From an uncultured Bacteroidia bacterium (GTDB lineage Bacteria > Bacteroidota > Bacteroidia > Bacteroidales > F082), in the NCBI GenBank assembly GCA_902774365.1, contig CACYHX010000018.1, forward strand, positions 1 through 45,994: a stretch of DNA of 45,994 nucleotides, in the 5' to 3' direction. Within the stretch, counting starts at the first letter, position 1. Each line of letters opens with the position of its first letter. Below, piece by piece: positions 1 through 45,994 of the stretch. Both the position numbers and the translations under genes were made by a program. Below the pieces are notes generated by a model, which was not told the origin of the DNA, searched no databases, and was given only the letters and a program-made list of their open reading frames with translations.

Positions 1-85
1 TTCTCAATTTTGAAATGTTTAAACTCATTATTTTATCTGATTTTCAATTATTTGCAAATACAAATCAGGCTTTTGATTCGGGCTG

Positions 86-93
86 CAAAGGTA
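86..93 (-). promoter_or_regulatory. -7 box (TACCTTTG) firing leftward out of the window
   Basis: The minus strand reads TACCTTTG, a full match to the Bacteroidota -7 consensus TAnnTTTG, followed by GC as in many promoters of this window. It points left, so a gene on the minus strand probably starts before base 1. Confidence 0.45.
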
Positions 94-134
94 GGGAAAA
101 AATCAATACCAAAAAAGCTCATTCCAATTTGGCA

Positions 135-149
135 CATTCCTACGGAATG
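135..149. repeat. small palindrome CATTCC-TAC-GGAATG
   Basis: A perfect 6-bp stem with loop TAC. The core CCTACGG is the same as in the larger palindrome at 8416-8428, so both may belong to one class of dispersed intergenic hairpin. It lies between two outward-facing promoters. Confidence 0.4.
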
Positions 150-197
150 CAAAAGGCCGAAAACCTACCTTATTTCGGAAAACATACAACTTTTTAC

Positions 198-205
198 TAT
201 CTTTG
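198..205 (+). promoter_or_regulatory. -7 box (TATCTTTG) for the gene at 263
   Basis: TATCTTTG matches TAnnTTTG exactly and lies 57 nt before the ATG at 263. A weak TTTC sits about 20 bases upstream where the -33 TTTG would be expected. Confidence 0.5.
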
Positions 206-262
206 CTTCGCGTATTAGCAAACATCATCAACACAGGAAAAAACTCTACAAATCTCAAGATT

Positions 263-922
263 ATGGCAAGGATTAAAGATCATTACCACCTGACCCACAA
301 CGACAAATTCGTAGGAGTTTATTATGTTTTCGACGACCACACCTACGACTATAGGGTCAGCTGTTGGGAATCCGACATCAAGGACTGCAAAGACCTGTTG
401 GCACAGATGGGACTGCTGAAAGACATAGAATCGAAGGAACCTGTCGCCGCCATTGAAGCGATGATGAAGGAAGAATACCGCGTCGCAGGCACGAAAAGGC
501 CTATTTATAAGGTCGGAGGCTTCACCTTGAAGCGAATTCCTCAGGAGACCAACGACCGCTTCCTAGTGTATAGCCGAGGTGCCAAGAAGAATGAGCCTGG
601 CTACTCGGACAAAGACCATTCCGCTCCGCATTATGAAGGTGAAAAAACGCCGGAAGGGATGAGGGAATGGACCACCTGGTATGCCTTCGTCAAGATGGAC
701 GATGGCACATACGAGGCGGCACTCGACGAATCATGGTGGTGGGGTGGCGGCCACAATGACGGCGGCACCATCCACACCGACATCCCCGAAGAATGGTTTG
801 AATTGTCCTACGACGAATTTCTTGAAAATGTGGTGACGCTTTCGGCGGCTGCGCATTATGGATTCACACCCGATGAACTGAAAGAAAAGAAAGGCTTGAA
901 GGAGTTCTTGGGGTTCAATTGA
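263..922 (+). CDS. hypothetical protein, 219 aa
   Basis: I do not recognise this protein. The frame is open further upstream from a TTG at 203, but the ATG at 263 (MARIKDHYH...) is preferred because the upstream part overlaps the -7 box. The protein is soluble-looking, acidic and rich in aromatic residues, with no signal peptide or membrane segment. It has a tryptophan/glycine patch (ESWWWGGGHNDGG) near residue 160 and a charged C-terminus. It ends convergently, 16 nt from the small Imm32-like gene on the other strand. The neighbour invites a toxin/immunity reading, but nothing in this protein shows a toxin domain. Base composition is ordinary for the window. Confidence 0.75.
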   Translation: MARIKDHYHLTHNDKFVGVYYVFDDHTYDYRVSCWESDIKDCKDLLAQMGLLKDIESKEPVAAIEAMMKEEYRVAGTKRPIYKVGGFTLKRIPQETNDRFLVYSRGAKKNEPGYSDKDHSAPHYEGEKTPEGMREWTTWYAFVKMDDGTYEAALDESWWWGGGHNDGGTIHTDIPEEWFELSYDEFLENVVTLSAAAHYGFTPDELKEKKGLKEFLGFN

Positions 923-938
923 CCAGTCTCCCAATTGA

Positions 939-1154
939 TTAATCTGGTAGTTTCTCGACGATTAATTCCACTGAGTGTTCCTCCAAAGAATTGTATTCGT
1001 CGAGATGAAAGTGTGAATGCGACTCCTCATCGGCGAGCGCCATAAAATGATTGGCCAGCGAACGCAGCCCTGCTGCATTGGCGGAAATGACCATCGAGCC
1101 ATCTGTCTCAATTCTCGTGGCTATAGTGAAGCCGTCCTCCCATTTTAATTCCAT
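939..1154 (-). CDS. small Imm32-like protein (orphan immunity-type)
   Basis: This 71-residue protein starts at MELKWEDGF; an upstream in-frame start at 1181 would overlap the promoter. It shows the pattern I associate with the Imm32 immunity family: an N-terminal strand region, then I-S-A-N-x-x-G-L-x-S-L-A-N-H-x-x-x-L-A near residues 24-42, then a SHxHxDEYNSLEE stretch, then a terminal (V)ELIVEK. Imm32 proteins are usually found beside polymorphic toxins, but no toxin is recognisable here. The convergent gene at 263-922 is the only neighbour of unknown function. Family assignment is from memory of the motif pattern and should be treated as tentative; that it is a real gene is supported by its own -7 box 25 nt upstream. 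Confidence 0.6.
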   Translation of the reverse strand: MELKWEDGFTIATRIETDGSMVISANAAGLRSLANHFMALADEESHSHFHLDEYNSLEEHSVELIVEKLPD

Positions 1155-1178
1155 AACAACTTGATTTGTAATATAGTG

Positions 1179-1186
1179 CAAAGATA
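1179..1186 (-). promoter_or_regulatory. -7 box for the Imm32-like gene
   Basis: The minus strand reads TATCTTTG, 24 nt ahead of the ATG at 1154. No clear TTTG at the standard -33 distance; a CAAA on the plus strand at 1203-1206 is slightly too close. Confidence 0.5.
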
Positions 1187-1199
1187 CAATTTTTGCGAT

Positions 1200-1697
1200 T
1201 TACAAAAGGCGCCCTTCCAGTTTCAGCAAGGCGATTTTGTTGTGAATGCCCCCACCGTAACCCGTGAGGTTGCCGTTGGCACCCATCACGCGATGGCAAG
1301 GTACGATGAGACAAATGGGATTCCATCCCACTGCGCCACCTACCGCCTGTGCCGAATTGATTTTCAACCGTTTTGCGATTTCTCCATAGGTCATGGTTTT
1401 CCCGAAAGGTATCTCTCTCACGATATCCAACACCGCCTTGCGGAATGGCGTCAGGCATTCCATGCGGTAGGCCGGTATGAAATCAGGTTGACGGCCTGTG
1501 AAATAGACATCCAGCCATTGATAGGTGTCATGGATTACGGGCGGTAGAGACGTGCCATGGCGCGTCTCTACAACGCCCAATAGATGTTTGTTCTCGTCAC
1601 GCGAGCCAGCAAACCAAAGGCCCGTCAACGACTTGCCGTCGGTGCTCATCAAAAGGTCATCGAAACCCTCTGGTGTGGGATAGCGGAACACGGCCAT
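1200..1697 (-). CDS. ogt: methylated-DNA--protein-cysteine methyltransferase
   Basis: Repairs O6-alkylguanine by moving the alkyl group to its own cysteine. The C-terminal domain is complete: an FRKAVLDIVREIPFGKTMTYGEIA helical region, then the active-site motif VPCHRV with nucleophile C134, then GNLTGYGGG. The protein has 165 residues, the usual size for a free-standing Ogt. The start at 1697 was chosen because GGAGG lies just upstream, inside the end of the GNAT gene, whose stop is only 2 nt away, so the two are translationally close-coupled. Unusual: residues 43-51 (VETRHGTSL) are encoded by a 28-bp palindrome of a repeat family also found at 26918 and 37027; it lies in the variable linker between the two domains and keeps the frame open. 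Confidence 0.93.
   Translation of the reverse strand: MAVFRYPTPEGFDDLLMSTDGKSLTGLWFAGSRDENKHLLGVVETRHGTSLPPVIHDTYQWLDVYFTGRQPDFIPAYRMECLTPFRKAVLDIVREIPFGKTMTYGEIAKRLKINSAQAVGGAVGWNPICLIVPCHRVMGANGNLTGYGGGIHNKIALLKLEGRLL
1544..1571. repeat. GTAGAGACG-N10-CGTCTCTAC palindrome inside ogt
   Basis: A 28-bp near-perfect palindrome (one mismatched pair, core TGCCATGGCG). Its 9-bp arms are identical to those at 26918-26945 and 37027-37054. It lies within the ogt coding sequence. Confidence 0.85.
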
Positions 1698-1699
1698 CG

Positions 1700-2185
1700 T
1701 CAATCCTCCGTAGCAAATTTGTGCAAAGCCGTCTCGTCCAAACGCTGCACGGTCCATTCGTCCATGGGCACGGCGCCGATGCTGCGGTAGACCTCCAGTG
1801 CAGGTTTGTTCCAGTCGAGGCAGATCCACTCCATGCGACCGCAGTTGCGCTCCACGGCGATCTTGGCTAGGTATTTCAACAAGGCCTTGCCGTAACCCCT
1901 ACCGCGTTTCTCGGGAAGGATGAACAGGTCTTCGAGATACAGGCCCTTGCGCCCGACAAAGGTGGAGAAGTTGTGGAAAAACAAGGCGAATCCGACGACC
2001 GCGCCGTCTTCCTCGGCAAAGACCACCTCGGCGGAATGTTCCACAAACAGGGAATGATAGATGGTGGCTTCGTCGGCCACAACCTCATCGGCGCATTTCT
2101 CGTAAACGGCGAGTTTCTTGATAAATTCAAGGACAAGGCCAGCCTCTTCGGGCTTCGCGGGACGGATATTGAATTGATTACTCAT
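1700..2185 (-). CDS. GNAT family N-acetyltransferase
   Basis: A 161-residue acyl-CoA-dependent N-acetyltransferase. The protein begins MSNQFNIRPAKPEEAGLV, a classic GNAT first strand, and has the coenzyme-A loop R-G-R-G-Y-G-K-A in the segment LFILPEKRGRGYGKALL, followed by the LDWN-P-A-x-x-x-Y-x-x-x-G-A pattern near the end. It resembles the diamine/thialysine acetyltransferase branch, but the substrate cannot be fixed. It is the middle gene of a phzF-like / GNAT / ogt run, with 53 nt to the upstream gene and 2 nt to ogt. A TATCTTTG box at 2208-2215 could also start transcription here. Confidence 0.9.
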   Translation of the reverse strand: MSNQFNIRPAKPEEAGLVLEFIKKLAVYEKCADEVVADEATIYHSLFVEHSAEVVFAEEDGAVVGFALFFHNFSTFVGRKGLYLEDLFILPEKRGRGYGKALLKYLAKIAVERNCGRMEWICLDWNKPALEVYRSIGAVPMDEWTVQRLDETALHKFATED

Positions 2186-2207
2186 GGTTTGACTATTTTT
2201 AAAAGTG

Positions 2208-2215
2208 CAAAGATA
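2208..2215 (-). promoter_or_regulatory. -7 box ahead of the GNAT gene
   Basis: The minus strand reads TATCTTTG 22 nt before the GNAT ATG. It suggests an internal promoter between the phzF-like gene and GNAT/ogt, with a very short leader. Confidence 0.4.
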
Positions 2216-2238
2216 TTCGTTTTTCAGCATCTTGCCTC

Positions 2239-3075
2239 CTATATACAAAACTCGCCTTTCGCGACTATCGCCGCCGTCCCGCCCACATAGATGTCACCCT
2301 CCTTGTCGATACGCGTTGCAACAACGGAAGGCCGTCCCATGGCCTCCCCTTGCACGAAGGCACATTCCGCTTCGGCGCCGAGGCATCCGTTTTGTTGTAG
2401 GTAATAGGTCAAAGCGGCATTGGCCGTGCCCGTGGCCGATTCTTCAGGCACGCCGTACAAAGGCCCGAAGTCGCGGACATGGGCCGTGTAGCCATCGTTG
2501 GCGAAGGCAAAGACATGGAAACTGACGGCATCGTATCTCTTGGTAATAGCAGTGATAGCCTCCATGTCGGGATTCAAGGCCTGCAAGGTGTCCATATCGG
2601 GCAGTGGGATCATCAGGTCGGGAAGGCCGGAGTAGGCGATTTGGACGGGCATAGACGGTTGGTAATCATTGACGCCCAATGCCTTATAGATTTCTCCCGT
2701 CTCTTCAATGGTAGCAACAATGCGAGGCATGGCCATCTGCATCATCACCCTCTTCCCTGCTTCGATGCGCAAATCGCCAGCAAGGGTATGGCAAAGACAG
2801 GTTCCCTTTGCCAACCCTTCATGGTGCAACAAATAGAACGATGCGATAGTAGCGTGACCACACAGCTCCACCTCGGCTTTGGGCGTGAAATACCTGATAG
2901 TAAACTCCTTATCGGAATGCCGTCTGATGAAAGCCGTTTCCGAATAGCGCAACTCTGCGGCGATTTTCAGCATCAGCTTCTCTTCGGGAAACCGTTCCGA
3001 TTCAAGCAACACCACGCCAGCGGGATTGCCACCAAAAAGCTGGTCGGTGAAGGCATCGACGATGAAATATCTCAT
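2239..3075 (-). CDS. PhzF family isomerase
   Basis: A 278-residue member of the PhzF/YddE epimerase-like family. It opens with FIVDAFTDQLFGGNPAGVVLL, where G-G-N-P-A-G-V is the family signature, and the family's catalytic acid is expected in the SETAFI segment near residue 45. Further conserved pieces are ELCGHATIAS and the GVPEESATGTANAAL segment in the second half. In phenazine producers PhzF isomerises trans-2,3-dihydro-3-hydroxyanthranilate, but no other phenazine gene is present, so the substrate here is unknown and a general metabolite-isomerase role is more likely. First gene of a short minus-strand run with GNAT and ogt. Confidence 0.9.
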   Translation of the reverse strand: MRYFIVDAFTDQLFGGNPAGVVLLESERFPEEKLMLKIAAELRYSETAFIRRHSDKEFTIRYFTPKAEVELCGHATIASFYLLHHEGLAKGTCLCHTLAGDLRIEAGKRVMMQMAMPRIVATIEETGEIYKALGVNDYQPSMPVQIAYSGLPDLMIPLPDMDTLQALNPDMEAITAITKRYDAVSFHVFAFANDGYTAHVRDFGPLYGVPEESATGTANAALTYYLQQNGCLGAEAECAFVQGEAMGRPSVVATRIDKEGDIYVGGTAAIVAKGEFCI

Positions 3076-3093
3076 TTTACTTTTCTTATTCGA

Positions 3094-4491
3094 TTATTTA
3101 AGCTTTTTCACTGGGAAAGTGAAATACGTATCCGGGAACGGCTCATTCTTCAAAGTGAAGTGCCACCACTCTTCATCGAGAGGTTGGAAGCCGTGACGCA
3201 TCATGGCTTCGCGCAGTATCATGCGGTTGTGGAATTGTTCGGCGGTGATTGGGGCGTTGCCTTTGTACTTGCCCGTCTTGGGGTCTCCTCCATAGTCGGG
3301 ATGGCTCTCACGACCAAACCAGTCGAAGGTGCCGCCCATGTCCACTTCTTTTTCCGTCGCCATGTCGAACAAGGTCAGGTCGACGGTAGAGCCGCGTGTG
3401 TGCCCACTCTTCTCCAAGATATAGCCCAACTTGAAAAGTTTATCTCGTGGCACCTTGGGATAGAAATAAGGCTTCATAAGTGTATCGTTGACATCGGCGG
3501 CCCAGCGCATAAAGTGGTCGACGGCGCACTGCGGGCGGTAGGCATCAAAAATCTTAAGGCGATAGCCTTGCTTCAGCAGGTCGTCGCTCACGGCACGCAG
3601 ACTGTCAGCAGCCTGACGGGTAAGCAGTGCGACCGGCTCTTCATAGCCGTCTATACGTGTCCCAACAAAGTTATAAGTGCTGTAATAGCGAATCTCCAAA
3701 ATGGCATCGGGGACGGCCTCCGCCAGATTCACGAATTGGCTGTAGTCGTCGGTGGAGGGCATTGCTCCTGTCAACGACTTAAATTCCCTCTGTGCCTTGT
3801 CGAGTTGCGCAAGGAACTCAGGGCTGGTATGCAGGCGAGCCATACCGATGGCAGCACAGAGACGGCTGGCCTCCACGTCACTCTGCCAGTGCGCACCTGC
3901 GATGACACGGCTCTCACCATACATGAAACCCCGAGCCATGATGGTATCGGCATTGGCTGGGTTGACCTCTGAGAGCAGCAAAGCGGCGGCATAACCACGC
4001 TGGCTGTGCCCCGAGGGATAGGAGCCCTCGCCTGACAGTTCAGCCTCTTCATACATAGTAAGCATGTGCTCATGGAAACGCTCAAACGGGCGCTTGCGAT
4101 GGTAATAAGCCTTCGGCCTGACGCGTGTCTGGTCGATGGTGGAGAGGCTGTTCACCAGGAATTTATAAATTTCAGGGGTGCCATCCTTGGAAATCTCAAG
4201 GCCGAAAGGCACACTAAAAACGGCAAAAAGCGAATCATAGTTCCATACCGCATCACGAAACACGAGGGCGGCGCGAACCGAGTCATTCCGCTGCGTCTTG
4301 CCCCACAAGTAACGCATGATGTCATGGGCAAAGTCAACCCCAACAGTGTCGGGCGGAGGTGGCAGACATTTGATAAGGTCAGGCATCTCGTCGGCGCTGA
4401 AATACAACTTAACATCGTTGTTTTGAGCCTTGATTTGAAGGCTGCCGCAGAATAAGATGGCGGCGAACATCAGCACGGTAATACGTTTCAT
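3094..4491 (-). CDS. PAP2 phosphatase fused to VanX-type D-Ala-D-Ala dipeptidase
   Basis: One 465-residue exported protein with two complete enzyme halves. A signal peptide ends near KAQ (residues 1-23). Residues about 100-215 carry all three PAP2 phosphatase motifs: K127-x6-R134-P135, P-S-G-H162, and S194-R195-x5-H201-x3-D205, in the soluble class A acid phosphatase style without membrane helices. Residues about 255-465 are a VanX/DdpX dipeptidase: R319 in DAYRPQ, zinc ligands H364 (SGHTRGSTVD) and D371, and E441-W-W-H444 with the catalytic glutamate and third ligand. By family knowledge the first half removes phosphate from phosphomonoesters or lipid pyrophosphates and the second splits D-Ala-D-Ala. 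Acting together in the periplasm they could recycle cell-wall material; this is inference. It starts 3 nt after the bcp stop, so the two are probably one transcript. Confidence 0.9.
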   Translation of the reverse strand: MKRITVLMFAAILFCGSLQIKAQNNDVKLYFSADEMPDLIKCLPPPPDTVGVDFAHDIMRYLWGKTQRNDSVRAALVFRDAVWNYDSLFAVFSVPFGLEISKDGTPEIYKFLVNSLSTIDQTRVRPKAYYHRKRPFERFHEHMLTMYEEAELSGEGSYPSGHSQRGYAAALLLSEVNPANADTIMARGFMYGESRVIAGAHWQSDVEASRLCAAIGMARLHTSPEFLAQLDKAQREFKSLTGAMPSTDDYSQFVNLAEAVPDAILEIRYYSTYNFVGTRIDGYEEPVALLTRQAADSLRAVSDDLLKQGYRLKIFDAYRPQCAVDHFMRWAADVNDTLMKPYFYPKVPRDKLFKLGYILEKSGHTRGSTVDLTLFDMATEKEVDMGGTFDWFGRESHPDYGGDPKTGKYKGNAPITAEQFHNRMILREAMMRHGFQPLDEEWWHFTLKNEPFPDTYFTFPVKKLK

Positions 4492-4494
4492 ATT

Positions 4495-4938
4495 CTATAG
4501 TATTTGAGCCGTGTGATTTTTAGTGTCAACTTTACCGATGGCGTCAATGATAACGCCTTCTTCATCAATGACGTAAGTGGTGCGCAGCGTGCCTTCAGTC
4601 ACTTTGCCATACATCTTCTTTTCGCCCCAAGCTTCGTAAGCCTTCAAGATGGTCAGGTCGGTGTCGGCGATGAGGTGGAAAGGCAGGTTGTATTTGGCAA
4701 TGAAGTTTTGATGCGACTTGGCACTATCGCGGCTGACACCCAGCACGTTATAGCCTAAAGCAAGGAAACGCTCATAGTTGTCGCGAAGGTCGCAGGCCTC
4801 AGCGGTGCAGCCCGGGGTGCTGTCCTTGGGATAGAAATAGAGCACCAGTTTCTTTCCGGCAAAATCGGTGAGTTTAACGAGGTTTCCGTTCTCGTCTTGC
4901 CCTTCAAAATAAGGGGCTTTTGTTCCTTTTTGTAGCAT
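4495..4938 (-). CDS. bcp: thioredoxin-dependent peroxiredoxin (Bcp/PrxQ)
   Basis: A 147-residue atypical 2-Cys peroxiredoxin that reduces hydrogen peroxide and organic peroxides with thioredoxin. The peroxidatic and resolving cysteines are C44 and C49 in STPGCTAEACDLRD, the five-residue spacing typical of Bcp. Other family pieces are YFYPKD before the site and NVLGVSRDSAKSH after it. The length is slightly short for the family (about 150-155), trimmed at the C-terminus, which still ends with the usual K-x-H-x-x-x-(I/V)-L. Followed 3 nt later by the PAP2-VanX gene. A hairpin at 4954-4982 separates it from the upstream lipoprotein gene. Confidence 0.95.
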   Translation of the reverse strand: MLQKGTKAPYFEGQDENGNLVKLTDFAGKKLVLYFYPKDSTPGCTAEACDLRDNYERFLALGYNVLGVSRDSAKSHQNFIAKYNLPFHLIADTDLTILKAYEAWGEKKMYGKVTEGTLRTTYVIDEEGVIIDAIGKVDTKNHTAQIL

Positions 4939-4953
4939 AGTTTCTAATTGAAA

Positions 4954-4982
4954 GCAGCGCCAGCCGTAATGACTGGCGCTGC
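4954..4982 (-). terminator. GC-rich hairpin after the lipoprotein gene
   Basis: GCAGCGCCAG and CTGGCGCTGC form a perfect 10-bp stem with a 9-nt loop, downstream of the lipoprotein stop and 16 nt before the bcp start. The T-run after it is short, so it may attenuate or protect RNA ends rather than stop transcription fully. Confidence 0.6.
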
Positions 4983-5010
4983 CATTTTGAATTAGGGATT
5001 GAGGTCCTTT

Positions 5011-5544
5011 TTATTTGAATGTGACGGATTTGAACACATGTTGGGCCACCTCGCCTCCCAGTTGTTTCTCGAAACCGGGTTCATAGCAGACAGACATTGA
5101 CACCATCTTAGGACCATTGACCACGACGTAGTCAATTTGGGTCACATACTGCCCGGGAGCGGTATAGGTGATGTAGTTGTCGCCTTGTTCCACATTCGTG
5201 AATTCACTGAAATCGTGCCATTCCTTCAGTGCTGCAACAACTTTTTCAATGTCGTAATCGCCTTCCCAGTTTTCATCACCGGAGATGTCGATGCGGTTGA
5301 AAGTGATTTCATCTTTTTTGCTCTCAAGAGAGAACACGGTTCCTTCGTCACCCATTGCTTCCCCTCTCTGCACCATGGTACTAGGAACTTCAACGGTGAA
5401 TCCATACTTATCGTTAGTATAAGTCTGGTACTTGGTCTCGGCATTTTTGCCGTTCTTGCCTTCAGCGCCATCGCCGCCTTTGTTTCCACATGCGACAAAA
5501 GTCATGGCCAATGCAGCAAACATAATCAATGTAATCTTCTTCAT
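5011..5544 (-). CDS. lipoprotein of unknown function, 177 aa
   Basis: The N-terminus is a lipoprotein signal with lipobox T-F-V-A-C19, followed by a glycine/lysine-rich linker to about residue 38. The remainder (YTNDKYGFTVEVPSTM onwards) looks like a small beta-rich globular domain that ends YVTQIDYVVVNGPKMVSMSVCYEPGFE...VFKSVTFK. This layout (short linker, then 'YGF-x-V-x-V-P' domain) is common in Bacteroidales lipoproteins with no known role. It is transcribed alone, with a TATATTTG box at 5605-5612 and a hairpin after the stop. Confidence 0.85.
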   Translation of the reverse strand: MKKITLIMFAALAMTFVACGNKGGDGAEGKNGKNAETKYQTYTNDKYGFTVEVPSTMVQRGEAMGDEGTVFSLESKKDEITFNRIDISGDENWEGDYDIEKVVAALKEWHDFSEFTNVEQGDNYITYTAPGQYVTQIDYVVVNGPKMVSMSVCYEPGFEKQLGGEVAQHVFKSVTFK

Positions 5545-5604
5545 AGTGATAATGATTTAGTTAATAATAATGTTGGTATTGTCTTTCGTTTTTCTATTAT
5601 TTTG

Positions 5605-5612
5605 CAAATATA
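5605..5612 (-). promoter_or_regulatory. -7 box for the lipoprotein gene
   Basis: The minus strand reads TATATTTG, a full match to TAnnTTTG, giving a leader of about 55 nt before the ATG at 5544. Confidence 0.5.
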
Positions 5613-5646
5613 TAACATATTTACTAAACAATTGACAATTCGTCGT

Positions 5647-5670
5647 AAAAAAAGCACGGAAGCTTTTTTT
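5647..5670 (-). terminator. terminator after comM/yifB
   Basis: Seven A, GC, a 6-nt loop, GC and seven T: a 9-bp stem just past the yifB-family stop at 5677. It is symmetric, so it could work in both directions. Confidence 0.75.
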
Positions 5671-5676
5671 CATAGT

Positions 5677-7209
5677 TCAGTTCCCCCAGCTATCCCTGTC
5701 CAGACTCCTATAATTAATAGCCTCGGCCAAGTGTCCTGTTTGAATACTTTCGCTGCTGTCAAGATCGGCGATTGTACGGGAGACCTTTAGAATCCTATCG
5801 TATGCGCGGGCCGAAAGTCCCAAGCGATTCATGGCATTTTTCAAGATGGTGCGGCAGTCTTCGTCCAAGTCACAATATTTCTGGATGAGTTGCGAAGTCA
5901 TCTGGGCGTTAGCATGGATGGAGGGATAACCTGCGTAGCGTTCTTCTTGTATCTTCCTCGCCTTGATGACACGCTCGCGTACCACCGCACTCGACTCGCC
6001 ACTGTTCTTTGACGACAGATCTTTGTAGGCCACAGGCACGACCTCAACGTGCAAGTCGATGCGATCCATCAAAGGGCCGCTGATGCGGTTGAGGTACTGC
6101 TGCACCATGCCTGGCTTGCAGGTACATTCCTTGTCGGGGTGGTTGTAATAGCCGCAGGGACAGGGATTCATCGCCGCCACCAACATGAAACTGGCCGGGA
6201 AGTCGACGGTCATTTTGGCGCGAGAGATGGTCACGATCCTATCCTCCATCGGCTGCCTCATTACCTCTAAGACAGTGCGTTTGAACTCGGGGAGCTCGTC
6301 AAGGAAGAGCACACCGTTGTGGGCCAACGATATCTCTCCTGGCTGCGGATAGGTGCCACCGCCCACCAGGCCGGCATCGCTGATCGTGTGATGGGGACTA
6401 CGAAACGGCCTCGTCCTGACTAGGGTCGCATTGCGGCCCATCAGCCCTGCCACGGAGTGTATCTTGGTCGTCTCCAAGGCTTCCGCCATCGTCAATGGCG
6501 GCAAGATGGTGGGCATACGCTTGGCGAGCATGGTCTTGCCGCTTCCGGGAGGGCCGATGAGAATGACATTATGCCCACCCGCTGCTGCAATCTCCAAGGC
6601 GCGTTTGATGTTCTCCTGCCCTTTGACGTCGCTGAAGTCGAACTCAAAACCGTTATCCTGCCACGACTCCGCCATATCGACGGTCACGGGCTGGATGAGC
6701 AGTTCTCCGTTTAGGATAGAGACAACATCATGAATGTTTTCCACGCCATACACGTCCAAGCCCTCCACCACGGCGGCCTCGCGTGCGTTGGATTTAGGTA
6801 CGATAAGTCCACGGAAGCCGTCTTGTTTCGCCTTGATGGCGATGGGCAAGGCGCCTTTGATGGGCTTGAGCGTGCCGTCGAGGGAGAGCTCGCCCATGAT
6901 GACGAACTGCTCCAACAAGTCGGCACTGATCTGTTCCGATGCCGCCAGCATGCCGATGGCGATGGGCAAGTCATAGGCCGAGCCTTCCTTACGGATGTCG
7001 GCGGGCGCCATGTTGATGACGGTTTTTCTGTGAGGATAGCTATAGCCAAGGTTGGTGACGGCAGCCTCAATGCGCTGCTGGCTCTCCTTGACCGCGTTGT
7101 CGGGCAGGCCGACCAAAAAGAAGTTGATACCTCTGTCGATGTTCACCTCAATGGTGACCAGAATGGCTTCGATGCCGAAAAGGGCACATCCAAATGTCTT
7201 TACTAGCAT
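5677..7209 (-). CDS. comM: YifB/ComM family Mg-chelatase-like AAA+ ATPase
   Basis: A 510-residue AAA+ ATPase; in naturally transformable bacteria ComM is a helicase that extends branch migration of incoming DNA. The order is typical: an N-terminal Lon-protease-like fold domain (ALFGIEAILVTIEVNIDRG..., residues 1-170), the ATPase domain with Walker A GPPGSGKT near residue 220 and a Walker B LFLDELPEF, and a C-terminal Mg-chelatase helical part ending VSRTIADLDSSESIQTGHLAEAINYRSLDR. Length and motifs are complete. Whether this organism is competent cannot be told; homologues are widespread. It follows gldB across a 126-nt spacer containing a decamer array. Confidence 0.95.
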   Translation of the reverse strand: MLVKTFGCALFGIEAILVTIEVNIDRGINFFLVGLPDNAVKESQQRIEAAVTNLGYSYPHRKTVINMAPADIRKEGSAYDLPIAIGMLAASEQISADLLEQFVIMGELSLDGTLKPIKGALPIAIKAKQDGFRGLIVPKSNAREAAVVEGLDVYGVENIHDVVSILNGELLIQPVTVDMAESWQDNGFEFDFSDVKGQENIKRALEIAAAGGHNVILIGPPGSGKTMLAKRMPTILPPLTMAEALETTKIHSVAGLMGRNATLVRTRPFRSPHHTISDAGLVGGGTYPQPGEISLAHNGVLFLDELPEFKRTVLEVMRQPMEDRIVTISRAKMTVDFPASFMLVAAMNPCPCGYYNHPDKECTCKPGMVQQYLNRISGPLMDRIDLHVEVVPVAYKDLSSKNSGESSAVVRERVIKARKIQEERYAGYPSIHANAQMTSQLIQKYCDLDEDCRTILKNAMNRLGLSARAYDRILKVSRTIADLDSSESIQTGHLAEAINYRSLDRDSWGN

Positions 7210-7280
7210 AATTCTTAGTGTTTAAAGTTTCATGCCGCAAAGATGCAACCCTTGTCAAGAAAAAGCCGTTGATTAAACGT

Positions 7281-7320
7281 TTGTAGTCGACTGTAGTCGT
7301 TTGTTGTCGTTTGCTGTCGG
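7281..7320. repeat. four imperfect 10-bp tandem repeats (TTGTAGTCGA type)
   Basis: Four consecutive decamers, TTGTAGTCGA, CTGTAGTCGT, TTGTTGTCGT, TTGCTGTCGG, keep an exact 10-nt register and share T-G-N-N-G-T-C-G. They fill the spacer between the gldB stop and the comM start. Confidence 0.7.
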
Positions 7321-7335
7321 ATATATTGTTGATTA

Positions 7336-8343
7336 TCATTTCCTTGGCTTATAGCCGGATTCTTGGAAAAGACCTTGCAAATCCGACTGTTCCATCAGGT
7401 CTTGAAGCGAAATGTCGTGATTCGAGAAATATGAACGGACGATATTGAGGCCATAGAACTCACCCAGGCGCGATGGCGCGTCGTTGCTATAGGTCTGTGT
7501 GAAAGGTCCATCGCCAAAGAACATCATGTAGGCGTTCAAGTTGGAGTCGTATAGCCGGCGGTTGCCCACGATGTCAGCCCAGACTGCGCCTTCGTTATCA
7601 ACAGCCCATTGCCATTGCGTTGTCGAATAGCCAAGCAACACGCTGTCGGGCATGGCGGGACACATCGCCTCGATGAAGAAGTCCACTTGGCCGTTATATA
7701 CCATCTCATCGATAATCTGTCCTTGCTTGCGCCATTGGTACAAATAACTCTCATACAAGGCCTTGGCCACATCTTTAGCCAAGGTAGGCAGATTCCTACG
7801 CAAGGCCATGTATCTCGGCATCCCGATTTGGTCGTACACCTCGTTGGCGCCAAGATACCAGTCCAAGGAAACGACCATCGCATCGTCGAAGATCTGGACG
7901 GCAGGCACATCGGCGATTACGCCAGTGACACAGGTATATACCTTCTTGGGCAACTGGATATCAGGATAATAGTGGTGAAAATGCGCCATCACATCCTCCA
8001 CCAAAGGCTCCACCTGCTTCAGGTCAGGGAAAGCCGCTTTCACCTTATTGTAAAGCGTGATGCTGAACGGGTCGATGGCGAAGTCTTTGAGGTAGTTGAC
8101 CGCGTCGGCATCGGTGAGGTCGCCACCGAGGAAGACACGGTAGCGGTCTTGGATTTTCATCAGCTCGTTTTGGAAGTCGGCGGTGTCGAGGTTGAAGAGC
8201 ACCTCCTCGTAGCGGTCGAATTCGAGGTTGACCGGCTCGGGCTTGATGTCAAGTTTCGCTTTATAGGCAGGCGCTTTCTCTTGGCAGGCGGCCATGATGA
8301 GGGCGAGACTGAGGAGGGTTAGGGTTTTTGCTATGGTCTTCAT
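7336..8343 (-). CDS. gldB: gliding motility lipoprotein GldB
   Basis: A 335-residue lipoprotein (lipobox M-A-A-C20) of the GldB family. Family-like segments are DRYEEVLFNLDTADFQNELMKIQDRYRVFL near residues 43-73, KKVYTCVTGVIADVPAVQIFDDAMVVSLDWYLG in the middle, and PRYMALRRNLPTLAKDVAKALYESYLY. GldB was defined as needed for gliding in Flavobacterium johnsoniae; in non-gliding Bacteroidales it is kept and thought to serve the envelope or type IX secretion, but its biochemical role is not known. The presence of gldE and gldD at 32-34 kb in the same window supports the assignment. Confidence 0.9.
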   Translation of the reverse strand: MKTIAKTLTLLSLALIMAACQEKAPAYKAKLDIKPEPVNLEFDRYEEVLFNLDTADFQNELMKIQDRYRVFLGGDLTDADAVNYLKDFAIDPFSITLYNKVKAAFPDLKQVEPLVEDVMAHFHHYYPDIQLPKKVYTCVTGVIADVPAVQIFDDAMVVSLDWYLGANEVYDQIGMPRYMALRRNLPTLAKDVAKALYESYLYQWRKQGQIIDEMVYNGQVDFFIEAMCPAMPDSVLLGYSTTQWQWAVDNEGAVWADIVGNRRLYDSNLNAYMMFFGDGPFTQTYSNDAPSRLGEFYGLNIVRSYFSNHDISLQDLMEQSDLQGLFQESGYKPRK

Positions 8344-8415
8344 ATTGTGTTATCTATTGGGCTTGGTTGGCACTCTTTCAGGCAGGGACTCACGTCGCCT
8401 GTTTACTGATATGTC

Positions 8416-8428
8416 GCCCCTACGGGGC
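8416..8428. repeat. GCCCC-TAC-GGGGC palindrome overlapping the cinA stop
   Basis: A perfect 5-bp stem with loop TAC in the context ATGTCGCCCC...GGGGCTTGG. The cinA stop codon (8420-8422) lies inside it, so the last residues N-Q-A-P and the stop are read from the element. Confidence 0.65.
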
Positions 8429-9679
8429 TTGGTTGATTATGATTTGTTGTCTGAGCATCTCGTAGGCCGCTATCGTGGCGCGGTTGATGACATTCTCACG
8501 GTCTTTGCCGAAGTTGAAACGTTGGGAGACGACACCGTGGGGCGAAGCCACGCCAATCCACACCGTGCCGACGGGGTTTTCTTCCGTGCCGCCACTGGGA
8601 CCGGCGACACCCGTCGTGGCTACGCCGAAGTCGGATTCCATTAAGTCGCGGACACCTTTTGCCATGCCTTCAACAACTTGTTGGCTGACCACACCGTATT
8701 TTTCAATGTCCTCTGCGGGCACACCCAGCACTTTGGTCTTCATCGGGGTGGCATAAGTGACAGCGGTTCCCTTAAATACTTCAGAACTTCCAGGAATCAA
8801 TGTAAAAACATGGGCGATGTTGCCTCCTGTGCAGCTCTCCGCCGAGGCGAACGTCATACCTTTATTAATCAGCAGATCAAACACGGTGCGTTCGATGGGC
8901 TGGTCTTGCATAGAGAAGATGTACTCGGAAATCAACCGGGTCAACTTTTCGACCTCGGCATCCAACGTCTGGTGAAGCAGCTCGGCATCCTCGTGTCGGC
9001 CGCTCAGGCGGAGACGCACCATGCCATATTGGGGCAGATAGGCCAAAGAGAGGAAGTCGGGCAAGGCGTCTTCCCAGTCCTTGATTTTATCGGCCAAAAA
9101 CGACTCGCCTATGCCCGTGGTCATGATGACGCGCTTCTCGTAAGGCACCGAATGGAATCTCTCCTTGATGCGTGGAAGCAACTCATCGTTGAAGATGCCC
9201 TTCATCTCGAACGGGACTCCAGGCATGAAGACGAAGACGACGCCTTGCTTCTCCAGCCACATGCAGGGCGCCGTGCCATAGGTGTTGGGGACATATTGGC
9301 AAGCCTTAGGCAGCATAGCCTGACCGCGGTTGCGCTCACTCATCTGGAAACCACGACGTTTAAAAAGCGAGACGACGTTGTCGTAAGCTTCTTGGCAAAA
9401 CTCCAGCTCGGTGTCAAAGAACTTGCAGACCGTAGGCTTGGTGATGTCGTCGGCCGTGGGGCCAAGTCCTCCTGTCACCAGCACCAAATCGGCATCCATG
9501 CAGGCATTGAAGGCATCGAGGATGGCCTTCTCTGAATCACCGATAGTCAAGGTGGAGTCCAAACGGAATCCGGCACTGGAAAGCTGTTCACCCAGCCATG
9601 CGGCATTGGTATTAATCACCTGACCGATAAGCAGCTCATCACCGATGGAGATGTTCTTTACGACGATTTCTTTCATCAT
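8420..9679 (-). CDS. cinA: CinA: competence/damage-inducible protein, NMN amidohydrolase
   Basis: A 419-residue protein in two parts. Residues about 1-170 are the MoCF/CinA N-terminal domain with TGGLGPTADDITKPTVC; the C-terminal part (from about 260) is the nicotinamide-nucleotide amidohydrolase domain with ASAESCTGGNIAHVFT, GTAVTYATPMKTKVLGV, VSQQVVEGMAKGV and ATTGVAGPSGGTEENPVGTVWIG. The enzyme recycles NMN to NaMN in NAD metabolism. The frame is open far upstream to 10234, but the true start is MMKEIVVKN at 9679, because the upstream part is antisense to the nucleoside phosphorylase gene and contains this gene's promoter. The 3' end runs into a dispersed palindrome that provides the stop codon. 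Confidence 0.95.
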   Translation of the reverse strand: MMKEIVVKNISIGDELLIGQVINTNAAWLGEQLSSAGFRLDSTLTIGDSEKAILDAFNACMDADLVLVTGGLGPTADDITKPTVCKFFDTELEFCQEAYDNVVSLFKRRGFQMSERNRGQAMLPKACQYVPNTYGTAPCMWLEKQGVVFVFMPGVPFEMKGIFNDELLPRIKERFHSVPYEKRVIMTTGIGESFLADKIKDWEDALPDFLSLAYLPQYGMVRLRLSGRHEDAELLHQTLDAEVEKLTRLISEYIFSMQDQPIERTVFDLLINKGMTFASAESCTGGNIAHVFTLIPGSSEVFKGTAVTYATPMKTKVLGVPAEDIEKYGVVSQQVVEGMAKGVRDLMESDFGVATTGVAGPSGGTEENPVGTVWIGVASPHGVVSQRFNFGKDRENVINRATIAAYEMLRQQIIINQAP

Positions 9680-9693
9680 TATTAAATTTGGTG

Positions 9694-9701
9694 CAAAGAT
9701 A
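9694..9701 (-). promoter_or_regulatory. -7 box for cinA
   Basis: The minus strand reads TATCTTTG 15 nt before the cinA ATG, implying a very short leader. It faces away from the box at 9755-9762. Confidence 0.5.
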
Positions 9702-9754
9702 GGCCATTTTTCGACCTTTGGACAGGAAAAGAACGGAGTTTTGAATATTTTTCG

Positions 9755-9762
9755 TATCTTTG
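9755..9762 (+). promoter_or_regulatory. -7 box for the nucleoside phosphorylase gene
   Basis: TATCTTTG followed by GCA, 22 nt before the ATG at 9785; the pair with the cinA box makes a compact divergent promoter region. Confidence 0.55.
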
Positions 9763-9784
9763 CATTTTCAAATACTTTCAAACC

Positions 9785-10663
9785 ATGAATCAACCTATCC
9801 CCGCATCGCAACTGGTCCTCAACAACGAGGGGGCGATATATCACTTGAACCTGCATCCCGACCAGCTGGCCGACAATGTCATCATGGTGGGCGACCCTGG
9901 TCGTGTCGACATGATTGCCTCGTTTTTCGACAAGATCGACGTGGAGCGCCAAAACCGTGAGCTCGTCACCCGCACCGGCTGGTTCAACGGCAAGCGCATC
10001 ACCGTGCTCTCGACTGGCATGGGCACCGACAACCTCGACATCGTGATGAACGAGCTTGATGCCTTGGCCAACATCGACCTGAAGACAAGGATGCCAAAAG
10101 AGACACACCGTTCGCTCAACCTCATCCGTCTCGGCACCTGCGGCGCCTTGCAACCTGACATCGAGCCGGGCAACAACGTGGCTACACGCTATGCCATCGG
10201 TTTGGACGGTCTGCTGTATTTTTATGAAAAGCACAAAGAAGTGAACGAAATCGCCATGCGCGACGCCTTCATCAAGCAGATGGACTACCCGAAAGACCTG
10301 CCCAAGCCTTATGTCGTGGAAGGCTCAAAGATGCTCTTCGACAAACTGGCCGAGGGCTATTACCAAGGTGTTACGGCCACGGCGCCAGGATTTTACGGAC
10401 CACAAGGACGTACTTTGAGGATGCACCTCTCCTATCCCGAAAACAACCACAAGATTGAACATTTCGATTATCAAGGCTGGCGTGTATGCAACTTCGAGAT
10501 GGAATCGTCGGCGCTCTATGGCCTCGGCAAGATGATGGGGCACAATTGCTTAACAATATGTGTGGCCATTGCCAACCGCGTCACTGAAAAGTTCACCACG
10601 GACTATCATCCATACGTAAGGAAACTCGTTGAAAGCACTTTGCAAAGGCTAACATCAAAATGA
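9785..10663 (+). CDS. nucleoside phosphorylase (uridine phosphorylase-like)
   Basis: A 292-residue member of the PNP/UDP phosphorylase family, which splits nucleosides with phosphate to give free base and ribose-1-phosphate. Visible are the phosphate loop V-G-D-P-G-R near residue 38, the RLGTCGALQ segment around residue 117, and the ribose-contact NFEMESSALYGLGKMMG near residue 238. The NFEMES pattern and the overall length favour the uridine phosphorylase side of the family over purine enzymes, but the base cannot be proven. It stands alone, divergent from cinA, with no clear terminator before the ompA-like gene. Confidence 0.92.
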   Translation: MNQPIPASQLVLNNEGAIYHLNLHPDQLADNVIMVGDPGRVDMIASFFDKIDVERQNRELVTRTGWFNGKRITVLSTGMGTDNLDIVMNELDALANIDLKTRMPKETHRSLNLIRLGTCGALQPDIEPGNNVATRYAIGLDGLLYFYEKHKEVNEIAMRDAFIKQMDYPKDLPKPYVVEGSKMLFDKLAEGYYQGVTATAPGFYGPQGRTLRMHLSYPENNHKIEHFDYQGWRVCNFEMESSALYGLGKMMGHNCLTICVAIANRVTEKFTTDYHPYVRKLVESTLQRLTSK

Positions 10664-10720
10664 AAAACGAAAAAATTAAACTTTTTCTACTTTTTCCACT
10701 CATCATAAAGAAAAAATATG

Positions 10721-10728
10721 TATTTTTG
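10721..10728 (+). promoter_or_regulatory. -7 box for the OmpA-like gene
   Basis: TATTTTTG, then CC, 55 nt before the ATG at 10783; a leader of about 50 nt is implied. Confidence 0.5.
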
Positions 10729-10782
10729 CCGCTCAAATCTAAGGCATTTAGAGTTTAATTATCAAAAGCACAAATAAAAGCA

Positions 10783-12180
10783 ATGAAGAAAGTATTTATT
10801 ACTCTGGTAGCGTTCCTTGCCATATCGTCTACGGTTATGGCTGCCGGACACGTGGACTCGGTTCGTTATCTGACGACCAAAGCCTGGAAAAACTGGTTTA
10901 TTTCCGTTGATGGCAACATCGATTGGTGGAAAGGTTCTGACAAGAACCCGGCTGGAAATTACGACGCCATTCAATGGGGCAGACCCAGTTTTGGTGGCAA
11001 CATCAATGTTGGTAAATGGATCACCCATAGCTTAGGACTTCGCCTTTCATACGATGTGAATGGCGGAAAGAGCTATATTGACGGTTTGTATCCTGGACTT
11101 CCTTGGCGCCACTTCCTCTATGATGGTGAATATCATTTCGACGATCAAGGATACTTCATTAATTTCGATGGTTCTGATCCTGATGAAAATGGTTACTATA
11201 ACACTTCATTTGTCTATCACAACCTGCATTTCGATGTGATGTTCAGCCCCATCGATTTCTTCCAGGGTTACTACAACCCCGAAAGAATCTGGACTCCCGT
11301 CATCTATGCCGGTATGGGTGTGGCCTGCGTTTCTGATGGTATCCTTATCAACTTTGACCAGATTTACAACTGGAAGCACAGAAAAGAAACCATTAGACTC
11401 AATGGCAAAGACGTGGCTGACCAAAGAGGTTTGAACTACGAGCTCTCGGGTGCTGCTGGTTTGATCAACAACTTCAGACTCGGCAAACATTTCGACCTCC
11501 ATCTCGACCTCAAGTGGTCGGCACAACGTTGGAACATCGACACTTGGTTCTCAGAACCCGGTGGTCAACAAGGCGGTTGGGTTTATCCCGACGGCACTCC
11601 TGCCCCTGGCAACACTCCCAATGAAGCCGGTCAAGACCCCACCTATTACAGCCGCATCAGAATTGACCAGAACCTGAGCGTCGGCCTGGGTCTCACCTAC
11701 TACTTCAGCAGAGAGTACGACCTGCCGAAGGACTGCTGCGCCGAGATGGATTCTATCAAGAAGAAGCTTGATGAGTTTGTTTGCCCGCCTGTGCCTGTTG
11801 TTGTTCCTGACACCGTCGTGAAGTTCGTCAACATGCAGACCGAAGACATCCTCAGCTATCCTTTCTCCATCTTCTTCAACCGCGACTCTTATCAACTCAT
11901 GTCGAGAAGAGATATCGTCAACCTGAGAGAGATTGCCAACGTGGCTAAGGAAAACGGCTACAAACTCCGCCTGACGGGTTCGTGTGACAGCGCTACCGCT
12001 ACGCCGTCCTACAACCAGACGCTGTCTGAGAACCGCTGCAACAAGATCAAGACTGAACTTCTTGAGCTGGGCGTTCCCGCTGACCAAATCATCATTGAAC
12101 CTATCGGTGGTGTGAAGATGCTCGACCCGACGGAATATGACCGCCGCGTGCTCATCCAACTGGTGAAGGAAGCTGAATAA
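10783..12180 (+). CDS. OmpA family outer-membrane protein
   Basis: A 465-residue protein. The signal peptide is about 20 residues, ending VMAAG. Residues about 22-330 alternate aromatic and polar residues like a beta-barrel (VGLGLTYYFSREY closes it). A short linker with a cysteine pair (KDCCAEMDSIKKKLDEFVCPP) leads to an OmpA-type peptidoglycan-binding domain, residues about 355-465: SIFFNRDSYQLMSRRDIVNLREIANVA, GSCDSATATPSYNQTLSENRCNKIKTEL and DRRVLIQL. The canonical D-x-x-G-x-x-x-x-N-x-x-L-S-x-x-R-A is altered here to C-D-S-A-T-A-T-P-S-Y-N-Q-T-L-S-E-N-R-C, so strength of peptidoglycan binding is uncertain. It anchors the outer membrane to the wall. Strong hairpin terminator follows. Confidence 0.92.
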   Translation: MKKVFITLVAFLAISSTVMAAGHVDSVRYLTTKAWKNWFISVDGNIDWWKGSDKNPAGNYDAIQWGRPSFGGNINVGKWITHSLGLRLSYDVNGGKSYIDGLYPGLPWRHFLYDGEYHFDDQGYFINFDGSDPDENGYYNTSFVYHNLHFDVMFSPIDFFQGYYNPERIWTPVIYAGMGVACVSDGILINFDQIYNWKHRKETIRLNGKDVADQRGLNYELSGAAGLINNFRLGKHFDLHLDLKWSAQRWNIDTWFSEPGGQQGGWVYPDGTPAPGNTPNEAGQDPTYYSRIRIDQNLSVGLGLTYYFSREYDLPKDCCAEMDSIKKKLDEFVCPPVPVVVPDTVVKFVNMQTEDILSYPFSIFFNRDSYQLMSRRDIVNLREIANVAKENGYKLRLTGSCDSATATPSYNQTLSENRCNKIKTELLELGVPADQIIIEPIGGVKMLDPTEYDRRVLIQLVKEAE

Positions 12181-12203
12181 TTCCTAATCCATAAACAACA
12201 CAG

Positions 12204-12236
12204 AAAAGCCTGACGGAAATTCCGCCAGGCTTTTTT
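12204..12236. terminator. bidirectional terminator between ompA-like gene and convergent barrel gene
   Basis: AAAAGCCTGACGGAA and TTCCGCCAGGCTTTTTT form a stem of about 14 bp including one wobble or mismatch, flanked by A and T runs. It serves the plus-strand gene ending at 12180 and the minus-strand gene ending at 12261. Confidence 0.85.
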
Positions 12237-12260
12237 CATGGGTTGTTATTAAGTCAAAGC

Positions 12261-12953
12261 TTAATACATGACGCCAAACTCTATGCCGATGTAATTGTTA
12301 CGTATAATGCTACCCGTTTGTCTCTCCAACGACTTGACAAAAGCATTGGCGAAAGCATGGTTGAAAGACAATTGGACGAAAGCGTCGAGTTTTTCATTGA
12401 TTTCGTATTCGACACCTACGCCAAACAACAGCGAAGGCTGAAATGCACGGTATTGGTTGGTGCAGTCCACATAGCGCTCGTCGGCATAGTGAGTCCAATA
12501 GAAGTCAAACTCATCTTTGCAGCGGTCCTTGAGGTTGAAACCTAAGCCGCAGCCAGCCTCAATATAGGCATCAAACAAGTTGGCAATATTGTACTTACCC
12601 TTCAGCATAATCGGAATTTCAAGGTTGCTCCCTTTCACCCGGCGCCGCACCATGACATTGGACTCTTCCAAGAAATCTTCTGGCCTTCTATAATCGGTGA
12701 AGTTATACTTCATGCTAAACAAATCGAAATTCAAACCCGAGGAAACCGCGAGATTGCCAGTAAAATAATAGTCAAGGACTAGGCCCATATTCAGCCCAAG
12801 GCCCACACCCTTGTTCTCCGTCTCAATCGACCCAGAACTGGCCCAGTCGAGACTAGGACCAATCTTAAATCCAATTCTAAGGTTGTCAATCTGAGCATTA
12901 CCCGCAAGGGAAAACAGCACTACAAAACTGATAATCAATGATATTTTCTTCAT
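12261..12953 (-). CDS. small outer-membrane beta-barrel protein (PorT-like)
   Basis: A 230-residue exported protein with signal peptide 1-20 (ends GNAQ). From IGFKIGPSLDWASSG on it has the alternating pattern of an eight- to ten-stranded barrel: GLNMGLVLDYYFTGNLAVSSGLNFDLF, then IPIMLKGKYNI, then SLLFGVGVEYEI and a closing strand IGIEFGVMY. This is the layout of the PorT/OMP_b-brl_2 group that is very common in Bacteroidota. A role in type IX secretion is known for PorT itself but cannot be assumed. It is one of three such genes within 2.4 kb. It shares a terminator with the ompA-like gene and has its own -7 box. Confidence 0.85.
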   Translation of the reverse strand: MKKISLIISFVVLFSLAGNAQIDNLRIGFKIGPSLDWASSGSIETENKGVGLGLNMGLVLDYYFTGNLAVSSGLNFDLFSMKYNFTDYRRPEDFLEESNVMVRRRVKGSNLEIPIMLKGKYNIANLFDAYIEAGCGLGFNLKDRCKDEFDFYWTHYADERYVDCTNQYRAFQPSLLFGVGVEYEINEKLDAFVQLSFNHAFANAFVKSLERQTGSIIRNNYIGIEFGVMY

Positions 12954-12973
12954 AATAAAAAGATTTAGACCTA

Positions 12974-12981
12974 CAAAGGTA
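12974..12981 (-). promoter_or_regulatory. -7 box for the barrel gene 12261-12953
   Basis: The minus strand reads TACCTTTG, 20 nt ahead of the ATG. Confidence 0.5.
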
Positions 12982-13024
12982 ATTTATTTTGCTGACAATT
13001 CCTAAAAAAAACGAAAATGATTCT

Positions 13025-13032
13025 TATTTTTG
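13025..13032 (+). promoter_or_regulatory. -7 box for the barrel gene at 13073
   Basis: TATTTTTG followed by TGG, 40 nt before the ATG; divergent from the box at 12974-12981. Confidence 0.5.
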
Positions 13033-13072
13033 TGGCCAAATCATTCTATATCATTCACTAAAACAAACGAAG

Positions 13073-13810
13073 ATGAAAAAAACCTTATTACTGATTGCTG
13101 CCCTCTTGTTGTTGGGTAGCACTACCTTTGCCGGCGGCGGCTTCGACTTCGGCATCGGCCCTAAAGTGGGTTACCAGACCGCTAGGCTCTCCTACAAAGC
13201 AGCCGACATCAAATCGGGCTTTTCGAACCATTTCACCGCAGGCATCTTTGCCCGCGTAAACCTCGGTCGGTTCTATCTCCAGCCCGAGTTGCTATATTTC
13301 AAGACTTCCAATGTTTTTGACGTCAGCGTTACAGGCACGGGGAGCGCCAACCTGTTCAATCTTCCCACCGGTGCCAATGTCAACATGACATTGACCCAAA
13401 TGAACCTTCAACTTCCTGTATTGGTCGGCTTCAACATTATCGACAATACGATTATCACGTTGCGTGTACAAGCAGGACCCACGGCCAACTTTGTCCTCAA
13501 TTCGAAGACCTTGTATAACGAGACCTACTCCATCAACGGGCAGGAAGCCACGATGAACCCACAGCAACAAGAGGCTGTGAGTAATCAAAGATTCGACACC
13601 AAATCCATCGCCTGGGGCCTGCAAGCCGGCGTCGGCATCGACCTCCTCAGGCGCATCACCCTCGACATCAACTACAACTTCGGCTTGAGCAAAATCTTCA
13701 ACAACTTAAGTGCCACCACCATAGATGACTATTTCGACTTCGGCAACGTCAATGTCGACAATACCCGACAAGGCCAGTTCTTGGTGACTGTCGGATTCAA
13801 GTTCTTCTGA
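13073..13810 (+). CDS. small outer-membrane beta-barrel protein (PorT-like)
   Basis: A 245-residue protein beginning MKKTLLLIAALLLLGSTTFAGGG. The frame stays open upstream to 12989, but that stretch overlaps the promoter and lacks a signal, so the ATG at 13073 is used. After the signal: FGIGPKVGYQTARLSY, FTAGIFARVNLGRFYLQPELLYFK, LQLPVLVGFNII, LRVQAGPTANFVL, WGLQAGVGIDLLRRITLDINYNFGLSKIF and a final QFLVTVGFKFF. The F-Y-L-Q-P-E-L-L-Y and the L-Q-(L/I)-P-V-L patterns are hallmarks of the OMP_b-brl_2 family. Function unknown. Ends at a strong shared terminator. Confidence 0.87.
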   Translation: MKKTLLLIAALLLLGSTTFAGGGFDFGIGPKVGYQTARLSYKAADIKSGFSNHFTAGIFARVNLGRFYLQPELLYFKTSNVFDVSVTGTGSANLFNLPTGANVNMTLTQMNLQLPVLVGFNIIDNTIITLRVQAGPTANFVLNSKTLYNETYSINGQEATMNPQQQEAVSNQRFDTKSIAWGLQAGVGIDLLRRITLDINYNFGLSKIFNNLSATTIDDYFDFGNVNVDNTRQGQFLVTVGFKFF

Positions 13811-13830
13811 TTCTGCGATGGACAACAACA

Positions 13831-13875
13831 AAAGAGAGCGGCCCAATATGCATTGAGCCGCTCTCTTTAGTTTTT
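13831..13875. terminator. bidirectional terminator
   Basis: AAAGAGAGCGGC (13831-13842) pairs perfectly with GCCGCTCTCTTT (13857-13868), then TAGTTTTT. It lies between two convergent barrel genes. Confidence 0.85.
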
Positions 13876-13887
13876 CAGCAAATCGGT

Positions 13888-14640
13888 TTAGAAGAGGATA
13901 CCCAATTCTACACCAATGCGGTGTTGACGGAAGTCAAGCCTAACAAGACGCTGACCAAAAGCTTCATTACCGCAATAGTATTTCCTAAAGTTGCTGGTGA
14001 TGCCCTGAGCACCACTACTGATGCTATTCAGGAAGTCGTAGGAATAGTAGAAGCCAAGGAAAACGCGGGTCGACTCCAAGAAGGCATACTCGGCGCCAGC
14101 ACCGACACGCAATGAAGCATGGATCGGATTGTACTCACCTTTTCTGGATGCAGAATAAGAATTGTTGTCAAATGCCGGATTACCATCCAATTTGTATTTG
14201 TCTTTCACCTTTACGCTGGGGGTAATGCCAAAAGCACCGCCAAGTTGGGCATAAGCGCGAAGCGGAATACCGCCTATCTCAGGCGTCACCAATTTCAGCA
14301 TCAACGGGATTTCATAGACTGTGGTCCTGAATTGTCTATCAATGTTGTACAACAACGTGTCAGGTGCAGTAACATACTTATCATCGAATGAATAGTGACC
14401 TTTGACGAAATTGACATTGACGCCAGAGACAATTGCATAATTCTCAGTGAAATAATACTCGGCAATGAAACCCATGTCAAAGCCGACGCCAGTGCCTTCA
14501 TTGACAGCAGCACCTTGTCTCGAAGCAGTCCAGGTGAAGTTGGGACCAAGTCTCAAACCAAAGGAAAATTCTTGGTCTTGGGCCGATGCACCCAGCGAAA
14601 GAGCCAGCATCAAGCCAACGAATAGTAATGTTTTCTTCAT
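13888..14640 (-). CDS. small outer-membrane beta-barrel protein (PorT-like)
   Basis: A 250-residue protein; the start at MKKTLLFVGLMLALSLGASAQ (14640) gives a clean signal peptide, whereas the longer frame to 14706 does not. The barrel part begins FSFGLRLGPNFTWTASRQG and contains GVGFDMGFIAEYYFTENYAIVSGVNVNF, YEIPLMLKLVTPEIGGIPLRAYAQLGGAFGITPSVK, ASLRVGAGAEYAFLESTRVFLGFYYSYDFLN and the closing IGVELGILF. It is closer in layout to the 12261-12953 protein (same order of strands, same Y-Y-F-T-(G/E)-N motif) than to 13073-13810, so these two may be paralogues. Function unknown. Confidence 0.87.
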   Translation of the reverse strand: MKKTLLFVGLMLALSLGASAQDQEFSFGLRLGPNFTWTASRQGAAVNEGTGVGFDMGFIAEYYFTENYAIVSGVNVNFVKGHYSFDDKYVTAPDTLLYNIDRQFRTTVYEIPLMLKLVTPEIGGIPLRAYAQLGGAFGITPSVKVKDKYKLDGNPAFDNNSYSASRKGEYNPIHASLRVGAGAEYAFLESTRVFLGFYYSYDFLNSISSGAQGITSNFRKYYCGNEAFGQRLVRLDFRQHRIGVELGILF

Positions 14641-14672
14641 TTTGATTATAGATTTAAGGTTAATATTTGTGG

Positions 14673-14680
14673 CAAAAGTA
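14673..14680 (-). promoter_or_regulatory. -7 box for the barrel gene 13888-14640
   Basis: The minus strand reads TACTTTTG, 32 nt before the ATG. Confidence 0.5.
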
Positions 14681-14777
14681 GTCATTTTTCCAATAACAGC
14701 ACCCAATCGCCCAAAATTTCAGGTGACAACACAAAAAAACAGAGGCATCATTTTTTCCTTGTTTGTCTTTTATTTTG

Positions 14778-14785
14778 TACTTTTG
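14778..14785 (+). promoter_or_regulatory. -7 box for the aminopeptidase P gene
   Basis: TACTTTTG followed by TCCC, 22 nt ahead of the ATG at 14808. Confidence 0.5.
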
Positions 14786-14807
14786 TCCCATCCAAAATCT
14801 ATCCGTT

Positions 14808-16229
14808 ATGTTCAATAAAGACGTTTATAGTGGCCGTCGCGCCACCTTGAAGAAAATGATTTCGAAGGGCATCGCCTTCTTCCCTGCCAACAACGAGGCC
14901 CCCTTCAACTATCCCGACAACACTTATATCTACCGCCAGGACAGCAACTTCTCCTATTACTTCGGCCTCAACCACCCCGACTTGGTCGGTGTCATCGACT
15001 TTGAGACGGGCGATGAGATTCTCTTCGGCGTCGAAGTCACCATCGACGATGTCATCTGGTGCGGTCCCCTGCCCTCGCTGAAGGAACAAGGCGACAGCAT
15101 CGGCATCACCGACTGCCGCGACTTCAACAAATTTGGTGAATACCTTCAAAAGGCCATCGCCCAAGGCCGTCAGATCCACATCCTGCCGACCTATCGTGCC
15201 GACACGAAGATCCAATGTGCCGAATGGCTCGGCTGTAATATTAATAAGGTGGCCGACTATGTCAGCCTCGAACTCATCAAGGCCGTCATCGCCATGCGCG
15301 AGATCAAGAGCGAACTCGAAATCGCCGAGATGGAACGCGCCGCCAACACCGCCTATTACATGCACACCACCGCCATGAAGATGTGTAAGCCTGGCATGAT
15401 CGAACAAGAGATTGCTGGCGTGGTGGAAGGCCTCTCACTGTCGGGTGGCGGCCCCGTGTCGTTCCCTGTCATCCTCAGCGTCGACGGACAGACGCTCCAC
15501 AACCATGGTCACCACAACGTGCTGAAAGAAGGCCGCTTGATGGTATGTGATGCCGGCGCCGAGACAGAGAACTACTATGCCTCCGACTTTACCCGTACCA
15601 CGCCCGTAGGCGGCAAGTTCAACACACGCCAACGCGAGATTTACGAAATCGTGCTGAAAGCCAACCAAGTGGTTGCCGCCCAGACCCGTCCTGGCATCCC
15701 CTACGTGGAGATGCACGCCCTCGCCTGCCGCACCTTGATCGAAGGTCTGAAAGGCGTCGGCCTGATGAAAGGCGACACCGACGAAGCCTTGAAGAACGGT
15801 GTCCATTGGCTCTTCATGCCCCACGGCCTCGGCCACATGCTGGGCATGGACGTGCACGACATGGAAGGCCTCGGTGAGTCATTCGTAGGCTACGATGGCA
15901 AGATACTGCGTTCCACCAATCTTGGCTTCAGCGGACTGCGCTGTGGCAAGACTTTGAAGCCGGGCTTTGTGGTCACCGACGAGCCAGGTATCTACTTCAT
16001 CCCCACCCTCATCGACATGTGGAAAGCTGAAGGCAAGTTCAAGGATTTCATCAACTACGACAAGTTGGAGACCTACAAAGACTTCGGTGGCATCCGCATC
16101 GAAGACGACCTGCTCATCACCGAAGACGGCAACCGCGTTCTCGGTCGGCCCATCCCCAAGACCGTCGCTGAGGTCGAGGACATGTGCGCCCAAGGTCGAG
16201 AATGGATTAAGATGCCAGGATTGTATTGA
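14808..16229 (+). CDS. pepP: Xaa-Pro aminopeptidase (M24B family)
   Basis: A 473-residue metallopeptidase that removes an N-terminal residue before proline. Residues about 1-150 form the aminopeptidase P N-terminal domain (MFNKDVYSGRRATLKKM..., with NYPDNTYIYRQDSNFSYYFGL). The catalytic pita-bread domain follows: the metal ligands are the aspartates in VCDAGAE and ASDFTRT, the histidine in PHGLGHMLGMDVHD, and the glutamates in TDEPGIYF and GIRIEDDLL. All five are present. The start at 14808 fits the promoter and the usual family N-terminus better than the longer frame. Ends at a strong hairpin shared with the TonB-dependent receptor. Confidence 0.94.
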   Translation: MFNKDVYSGRRATLKKMISKGIAFFPANNEAPFNYPDNTYIYRQDSNFSYYFGLNHPDLVGVIDFETGDEILFGVEVTIDDVIWCGPLPSLKEQGDSIGITDCRDFNKFGEYLQKAIAQGRQIHILPTYRADTKIQCAEWLGCNINKVADYVSLELIKAVIAMREIKSELEIAEMERAANTAYYMHTTAMKMCKPGMIEQEIAGVVEGLSLSGGGPVSFPVILSVDGQTLHNHGHHNVLKEGRLMVCDAGAETENYYASDFTRTTPVGGKFNTRQREIYEIVLKANQVVAAQTRPGIPYVEMHALACRTLIEGLKGVGLMKGDTDEALKNGVHWLFMPHGLGHMLGMDVHDMEGLGESFVGYDGKILRSTNLGFSGLRCGKTLKPGFVVTDEPGIYFIPTLIDMWKAEGKFKDFINYDKLETYKDFGGIRIEDDLLITEDGNRVLGRPIPKTVAEVEDMCAQGREWIKMPGLY

Positions 16230-16231
16230 TC

Positions 16232-16268
16232 AAGAAAAAAAGCGAGGCATTGCCTCGCTTTTTTCTTG
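16232..16268. terminator. bidirectional terminator
   Basis: AAGAAAAAAAGCGAGGCA and TGCCTCGCTTTTTTCTT form an almost perfect 17-bp stem between convergent genes ending at 16229 and 16271. Confidence 0.88.
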
Positions 16269-16270
16269 TT

Positions 16271-18796
16271 TTAGAACTCCATCACCAGTTTCACGTTGAC
16301 ATAACGGGGTGTCAAGTAGTTGTTCACCCCATAGTATCTATTGTCGATATATTTCACCCAAGTGTAGGAAATGGTGTTGGGGATGTTGAGCAGGTTGAAG
16401 ACATCGACGCTGACATACATATTCCTGATATATCGCAGCGGGTTCCCTTTGCTGAAGCTGCTGGCCTCACTGATGAGTTGCTTGCTGAAGCCGATGTCGA
16501 CACGACGGTAGGCCGGATAACGGCCCGAAGGCTCGTAGAAATCGGAGTTGTCGCTGTTGTAAGGCAGACCCATTCCGAAAGACAAAGTCATATTGACGCG
16601 CCAAGTCGGGAAGCCGGGGATGTAATCTTGGAAGAACAACGAGAAGTTGACCAGTTGGTTGGACGGGCGGCTATGCCAGCCGGACCAAACCGTGTCGGCA
16701 ACCTGAGCGTCGGTATGGTTGTAGAAAGGCAAGCGTTTGCCGTCGGCATCGAGGAGATAATAGTCGCCACGTATGTCTTCCTTGGTCTGCATGAGGGAGA
16801 GACTCGCCCAGCTGTCGATGCCTTTCACGAACTCACCATTCACCTTGAAGTCGATACCTGTGGCGTAGGCACGTGCCGACTGGTCGGCATAATAGCGGAT
16901 GCGCACGTTGTCGATGTCGTAAGGAATCACATGGGTAAACCACTTGAAATAGGCTTCCGTAGTCAGGATGAAAGGCCTATTCCAAGCATGGAACTTGAAG
17001 TCGTTGCCTGCCACCACCTGATACGACTGCTGCGCCCTGGCATCCTTAAAGAGGCTACCGTCGCGGTTGCGTATCTCGCGATAGAAAGGTGTCTGCGTGT
17101 AGACACCACCCGACAGGCGATAGACCATCTCATTCTTCTTATTGTTTTCCGGCTTGTAAGCAATACCGGCCCTCGGGCTGACATAGACCTTGTTATTATA
17201 GCCCCAGAAGTTGGCCCTCAAACCGCCCGTGATGACAAACTCACCTTTGTCCTTGTAGGGAATAGTCCATGAGTTTTGGACAAAGCCGTCAAGATTGTTG
17301 ACAGAAAGCCGATTGTGTGCCCTGTGCATGAAGTCCGTTGCGATTTCAGGCAGCACTTCGGGATAGCCGCCAATCACGTCGGGCACATGGGGAATGATAT
17401 AACCCGCCGAGTCAAACATCTGCCATTCGTCCACCACATCGTCGATTTCCTGATGCTGGAAGCGCAGTCCCCACTTCAACAGGTTGTTGCCATAGGCATA
17501 GATGCCTTTGTGGTCAAGGTTATAGACCTGGGCATAGAAGCCGTTGCGGGCGTGTTTGGTCAGCGTGCCCACCTCATGGTTTTCAATCAACTCACCGAAT
17601 TGCTCGTTGCCGATGGAGGTGTTGCGTATGCCAAAGAAATACTGTTCGCGAAGGTCGTAGTTTTCGGTCTCGTAGGTCGAATAAGCCGATGCTATCCACT
17701 TCAGGTTCAAGTCTTTGGTCGGCTTATACGACAAGGTCAAAGCACCAAGTCCCATGGTATAGTCATCGATTTCCTGTCCGTCGAAAAACACGTTGATTTG
17801 CAAGGGGATGTCGATGGTACCCGTGTTGATTTGGGCGTTTTGCGGGATGAACTTGTAGCGATTCTTTGAGAAATAGCCCAACAAGGTCAGGTCCCATTTC
17901 TCGTTGAACTTATATCCGAGCTGCATCTGCACATCGGTGAAGTTAGGCTTGTAGTCGCCCTTGGTGTTCATCATGCCCAGTGCCAAGGCGGTGTTTTTAT
18001 AGCGTGCTCCCACCAGATAGCTGAACTTCTCGTTTTTGGTTGCGCCTTCCACGTGGGCTTCAGCGCCCAAGAGGCTAAGGCCCAAGGAGGCCGCGAACTC
18101 GCGCGGGGTTTTGTAGGTCACGTCGAGCACCGACGACATCTTGTCGCCATACTCTGCCGCAAAGCCTCCTGCCGAGAACTCGATGTTGTTGACCAGTTGG
18201 GAGTTGACGAAACTCAGCCCCTCCTGCTGTCCTGAGCCAACGAGGAAGGGACGGTAGATTTCGATGCCATTGACATAGATCAGGTTTTCGTCAAAGTTGC
18301 CGCCACGCACACGATACTGTGAACTAAGTTCGTTGTTCGACACCACGCCTGGCAGGGTCTTGATAAGTGTTTCCACGCCGCCGCCCATGGTAGGCAACAG
18401 TGTGGCCTGCTTGGGGTTGAGTCGTGTCAGGCTGGAGGCATCGACAGCACGGTCGCTGATGACGGCATCGGGCAGCATCGTGGCGGTGGAATGTAGCACC
18501 ATGTCGAGTTTGCGTTTCTCCCCTGGCTTCAGGCGCACTGTGGCATGGCTTTGCTCATAGCCCACAAACGAGAAATGAATGCTCCATGTGGAATCGGCCA
18601 GCAACGACAGCTCATAGTAACCGCGCGAGTTGGTCGTATAGCCCACAAGCAGCTCAGGCACGACCACGTTGGCCATCTCGATGGGATGGCCCTGCTCGTC
18701 GGTGACCTTGCCGTAGACCGTAGCCGTCGGCAGTTGTTGCGCCTTGGCAGCCAACGACAGCAGCAGCATTGCTATGATGATGAACTTGACTCGCAT
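16271..18796 (-). CDS. TonB-dependent outer-membrane receptor
   Basis: An 841-residue receptor for energised uptake through the outer membrane. Signal peptide 1-19 (ends AKAQ). Residues about 25-105 are a carboxypeptidase-regulatory-like domain (ATVYGKVTDEQGHPIEMANVVV...GYYELSL). The plug follows (about 120-235): LPTMGGGVETLIKTLPGVVSNNELSSQYRVRGGNFDENLIYVNGIEIYRPF. The rest is a 22-strand barrel, closing VNVKLVMEF with terminal phenylalanine. No SusD-like lipoprotein is adjacent, so this is not a standard SusCD pair. The ligand is unknown; N-terminal regulatory-like domains of this sort are common in Bacteroidota receptors. It follows rpmB after a terminator and is flanked by none of its functional partners. 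Confidence 0.93.
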   Translation of the reverse strand: MRVKFIIIAMLLLSLAAKAQQLPTATVYGKVTDEQGHPIEMANVVVPELLVGYTTNSRGYYELSLLADSTWSIHFSFVGYEQSHATVRLKPGEKRKLDMVLHSTATMLPDAVISDRAVDASSLTRLNPKQATLLPTMGGGVETLIKTLPGVVSNNELSSQYRVRGGNFDENLIYVNGIEIYRPFLVGSGQQEGLSFVNSQLVNNIEFSAGGFAAEYGDKMSSVLDVTYKTPREFAASLGLSLLGAEAHVEGATKNEKFSYLVGARYKNTALALGMMNTKGDYKPNFTDVQMQLGYKFNEKWDLTLLGYFSKNRYKFIPQNAQINTGTIDIPLQINVFFDGQEIDDYTMGLGALTLSYKPTKDLNLKWIASAYSTYETENYDLREQYFFGIRNTSIGNEQFGELIENHEVGTLTKHARNGFYAQVYNLDHKGIYAYGNNLLKWGLRFQHQEIDDVVDEWQMFDSAGYIIPHVPDVIGGYPEVLPEIATDFMHRAHNRLSVNNLDGFVQNSWTIPYKDKGEFVITGGLRANFWGYNNKVYVSPRAGIAYKPENNKKNEMVYRLSGGVYTQTPFYREIRNRDGSLFKDARAQQSYQVVAGNDFKFHAWNRPFILTTEAYFKWFTHVIPYDIDNVRIRYYADQSARAYATGIDFKVNGEFVKGIDSWASLSLMQTKEDIRGDYYLLDADGKRLPFYNHTDAQVADTVWSGWHSRPSNQLVNFSLFFQDYIPGFPTWRVNMTLSFGMGLPYNSDNSDFYEPSGRYPAYRRVDIGFSKQLISEASSFSKGNPLRYIRNMYVSVDVFNLLNIPNTISYTWVKYIDNRYYGVNNYLTPRYVNVKLVMEF

Positions 18797-18836
18797 GAAG
18801 GGATAACTGAAAAAGGCGGGAATTATTATCTAAAAC

Positions 18837-18866
18837 AAAAAAAGCCGCTGCGCAAGGCACAGCAGC
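18837..18866 (-). terminator. rpmB terminator
   Basis: On the minus strand GCTGCTGTG-CCTTG-CGCAGCGGC forms a 9-bp stem (two wobble pairs) followed by seven T. It lies 28 nt past the rpmB stop. Confidence 0.8.
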
Positions 18867-18893
18867 TCTGATATGGTTCACATCGGCAATGAA

Positions 18894-19136
18894 TTACCAA
18901 CGTTCAAGGTTACCCTTTTCGGAAGCATCCATGATGGCTTGGTAGACACCCTTCTTGTTGATGGTGCGCATACCGGCAGCTGAAACCTTCAGCACGATCC
19001 ATTCATCCCATTCCGGAACATAGAACTTCTTGATTTTCAAATTCGGCTCAAACGTTCTCTTGGTCTTCTTGTTGGAGTGGGAAACATTGTTTCCGTGCAT
19101 GACCTTTTTTCCTGTAATCTGACAAACTTTTGACAT
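18894..19136 (-). CDS. rpmB: 50S ribosomal protein L28 (bL28)
   Basis: An 80-residue ribosomal protein that begins [29 protein letters not shown], the standard L28 N-terminus, and ends with the Bacteroidota-type tail [18 protein letters not shown]. In many Bacteroidota rpmB is followed by rpmG (L33) and a small DUF4295 protein; here it is a single-gene unit closed by its own terminator, so rpmG must lie elsewhere. It has a promoter box at 19182-19189. Confidence 0.97.
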
Positions 19137-19181
19137 AACTCTTATCCTTTATATTATACTTGTCTATTTTCTAACGGGCTG

Positions 19182-19189
19182 CAAAAATA
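19182..19189 (-). promoter_or_regulatory. -7 box for rpmB
   Basis: The minus strand reads TATTTTTG followed by CAGC, 45 nt before the ATG. Confidence 0.5.
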
Positions 19190-19294
19190 CATATTTTTTC
19201 GTTTCGTCAACCTTTTATTTAAAAAAAGCTTCAAAAAAAGTTACAAACCCTCAATAATGCGGGCGCAAACGCTGCTTCCTTACAAAGACAACTG

Positions 19295-20203
19295 CTAACT
19301 CCTCATGTGGACATCCATCTGCGGGAACGGGATGTTTAAGCCCTCAGTGGCGAAGGCCTTATACACCTTTTCGTTCATGCTGAAAAACACCGCCCAATAG
19401 TCGGCCGCATCCACCCAAACGCGCACGGTGATGTCGACCGAGCTGTTGTTGAGTTTGCCCAGCTCCACGAAAGGCGCCGGCGTTTTTTGTATGCGTCCAT
19501 CCTCGTCGCAGAGGCGCAGCAGCAAGGACTTTGCCTTGTCGTAGTCGTCGCCATAGGCGATGGAGAAACTCCAGTCGACACGGCGCGTGCCTTGTTTCGA
19601 GAAGTTGGTCATGACACCCGTGGCGAGGGAACCATTGGGCAGGATGACCTCCTTGTTGTCGGGGGTTAGCACATGGGTATTGAAGATCTGTATCTCGTTC
19701 ACGACACCCTCATAACCTTGTGCCGCAATGAAATCGCCTACCTTGAACGGCTTGAAGAGCATGATCATCACGCCACCCGCAAAGTTCTGCAAAGTGCCGC
19801 TCAACGCCATGCCGATGGCCAATCCCGCCGAGGCAAGCAACGCCACCAACGAGCTCGTGTTGATGCCCAAGATGCCGATGATGGCCATGATGAGGAAGAA
19901 CGTCAGCAGCACCGATACCAAGCTCATCAGGAAGGAGCTGAGCGACGGATCCATCTTACGGCGCGTCATCACCTTGGTTAAGGCCTTCTTAATCAACTTG
20001 ATGACCCAACGGCCAAGCAGCAGCACCACGATGGCTGCCACCAACTTGATGCCGAAAGGAACCAGATAATCCTTCACCAAATCCGGGAGCCAATCTGAGA
20101 CGGGGGTGGTGGCCAACTTCTTCACGCCTTCCACCATGCTGTTGACCGCAGTGGTATCCTGCACGGTCTCTGTCACTTGTTCAACAAGGGTGTCGTTTTC
20201 CAT
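19295..20203 (-). CDS. mscS: small-conductance mechanosensitive channel (MscS family)
   Basis: A 302-residue inner-membrane channel that opens on hypo-osmotic shock. A polar 50-residue N-terminal part precedes three membrane helices: LVPFGIKLVAAIVVLLLGRWVI, FLMSLVSVLLTFFLIMAIIGILG, and the pore helix SSLVALLASAGLAIGMALSGTLQNFAGGVMIMLF. The glycine/alanine-rich pore helix ending in L-Q-N-F-A-x-G is the strongest family mark, followed by the beta domain (PFKVGDFIAAQGYEGVVNEI...) and the C-terminal domain. It is close to the E. coli MscS in size (286). A TACCTTTG box at 20238-20245 gives it its own promoter, divergent from the exosortase gene. Confidence 0.95.
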   Translation of the reverse strand: MENDTLVEQVTETVQDTTAVNSMVEGVKKLATTPVSDWLPDLVKDYLVPFGIKLVAAIVVLLLGRWVIKLIKKALTKVMTRRKMDPSLSSFLMSLVSVLLTFFLIMAIIGILGINTSSLVALLASAGLAIGMALSGTLQNFAGGVMIMLFKPFKVGDFIAAQGYEGVVNEIQIFNTHVLTPDNKEVILPNGSLATGVMTNFSKQGTRRVDWSFSIAYGDDYDKAKSLLLRLCDEDGRIQKTPAPFVELGKLNNSSVDITVRVWVDAADYWAVFFSMNEKVYKAFATEGLNIPFPQMDVHMRS

Positions 20204-20237
20204 ATCGTATCAAGGGTTGTTTAAAAAAATCAGCGTG

Positions 20238-20245
20238 CAAAGGTA
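20238..20245 (-). promoter_or_regulatory. -7 box for mscS
   Basis: The minus strand reads TACCTTTG followed by CACGC, 34 nt ahead of the ATG. Confidence 0.5.
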
Positions 20246-20289
20246 AGGATAATTCATTAATTGTGTATTTTAGCACCCAAAATCTTCTC

Positions 20290-20922
20290 ATGAGCATCCA
20301 GGACATCAAGGCCTATTGCAAGGACCCGAAGAACCGCAGCACGGTCAATGTGGGGCTGTTTATCCTCTTGATAATCAGCTTCCACTTCTTGTATCTGGGA
20401 TGGCAGGCTTTGGGCTATTGGCCCGTCGGCAGACTCGTCTACAGCCTGATGGTATGGTCTGTCGACATGGTCTACAGCCAGTCGTGTTGGGTGCTCGACC
20501 GCATCTTCCACGTCGACATCACCACCCTCAGCGAGCAAAGGCTCATCGCCGCCATGGACAAGGACGGCGGCTGGGCGCGTGTCATCATTGCCCCCGAGTG
20601 TGCCAGTCTCAAGCAATGGATGCACTGGATTTTCCTGATGGTGCTCTTCCCCGGCCCTTGGAAACACAAGCTCTGGTACATCCCAGCCGGGTTGGTCGTC
20701 ATCGAGTGGACCAATGTGGTCAGGATCTGCGGCATCCTGCTCATGCAGATGCAATGGCCCAACATCCACATCCGCCTCATGGGCAGCGACATCAACACCT
20801 TCCACCTCGCCCACGACTACATCTTCAAGTTCTTCTTCTACCTCGTCATCTTCCTGATGTGGGTGCTATGGGTGGAGAAATTCTACGACAAGAAAACAAC
20901 AAAACCTAAGCAAAATGAATAA
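20290..20922 (+). CDS. exosortase/archaeosortase family protein
   Basis: A 210-residue multi-spanning membrane protein. The family's three invariant catalytic residues are in the expected order: C104 in APECASLKQW, R145 in EWTNVVRICG, and H175 in FHLAHDYIFKF. There are about four to five hydrophobic segments (near 21-43, 50-68, 111-122, 128-152, 177-196). Exosortases are thought to be cysteine transpeptidases that cut and re-attach C-terminally tagged exported proteins in the cytoplasmic membrane. The ATG at 20290 is preferred over a GTG at 20263 that overlaps a promoter-like TATTTTAG. The gene overlaps the ROK kinase start by 8 nt (ATGAATAA). No target protein with a recognisable sorting tail occurs in this window; the subfamily is not certain. 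Confidence 0.85.
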   Translation: MSIQDIKAYCKDPKNRSTVNVGLFILLIISFHFLYLGWQALGYWPVGRLVYSLMVWSVDMVYSQSCWVLDRIFHVDITTLSEQRLIAAMDKDGGWARVIIAPECASLKQWMHWIFLMVLFPGPWKHKLWYIPAGLVVIEWTNVVRICGILLMQMQWPNIHIRLMGSDINTFHLAHDYIFKFFFYLVIFLMWVLWVEKFYDKKTTKPKQNE

Positions 20923-22009
20923 CTCTCCTATCATCTTCATCCTCGATGCCGGAGGCACGGGGTTTAAGTTCTCTGCCGTCCGCAACGGCCAAGAAATCAT
21001 CGAACCGTTCACCATCCCCTCAGCAGCGCCTACGCTTGAAGAGGTGCTGATGAAACTCATCAACGGCTTCCATGAATGCGAGAAGCGTTGCGATGCCAAG
21101 GCTACAGCCATCAGCTTCTGCTTTCCTGGTCCCGCCGACTATCCCAACGGCATCATCGGCGACTTGGAGAACCTGCCTTCGTTCAAAGGCGGTGTGGCAC
21201 TCAAAGCCATGCTGGAGAACGAGTTTCAGGTGCCCGTGTATATCAACAACGACGGCGACTTGTTTGCCTACGGCGAGGCCCTGGCTGGTCTGCTGCCCGA
21301 GGTCAACAAGCTCCTTGAGCAGCAACGCAACCCGAAACGCTACAAGAACCTGCTGGGCGTCACCATCGGCACCGGCTTTGGCGGCGGCATAGTTATTAAT
21401 AAGGTGTTGCTCAACGGCGACAACTCAGCCGGCGGCGAAATCAACCGTCACCGCAACCCGCTCTATCCCGAGACCAGCGCCGAGGACAGCATCAGCATCC
21501 GTGCCGTGCGCCGTGTGTACGGACAAGAGGCCGGCATCGCCTTCGACGACACCCCGCATCCTTACGACATCTATAAAATCGCCATGGGTGAGAAGCCTGG
21601 CGACAAGGAAGCCGCTTTGAAATCGTGGGAAGAGATGGCCACTGCCTTGGCTGACGTCCTGTCTAACGCCATCTCGCTCATCGACGGCATCATCGTCATA
21701 GGTGGCGGACTGTCGGGCGCATGGCCCGTGTTCATGCCCACGCTCATCAAGAAGATGAACGAGCCGTTCCCAGGCCTCAACGGACACACCCTCAGCCGCA
21801 TGGAGACTGACGCCTACAACCTGATGGACCCGCAAGACATGATCCGCTTCACCGAGAAGCCCGGCATGATGATTAAGGTGCCCTTCAGCGACCAACAAGT
21901 TTGGTACGACCCCACCAAACGCATCGGCGTCGGCATCACCAAACTCGGCACCTCTTCGGCCGTGGCCATCGGCGCCTACGCTTATGCCATGGAGCAGCTG
22001 AAGAAATAG
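20915..22009 (+). CDS. ROK family sugar kinase-like protein
   Basis: A 364-residue protein of the ROK (repressor, ORF, kinase) group with no N-terminal DNA-binding domain. The phosphate-1 motif is D11-A-G-G-T-G16; further segments are CFPGPADYPNG, VPVYINNDGDLFAYGEA and VTIGTGFGGGIVIN, and late IIVIGGGLSGAW. The ROK zinc motif C-x-C-G-x-x-G-C is missing; the region reads GGEINRHRNPLYPETSAED. By family it should phosphorylate a hexose or amino sugar with ATP, but the substrate is not evident. It overlaps the exosortase gene by 8 nt, so the two are co-translated. A strong terminator follows. Confidence 0.9.
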   Translation: MNNSPIIFILDAGGTGFKFSAVRNGQEIIEPFTIPSAAPTLEEVLMKLINGFHECEKRCDAKATAISFCFPGPADYPNGIIGDLENLPSFKGGVALKAMLENEFQVPVYINNDGDLFAYGEALAGLLPEVNKLLEQQRNPKRYKNLLGVTIGTGFGGGIVINKVLLNGDNSAGGEINRHRNPLYPETSAEDSISIRAVRRVYGQEAGIAFDDTPHPYDIYKIAMGEKPGDKEAALKSWEEMATALADVLSNAISLIDGIIVIGGGLSGAWPVFMPTLIKKMNEPFPGLNGHTLSRMETDAYNLMDPQDMIRFTEKPGMMIKVPFSDQQVWYDPTKRIGVGITKLGTSSAVAIGAYAYAMEQLKK

Positions 22010-22032
22010 CGATATCAACACTTGATGTTGAA

Positions 22033-22073
22033 AAATTAAGCCCCGAAAAAAACATTTTTTCGGGGCTTAATTT
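22033..22073 (+). terminator. terminator after the ROK gene
   Basis: AAATTAAGCCCCGAAAAAA and TTTTTTCGGGGCTTAATTT form a perfect long stem around a 3-nt loop (CAT or so); it separates the exosortase-ROK unit from nrdJ. Confidence 0.85.
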
Positions 22074-22157
22074 GTGCATGTTTATTAACTTCGCAAACTG
22101 AAAAAGAACCTATAAAACCCTATTGTCTTTAGTTGTAATTATTTAACAATCAGCAAA

Positions 22158-24895
22158 ATGAAATCAAACCATACACGAATGGAGATGGATGGAGACCTTT
22201 TTAGTGGACTTGAGGAGCCGGAAGCCAAGCAGCCAGAAACCACGCCATACGACAAAATCATCGAATCAAGGAAAAGCGCCTCTTTCGCTGCCGAGCAGAT
22301 AGAACGGCAAGACGAGGTTCAGGTGGTGTATCATGCACACCCCATCGAAGAGGTGAAAGCCGCCGCCAAGGAATACTTCCACGGCGACGCGCTGGCGGGT
22401 GACGTGTGGGCCAACAAATACGCCTTGAAGGACAGCGACGGCAACACCTACGAGCTCACGCCCGACGACATGCACCACCGCATCGCCCGCGAGATCGCCC
22501 GCATCGAGCGCCGCTACCCCAACCCGATGAAGGAAGAGGAGATTTACGAGGTGCTGAAGGACTTCCGTTACATCGTGCCCCAAGGCAGCCCCATGACCGG
22601 CATCGGCAACGACTTCCAAATCTCGTCGCTGTCGAACTGCTTCGTCATCGGCAACAACGGCGACTCCGACTCGTATGGCGGCATCATGAAGACCGACCAG
22701 GAACAAGTGCAGCTGATGAAACGCCGTGGCGGCGTGGGTCACGACCTGTCGCACCTCCGCCCCACCGGCAGCCCCGTGAAGAACTGCGCCCTCACCTCGA
22801 CCGGCGTGGTGCCTTTCATGGAACGCTTCTCCAACTCCACCAAGGAGGTGGCCCAAGACGGCCGTCGTGGCGCCCTGATGATGACCATCAGCATCAAGCA
22901 CCCCGACTCGGAGGCGTTCATCGACGCCAAGATGACCCAAGGGCGCATCACCAACGCCAACATCTCGGTGCGTATCACCGACGAGTTCATGCAATGCGTC
23001 AAGGAGAACAAGCCCTTCATCCAGCAATATCCCATCGACTCACCCAACCCGAAATACACCAAGGAAATCGACGCCCGCGCCCTGTGGAACAAAATCATCC
23101 ACAACGCATGGCAGTCGGCTGAGCCTGGCGTGATGTTCTGGGACACCATCATCCGCGAGTCCATCCCCGACTGTTATGCCGACTTGGGCTTCAAGACCTT
23201 GAGCACCAATCCCTGCGGCGAGATTCCGCTTTGCGCCTACGACAGCTGCCGCCTCTTGGCCATCAACCTATACAGCTACGTCGACCACCCGTTCACCGCA
23301 GAGGCGCGTTTCAACCACCAGCTCTTCTCGAAGCATGTGGCCATTGCCCAGCGCATGATGGACGACATCGTCGACCTTGAAATCGAGAAGGTGGACAGCA
23401 TCATCGCCAAAATCAACGCCGACCCCGAAGACGACGAGGTGAAACGCACCGAGCTGAACCTGTGGAAGAACATCAAGACGAAATGTCTGCAAGGCCGCCG
23501 CACAGGCATCGGCATCACCGCCGAGGGCGACATGCTCGCCGCCTTGGGCAAGCGCTATGCCTCCGACGAAGCCATCGCCTTCTCCACCGAGATACAGAAG
23601 CTGCTGGCCTACAACGCCTATCGCTCATCGGTCAACCTGGCCGAAGAACGTGGCAAGTTCCCCATGTACGACGCCAAACGCGAGGAAAACAACCCCTTCA
23701 TCAAGCGTCTGCGCGCCTTGGACGAAGACCTCTACCAGAAGATGACGCGTGTGGGTCGCCGCAACATCGCCATGCTGACCATCGCCCCCACAGGCACCGT
23801 GAGCATCTGCACCCAGACCACCTCGGGCATCGAGCCGGTATTCATGGTGGCCTACAAACGTCGCCGCAAGGTGAACCCCAACGACAAGGACGTCAACGTC
23901 ACCTTCACCGACTCGTCGGGCAACTCGTTTGAGGAATACAACGTGTTTCACCACAAGTTCATCACCTGGCTTGAAGTGAACGGCTACAACGTCGACGAGG
24001 TGCTGAAATATGACGACGAGAAACTCAACGCCGTCATCGCCAAGTCGCCCTACTACAAGGCCACGGCCAACGACATCGACTGGGTGAACAAGGTGAAGAT
24101 GCAAGGCTCGATGCAGAAATGGGTCGACCACAGCATCAGCGTGACGGTCAACATTCCGAAGGAGACGACTGAAGAACTCGTCAGCCAGATTTACATGACG
24201 GCATGGGAGAGCGGCTGCAAGGGCATGACCATCTACCGCGACGGTTCGCGCGACGGCGTGCTGGTGTCGAAAGACGAGAAAAAAGACAGCACTTCGACCG
24301 GTTCAGGGACCGAAAAGGAAGCCAAAGCCGGTGGCGTACGTCCCGACGACATCAAGGAGACGGCGGCGCCGCCACGCCCGAAAGAGCTGGTATGCGACGT
24401 GGTACGCTTCCAAAACAACTACGAGAAGTGGATCGCCTTCGTGGGCATCCTGCACGGCAAGCCATACGAGATCTTCCTCGGCAAGGCCGAAGGCTTCTTC
24501 CTGCCTCCGTATGTCGAAAAGGGTGTGATTATCAAGGAGAAAATCAAAGGAGAGACGACGCGTTACGACTTCCGCTACACCGACAAGGACGGCTACGACG
24601 TGCTCATGCAAGGCCTGTCGCGCTCGTTCGACAAGGAATACTGGAACTATGCCAAGCTCATCTCCGGCATCCTGCGCCACGGCATGCCCATCCAATATGT
24701 GATCGAGTTGGTGCAGAATTTGAACGTGGAGGAAGAAAGCATCAACACCTGGAAGAACGGCATCGCCCGCGCACTGAAGAAATATGTGCCCGACGGCGTC
24801 GTCGACGAGAAAGAGAAATGCCCCAACTGCGGTGAGAAGCTCGTCTTCGAAGACGGCTGCAAGCACTGCCGCAACTGCGGGTATTCGAAGTGTGG

Positions 24896-24899
<4 letters not shown>
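22158..24899 (+). CDS. nrdJ: adenosylcobalamin-dependent ribonucleotide reductase (class II)
   Basis: A 913-residue enzyme that turns ribonucleotides into deoxyribonucleotides using vitamin B12 and no oxygen. The first active-site cysteine is C161 (SSLSNCFVIGNN) and the thiyl-radical site C353 lies in N-P-C-G-E-I-P-L; NIAMLTIAPTGTVSICTQTTSGIEPVF is the late phosphate-binding segment. The C-terminus ends in a cysteine-rich tail (C888-x2-C891, C901, C904-x2-C907, C912) that serves redox or zinc binding. No ATP-cone is visible at the N-terminus. The leader (about 85 nt after the terminator) is too short for a cobalamin riboswitch. It ends in a 3-nt overlap with convergent tatD through the palindromic TTAA. 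Confidence 0.96.
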
Positions 24900-25663
<764 letters not shown>

Positions 25664-25666
25664 TAG

Positions 25667-25690
25667 GAATTGAGAATTGAGAATTAAGGG
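25667..25690. repeat. 7-bp tandem array GAATTGA (about 3.4 units)
   Basis: GAATTGA, GAATTGA, GAATTAA and GGG in exact 7-nt register, 3 nt ahead of the tatD start codon. The same heptamer, read on the other strand (TTCTCAA), makes the array at 36422. Confidence 0.7.
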
Positions 25691-25711
25691 ATTGGAGTTT
25701 GTGGAGTGAGA

Positions 25712-26905
25712 TTAATAAAGAAAATTGTCGTAAGGATAGCGAATGGCGTGCATATCACGGATTTCTTTATAGAGCAAATCACGAAATTCCTGATAGTTGT
25801 CGCGGTTTTTGGCGGAGATGAAGATACAGTTCTCATTCATCTTGGCCATCCAGGTCTTCTTCAGCTCGTCGTAGGACACGTTGCGCTTGGTGGGCGGCGT
25901 CAAGTCGTCGGGGTCCTTCTCCTCCCAAGTGTAGGCGTCGGTCTTGTTGAAGACGACGATGGTCTTCTTGTCGGCACAGCCTAATTCGGCCAAGGTCTGG
26001 TTCACCACCTCCATCTGCGCCTCGAAGTCGGGATGCGAGATGTCGACCACATGCAGCAGGATGTCCGACTCGCGCACCTCGTCTAAGGTCGACTTGAACG
26101 ACTCCACGAGATGATGCGGTAACTTGCGGATGAAACCGACAGTATCAGACAACAAGAAAGGCAGGTTTTCCACCACCACCTTACGCACCGTAGTGTCCAA
26201 TGTGGCGAAGAGTTTGTTTTCGGTATAGACCTCTGACTTGCTCAGCAGGTTCATGATGGTCGACTTGCCCACATTGGTATAGCCGACAAGAGCCACACGC
26301 ACCAGCTTGCCACGGTTCTTGCGCTGCACGGTCTTCTGCTTGTCGATATCCTTGAGCTTCTCTTTAAGCAAGGCGATGCGTTCCAGAATCAAACGGCGGT
26401 CGGTCTCGATTTGGGTCTCACCAGGGCCGCGCATACCGATACCACCTCTTTGTCTCTCCAAGTGGGTCCACATACGCGTCAAACGAGGCAGAAGGTATTG
26501 GTATTGTGCCAGTTCCACCTGTGCCTTGGCATGTGCCGTATGCGCATTGGAGGCAAAGATGTCGAGGATGAGGCTGGTACGGTCGAGGACACGGCATTCC
26601 AAAGCCTGTTCCATGTTGCGGGCTTGTGTGGCGCTCAACTCGTCGTCGATGACGGCAATCTCTATGTTCTCCGCCTTGATGTACTGGTGAATCTCTTCCA
26701 GCTTGCCCGAGCCGAGGTAGGTCACGCTACTCGGATGGTCCATGGCCTGCACGAAACGCGCCACGGGCACGCCGCCTGCCGTCTCAAGCAGGAACGCCAG
26801 CTCGTCGAGGTATTCCTCAGTACGTTCGCGGCCTTGCTGTTTGCTGGCCACGGCGATGAGGACCGCCCTTTCGGGAATTTTTTCGTATGTGATGAAGTCA
26901 CCCAT
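25712..26905 (-). CDS. hflX: ribosome-associated GTPase HflX
   Basis: A 397-residue GTPase that splits stalled or heat-damaged ribosomes. The N-terminal HflX domain (ERAVLIAVASKQQG...SVTYLGSGKLEEI, DDELSATQARNME) is followed by a coiled-coil linker (RILLKEKLKDIDKQKTVQRK region) and the G domain: G1 GYTNVGKST, G3 DTVGFIRKLPHHLVESFKSTL, G4 NKTD, and G5 SAKN near the end. Members usually end with a C-terminal domain of about 50 residues, which is short here. An invariant 28-bp palindrome sits just upstream of its start codon. The gene runs toward tatD with a heptamer array between them. Confidence 0.96.
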   Translation of the reverse strand: MGDFITYEKIPERAVLIAVASKQQGRERTEEYLDELAFLLETAGGVPVARFVQAMDHPSSVTYLGSGKLEEIHQYIKAENIEIAVIDDELSATQARNMEQALECRVLDRTSLILDIFASNAHTAHAKAQVELAQYQYLLPRLTRMWTHLERQRGGIGMRGPGETQIETDRRLILERIALLKEKLKDIDKQKTVQRKNRGKLVRVALVGYTNVGKSTIMNLLSKSEVYTENKLFATLDTTVRKVVVENLPFLLSDTVGFIRKLPHHLVESFKSTLDEVRESDILLHVVDISHPDFEAQMEVVNQTLAELGCADKKTIVVFNKTDAYTWEEKDPDDLTPPTKRNVSYDELKKTWMAKMNENCIFISAKNRDNYQEFRDLLYKEIRDMHAIRYPYDNFLY

Positions 26906-26917
26906 TGTGATGTGTTG

Positions 26918-26945
26918 GTAGAGACGCGATTAATCGCGTCTCTAC
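26918..26945. repeat. perfect 28-bp palindrome between trpS and hflX
   Basis: GTAGAGACG, core CGATTAATCG, CGTCTCTAC: perfectly self-complementary over all 28 bases. It lies 12 nt before the hflX start and 5 nt after the trpS stop, so it could also act on the trpS 3' end. Confidence 0.9.
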
Positions 26946-26950
26946 AAGCA

Positions 26951-27943
26951 TTAATATGTTCTGAATCCAATGATCCTCCTAACCTCATTCAAGGTCTTCG
27001 CTGCGCTCTCGCGGGCCTTCTCGGCGCCCATGCGGGCGATGCGGTCGAGGCGGGCCTCGTCACTCGAGAACTCCTTGATCCTTTCACGGATGGGAGCTAC
27101 AGCCTTCTCCAGGTCGTCGGCCAGCTGTTTCTTCATATCGCCATAGCGGATGGAGCAGTCGTTCCACTTCTCGTCGAAGTACTTCACCGTCTCGGGCTCG
27201 CTGACGATATTCATCATCGTGAAGAGGTTCTGAATCACTTCCGGCTTGGGGCTGTTGGGCTCGGTCGGGCCGCTGTCAGTGACGGCGCGCATCACCTTCT
27301 TACGCATGGTCTTCTCGTCCTCGAAGAGGTAGATGCAGTTGCCGTCGCTCTTGCCCATCTTGCCGCTGCCGTCGAGGCCCGGCACCTTGATGGCGTCGCC
27401 GCCGAAGTAGTAGTTTTGCGGCTCGGGGAAGAACTCCACCTTATAGATGTTGTTGAAACGGCGGGCGCACTTGCGGGCCATCTCCATGTTCTGCTCCTGG
27501 TCCTTGCCCACGGGCACCCATTTGGCGCGATGCTGCAGGATGTCGGCAGCCATCAGCGTGGGATAGGTGAACAAGCCTGCATTGACGTTGTCAGGCTGCT
27601 GGCGTGCCTTCTCCTTAAAGGTCGTCACGCGACCCAGTTCACCGATGTAGGCGTTCATGTTGAAGTAAAGATACAGCTCGATGGTCTCGGGCACATCGCT
27701 CTGGATGTAGATGGTGGCCTTTTCGGGGTCGATGCCGCAGGCGAGATATTCGGCCAAGATGGTGCGAGCCGAACGCTGTATATTCTCCGGCGTGGGGTGC
27801 GTGGTCAGCGAGTGCCAGTCGGCGATGAAGAAATAGCAGTTGTAGTCTTCCTGCATCTTCACGAAGCTACGCACGGCGCCGTAGTAGTTGCCGAGGTGAA
27901 GGTTTCCGGTGGGGCGGATGCCGCTCAATACGATGTCTTTCAT
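26951..27943 (-). CDS. trpS: tryptophanyl-tRNA synthetase
   Basis: A 330-residue class I synthetase that charges tRNA-Trp. The HIGH-type motif is in PTGNLHLGNYYGA near residue 15. The second signature is K-M-G-K-S-D-G-N, where glycine replaces the more usual serine of KMSKS, a substitution known in this family. Length fits a bacterial TrpS. Its promoter box TATCTTTG lies at 27987-27994 and the stretch between that box and the start codon consists almost wholly of a tandem heptamer array. A 28-bp palindrome follows the stop. Trp supply is of note since tryptophanase is encoded in the same window, at 37-38 kb. Confidence 0.97.
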   Translation of the reverse strand: MKDIVLSGIRPTGNLHLGNYYGAVRSFVKMQEDYNCYFFIADWHSLTTHPTPENIQRSARTILAEYLACGIDPEKATIYIQSDVPETIELYLYFNMNAYIGELGRVTTFKEKARQQPDNVNAGLFTYPTLMAADILQHRAKWVPVGKDQEQNMEMARKCARRFNNIYKVEFFPEPQNYYFGGDAIKVPGLDGSGKMGKSDGNCIYLFEDEKTMRKKVMRAVTDSGPTEPNSPKPEVIQNLFTMMNIVSEPETVKYFDEKWNDCSIRYGDMKKQLADDLEKAVAPIRERIKEFSSDEARLDRIARMGAEKARESAAKTLNEVRRIIGFRTY

Positions 27944-27978
27944 CAGTTGTCAGTTATCAGTTGTTCAGTTGTCAGTTA
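27943..27978. repeat. TCAGTTG/TCAGTTA heptamer array in the trpS leader
   Basis: Five units: TCAGTTG, TCAGTTA, TCAGTTG, (extra T) TCAGTTG, TCAGTTA. The array starts at the ATG and reaches almost to the -7 box, so it makes up the untranslated leader. Confidence 0.8.
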
Positions 27979-27986
27979 TTTGGGTG

Positions 27987-27994
27987 CAAAGATA
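27987..27994 (-). promoter_or_regulatory. -7 box for trpS
   Basis: The minus strand reads TATCTTTG followed by CACCC. A TTTG on the minus strand (plus 28018-28021) lies 23 nt upstream, close to the expected -33 spacing. Confidence 0.6.
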
Positions 27995-28068
27995 GGAATT
28001 TATGGGGATTTGCTTCGCAAAGAAATCTTACAAAAATCAATTCAAAATTTTAGAAACCCTATTTGAAA

Positions 28069-28101
28069 GATTTTTGATGGATTTTTGAATGATTTTTGAA
28101 C
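28069..28101. repeat. three 11-bp tandem repeats GATTTTTGANN
   Basis: GATTTTTGATG, GATTTTTGAAT, GATTTTTGAAC in exact 11-nt register, with a weaker fourth copy just before. It lies in the 240-nt gap between trpS and rng, beside a small TTTGC-TTC-GCAAA hairpin. Confidence 0.6.
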
Positions 28102-28127
28102 TATTTCTGTCCTTTAGGGCATACCAT

Positions 28128-28157
28128 AAAAAAAGGCTCGTCGTGTGGACGAGCCTT
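28128..28157 (-). terminator. rng terminator
   Basis: GGCTCGTC (28135-28142) pairs with GACGAGCC (28148-28155) over a 5-nt loop; on the minus strand it is followed by seven T. It lies 27 nt past the rng stop. Confidence 0.85.
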
Positions 28158-28183
28158 CTGAGGTTTTTTGGCAGTGACTTCCT

Positions 28184-29773
28184 TTAGAGCTTGATGTCGT
28201 CGCCGTTGGCGTTAAGGAAGTTGTACTGCAGCATGTGGAACTCGGGCATTGCTTGCACCTTGAATTTCTTACCGTATTTCTTCATCCATTTGCGGCGGAT
28301 CGAGAACAGCCCGTCGATGCAGAGATAGGAATAGATGAAGGGATGCACCTGCAAGGTGAGGTGGTTCTCGTTTTGGTCGACGAGCAGGTACTTGAGATGG
28401 TCTTCGATTTCGTCGATGTAGAGGATGGCGGGACGGATTTTGCCTTCGCCGTCGCAGACGGGGCATTTCTCCTGCACCTGCACTTCCGTCTCGGGACGCA
28501 CGCGTTGGCGTGTGATCTGGATGAGACCAAACTTCGTAGGAGGAAGGATGGTGTGCTTGGCGCGGTCGTGCGCCATGGCTTCCACCAAGGCTTCGTACAA
28601 TTCCTGGCGGTGTTTGGCTTCGTGCAAGTCAATGAAGTCCACGATGATGATGCCGCCCATGTCGCGCAGGCGCAGTTGGCGTGCAATCTCCTTGGCAGCA
28701 TCGAGGTTGACTTGGAGGGCGTTGAGTTCCGGTGAGTTTTCCTTGTTGACACGATGGCCGCTGTTCACGTCGATGACATGCATGGCCTCGGTGTGCTCAA
28801 TGACAAGGTAGACACCGTTTTTGATGGTGACAATCTTACCGAAAAAGCCTTTGATCTGCTTGGCAACGTTGTAATAGTCAAAGATGGGTTCTTTGCCTTT
28901 GTAGAGTTGCACAATCTCAGCCTTTTGCGGTGCGATGGTACGGATGTAGTTTTGGATCTCTTCATAGAGTTTCTCGTCGTTCACGTGGATGTTGTTGAAC
29001 GACTCGTTCAGCAAATCGCGCAGCATGACGCTGGTCTGGTCCATCTCGCTGACCATCCTTCCAAAGGTGGTCATCTTCTTCATCTCGATGATGCATTGTT
29101 CCCATTTGGCGATGAGCGACCTGAGGTCGGCGTCGAGTTCGGCCACCTTTTTGCCTTCGGCGACGGTGCGGATGATGACGCCGTAGTTGTTGGGTTTGAT
29201 GCTTTGGATCAGACGACGCAGGCGGTTACGTTCTTCGCTGCTGCGGATTTTCTGCGATACCGAAATGCGGTTGGAGAAGGGGACGAGGACGAGATAACGT
29301 CCTGCAAACGAGACCTCTGCCGTGATTCTCGGGCCTTTGGTGTGGATCGGCTCCTTGGCAATTTGCACCGGAATCAGGTCACCGACGTTGAGCACATCGG
29401 CGACTTTGCCGTTTTTCGGCAGGTCGGGGTCAAGTTTGAACTTGTCCATGGGGAGATCCTCTCCTGCCACGACCCGCTTCTTGTACTTGAGCATGGAATG
29501 GGCCTGCAAGCCCAGGTCGAGATAGTGCAGGAAGGCCTCCTTGGGATAGCCGACGTCGACGAATGCCGCGTTGAGGCCCGGCAGCAGTTTCTTCACCCTG
29601 CCTAAGTAGACGTCTCCGACCGCAAACTGGTTGTTGGTCTTCTCTCTGTGAAGTTCGACAAGCGTGTTGTCCTCCAATAGGGCAATGTCAACCTCCGAAG
29701 CGTGCGAATTGATGACCAAGTCGCGCGTCACCGTCTTCACTTCCACAACCTCTTGTTGTTGTTCTTCAGACAT
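28184..29773 (-). CDS. rng: ribonuclease E/G family endoribonuclease
   Basis: A 529-residue RNase G-type protein. An S1-like RNA-binding part (NQFAVGDVYLGRVKKLLPGLNAAFVDVG, about 44-72) leads into the catalytic domain. The metal-binding aspartates are in HVIDVNSGH and IIIVDFIDL. The zinc-link motif is C437-P-V-C440, used by the family to form dimers. It lacks the long C-terminal scaffold of E. coli RNase E, so it is of the short RNase G form. The gene order HU / COX24-like / rng, facing mutY-ssb-gldE-gldD, is a known Bacteroidota arrangement. It is preceded by a hairpin at 29808-29855 and closed by a strong terminator. Confidence 0.95.
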   Translation of the reverse strand: MSEEQQQEVVEVKTVTRDLVINSHASEVDIALLEDNTLVELHREKTNNQFAVGDVYLGRVKKLLPGLNAAFVDVGYPKEAFLHYLDLGLQAHSMLKYKKRVVAGEDLPMDKFKLDPDLPKNGKVADVLNVGDLIPVQIAKEPIHTKGPRITAEVSFAGRYLVLVPFSNRISVSQKIRSSEERNRLRRLIQSIKPNNYGVIIRTVAEGKKVAELDADLRSLIAKWEQCIIEMKKMTTFGRMVSEMDQTSVMLRDLLNESFNNIHVNDEKLYEEIQNYIRTIAPQKAEIVQLYKGKEPIFDYYNVAKQIKGFFGKIVTIKNGVYLVIEHTEAMHVIDVNSGHRVNKENSPELNALQVNLDAAKEIARQLRLRDMGGIIIVDFIDLHEAKHRQELYEALVEAMAHDRAKHTILPPTKFGLIQITRQRVRPETEVQVQEKCPVCDGEGKIRPAILYIDEIEDHLKYLLVDQNENHLTLQVHPFIYSYLCIDGLFSIRRKWMKKYGKKFKVQAMPEFHMLQYNFLNANGDDIKL

Positions 29774-29807
29774 AGTGTTTTTACTTTGGGGTTAACGATG
29801 GTTTGAT

Positions 29808-29855
29808 AAAATAAAACAAAACACAACATTGGTATGAGCCAATGCTGTGTTGTCG
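29808..29855 (-). terminator. hairpin between the COX24-like gene and rng
   Basis: Read on the minus strand, AACACAGCATTGG and CCAATGTTGTGTT form a 13-bp stem with one wobble pair and a 6-nt loop, followed by a T-rich stretch (TTTGTTTTATTTTA). It could end the HU/COX24-like transcript before rng. Confidence 0.75.
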
Positions 29856-29878
29856 TCGTGTTTAGGCTCAAGAAGAGC

Positions 29879-29968
29879 TTATTTCTTCTTGTGTCTGTCC
29901 TTTCTCAAGCGTTTTTTGCGCTTGTGAGTCGACATTTTGTGTCTTTTGTGTTTCTTACCGTTTGGCAT
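29879..29968 (-). CDS. 29-residue basic COX24/bS22-like ribosomal protein
   Basis: A very small gene of 30 codons. The product begins MPNGKKHKRHK and continues with a highly basic run ending R-K-D-R-H-K-K-K; 20 of 29 residues are K, R or H. This matches the AURKAIP1/COX24-type proteins seen in Bacteroidota, related in pattern to the mycobacterial ribosomal protein bS22 and mitochondrial mS38. It lies 26 nt after the HU stop and has no promoter of its own, so it is co-transcribed. The function as a ribosomal component is inferred from family resemblance; the coding status is well supported by its conserved place in the HU-rng order and clean ATG and stop. Confidence 0.82.
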   Translation of the reverse strand: MPNGKKHKRHKMSTHKRKKRLRKDRHKKK

Positions 29969-29994
29969 AATATTGCAAATTTTAGGTGTTTTTT

Positions 29995-30267
29995 TTACTT
30001 AACAGCGTTCATGAAGGTCTTTGCAGGCTTGAAGGCCGGAATCTTGTGAGCCGGAATGGTGATGGCGATATTCTTACCGATGTTACGGCCAGTCTTTTCA
30101 GCTCTCGTCTTGATGATGAAGCTACCGAAGCCTCTCAGATACACGTTTTCACCCTTAGCCATGGAGTTCTTCACGACTTCCATGAAATTCTCAACAACAT
30201 TCTGGACAGCACCTTTTTCAATGCCGGTCTTGCTTGCGATTTCAGCAACGATTTCTGCTTTAGTCAT
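29995..30267 (-). CDS. hup: HU-family DNA-binding protein
   Basis: A 90-residue histone-like protein that bends and compacts DNA. It starts MTKAEIVAEIASKTGIEK and has the family's DNA arm pattern: LRGFGSFIIKTRAEKTGRNIGKN, then I-T-I-P-A-H-K-I-P-A-F-K-P-A-K-T-F. The G-R-N-x-G-K-N segment and the intercalating proline (I-P-A) are both present. It is first in the HU / COX24-like / rng run and divergent from mutY over a 152-nt gap. Confidence 0.97.
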   Translation of the reverse strand: MTKAEIVAEIASKTGIEKGAVQNVVENFMEVVKNSMAKGENVYLRGFGSFIIKTRAEKTGRNIGKNIAITIPAHKIPAFKPAKTFMNAVK

Positions 30268-30316
30268 TTTTTCTCTTATTTTATGGTTAATTGTTATGTT
30301 TGTTGTAAATTTGCGG

Positions 30317-30324
30317 CAAAGGTA
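30317..30324 (-). promoter_or_regulatory. -7 box for HU
   Basis: The minus strand reads TACCTTTG followed by CCGC, 50 nt ahead of the ATG. Confidence 0.5.
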
Positions 30325-30419
30325 CGAACATTTTCAATACGCCGACCCCATTAATGTAAATTTTTTCTTCTAATGAGTTATAAATAAAGAATTTCGCCTT
30401 CGCAAAAGTCCATTTTTTG

Positions 30420-31469
30420 ATGAATTTCATACAAGACACCCTTATTAATTGGTACGAGGAAAACCACCGCGACCTGCCTTGGCGACACCGGCCCACGCCC
30501 TATCAGGTATGGCTGTCGGAGGTCATCCTGCAACAAACGCGCGTCAACCAAGGTATGGACTACTACCTCCGTTTCATCGAGCGCTGGCCAACGGTCGCCG
30601 ACCTCGCCCAGGCCTCCGAGGAAGAGGTGCTGAAGCAATGGCAAGGCCTCGGCTACTACTCGCGCGCACGCAACCTGCACAAATGCGCAAGACAAGTCGT
30701 GGAACAACACGGAGGGCAGTTCCCCGCTGATTTCGAACAACTTAAAAAACTCCAAGGCATAGGTGACTACACCGCCGCCGCCATAGCCTCCATCGCCTTC
30801 GACCTGCCCCATGCCGTGGTCGACGGCAACGTGTACCGCGTCTTGTCACGCCTATACGACATTGACACACCTATTAATATTAATGAAGGGCAAAAACTCT
30901 TTGCCGACCTCGCCGACGAGCTCCTCAACCGCGAGCAGCCTGGCCTCCACAACCAAGCCCTTATGGAGTTCGGTGCCCTGCACTGCACGCCCAAGAACCC
31001 CAACTGCCTGCTTTGCCCCTTGCAAGCGCAATGCCTCGCCTTCGCCCATCAGACTGTCATGCAACGCCCCGTGAAACTGGCCAAAGTAAAGGTCTCGACA
31101 CGGTATTTCAACTATCTGGTTATCAGATTTGAAGACAGCATATATCTCCACAAGCGCAGCGGCAACGACATCTGGCGCAACCTCTACGACTTCCCCTGCG
31201 TCGAAAGCGAAACGTCCTTGTCAGTTGACGAAGTCATCGCCACTGCACAGTTCAAGGAACTCATTGAAGATAAGCCTTTTACCATCGTCAAAGTCTCGCC
31301 TGTCTTCACGCACAAACTGACACATCGCACCCTGCTTGCCCAGTTCATCGAACTAAAACTTGAAAAAAAATTGTTGCAGATTGAAACAAAAGATTTATTT
31401 TTGACGCCCGAAACGGATTTGGGCAGTTTTCCCATCCCACGCTTAATCGACTTATACTTAACCACTTAA
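30420..31469 (+). CDS. mutY: A/G-specific adenine glycosylase
   Basis: A 349-residue base-excision enzyme that removes adenine mispaired with 8-oxoguanine. The start is the ATG at 30420 (a TTG three bases earlier is less likely). The catalytic glutamate is in WLSEVILQQTRV, the helix-hairpin-helix is LQGIGDYTAAAIASIAF, and the catalytic aspartate is in AVVDGNVYRVLSR. The 4Fe-4S cluster ligands are C189, C196, C199 and C205 (C-x6-C-x2-C-x5-C). The C-terminal NUDIX-like domain that recognises 8-oxoG follows. It lies 13 nt ahead of ssb, so both are probably co-transcribed. Confidence 0.96.
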   Translation: MNFIQDTLINWYEENHRDLPWRHRPTPYQVWLSEVILQQTRVNQGMDYYLRFIERWPTVADLAQASEEEVLKQWQGLGYYSRARNLHKCARQVVEQHGGQFPADFEQLKKLQGIGDYTAAAIASIAFDLPHAVVDGNVYRVLSRLYDIDTPININEGQKLFADLADELLNREQPGLHNQALMEFGALHCTPKNPNCLLCPLQAQCLAFAHQTVMQRPVKLAKVKVSTRYFNYLVIRFEDSIYLHKRSGNDIWRNLYDFPCVESETSLSVDEVIATAQFKELIEDKPFTIVKVSPVFTHKLTHRTLLAQFIELKLEKKLLQIETKDLFLTPETDLGSFPIPRLIDLYLTT

Positions 31470-31482
31470 AAAACGCTACACT

Positions 31483-31941
31483 ATGGCAAGCTTAAACAAA
31501 GTCATCCTCATTGGCCGTCTTGGCAAGGACCCTGAAATCACCACATTCGAAAACGGAAACAAGAAAGTGTCGGCTACCCTGGCCACCTCCGAACGTTATC
31601 GCGACCGCGACAACAACTGGGTGGAGCAGACCGACTGGCACAACATCGTGGTGTGGGGCAACCTGGCCAACGACATCGCCGATGGTCGCCGCAACTACAC
31701 CAAGGGCGACCTGATGTATGTGGAAGGCAAGCTGCGCACCCGTCAATACACCGACCAACAAGGCATCGTGCGTTATGTCACCGAGGTACATGCCGACAAG
31801 ATGATGCAGATGGCGCCCGCCCGTCCCGCCTCGCAGTCGTCATACGGCCAGCCCTACACCCCCGCGCCGGAGCCGGCGCCAGGCTATGTGCCCCAAAACA
31901 ATCCAGGCGCTCCCGAAGAAGGCAGCGACTTACCATTTTAA
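31483..31941 (+). CDS. ssb: single-stranded DNA-binding protein
   Basis: A 152-residue SSB. The OB-fold covers residues 1-110: MASLNKVILIGRLGKDPEI, VSATLATSERYRDRDNNWVEQTDWHNIVVWG, YVEGKLRTRQYTDQQGIVRYVTEVHADKM. A proline-rich linker leads to a short acidic tail ending EEGSDLPF, the partner-binding tip. It follows mutY by 13 nt. Just after the stop an unusual inverted-block element occupies 31948-32054. Confidence 0.97.
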   Translation: MASLNKVILIGRLGKDPEITTFENGNKKVSATLATSERYRDRDNNWVEQTDWHNIVVWGNLANDIADGRRNYTKGDLMYVEGKLRTRQYTDQQGIVRYVTEVHADKMMQMAPARPASQSSYGQPYTPAPEPAPGYVPQNNPGAPEEGSDLPF

Positions 31942-31947
31942 AATGGA

Positions 31948-32054
31948 GTTTTTATCAGCATAGATACGCTCACTTTCTGCCTATGTCATACCGACCGAGG
32001 AACGAGGGAGCGTATCTATGGGCAGAAAATTCGGTATGACATGCTGATAAAAAC
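31948..32054. repeat. 107-bp element with a 14-bp terminal inverted repeat and crossed inner complements
   Basis: The ends GTTTTTATCAGCAT (31948-31961) and ATGCTGATAAAAAC (32041-32054) are perfect inverted copies. Inside are three more perfect complementary pairs: 13 bp (31959-31971 with 32008-32020), 8 bp (31974-31981 with 32021-32028) and 12 bp (31983-31994 with 32031-32042). The inner pairs occur in the order B-C-D then B'-C'-D', so they cross and cannot all form at once. It begins 7 nt after the ssb stop and ends before the gldE promoter. Confidence 0.85.
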
Positions 32055-32085
32055 AAAGCCATTGCCATCAAATCAAAATATTTTG

Positions 32086-32093
32086 TAATTTTG
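32086..32093 (+). promoter_or_regulatory. -7 box for gldE
   Basis: TAATTTTG followed by CAGCC. A TTG at 32062-32064 sits about 21 nt upstream, near -33. The leader would be about 20 nt to the TTG start at 32120. Confidence 0.55.
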
Positions 32094-32119
32094 CAGCCTG
32101 AATTATAAATCATAAGATT

Positions 32120-33475
32120 TTGGAAACACCCGACCCTGACCCTCTCATAGGACTGATCACCGTACTTCTATCCGGACCTGATCCGCATAGCTTTTTCACT
32201 GGATTTAACGTCAACGCCATCATAGGATTGGTCGTATTATGTCTGCTCCTCATCGCCTCGGCCCTGATATCGAGCAGCGAGACGGCGTTTTTCTCCCTGC
32301 AACCTGCCGACATCGACGACCTGGAGTCGCGCAACGACACAAAGAGCAAACTCGTGCTCGACTTGCGTGAGAAGCCCAAGACCCTGTTGGCTACCATCTT
32401 GATAGGCAACAACTTTGTCAACGTGACCATCACCCTGCTGTCGACCTACATCATGGCGCAGCTCTTCGACATGCAGCACCACCCCTGGGCGGCCTTCGTG
32501 CTCGAAGTGGTCATCGTCACCTCGTTGATATTGATAGCCGGCGAAATCACGCCTAAGATCTATGCCAACAAACGCCCCGTCAAGGTGGCCCGCTTCATGG
32601 CACGGCCGCTGCGATTCCTCATCGGGTTATTCAAGCCGCTGAGCAAGCTGCTGGTCAACTCCACCTCGTTCATGGACAAACACCTGGAGAAGAAAAAAGG
32701 CGAGATCTCGATGGAAGACCTCTCCACCGCCGTGGAGATCGCCACCGAGGAGTCGACGCCACCCGAGGAGAAACAGATGCTCATGGGCATCGCCTCGTTC
32801 AGCGAGAAGGAAGTCAGCAACGTGATGATACCACGTGTCGACATCATCGGCGTGGAGAAAGGCATGGAGTTCACCGAGATGCTGGCCGTCGTCATCAAAA
32901 GCGGTTTTTCCAGAATCCCTGTCTATGATGAGACGTTGGACAAGGTGGAAGGCATCCTCTACGTGAAAGACCTCCTTCCCTACCTCGACGCCCAGTCATA
33001 CGAATGGCAGAAGCTCATCCGCCCGGCCTTCTTCGTGCCCGAAAACCGTAAGATCAACGACCTTTTCCAGGACTTCCGCGAGAAGAAGATCCATATCGCC
33101 ATCGTCGTCGACGAATACGGCGGCACCTCAGGCCTCATCACCATGGAAGACGTGATTGAGGAAATCGTCGGCGAAATCAACGACGAGTTCGACGAAGCCA
33201 CCGTGGTGGAGCACTACAAGAAACTCGACGACGGCAGCTACCTCTTCAAGGCACAGACCAGCATCGTCGACTTCTGCAAGGTGTTCGACGTCGACGAGGA
33301 CTACTTCGAGCCCATGCAGGGCGAAGCCGACACCCTCGCCGGCCTCATCCTCGAAATCGAAGGACGCATCCCTGAGATCGGGTTCACGTTCACCTTCGAG
33401 AAGTTCCATTTCGAAATCACCGATGCCGACGCCAAACGCATCAAAGAAGTAAAAGTAGTGTTTGATGAAGAATAA
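32120..33475 (+). CDS. gldE: gliding-associated protein GldE (CorC/HlyC-type CBS protein)
   Basis: A 451-residue membrane protein read from a TTG start. No in-frame ATG occurs near the start (the next methionine codon is well inside the membrane domain), and M-E-T-P-D-P-D-P-L fits GldE N-termini. Four hydrophobic segments make a DUF21/CNNM-type membrane domain (IIGLVVLCLLLIASALISSSETAFF, with the S-S-S-E-T-A-F-F mark; ... VVIVTSLILIAGEITPKIYANKRP). Two CBS domains follow (from about residue 225: VMIPRVDIIGVEKG..., IAIVVDEYGGTSGLITMEDVIEEIVGEI) and a CorC/HlyC C-terminal domain. GldE works with GldD in gliding/type IX secretion in F. johnsoniae; its transport activity, if any, is unproven. Its stop overlaps an ATG that would read through a repeat into gldD. 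Confidence 0.9.
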   Translation: METPDPDPLIGLITVLLSGPDPHSFFTGFNVNAIIGLVVLCLLLIASALISSSETAFFSLQPADIDDLESRNDTKSKLVLDLREKPKTLLATILIGNNFVNVTITLLSTYIMAQLFDMQHHPWAAFVLEVVIVTSLILIAGEITPKIYANKRPVKVARFMARPLRFLIGLFKPLSKLLVNSTSFMDKHLEKKKGEISMEDLSTAVEIATEESTPPEEKQMLMGIASFSEKEVSNVMIPRVDIIGVEKGMEFTEMLAVVIKSGFSRIPVYDETLDKVEGILYVKDLLPYLDAQSYEWQKLIRPAFFVPENRKINDLFQDFREKKIHIAIVVDEYGGTSGLITMEDVIEEIVGEINDEFDEATVVEHYKKLDDGSYLFKAQTSIVDFCKVFDVDEDYFEPMQGEADTLAGLILEIEGRIPEIGFTFTFEKFHFEITDADAKRIKEVKVVFDEE

Positions 33476-33477
33476 TG

Positions 33478-33520
33478 CTTCGACAAGCTCAGCAACCTAA
33501 GGTCCCTGAGCCTGTCGAAG
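33478..33520. repeat. imperfect palindrome CTTCGACAAGCTCAG... between gldE and gldD
   Basis: CTTCGACAAGCTCAGCAACC and GGTCCCTGAGCCTGTCGAAG form inverted arms (18 of 20 positions match or nearly so) around three bases. It is open in the frame of gldD and begins 3 nt after the gldE stop. Its arms resemble a dispersed repeat type common in bacterial intergenic regions. Confidence 0.8.
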
Positions 33521-33540
33521 GGCCGACAAATAGAATAAAC

Positions 33541-34131
33541 ATGAGAATCAGCAAGTTCATAATTCCATTGACAGTCATGGTTTTAGCCTTCGTCGCCTTC
33601 TCGTGCGACCGCGACACCAACTACCTGCCCAAGCCTCGCGGCTATTTCCGCATCGACTTGCCCGAGAAAGCCTACACCAAGGTCGACACCATCGAACGCT
33701 ACAGCTTCGAGTGCCCCGACTACGCCTTCGTCACCCCCGACCCCTACTCGCCCGACGAGAAGAACTGGGTCAACATAGAGATGCCGTCATTCAAAGGCTC
33801 CATCCACCTGACACACAAGCCCGTGAATGGCAATTTAGGTGAATACCTGGAAGACGTCCACACCATGGTCGTCAAGCACCTGCAGAAGGCCAACGGCATG
33901 CGTGACAGCCTGATTGTCAACGACGAGCACAAGGTCTACGGCATGTTCATCGAGATGGATGGCAAGGGCGTGGCCACGCCGATGCAGTTCTACCTCACCG
34001 ACAGCACGAAAAACTTCGTCCGCGGCGCCCTCTACTTCAACTTCAAGCCCGACAACGACTCGATGCAGCCCGTCATCAACTTCATCCGCAAGGACATCGA
34101 CCACCTGATCGAGACCTTTGAGTGGAAATAA
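33541..34131 (+). CDS. gldD: gliding motility lipoprotein GldD
   Basis: A 196-residue lipoprotein. The start used is MRISKFIIPLTVMVL at 33541, giving a clean lipoprotein signal with lipobox C22 (V-A-F-S-C). Mature segments match GldD: YLPKPRGYFRIDLPEKAYTKVD, FECPDYAFVTPD, NWVNIEMPSFKGSIHLTHKPV, HMVVKHLQKANGMRDS and FVRGALYFNFKPDNDSMQPVINFIRKDIDHLIETFEW. Family role: needed for gliding and type IX secretion with GldE. The frame is open further upstream to an ATG at 33475 overlapping the gldE stop, which would add 22 residues translated from the palindromic repeat; the signal peptide argues against that start. Confidence 0.92.
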   Translation: MRISKFIIPLTVMVLAFVAFSCDRDTNYLPKPRGYFRIDLPEKAYTKVDTIERYSFECPDYAFVTPDPYSPDEKNWVNIEMPSFKGSIHLTHKPVNGNLGEYLEDVHTMVVKHLQKANGMRDSLIVNDEHKVYGMFIEMDGKGVATPMQFYLTDSTKNFVRGALYFNFKPDNDSMQPVINFIRKDIDHLIETFEWK

Positions 34132-34175
34132 TTTGAGGTTTTTTCCCCGTCTTTCACCAAAAAACACTATTTTCG

Positions 34176-34199
34176 CGGCGCGAAAAATCTTTTGCGCCG
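34176..34199. promoter_or_regulatory. hairpin in the corA leader region
   Basis: CGGCGCGAAA and TTTTGCGCCG pair as a 10-bp stem (one wobble) around AATC, 43 nt ahead of corA and 44 nt after gldD. It could end gldD transcription or act in the corA leader. Confidence 0.45.
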
Positions 34200-34242
34200 A
34201 TGTAAACTGAGTATTCACTTTTAAAGAAAGGGGGAAAGGCCT

Positions 34243-35160
34243 ATGATTAACAGCCTGAAAATCGGGGATTTGACATGGCGTCATCTCAACAACCCAACGG
34301 AAGAAGACTTTGAATTCCTGAAAGACCGATTTCATTTCCACCCTTTGGACATCGAAGACTGTAAGTCGGTCAACCAACGCCCCAAAATCGACATCTACGA
34401 CGATTATTACTTCCTCATCCTGCATTTCCCGAACTTCGACCGTCAGAACAAGTTCGTGAAAATCAAGGAGGTGAAGATTTTCTGGGGCAAGGACTACATC
34501 ATCTCCATCGAGAAAAACCCCTGGGGCGTGTCGCAACTCTTCGAGGAATACGAGGAACGCATCCAGAACAACGAGGAGATGAACATCCGCAACTCCGACA
34601 TCCTCCTCTACCGCATCCTCGAGAAACTGATGACCGAGTCGGTGTATCTGCTGCGCAAGGTCGGCCTCGACGTCGAACTCATCAACCGCGAGCTGCTGCA
34701 GGAGAAACAGGTGAAGATCATCGAACGCATCAGCGTGACGCGCAAAAACCTCATCCTCATCAACACCATCTTCAAGCCACAGCTGAGGCTCTTCCACCTC
34801 TTCGAGACGGGTAAGGTGACCGGCTTCACCGACGACGTGGAATACATGGAAGACTACTGGGGCAACATCCTCGACTACCTGCAGAAGGTATGGGATATGA
34901 CCGAGGACTACGAGGAACTGATCGAGGGCCTCTCCATGACCTTCGACTCGATGCAGACCAACAAGACCAACGAGACGATGAAGATCCTGACCCTCGTGTC
35001 GACCATCATCCTGCCTCTGACCTTCATCACCGGCCTCTATGGCATGAACGTCGCCCTACCCTTGCAAGAATACAAATGGGCCTTCTGGGTCATCATGGGA
35101 TTCATGGCATTGGTCGCCATGGGGTTCTATATCTATTTCAGGCATAAGAAAATGATGTAG
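34243..35160 (+). CDS. corA: CorA family magnesium/cobalt transporter
   Basis: A 305-residue divalent-cation channel. A long cytoplasmic domain (about 1-240) with the C-terminal coiled helix (YEELIEGLSMTFDSMQTNKTNETMKILTLVSTI) leads to two membrane helices. The signature G267-M-N269 lies at the end of the first (TGLYGMNV) and marks the pore entrance. The ATG at 34243 has a strong purine-rich stretch upstream (AAGAAAGGGGGAAAGG), longer than usual in this genome. It ends 1 nt before a large heptamer array that pairs with an inverted array near the convergent gene. Confidence 0.95.
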   Translation: MINSLKIGDLTWRHLNNPTEEDFEFLKDRFHFHPLDIEDCKSVNQRPKIDIYDDYYFLILHFPNFDRQNKFVKIKEVKIFWGKDYIISIEKNPWGVSQLFEEYEERIQNNEEMNIRNSDILLYRILEKLMTESVYLLRKVGLDVELINRELLQEKQVKIIERISVTRKNLILINTIFKPQLRLFHLFETGKVTGFTDDVEYMEDYWGNILDYLQKVWDMTEDYEELIEGLSMTFDSMQTNKTNETMKILTLVSTIILPLTFITGLYGMNVALPLQEYKWAFWVIMGFMALVAMGFYIYFRHKKMM

Positions 35161-35234
35161 TGTAGAGTGTAGAGTTTAGAGTGTAGAGTTTAGAGATAGT
35201 TGAAGGTGTAGAGTGTAGAGTGTGGAGTGTGGAG
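35161..35234. repeat. TGTAGAG heptamer array after corA
   Basis: Nine heptamers of the form TGTAGAG, TTTAGAG or TGTGGAG, in two blocks (35161-35195 and 35207-35234) separated by 11 bases. Inverted relative to the array at 35285-35347. Confidence 0.8.
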
Positions 35235-35284
35235 TTTATTAAACTCATACAAAACCGCGACCGCCCCTCAATCCTAAAAACAGA

Positions 35285-35347
35285 AACTCTCCACTCTCAA
35301 CTAAAAAACTCTCCACTGCCCCTAAACTCTAAACACTCAACTCTAAA
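35285..35347. repeat. CTCTAAA heptamer array before the endonuclease stop
   Basis: Units such as CTCTAAA, CACTCAA and CCACTCT in a near-continuous 7-nt register. With the array at 35161-35234 it can fold into a long hairpin between convergent genes. Three of its units match the array at 39039-39094. Confidence 0.75.
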
Positions 35348-36406
35348 CTATTTTACAATAAGTTTCTCGTATTTAACAACAACGCCGTTGCGCAGCACCT
35401 TGACGATGTAGCACCCTTGTGCCATATCATCGGGCAGCGTCACGACGCAGTCGTCGCCGACATGCGTGTTGGCCTTGAGCACTGTGCGTCCGCACAAGTC
35501 GCAGAGCACCACGCCGTCGATGGCGTTGCCATACACATGCAGCGTCTGCCCGTGATCAACGGGGTTGGGGAAGACCGCCACCGACTCCATTGTTTCCTCT
35601 ACGGTATTCCATGTCGGGTCCCAGATCATGCGGGCATATTCCGGGTGGTCGATGAAGGGGTTGCGGTTGTGTTGATAGCTGGTATAAATGACGTTGTTGC
35701 GGTCGATTTCCTTTTGGCTGACGGGGTCCTGTTCGTTCCAGCGCATCAGCATCTGTATGGCCCACGGCTTGATTTCGCTCTTGGTGGTCATGTCGCTCGT
35801 GCTCCAGCTGGCGTCTTCGGTGTAGTAACGCACGCTCATATACATGAGAGCACGGGCGAAGTCGCCCTTATAGGCATCGATAGGCTCAAACACCGTCCCC
35901 GAGAAGCCCGAGGTCTTGCAGGTGCCCAGCTTCGAGCCGTTTCGCGAGGTCCAACTGGCTGAGCGCACCTCGCCAAAGGCATAGTTGGAGCGTTTGTTGT
36001 TAACGAAGCCGTCGGTGGGGAAAAGATGGTGCAAGTCCGATTTGGCCGTAGCGTCATTACCGAACCAACTCTGCGGCCACGAGTGTTCGCGGTTGTAGCA
36101 GTCGCCCTCACCGTCGTAGCTACCGCATTGGTCGGTGCCAAGTTGATAGGTATAGGGCGGCGTGCCACCCGGGATGTCGGAATACATGTCCCACACCACG
36201 CCGTTGCCCTTGTTGTCGGTGCTCCAAAAAGCGTTGGCAGTGGCTGAATACGAAATGACCGTATGCCCTTTGATGATATTGTGCAAGGCCGTCTTCAGCG
36301 CATTGCCACTCAAACCGTTGGCGGAGTTGTAATAATTGGAAGGCGCCTGCGCCATCACCGACAGCGCAAAGAACAAAGCAATTACGGCAGAAAACAACTT
36401 TTTCAT
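35348..36406 (-). CDS. secreted endonuclease I with T9SS sorting domain
   Basis: A 352-residue exported nuclease. The start is the ATG at 36406, just 3 nt inside a GTG. Signal peptide 1-20 (ends VMAQ). Residues about 60-250 are an endonuclease I (EndA/NucM) domain with the histidine-metal core: CYNREHSWPQSWFG, then HHLFPTDGFVNNKRSNYAFGEV. The last about 70 residues are a T9SS type A sorting domain: VAVFPNPVDHGQTLHVYG, GVVLCDLCGRTVLKA, GCYIVKVLRNGVVVKYEKLIVK. It should degrade DNA outside the cell and be exported by type IX secretion. A heptamer array (36422-36449) precedes its start. Confidence 0.94.
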   Translation of the reverse strand: MKKLFSAVIALFFALSVMAQAPSNYYNSANGLSGNALKTALHNIIKGHTVISYSATANAFWSTDNKGNGVVWDMYSDIPGGTPPYTYQLGTDQCGSYDGEGDCYNREHSWPQSWFGNDATAKSDLHHLFPTDGFVNNKRSNYAFGEVRSASWTSRNGSKLGTCKTSGFSGTVFEPIDAYKGDFARALMYMSVRYYTEDASWSTSDMTTKSEIKPWAIQMLMRWNEQDPVSQKEIDRNNVIYTSYQHNRNPFIDHPEYARMIWDPTWNTVEETMESVAVFPNPVDHGQTLHVYGNAIDGVVLCDLCGRTVLKANTHVGDDCVVTLPDDMAQGCYIVKVLRNGVVVKYEKLIVK

Positions 36407-36421
36407 CACCTCAATTTTTTA

Positions 36422-36449
36422 ATTCTCAATTCTCAATTCTCAATTGTCA
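36422..36449. repeat. ATTCTCA heptamer array upstream of the endonuclease gene
   Basis: ATTCTCA three times, then ATTGTCA, in exact 7-nt register, 16 nt before the endonuclease start and next to the MntP-like gene stop. The heptamer equals that at 25667 read on the other strand. Confidence 0.75.
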
Positions 36450-36452
36450 ATT

Positions 36453-37016
36453 CTACATTAAGTCTGTAAACAAATACAAAGCCGCAATGATCACCATGAA
36501 CACCGAGGCGGCGAACTCGACGAAGCTCACCTTCTTGATGATGCCCGGGGTGAAGTCGATGCGCACGGTGAAGAACGCCCACAAAAAGCCTGCCACGACC
36601 ACCGCAGGGAAAAACCAGAGGCCGAAGGGCACGAAAAACGTGCTCACCAAGGCATACAGGAACGTGTTGACGGCGGCGAGGATGGTCAGCAGGAAGATGT
36701 CCTTGTCGGAGCTGAGGGTGTACATCATCTTGCCTTTCAAGATGCGGATGGAGTCAACGAAGAGCTTCACCGCCACCACAAGCATCATGGCAAACACCAT
36801 ATACTCAGCGATATAGGTAAAGAGATGTGCCATCAGGCGGCTCAAGGTGAAGCCCAGCAAGGCCATGACGCCTTGGCTGAGGCCGAACATCACGGGGATC
36901 CACACCTTTTGCGAAGGCTTGTCGTCAGCCTTCACCAAGCCCACCGAGCGTGGCACCACGCTAGAGGTGAGGCAGAGGATGAAGAGGATGCCTAATATGA
37001 TTGCAGAGGTAGTCAT
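36453..37016 (-). CDS. MntP-like integral membrane protein, 187 aa
   Basis: A small inner-membrane protein with about six hydrophobic segments. The region FGLSQGVMALLGFTLSRLM near residues 47-66 recalls the F-G-L-(S/F)-Q-(A/G)-x-M-P-L-x-G part of manganese exporter MntP, and the arrangement of two three-helix halves is similar. However the first-helix aspartate of MntP (L-D-A-x-A-V-S) is absent; the segment reads LGILFILCLTSSVVPRSVGLV. It is best named MntP-like, with function unproven. Start by ATG at 37016; a 28-bp palindrome lies just upstream, followed by tnaA. Confidence 0.6.
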   Translation of the reverse strand: MTTSAIILGILFILCLTSSVVPRSVGLVKADDKPSQKVWIPVMFGLSQGVMALLGFTLSRLMAHLFTYIAEYMVFAMMLVVAVKLFVDSIRILKGKMMYTLSSDKDIFLLTILAAVNTFLYALVSTFFVPFGLWFFPAVVVAGFLWAFFTVRIDFTPGIIKKVSFVEFAASVFMVIIAALYLFTDLM

Positions 37017-37026
37017 TGAAATAAAA

Positions 37027-37054
37027 GTAGAGACGGTGCATGCACCGTCTCTAC
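37027..37054. repeat. perfect 28-bp palindrome between tnaA and the MntP-like gene
   Basis: GTAGAGACG, core GTGCATGCAC, CGTCTCTAC; perfectly self-complementary. Same arms as the copies at 1544 and 26918 but a different core. It lies 13 nt after the tnaA stop and 10 nt before the next start codon. Confidence 0.9.
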
Positions 37055-37067
37055 GTGATTGAATGGA

Positions 37068-38444
37068 TTATCCCAGTCTCTTGAACTGGCAGGTGAAGTG
37101 ACGCATCAGCTCGGCTTCCCAAGTGATTTCGAGGCCGCGCTTGATGCTGTCGCGACGGTCGTACACGTTCTTCAGGGCTGCGGCGATGACGTCCATGTGG
37201 TTGTTGGTGTAGACACGGCGCGGGATGCAGAGGCGTACGAAGTCGTTGCCGCCAAAGCGGTTCTGGCGCGTGACGGGGTCACGGTCGGCAAGGACGTAGC
37301 CGATCTCGCAGGCACGGATGCCAGCTTCGAGGTACAGCTCGCAAGTCAGCGTCTGGGCGGGGAACTCTTCCTTCGGGATGTTGGTCAGCACCTTGTCGGC
37401 GTCGACGAAGATGGCGTGGCCACCGGCGGGACGCTGGTAAGGGATGCCGTACTCGTCGAGTTTGGCGGCGAGGTAATGCACCTGTTTGATGCGGGTCTCG
37501 ACCATCTCGAACTCGATGTTCTCCTTCAGACCGACGGCCAGGGCGTCCATGTCGCGGCCGTTCATGCCGCCGTAGGTGAGGAAGCCCTCGAAGGGGATGC
37601 AGAACAGCTTGGCGCCTTCGTACCAGTCCTTCTTGTTGGTGGCGATGAAGCCGCCCATGTTGACGAGGCCGTCCTTCTTGGCGCTCATGGTCATGCTATC
37701 GGCATAGCTGAACATCTCGAGGCAGATCTCGCGCAAGGTCTTGTTCTCGTAGCCCTTCTCGCGGGTCTTGATGAAGTAGGCGTTCTCGATGAAACGGGCG
37801 CTGTCGATGTTGACCGGCACACCGTACTTGTGGCACAGCTCGCAGGTCTCGCGGATGTTCTGCATCGAGACGGGCTGACCGCCGACGGTGTTGTTGGTCA
37901 CGGTAAGGACCATGAACGGCACGTTGCCTTGGTTCTCTTTCAGCACCTTCTCCAGCTTCTCGAGGCTGACGTTGCCCTTGAACGGCACTTCGAGTTGGGT
38001 GTCGTAGGCCTCGGGCACGGTGACGTCGATGGCGAAGGCCTTACGGCTCTCGATGTGGCCCTTGGTGGTGTCGAAGTGGGCGTTGCCGGGGACGACCATG
38101 CCGGGCTTCACGAGGTAGGAGAACAGCACGTTCTCGGCGGCGCGGCCTTGGTGGGTGGGGATGACGTACTCGAAACCGGTGAGTTCGGTGATGGTGTCTT
38201 TCATGTGGTAGAACGAGCGGGCGCCGCCGTAGCTCTCGTCGCCTTGCATCATGGCGGCCCATTGACGGTCGCTCATGGCGCCGGTGCCGCTGTCGGTCAG
38301 CAGGTCGATGTAGACATAGTCGCTCTTCAGCATGAAGACGTTCTGGTGGGCTTCGTTGAGCCACTTTTCGCGTTGTTCGCGGGTGGATTTCTTGATAGGT
38401 TCAACCATCTTGATTTTCCACGCTTCTGCAAATGGTAATTCCAT
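37068..38444 (-). CDS. tnaA: tryptophanase (tryptophan indole-lyase)
   Basis: A 458-residue PLP enzyme that splits tryptophan to indole, pyruvate and ammonia. The PLP lysine is in MSAKKDGLVNMGG. The choice between tryptophanase and tyrosine phenol-lyase was made from residues: the segment AGIRACEIG has isoleucine where tyrosine phenol-lyase has its substrate-binding arginine (VRSMERG), FDTTKGH matches tryptophanase FFDTTQGH, and DSARF matches tryptophanase, not DATRC. So indole production is the better call. Length is typical (E. coli 471). Promoter box at 38685-38692 gives a leader of about 235 nt that holds a 20-codon frame and a heptamer array. Confidence 0.92.
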   Translation of the reverse strand: MELPFAEAWKIKMVEPIKKSTREQREKWLNEAHQNVFMLKSDYVYIDLLTDSGTGAMSDRQWAAMMQGDESYGGARSFYHMKDTITELTGFEYVIPTHQGRAAENVLFSYLVKPGMVVPGNAHFDTTKGHIESRKAFAIDVTVPEAYDTQLEVPFKGNVSLEKLEKVLKENQGNVPFMVLTVTNNTVGGQPVSMQNIRETCELCHKYGVPVNIDSARFIENAYFIKTREKGYENKTLREICLEMFSYADSMTMSAKKDGLVNMGGFIATNKKDWYEGAKLFCIPFEGFLTYGGMNGRDMDALAVGLKENIEFEMVETRIKQVHYLAAKLDEYGIPYQRPAGGHAIFVDADKVLTNIPKEEFPAQTLTCELYLEAGIRACEIGYVLADRDPVTRQNRFGGNDFVRLCIPRRVYTNNHMDVIAAALKNVYDRRDSIKRGLEITWEAELMRHFTCQFKRLG

Positions 38445-38553
38445 GGTAATTATGATTTAAAGATTCAAAAATTAAAAATTCAAAATTCAGGATGGTAATG
38501 CTTTGGTAACGTAGCAATTGTTGAAATGTTGTTTTTTGAAACAGGAATGACTC

Positions 38554-38592
38554 ATTCTGCATTCCGTATTCTGCATTCTGCATCCCTCATTC
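38554..38592. repeat. ATTCTGC heptamer array in the tnaA leader
   Basis: ATTCTGC, ATTCCGT, ATTCTGC, ATTCTGC, ATCCCTC, ATTC, in exact 7-nt register. It starts right where the 20-codon leader frame ends. Confidence 0.75.
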
Positions 38593-38653
38593 AAAAGAAC
38601 CTGTCGCGTTCCTTGATGTTAAGGTAAACCCTATTGCCAATGACGTGGGACAT
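38591..38653 (-). CDS. possible 20-codon leader peptide of tnaA
   Basis: The minus strand holds ATG, 19 further codons and TGA. The start is about 27 nt from the predicted transcription start and the stop 146 nt ahead of tnaA. The product begins MSHVIGNR and ends ERDRFF. Position and size resemble the E. coli tnaC leader, which controls tnaA through ribosome stalling, but this peptide has no tryptophan. It could instead be chance, or a remnant of a recombinase N-terminus (VYLNIKERDRF recalls YLTxxERDRFL of tyrosine recombinases). Coding status is unproven. Confidence 0.3.
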   Translation of the reverse strand: MSHVIGNRVYLNIKERDRFF

Positions 38654-38684
38654 ATTAATAATAAGGTGCTTTCAAAAAACGCTT

Positions 38685-38692
38685 CAAAGATA
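38685..38692 (-). promoter_or_regulatory. -7 box for tnaA
   Basis: The minus strand reads TATCTTTG. This is the only full consensus box on the minus strand between 38445 and 38760 that I found, so the tnaA leader would be about 235 nt. Confidence 0.5.
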
Positions 38693-38829
38693 CGGAATTT
38701 TTCGGAAATGCAAGGCTGCGAAGGCTTATTTTGTTTTCACGGCCCGAAAAAACCACATTTTCCCGTCAGGTCATTCGTTCCCTGGCAACACTAAACCTCT
38801 TGTCTCACAACCTCTCCATTATCAATTCC

Positions 38830-38854
38830 TCGGACGCAAGCGTTGCGTCCCTAC
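38830..38854. repeat. degenerate GTAGGGACG-type hairpin
   Basis: GGACGCAA-GCG-TTGCGTCC is a perfect 8-bp stem, followed by CTAC; the other side reads CCTC instead of GTAG. Read on the minus strand it is a variant of the GTAGAGACG palindromes. Confidence 0.65.
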
Positions 38855-38872
38855 TCCACACTACGCACCCCC

Positions 38873-38904
38873 AACTGAACATCTGAAAATCTGAAAATCT
38901 GACC
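38873..38904. repeat. 8-bp tandem array ATCTGAAA
   Basis: AACTGAAC, ATCTGAAA, ATCTGAAA, ATCTGACC in 8-nt register. Confidence 0.65.
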
Positions 38905-38906
38905 CT

Positions 38907-38978
38907 AGATTGCTTCGTCGTTCCTCCTCGCAAATCGAAGATTCGACGATGCGAAGCGAGTCAATGACGCGAAGCGTC
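38907..38978. repeat. palindrome-rich element AGATTGCTTCGTCG...
   Basis: AGATTGCTTCGTCG then TTCCTCCTCGCA, hairpins TCGAA-GA-TTCGA (38935-38946) and GACGC-GAA-GCGTC (38966-38978). The pieces AGATTGCTTCGTCG...CCTCGCA and AATGACG resemble a dispersed repeat common in bacteria, here interrupted by about 30 bases. Confidence 0.55.
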
Positions 38979-39022
38979 AACTGAACAACTGAACAACTGA
39001 ACAACTGAACAACTGAACAACT
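38978..39022. repeat. five perfect CAACTGAA octamers
   Basis: CAACTGAA five times without a mismatch, then CAACT. The reverse complement TTCAGTTG equals the unit of the trpS leader array plus one base. Confidence 0.9.
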
Positions 39023-39038
39023 CTCAACTAACCACTGC

Positions 39039-39094
39039 CTCTCAACTCTAAACTCTAAACACTAAACTCTGAACTTTCAATTGTCAATTTTCAA
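39039..39094. repeat. eight degenerate heptamers ending in AA
   Basis: CTCTCAA, CTCTAAA, CTCTAAA, CACTAAA, CTCTGAA, CTTTCAA, TTGTCAA, TTTTCAA: the register is exact while the heptamer drifts from unit to unit. It lies 38 nt ahead of the -7 box of the giant gene. Confidence 0.85.
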
Positions 39095-39107
39095 TTAAAA
39101 AAAGCCC

Positions 39108-39139
39108 CTTGACTCGTATTCCTTTTTTCCCTATTTTTG
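39108..39139 (+). promoter_or_regulatory. promoter of the giant surface-protein gene
   Basis: CTTG (39108-39111) as -33 element, 20 nt spacer, TATTTTTG (39132-39139) as -7. This is the best complete promoter of the window and gives a leader of about 80 nt to the ATG at 39227. Confidence 0.65.
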
Positions 39140-39226
39140 CACGATTTTTTGAGCGCCCCTCAGAATCTCACTAAAACATTGATAATCAAGTAATAAAAAA
39201 TTTAATACACTAAAAACTAACACAAA

Positions 39227-42200
39227 ATGAGAAGAAAAACCTTACTTTTAATGTTGCTCATGGCACTGTTCTCTTCAGGCGCATGGGCGCAAACGCAAAC
39301 GGTTTACACGTCGTACACATACGACAATGGTACATCCAGTTATGCTTCCGACCAAAGCCCTGCTAAGTTGGTGGACAATATAAAGAACTCTAATTCCAAG
39401 TGGTGTGTCACTAGTTTCAGCAGCTACAGCCCCATCTATGTGGAATTCCACAGCACAGATCCCATCATTCCCGTGGGCTATGTGATGACCACGGGCGGCG
39501 ATTGCGCATCTTGGACTGGCCGTAACCCCAGAAGTTGGATCATCAAGGCCAAGAGGAACTCGAGCGACAGCTGGGCAGTAATTGCCGACGAGAGTAACAA
39601 CACCACGCTTCAGGATGTTGACTTGCAGGACTACACTTTCAATCTTAACAACAGCACCGAATACCAGTATTTCCGTTTCGAAGTGTCAGCCATTGCCAGT
39701 GGCAATACGTTCCAACTCACCGAATTGCAATTCCTGGTGAATAACGGCGGTGGAGGCAGTGGCACAACGGTAAGTTGGGGATCTATATCGGATAATAACG
39801 GCACTTCTGACGAACTAGCTATATCGCCAATTGGGCGTCACTATGGCTGGGAATATAAGGTGTACTGCTATCGTCCCAACACCCTGCCCTTTAGTGGTGA
39901 TATTACGCAAATAGGATTTTTGCCTTCCACTACGCAATCTACACCAGGTACTGCCAGCTCTTCCGTTACTGTCAATGGAGTGTCTGACAGCAACCCGATG
40001 CAGATTTGGATGAAGGAAGTGGATGGCAACACATCACTCGATGCGAATACCACCTTTGCCACCTATGCCTCTGGCGCCACAAAGGTTTATAGCGGCAACA
40101 TCCCTGCAACCACTAGTGGCACAATGAATCATTTTTCTTTGTCAACTAGTTTTTCGCACTCACAAGAAAACAGTCTTTTGATATTGGTTAGGACAAAGTC
40201 GAACAGCAACAGTGGCGACGGTGCCTTGTATTGTTACAACAAGATTCTCACCGGAGGTGTCAACCTTTCTTGGTCTAAAAGACAAGACTCTAGCGATCCT
40301 GGAATATCTGTTTCAGGAAGCGTAACTCAAAACAAGCTTCCCGTTCTCGAAGTCACATACAACTCCAACACTCAAACTTGCGAAGGCTTTGAAAGCGACT
40401 TAGGTGGCTGGATTTCGACAGCACAAGATGATAGCTATAAGTGGGCGCGCAAAACTGGTACGGGAGGTGGTTCCTATAACACTGCAGGAGAAGGCTCTTA
40501 TAATGTAGGTGCTTATAAAAGTAGCCGTATCAACAAATACACTTATTTAACATATTGTGCCGATTTGTCTTCTTGTACAGATATTTATATAAGCTACAAG
40601 TACATCAACCCAGCATGGAGCAGTGACATTGACTATATCTATTTGCAAACTTCCACCGACGGAACGAATTACACCAATTTGAAGAGTCACACAAGTAGTC
40701 ATACTAGTTGGACTCAAGAATCCAATGTGTCAATTCCTAACGGGACAAAATACATCAGATTTGCAGCATACGGAAATTATGGCTACGGCGTCGGCCTCGA
40801 TGAAATCTGCCTCGAATACTCCGGCAGTCCCACTTACATCACCGAAATCGCCTCCGTAGATGACTGGAACGCCTTCTGCGCCGCAGTGAACAGCGGCTAC
40901 AGTTACAGCGGTAAAACCGTTACCATGACCGCCGATGTGGGCACGGTCAATACCATTTGTGGTAAGCTCACAGGTGTAAATGACACCACTCCCAAAGCAT
41001 TCTCCGGCACCTTCGACGGTGGTGGGCATACCTTGACCGTCAACTATACGGACCAGCCCCGTTTTGCCGCTCCCTTCAAGTTTTTGGATGGCGCCACCAT
41101 TCGCAACCTGCGCACCTCTGGCACCATCACAGGCAGCAGCAACAACGACGGCAAAGTCATTGCCGGCCTCGTCGGCGTCAGCAAGGGCACCACGAACATC
41201 ATCGGCTGCAGCAGCAACGTCAACATCACTTCCTATTATAACAACGGAGATGACGTGGCTTTGTCCGGTCTCGTGGCTGCCATCAATGGTGGCACCCTCA
41301 CCGTTGAAGGCTGTGCATTCGAAGGCTCGTTGACAGCCAGTACGAGTAATAATAACCATAATGGTGGTATTGTGGGCTATTGGTATAGCGGCACCCATGT
41401 CTATGTCCGCAATACGGTGTTCGCCCCCACTGCACTGAATGTGACCACTGGCGACACTGGTTATTCATTTACCATCGCCCGCACGACCAACAATGCACAA
41501 GTGACCATCGAAAACTGCTACTACACGCAGGTCCTCGGCAACGCCCAAGGCAAGCAGCGTTATACCATCACGGGGCAAAGCCCGGCCACCGTGGCCATGA
41601 GCGGCACCGAAACCAACTACGGCGCAAGCGGCATCAAAGCCTACAAGAACGGTAGCACCCAACTCCCAGGCTTGGTTTACAATGGCACCATCATCGCTGG
41701 CAGCAGTGAAACGGTGAACCTCAGCTTGGGTTACACGGGAAGCGGCATCTTAAGCGGTTATCAAGCCAGCAACGGCACCCTTAGCGGCAATGCCCTTACG
41801 GGTAGTAATGACGCTTATACGCTCTCTTCGATTACCGCCAATTCGGTGATAACGGCTGCCTCTTTTCAGGATGCATATCTCATTGATTTCGAGACGGCGG
41901 CATTAGACCAGTTCGGGTTTGTTAACGACGGTTCCTATCCTTGGGTGGTCACCGACTGTTCCAATTCAACCAACTCCGTCGCCCCATACGCAGGTTCCTA
42001 CTGCATGATGAGCGGCAACTATAATGTTGCCAACACAGAATCGGCCATGCAAATGACGGTTGAATTTACCAGTCCCGGTTCCATCAGTTTCTATTGGCTT
42101 TCATCTGGTGAAGGCAGTTCATGGGACTATGGCAAGTTCTATGTCAATGGAAGCCAAATCACCTCAACCAATGTTGCTTCATGGAACCAATACACCTATC

Positions 42201-45200
42201 CTGTTACAGCAGGCACCTATACCTTCAAGTGGGCATACAGGAAAGACGGCAGCGTAAATAGCTATGATGACCGCTTATATGTGGATAACATTGTTTTTGC
42301 CAGCAACGGTAATTTCGTCGCCGTCATTCCCGACCCGACAGCGGGCGGCACGGCAACGGTTGGCAGCAACGGCGCCCAGGGCATCTTCGTGGCTGACGGC
42401 GGCAGCACCGCCCTCACGGCCACGCCAGCCTCAGGTTATCATTTGGTCAACTGGACCGAGAACGGCAGTACGCTCAGCAGCAGCAATCCTTACACGCTTA
42501 GCAACATCACTGCTAATCATGTGGTGAAGGCCAACTTCTCCAACACCTGCACCCTCACCACCTCGGTCAACCCGAGCGAGGGCGGCAGCATCACTTGCAG
42601 TCCTACGGGCAACAACGGCGTCTACAACTACGGCACCCAAGTGCAACTCACGGCCACGCCCAACACGGGCTACCAATTCACTGGTTGGATGGTGGACGGC
42701 TCATCGGCAGGCAGCACCAACCCCTACACCATCACGATGAACACCGACCACAACGTGGTGGCGAACTTCCAGCTGAACAGCTACAACATCCAAGCTTCGG
42801 TTGACCCGGCCAACTCTGGTACCATCCAAGGTACTGGCAGCTACAATCATGGTGCTACGGCTACCCTGACAGCCACACCTGCGAACAACTACCGCTTCGT
42901 CAACTGGACGAAGAACGGCTCGGTGGTGTCGAGCGACAACCCCTATAGCTTCACGGCTACCGAAGACGCCACCTACACGGCCAACTTCTCTTTGAACCAG
43001 CACACGCTGACCATCAACTACGTGGACGGCAACGGTGCCACGGTGGCTCCCCAGCATACCAGCACCGTGAGCTATGGCGACACCTACGCTGTCGCCTCAC
43101 CCGCTGTCACAGGCTACACGCCCGACCAAGCCACGGTGAGCGGCACCATGCCCGACAGCGACGTCACCGTCACCGTCACCTATAGCATCAACAGCTACCA
43201 GCTGACCATCGTCTACGAATACGCAGACCACTCCACGGCGGCCACGACCTATACGGCACAGCTGGACTATGGCGAAAGCTACAATGTCGCCTCTCCCGCC
43301 ATCACATGCTACAGCCCGAGCCAGGCCACGGTGAGCGGCAACATGCCCGCCAACAACCTCACCGTCACCGTCACCTACACCATGAAGGAGTACACCATCA
43401 TCGTGGCAAGCGACGGCAACGGCTCCGTGAGCATTGCCAACGCCTCAGGCTCACAAGTCACCGTCAGCTGCGGCACCCAGGTCACCATCGTCGCCACGCC
43501 TAACACGGGCTATTCCCTCGTCAACTGGACCAACGACCTCAACGCTACCACGGTCACCGATAACCCCTATCAGTTCACCGCCAACGAAACCATCTTCGGC
43601 AACGCGAACTCCATCACCCTCGTGGCTAACTTCGATTTGACACCGCCTAGCTTCACCACCACCGTCAACAGCGTCACCGACAACTCGGTCAACATGAGCG
43701 GTGCCGTGACCTACGGCGGCAACATCACTGAATACGGCTTCTGCTGGAACACCACCGGCGAGACACCTACCTCGCTCGTCGCTGGCAGCTACTACAGAGT
43801 CGGCAACGGTGTCCCGTCAGCCTCCTTCACCCAAAACATCACGGGACTCACCTCCAACACCTTATATTATGTGTGGTCCTATGTCGTCTCCAACTCCACC
43901 GTGATGTGCGGCGACCGTCAGACCTTCACCACGCTGGCACAGGTCACCACGGCGAGCGCCACCAACGTCACCACCTACGATGCCACCATGGGCGGCAGCT
44001 GGGCAACCGGCGGCGGCGCCACCATCACCGGCTGCGGTGTGGTGTACGGCACCGGCAGCACCCCGACGATCGGCGACGGCACCAGCACACAGGTCGCCAT
44101 GGCCTCGCCCAGCTCACCCTTCACGCTGCAGAACTCCAGCAACCTGCTGGCTGAAACAACATACTATGTGCGCGCCTACGTCACCAATGCCGGTGGCACC
44201 AGCTACGGCAGCGCAGTGTCCTTCACGACACTCGGCTACTACGGCATCGCCTACATGGTCAGCCCCGCCGCAAGCGACGGCGTCATCACCTTCAGCCCCG
44301 CAGGCGACGGACAAGGACAAGGCACCAAGGTCATCCCCGTTGGAAACGGCAATAACGCTTCACAAATGTTCCCGCTCATGGGAACGACTTCCACCTCGTT
44401 CGACGAGATGCTCTATCCCGCTCTCACCATCGACGGCAACGCCGTCCAGGGCGACATCCAAAGCATCAGCTTCTTCGTGAAGACGAAGGCCACTGGCGCT
44501 CAGAACCCCACCCTCGACATCTACCTGATGGAGACGAGCAGCACCACGCTCACCAGCGGCGTCGCAATTCCGGTCGCCAACCTGTGCTACAGCGGCACCG
44601 TGAGCGTGTCCAACCTCAACACTTGGGTGGACATCACGCTCGACACCCCGTTCGCCTACCAGGGCGGCAACCTGATCGTGGCTGTCGACTATTCCGGCTC
44701 GGGAGCCTACACTTGGGCTTCCTCTGATGCGACCGGCAAATCCTTGTGCTTCATGAGGAGCGTCACGTCCGGCGGTAACATCAACGGTGACGTCAATTAC
44801 GGCACATGGACCGAAGACCAAATGGGACTCTCAAGCAACCAGCTCCCGAACGCCAAGTTCACCATCGCCACCGCAAGCGGCAACACCGAGTGGTGCTCCT
44901 ACGGCTACACGACGACCGCCTCCGCCTCGACCCTCAACCCGGACTATGTGTTCGACCACTGGACCGTCGACGGCACCGACGTCTCGGGCAACACCCCGAC
45001 CTACACCTTTAACAACATCACCGCCGACCACACCATCACCGCCAACTTCGTGTTGACCTACAAGCGCTTCGTCTTCGACGGTAACTGGAACGTGGCAGGC
45101 AACTGGGATCCTGAAGGCGTGCCTACCCTCAGCGATGAGATCGCCATTGAGGCCAACGCCATCATCCCGAGCGGCGTCATTGGCTATGCCAACAACATCC

Positions 45201-45994
45201 GACCCATCACCCACGCCAACAGCTCCATCACTATCAAGGACGGCGGTCAGCTGGTCCATAACAACGGCAGCAACAACATGGTGACGGTCACTGTTGAGGA
45301 CACCATCGTGGGCTATGGCGCTGCCATCGCCAACACCAACAAGGACTACGAGATCCTCTCCTTCCCCGTCAGCAACCTGACCGCGGGCAGCAACGCCATC
45401 ACCGGCCTGCTCACCGGCGCGCAGCATCCCTTCGACTTCTACTCCTTCTATGCCAGTGAAGATCCTCTGGAATGGCTGCACCAGACCGCCGACAGCACCC
45501 TCAGCCTGATGAAGGGTTACATCTACGCCAGCCAGGATGGCACCACCATCCGCGTCACGGGTCCCGTCATGTCGAGCGCCAACGACGTCAACAGCACTGC
45601 CGTCGACTTCCTCAACGCCAACGCCCCGCGCTTCAACGGCTGGGCACTCATGGGTAACCCCTTCGTGTGTAACGCTTACGTGAGCCTCGGCACCAACAAC
45701 GGCGCAGGCGCTGAAGCCAATGCCGTCACCCCAATGGGCGGCGTGATGTTCCGCGTCTACGACGACGACTACATCGTCTACTCGAGAACTGCTCCCGGCA
45801 GGGGCACCGGCATCCTCAATATGGATGTGAACAAGGTCTCCGTGCGTGGCGCCGAGACCCTCGACCGCGCCCGCGTCCGCTTCGGCGAGGGCCGCAACCT
45901 CGAGAAGTTCCAGTTCGACACGCGCCACACCAAGATCTACATCCCCGAAGGCGACCAAGACTTCTCCGTCTACTACGCTGACGGCGCTGGCACC
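39227..45994 (+). CDS. giant secreted mosaic surface protein (3' end outside window)
   Basis: One frame of 2256 codons that is still open at the window edge. Signal peptide about 1-22 (ends GAWAQ). Domains read by eye: discoidin-like (about 25-172); an unnamed beta-domain (about 185-385); two MAM/jelly-roll-like domains (about 386-540 and 885-1025, with FESDLGGW and FETAALDQFG openings); a beta-helix part with GLUG-like repeats (about 541-800); three InlB-type repeats (about 1027-1256), two MucBP-like repeats (about 1257-1385), another InlB repeat (1386-1471), two fibronectin-like domains (1472-1670), a beta-domain (1671-1882), a fifth InlB repeat (1884-1944), then a T9SS-passenger-like region with ALMGNPF. 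A T9SS sorting domain is expected beyond the edge. Role is inferred: adhesion or surface display. The first 1.5 kb is more AT-rich than the rest. Confidence 0.9.
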   Translation, partial: MRRKTLLLMLLMALFSSGAWAQTQTVYTSYTYDNGTSSYASDQSPAKLVDNIKNSNSKWCVTSFSSYSPIYVEFHSTDPIIPVGYVMTTGGDCASWTGRNPRSWIIKAKRNSSDSWAVIADESNNTTLQDVDLQDYTFNLNNSTEYQYFRFEVSAIASGNTFQLTELQFLVNNGGGGSGTTVSWGSISDNNGTSDELAISPIGRHYGWEYKVYCYRPNTLPFSGDITQIGFLPSTTQSTPGTASSSVTVNGVSDSNPMQIWMKEVDGNTSLDANTTFATYASGATKVYSGNIPATTSGTMNHFSLSTSFSHSQENSLLILVRTKSNSNSGDGALYCYNKILTGGVNLSWSKRQDSSDPGISVSGSVTQNKLPVLEVTYNSNTQTCEGFESDLGGWISTAQDDSYKWARKTGTGGGSYNTAGEGSYNVGAYKSSRINKYTYLTYCADLSSCTDIYISYKYINPAWSSDIDYIYLQTSTDGTNYTNLKSHTSSHTSWTQESNVSIPNGTKYIRFAAYGNYGYGVGLDEICLEYSGSPTYITEIASVDDWNAFCAAVNSGYSYSGKTVTMTADVGTVNTICGKLTGVNDTTPKAFSGTFDGGGHTLTVNYTDQPRFAAPFKFLDGATIRNLRTSGTITGSSNNDGKVIAGLVGVSKGTTNIIGCSSNVNITSYYNNGDDVALSGLVAAINGGTLTVEGCAFEGSLTASTSNNNHNGGIVGYWYSGTHVYVRNTVFAPTALNVTTGDTGYSFTIARTTNNAQVTIENCYYTQVLGNAQGKQRYTITGQSPATVAMSGTETNYGASGIKAYKNGSTQLPGLVYNGTIIAGSSETVNLSLGYTGSGILSGYQASNGTLSGNALTGSNDAYTLSSITANSVITAASFQDAYLIDFETAALDQFGFVNDGSYPWVVTDCSNSTNSVAPYAGSYCMMSGNYNVANTESAMQMTVEFTSPGSISFYWLSSGEGSSWDYGKFYVNGSQITSTNVASWNQYTYPVTAGTYTFKWAYRKDGSVNSYDDRLYVDNIVFASNGNFVAVIPDPTAGGTATVGSNGAQGIFVADGGSTALTATPASGYHLVNWTENGSTLSSSNPYTLSNITANHVVKANFSNTCTLTTSVNPSEGGSITCSPTGNNGVYNYGTQVQLTATPNTGYQFTGWMVDGSSAGSTNPYTITMNTDHNVVANFQLNSYNIQASVDPANSGTIQGTGSYNHGATATLTATPANNYRFVNWTKNGSVVSSDNPYSFTATEDATYTANFSLNQHTLTINYVDGNGATVAPQHTSTVSYGDTYAVASPAVTGYTPDQATVSGTMPDSDVTVTVTYSINSYQLTIVYEYADHSTAATTYTAQLDYGESYNVASPAITCYSPSQATVSGNMPANNLTVTVTYTMKEYTIIVASDGNGSVSIANASGSQVTVSCGTQVTIVATPNTGYSLVNWTNDLNATTVTDNPYQFTANETIFGNANSITLVANFDLTPPSFTTTVNSVTDNSVNMSGAVTYGGNITEYGFCWNTTGETPTSLVAGSYYRVGNGVPSASFTQNITGLTSNTLYYVWSYVVSNSTVMCGDRQTFTTLAQVTTASATNVTTYDATMGGSWATGGGATITGCGVVYGTGSTPTIGDGTSTQVAMASPSSPFTLQNSSNLLAETTYYVRAYVTNAGGTSYGSAVSFTTLGYYGIAYMVSPAASDGVITFSPAGDGQGQGTKVIPVGNGNNASQMFPLMGTTSTSFDEMLYPALTIDGNAVQGDIQSISFFVKTKATGAQNPTLDIYLMETSSTTLTSGVAIPVANLCYSGTVSVSNLNTWVDITLDTPFAYQGGNLIVAVDYSGSGAYTWASSDATGKSLCFMRSVTSGGNINGDVNYGTWTEDQMGLSSNQLPNAKFTIATASGNTEWCSYGYTTTASASTLNPDYVFDHWTVDGTDVSGNTPTYTFNNITADHTITANFVLTYKRFVFDGNWNVAGNWDPEGVPTLSDEIAIEANAIIPSGVIGYANNIRPITHANSSITIKDGGQLVHNNGSNNMVTVTVEDTIVGYGAAIANTNKDYEILSFPVSNLTAGSNAITGLLTGAQHPFDFYSFYASEDPLEWLHQTADSTLSLMKGYIYASQDGTTIRVTGPVMSSANDVNSTAVDFLNANAPRFNGWALMGNPFVCNAYVSLGTNNGAGAEANAVTPMGGVMFRVYDDDYIVYSRTAPGRGTGILNMDVNKVSVRGAETLDRARVRFGEGRNLEKFQFDTRHTKIYIPEGDQDFSVYYADGAGT

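Follow-up and report, generated by a model that had tools for sequence, protein, structure and literature searches.

Several gaps between genes in one stretch of bacterial DNA hold tandem heptamers whose sequence differs from gap to gap, and the question is what is kept constant in such arrays and why. The stretch, called the window here, comprises 45,994 nt of contig CACYHX010000018.1 from an uncultured bacterium of the Bacteroidales. In this uncultured gut Bacteroidales group the repeated word changes by gap and by species, while the spacing and the layout recur. The period is 7 regardless of the unit, the two arms of a pair match in a core, the pairs lie at stop codons, and they are rare between divergent genes. 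The arrays are unlikely to be promoter switches. Those of the window are listed below, with the strand where one applies.

25667..25685: GAATTGA array in the 48-bp tatD-hflX gap (tatD start codon ends at 25663, minus strand; hflX stop codon at 25712, minus strand)
27942..27979, minus strand: array of mixed 7/8-nt steps, made of TAACTGA and CAACTGA units and running up to the trpS start codon
28062..28106: period-11 array that shares the gap of the trpS array
35161..35235: left arm of TGTAGAG/TTTAGAG/GTGGAGT units, abutting the stop codon of a CorA-like gene
35284..35345: right arm of facing ACTCTCC/CTCTAAA units, 2 nt from the stop codon of an endonuclease I gene
36421..36454: AATTCTC array that occupies the whole gap from the endonuclease I gene to the gene at 36453-37016 (both minus strand) and touches the stop codon of the second
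38467..38489: A/T-rich heptamer run with an inverted partner inside a long gap (equalled in 0/200 shuffles)
38553..38592: CATTCTG array with no significant partner in its gap
38875..38902: octamer array CTGAAAAT
38978..39022: octamer array CAACTGAA, 5.6 copies
39034..39096: heptamer array whose unit drifts from CTCTAAA via CTTTCAA to TTTTCAA, with a weak inverted partner (p 0.005)

Tandem Repeats Finder recovers the arrays named in the earlier note, at 25667-25685, 27943-27977, 35159-35235, 35322-35349, 36421-36454, 38553-38583, 39039-39075 and 39077-39096, together with the octamers at 38875-38902 and 38978-39022. The 38553 array is also called as period 21, extending to 38592. The intergenic siting given in that note is confirmed, but the 27943 array enters the start codon of trpS, the one at 35161 begins right at the CorA-like stop codon, and the 36421 array reaches the stop codon of the next gene. 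The 7-nt spacing was said to be constant, and this fails at the 27943 array, where 7- and 8-nt steps are mixed. The proposed form YTNNNAA fits, on the best strand, 2/2 units at 25667, 4/4 at 36421 and 7/8 at 39034, but only 2/4 at 27944, at most 2/10 at 35161, at most 2/9 at 35284, and 0/5 at 38553. The 35284..35345 arm pairs with the 35161..35235 arm, and the RNA fold of their gap reaches -57.9 on the plus strand (-36.2 ± 3.7 in shuffles) and -59.4 on the minus strand (-44.7 ± 4.2). No Rfam family matches the window at its gathering score.

The main counts come from a 1.07-Mb sample of the 2.8-Mb genome to which the window belongs. The commonest intergenic repeat period there is 7, with 52 intergenic arrays against 0.7 in shuffles and 3 in coding DNA (930 kb), and the arrays thus form a genome-wide class with a common period, as had been suspected. 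A smaller sample, made up of the window and 11 stretches with 34 kb of intergenic DNA, contains 14 period-7 arrays where shuffles give 0.2, with none in its 231 kb of coding DNA. The dependence of the unit on the locus also stands, since 123 distinct arrays comprise 58 consensus units. None of the 58 contains GGG or CCC, and G-tract units able to form G-quadruplexes are absent from them; G-quadruplexes therefore cannot be the general reason for heptamers. The unit consists of about five constant and about two free positions, and the variable phases are clumped inside arrays (143 against 154 ± 3.8; adjacent in 25/49, expected 16.3). The proposed autocorrelation of intergenic DNA gives z 11.3 at lag 7 and z 13.1 at lag 8 in gaps of at most 300 bp, the top two of lags 4-30. 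Lag 7 is likewise positive (z 5.4) in the sample taken first and without filtering, but there it is lower than lags 3, 4, 8 and 9. Because lag 8 and other lags are also high, 7 is not the sole preferred period. A general 7-nt duplication bias is rejected, as two-copy 7-mers outside arrays show no excess in this genome (11 against 12.7 shuffled). The same count is 6 against 2.7 in close relatives and 9 against 8.7 in distant relatives, and two-copy 8-mers outside arrays in this genome number 13 against 2.7. Searches that trace the spread of one unit only find the TCAGCNN pattern repeated four times in 13/295 genomes of the order, and CTCTAAA repeated three times in 2/296 genomes of the phylum.

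A second regularity is the facing pair. Of the 121 arrays whose period is 7, 14 or 21, 69 share their gap with a reverse-complement partner (p<=0.01) and the other 52 have none; many arrays are therefore hairpin arms. A direct partner occurs for 23. For period 7 alone an inverted partner is found in 57/98 arrays (20/44 in the window's own genome), and for octamers in 3/33. This inverted layout is absent from the earlier note. Across six groups with partly overlapping genomes, 37/1150 gaps contain a facing period-7 pair, with 0 in one shuffle per group, and facing pairs of other periods from 5 to 12 occur in 0-4 gaps per group. Two heptamer-rich genomes, G288 and G133, yielded no facing pair. 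Most agreement between the arms is at about five positions of each unit, with variation at about two, and the arm mismatches concentrate in two phases (0.84 against 0.68 ± 0.03), which are adjacent in 16/29 where one third is expected. The free positions are no more alike between partner arms than between strangers (0.26 against 0.25; 7 pairs), and recent copying of an arm from its partner is rejected for these pairs. The RNA fold of paired stretches has a median z of -6.3, with z < -3 in 28/35, low values that arise largely because the arms pair anyway.

The pairs are sited at gene ends. The median distance from the outer edge of a facing pair to a stop codon is 2 nt, and in co-directional gaps facing pairs lie within 10 nt of a stop codon in 25/31 cases and of a start codon in 9/31. 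None of the 30 facing-pair gaps in the window's group is divergent (4.7 expected, since 134/847 gaps are divergent); more distant metagenome-assembled genomes have 1/7, and one divergent case occurs in G022. Ordinary intrinsic terminators are rejected as the general identity of the pairs, few of which resemble them: a five-T run follows the 3' arm in 3/31, and the spacer holds a terminator-like hairpin in 4/37. Octamer arrays comprise a second class, mostly placed shortly before start codons (at most 10 nt in 16/26). A TAnnTTTG box occurs within 60 nt upstream of 7/17 near-start octamer arrays, against 268/1684 random intergenic 60-mers. The heptamers before trpS lie between such a box, presumably promoter-like by its consensus only, and the ATG, and so in the presumed mRNA leader. 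They include two TAACTGA units that are not adjacent, with CAACTGA units between them, and the array ends at the start codon. The trpS leaders of several relatives are of the AACTGA type; others are short and have no arrays.

The arrays are gained, lost and replaced between sister species, in support of the earlier note as regards differences among relatives: orthologous gaps are empty or carry another heptamer. Among 25 relatives the tatD-hflX gap is a spacer of 1-3 nt in 13, a heptamer array in 7 and something else in 5. The gap between the CorA-like gene and the endonuclease I gene has 5-42 nt and no array in 3/3 relatives, and the 36421 gap has 2-11 nt and no array in 3/3. One orthologous gap holds a facing AATTGAG pair in the window's own genome and a facing GGCTTCT pair in G002. 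Orthologous gaps are often of 1-3 nt or are overlaps, so a hairpin is not required at those sites.

Several known systems resemble these arrays in part. The STRR of filamentous cyanobacteria likewise comprise several tandem heptamers in one genome, but the phylum differs. REP/BIME elements are intergenic hairpins after stop codons with a constant palindromic sequence, whereas in the arrays here the period stays constant and the word varies freely. The arrays are also not REP/BIME elements with a RAYT, as their units vary by locus and Y1_Tnp does not track them. The earlier statement that no named element behaves in this way is not upheld. As described by Rehm et al. 2015 (PMC4692102), the GGGAATC and GGGGA(C/T)T heptamers of Xanthomonas and Nostoc share with the arrays here the period of 7, intergenic location, fixed and free positions, and facing pairs, of which two Xanthomonas genomes have 70 and 75. 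They are also nearer to the upstream gene, rare in divergent gaps, and variable among related species; Calothrix heptamers are mentioned in the same source (PMC4692102). In contrast, that work studied one G-rich unit, read through G-quadruplexes, while here dozens of units without GGG or CCC coexist and are swapped at the same gap (PMC4692102). The difference from the closest known heptamers is the many unrelated units in one genome, with no GGG in any of the 58 consensus units. A second precedent is MacGregor 2015 (PMC4679880), which describes direct TAACTGA repeats in marine Beggiatoaceae, Cyanobacteria and five Bacteroidetes. The trpS units, whose two TAACTGA copies are not adjacent, may correspond to the sets in that study that are directed toward a start codon and interrupted by related heptamers (PMC4679880). 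In its main genome related heptamers are rarely repeated, whereas the AACTGA type is here one of many kinds, and facing pairs at stop codons further set the present arrays apart (PMC4679880). The BrickBuilt MITE of Porphyromonas gingivalis is likewise an intergenic tandem repeat of the Bacteroidales with inverted ends; however, according to PMC4596501, it has promoter activity, and its 23-nt tandem units are flanked by small inverted ends, an arrangement that the arrays here lack.

The favoured explanation, held at somewhat less than even confidence, is that slippage-grown arrays at gene ends are retained where facing arms would give a tolerated or useful 3' hairpin. The mechanism is only partly shown. 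The arrays may grow when replication slips on short seeds at the ends of genes, and the facing arms would be transcribed as 3'-UTR or intercistronic hairpins, kept because they are harmless at the site or protect the mRNA end. If the hairpin itself is what is kept, the pairing of the core would matter and the particular word would not. Arrays before start codons (octamers and some heptamers) may lengthen the mRNA leader, as a separate use of similar growth. The lack of a two-copy 7-nt excess counts against a slippage bias for 7. A wider proposal, rather speculative, is that a sequence-blind process common to unrelated bacteria writes and maintains facing 7-nt arrays at gene ends; the conserved trait would be the period, the five-plus-two layout and the pairing, with the word free to be swapped at the same site between sister species.

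Functionless microsatellites, produced by slippage, unequal exchange or gene conversion and left in the least harmful place, are a realistic though doubtful reading of the same data. Presence and unit change freely among relatives, 58 units occur in 123 arrays, the neighbouring genes in the window are unrelated and of housekeeping type, and terminator features are few. Drift alone, however, predicts neither the partner of 69/121 arrays nor a core that is constant within and between arms while adjoining positions vary, and there is no general two-copy 7-nt excess. An account in which ribosomal protein S1 or cold-shock proteins bind to start-side arrays in the leader is compatible with any other reading and, although unlikely, deserves some weight. 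It agrees with the octamers close to start codons and the AACTGA-type trpS leaders of several relatives, and such a role has been suggested for TAACTGA repeats in PMC4679880; it leaves the stop-side arrays, the facing pairs, and the short array-free trpS leaders of other relatives unexplained.

A mobile element of the REP or MITE kind, with the facing arms as its ends and a transposase such as Y1/RAYT as its mover, is improbable. Gaps without an array in relatives would suit such an element, as would the dispersed palindromes that adjoin arrays (one mosaic occurs at two loci), but the unit differs from locus to locus. A Y1/RAYT transposase as the mover is rejected, since G017 has arrays and no Y1 match, while G019 and G024 have Y1 matches and no period-7 array in 100 kb each. 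The 100 kb of G019 contains one period-14 and three period-21 arrays. The earlier idea that unit number tunes promoters, or that a DNA-binding protein with 7-bp contacts sits on the arrays, has a slim chance. The arrays lie close to genes and differ among species, and the TAnnTTTG box is frequent upstream of near-start octamers; against this, facing pairs occur at stop codons and in 0/134 divergent gaps of the window's group, the trpS array lies downstream of its box, and the 58 different units exceed what a single binding protein would recognise. The least probable reading is a three-frame stop cassette, in which a heptamer that contains a stop codon would close every frame, since 7 and 3 have no common factor. 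Single heptamer arrays close three sense frames in 30/59 cases (23.9 ± 2.9 with permuted phases) and octamers in 14/26 (8.3 ± 2.2), but partnered arrays do so in 14/45 (10.6 ± 2.3), and units such as CTTCTGT are stop-free on both strands. The cassette is rejected, the excess over permuted controls being weak.

Rehm et al. note that heptamer repeats are over-represented among bacteria and that no explanation of this is accepted (PMC4692102); the arrays here sharpen the unsolved question of why bacteria favour seven-base repeats. Unrelated G-tract-free heptamers that share period, pairing and siting point to structure or to the copying machinery as the reason. The swapping of units at one gap among sister species provides a natural series for deciding whether the hairpin, the word or neither is selected.

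The purine-rich strand runs outward from genes in 26/28 single arrays of the window's group, with 1 further array neutral. The proportion is 15/31 in other Bacteroidales (paired arrays included), and outward orientation is therefore no general rule. In facing pairs the 5' arm is purine-richer in only 21/35. GGG is present in single arrays elsewhere (TTAGGGG, L248), and an array at L055 17939-17989 resembles by eye the drifting array at 39034..39096. In L113, the closest relative compared (93% identical), the trpS array is unchanged, and the period-11 array at 28062 is shorter by one 11-bp unit.

The arrays that the earlier note had named are all present in the window, contig C18 of a 2.8-Mb draft genome of 79 contigs. 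In a first sample (the window plus 220 kb), intergenic DNA totalling 34 kb holds 14 period-7 arrays, where shuffled sequence gives 0.2, and 231 kb of coding DNA holds none. Over 1.07 Mb the array counts, with those from shuffles in parentheses, are 52 (0.7) for period 7, 23 (0.6) for period 8, 9 (0.4) for period 11, and 11 (0.3) for period 22. Arrays of period 7, 14 or 21 occupy 44 of 510 gaps of 15-450 bp, and period-8 arrays 18 of the 510. The proposed lag-7 peak in intergenic autocorrelation stands for gaps of at most 300 bp, where lags 8 and 7 are the top two, but not for the unfiltered first sample, where lag 7 is unremarkable. The array neighbours in the window, by Pfam match, are as follows.

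TatD
GTPase of HflX type (name taken from domains)
class I W/Y tRNA synthetase, taken as TrpS
RNase E/G
CorA
endonuclease I
beta-eliminating lyase

The gene product at 36453-37016 has no Pfam match.

In the heptamer unit about five positions are constant and two are free, and arrays often lie as facing pairs, that is, two arrays in one gap that are reverse complements. Reading of whole gaps revealed TCAGCNN...NNGCTGA, TTAGCNN...NNGCTAA, and AGTTTGA...TCAAACT, among others, and the convergent gap 35161-35347 of the window is such a pair. An inverted partner (p<=0.01) was detected for 69 of 121 arrays tested, and a direct partner for 23; the window's genome alone gives 20 and 12 of 44. Octamer arrays have an inverted partner in 3 of 33 cases. 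By a stricter count, 37 of 1150 gaps hold a facing pair of period-7 arrays, a single shuffled set has no such gap, and other periods from 5 to 12 give 0-4 such gaps per group. All 14 arms with at least three T[CT]AGC cores in the own-genome sample make up seven facing pairs.

Facing pairs lie at gene ends. The 30 facing-pair gaps of the window's group comprise 26 co-directional, 4 convergent, and no divergent gaps, while 134 of all 847 gaps in this group are divergent; in more distant MAGs, one of seven facing-pair gaps is divergent. Among 31 co-directional gaps, the outer edge of the pair is a median of 2 nt from the stop codon (<=10 nt in 25); for the start codon the median is 32 nt (<=10 nt in 9). 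Counted per array, 20 of 45 lie <=10 nt from a stop and 4 of 45 from a start. Octamer arrays lie <=10 nt from a start codon in 16 of 26 cases. The trpS leaders of relatives have a TAnnTTTG box, the Bacteroidetes -7 consensus, then the array, then the start codon; because of this order, the trpS array is predicted to be a leader and not a promoter.

The arrays vary between relatives. The hflX-tatD gap is 1-3 nt in 13 of 25 relatives and holds a heptamer array in 7 and something else in 5; the units of these arrays fall into four kinds, namely GAATTGA/GAATTAA, AGTTTAG, AAGTGGA, and AATTTAG. The hflX 3' end is mostly CTC TAT TAA in relatives with the array and mostly TTG TAT TGA in those with the short spacer, and an array-like word seems to reach into its synonymous codons. 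At trpS-hflX, the genes overlap in 4 of 23 relatives, and in the others the gap contains palindromes, a single array or a facing pair. The heptamers of the pairs differ, as follows.

GAATGCT-like: stretches L119, L124, L135
GGAATNC: stretch L120
TAAGCNN: stretch L133

Another gap has a facing AATTGAG pair in the window's genome and a facing GGCTTCT pair in genome G002. Arrays are absent in three of three relatives at the gaps matching 35161 and 36421 of the window. Eight own array gaps with orthologues give 10 rows with and 30 without an array, a count that covers the comparisons that could be made and in which some rows are one genome twice; six further gaps have an array in a relative and none in the window's genome. 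The 93% identical stretch L113 has the same trpS array as the window and one 11-bp unit fewer at 28062. Between hflX and tatD it carries about 830 bp, against the array gap of 48 bp in the window.

The analysis shows the period of the heptamer arrays, their pairing, the division of the unit into core and free positions, and their siting and turnover. In the favoured reading, arrays would grow by slippage at gene ends, and facing arms would act as RNA hairpins. The cores of the arms match and their free positions do not, so selection on pairing appears to fit better than recent copying. Few facing pairs have terminator features, so a hairpin that protects, or is simply tolerated, is likelier than a terminator. 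This scarcity also counts towards microsatellites without any role, and it slightly lowered the hairpin reading, which we hold tentatively, at a little under an even chance, and raised the microsatellite reading, which is possible but rather doubtful. Start-side arrays may have a leader function beside either.

Of 12 genomes sampled in the window's genus, 9 have period-7 arrays (the remaining three gave 7-60 kb of DNA), and 28 such arrays were found in 62 kb of intergenic DNA from more distant Bacteroidales MAGs. Four other families, at 100 kb each, gave none of period 7. A named-genome TrpS search returned Bacteroidales MAGs, many of rumen or hindgut origin, including bacterium F082 (now Candidatus Alcium sp. 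F082) and Candidatus Limimorpha equi. All six genomes chosen by heptamer pattern have period-7 arrays; four have facing pairs in 1-2 gaps each, and in two no facing pair was found. Single units are patchily distributed in pattern searches. The reversed control pattern CGACTNN x4 also matches, with as many as 35 hits on a single strand, in G063, G064, G086, G205, G214 and other genomes, which suggests further heptad families in other Bacteroidales.

In two genomes of Xanthomonas, Rehm et al. (2015, PMC4692102) report 186 and 183 G-rich heptamer repeats; facing cases number 70 and 75, and the repeats lie near the upstream gene and rarely between divergent genes. The arrays described here match this layout. 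TAACTGA heptamers, according to MacGregor (2015, PMC4679880), mostly lie just upstream of start codons in a Beggiatoaceae genome and form few sets in five Bacteroidetes; the trpS leader matches these. The present case departs from both in that many units without G-tracts coexist. None of the papers listed in literature searches, whose coverage is incomplete, describes facing pairs of heptamers in Bacteroidales.

A REP-like palindrome of the kind GTAGAGACG...CGTCTCTAC lies at 26906-26950 and 37017-37067 of the window, in gaps of L113, L118, and L127, and upstream of trpS in several of the stretches L137-L144; at trpS-hflX it occupies the site held by heptamer pairs in other species. An inverted dispersed element of about 90 bp, GTCATTGCGGG...CCCGCAATCTCC...CGCCATGAC, occurs in many gaps of the window's genome (L042, L046, L057, L060, L069, L070, L072). 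Period-11 arrays, GATTTTTGAAA-like, have the look of arms belonging to an inverted dispersed element, at these places.

window 28020-28110
L060 2771-2925
L062 14312-14508
L069 7149-7347
L072 10107-10245

One mosaic, a GAATTGA-type array with a GTAGGGCTGTCACA-like palindrome and another short-unit array, is present at two loci in opposite orientation (L046 14739-14876 and L062 6269-6383).
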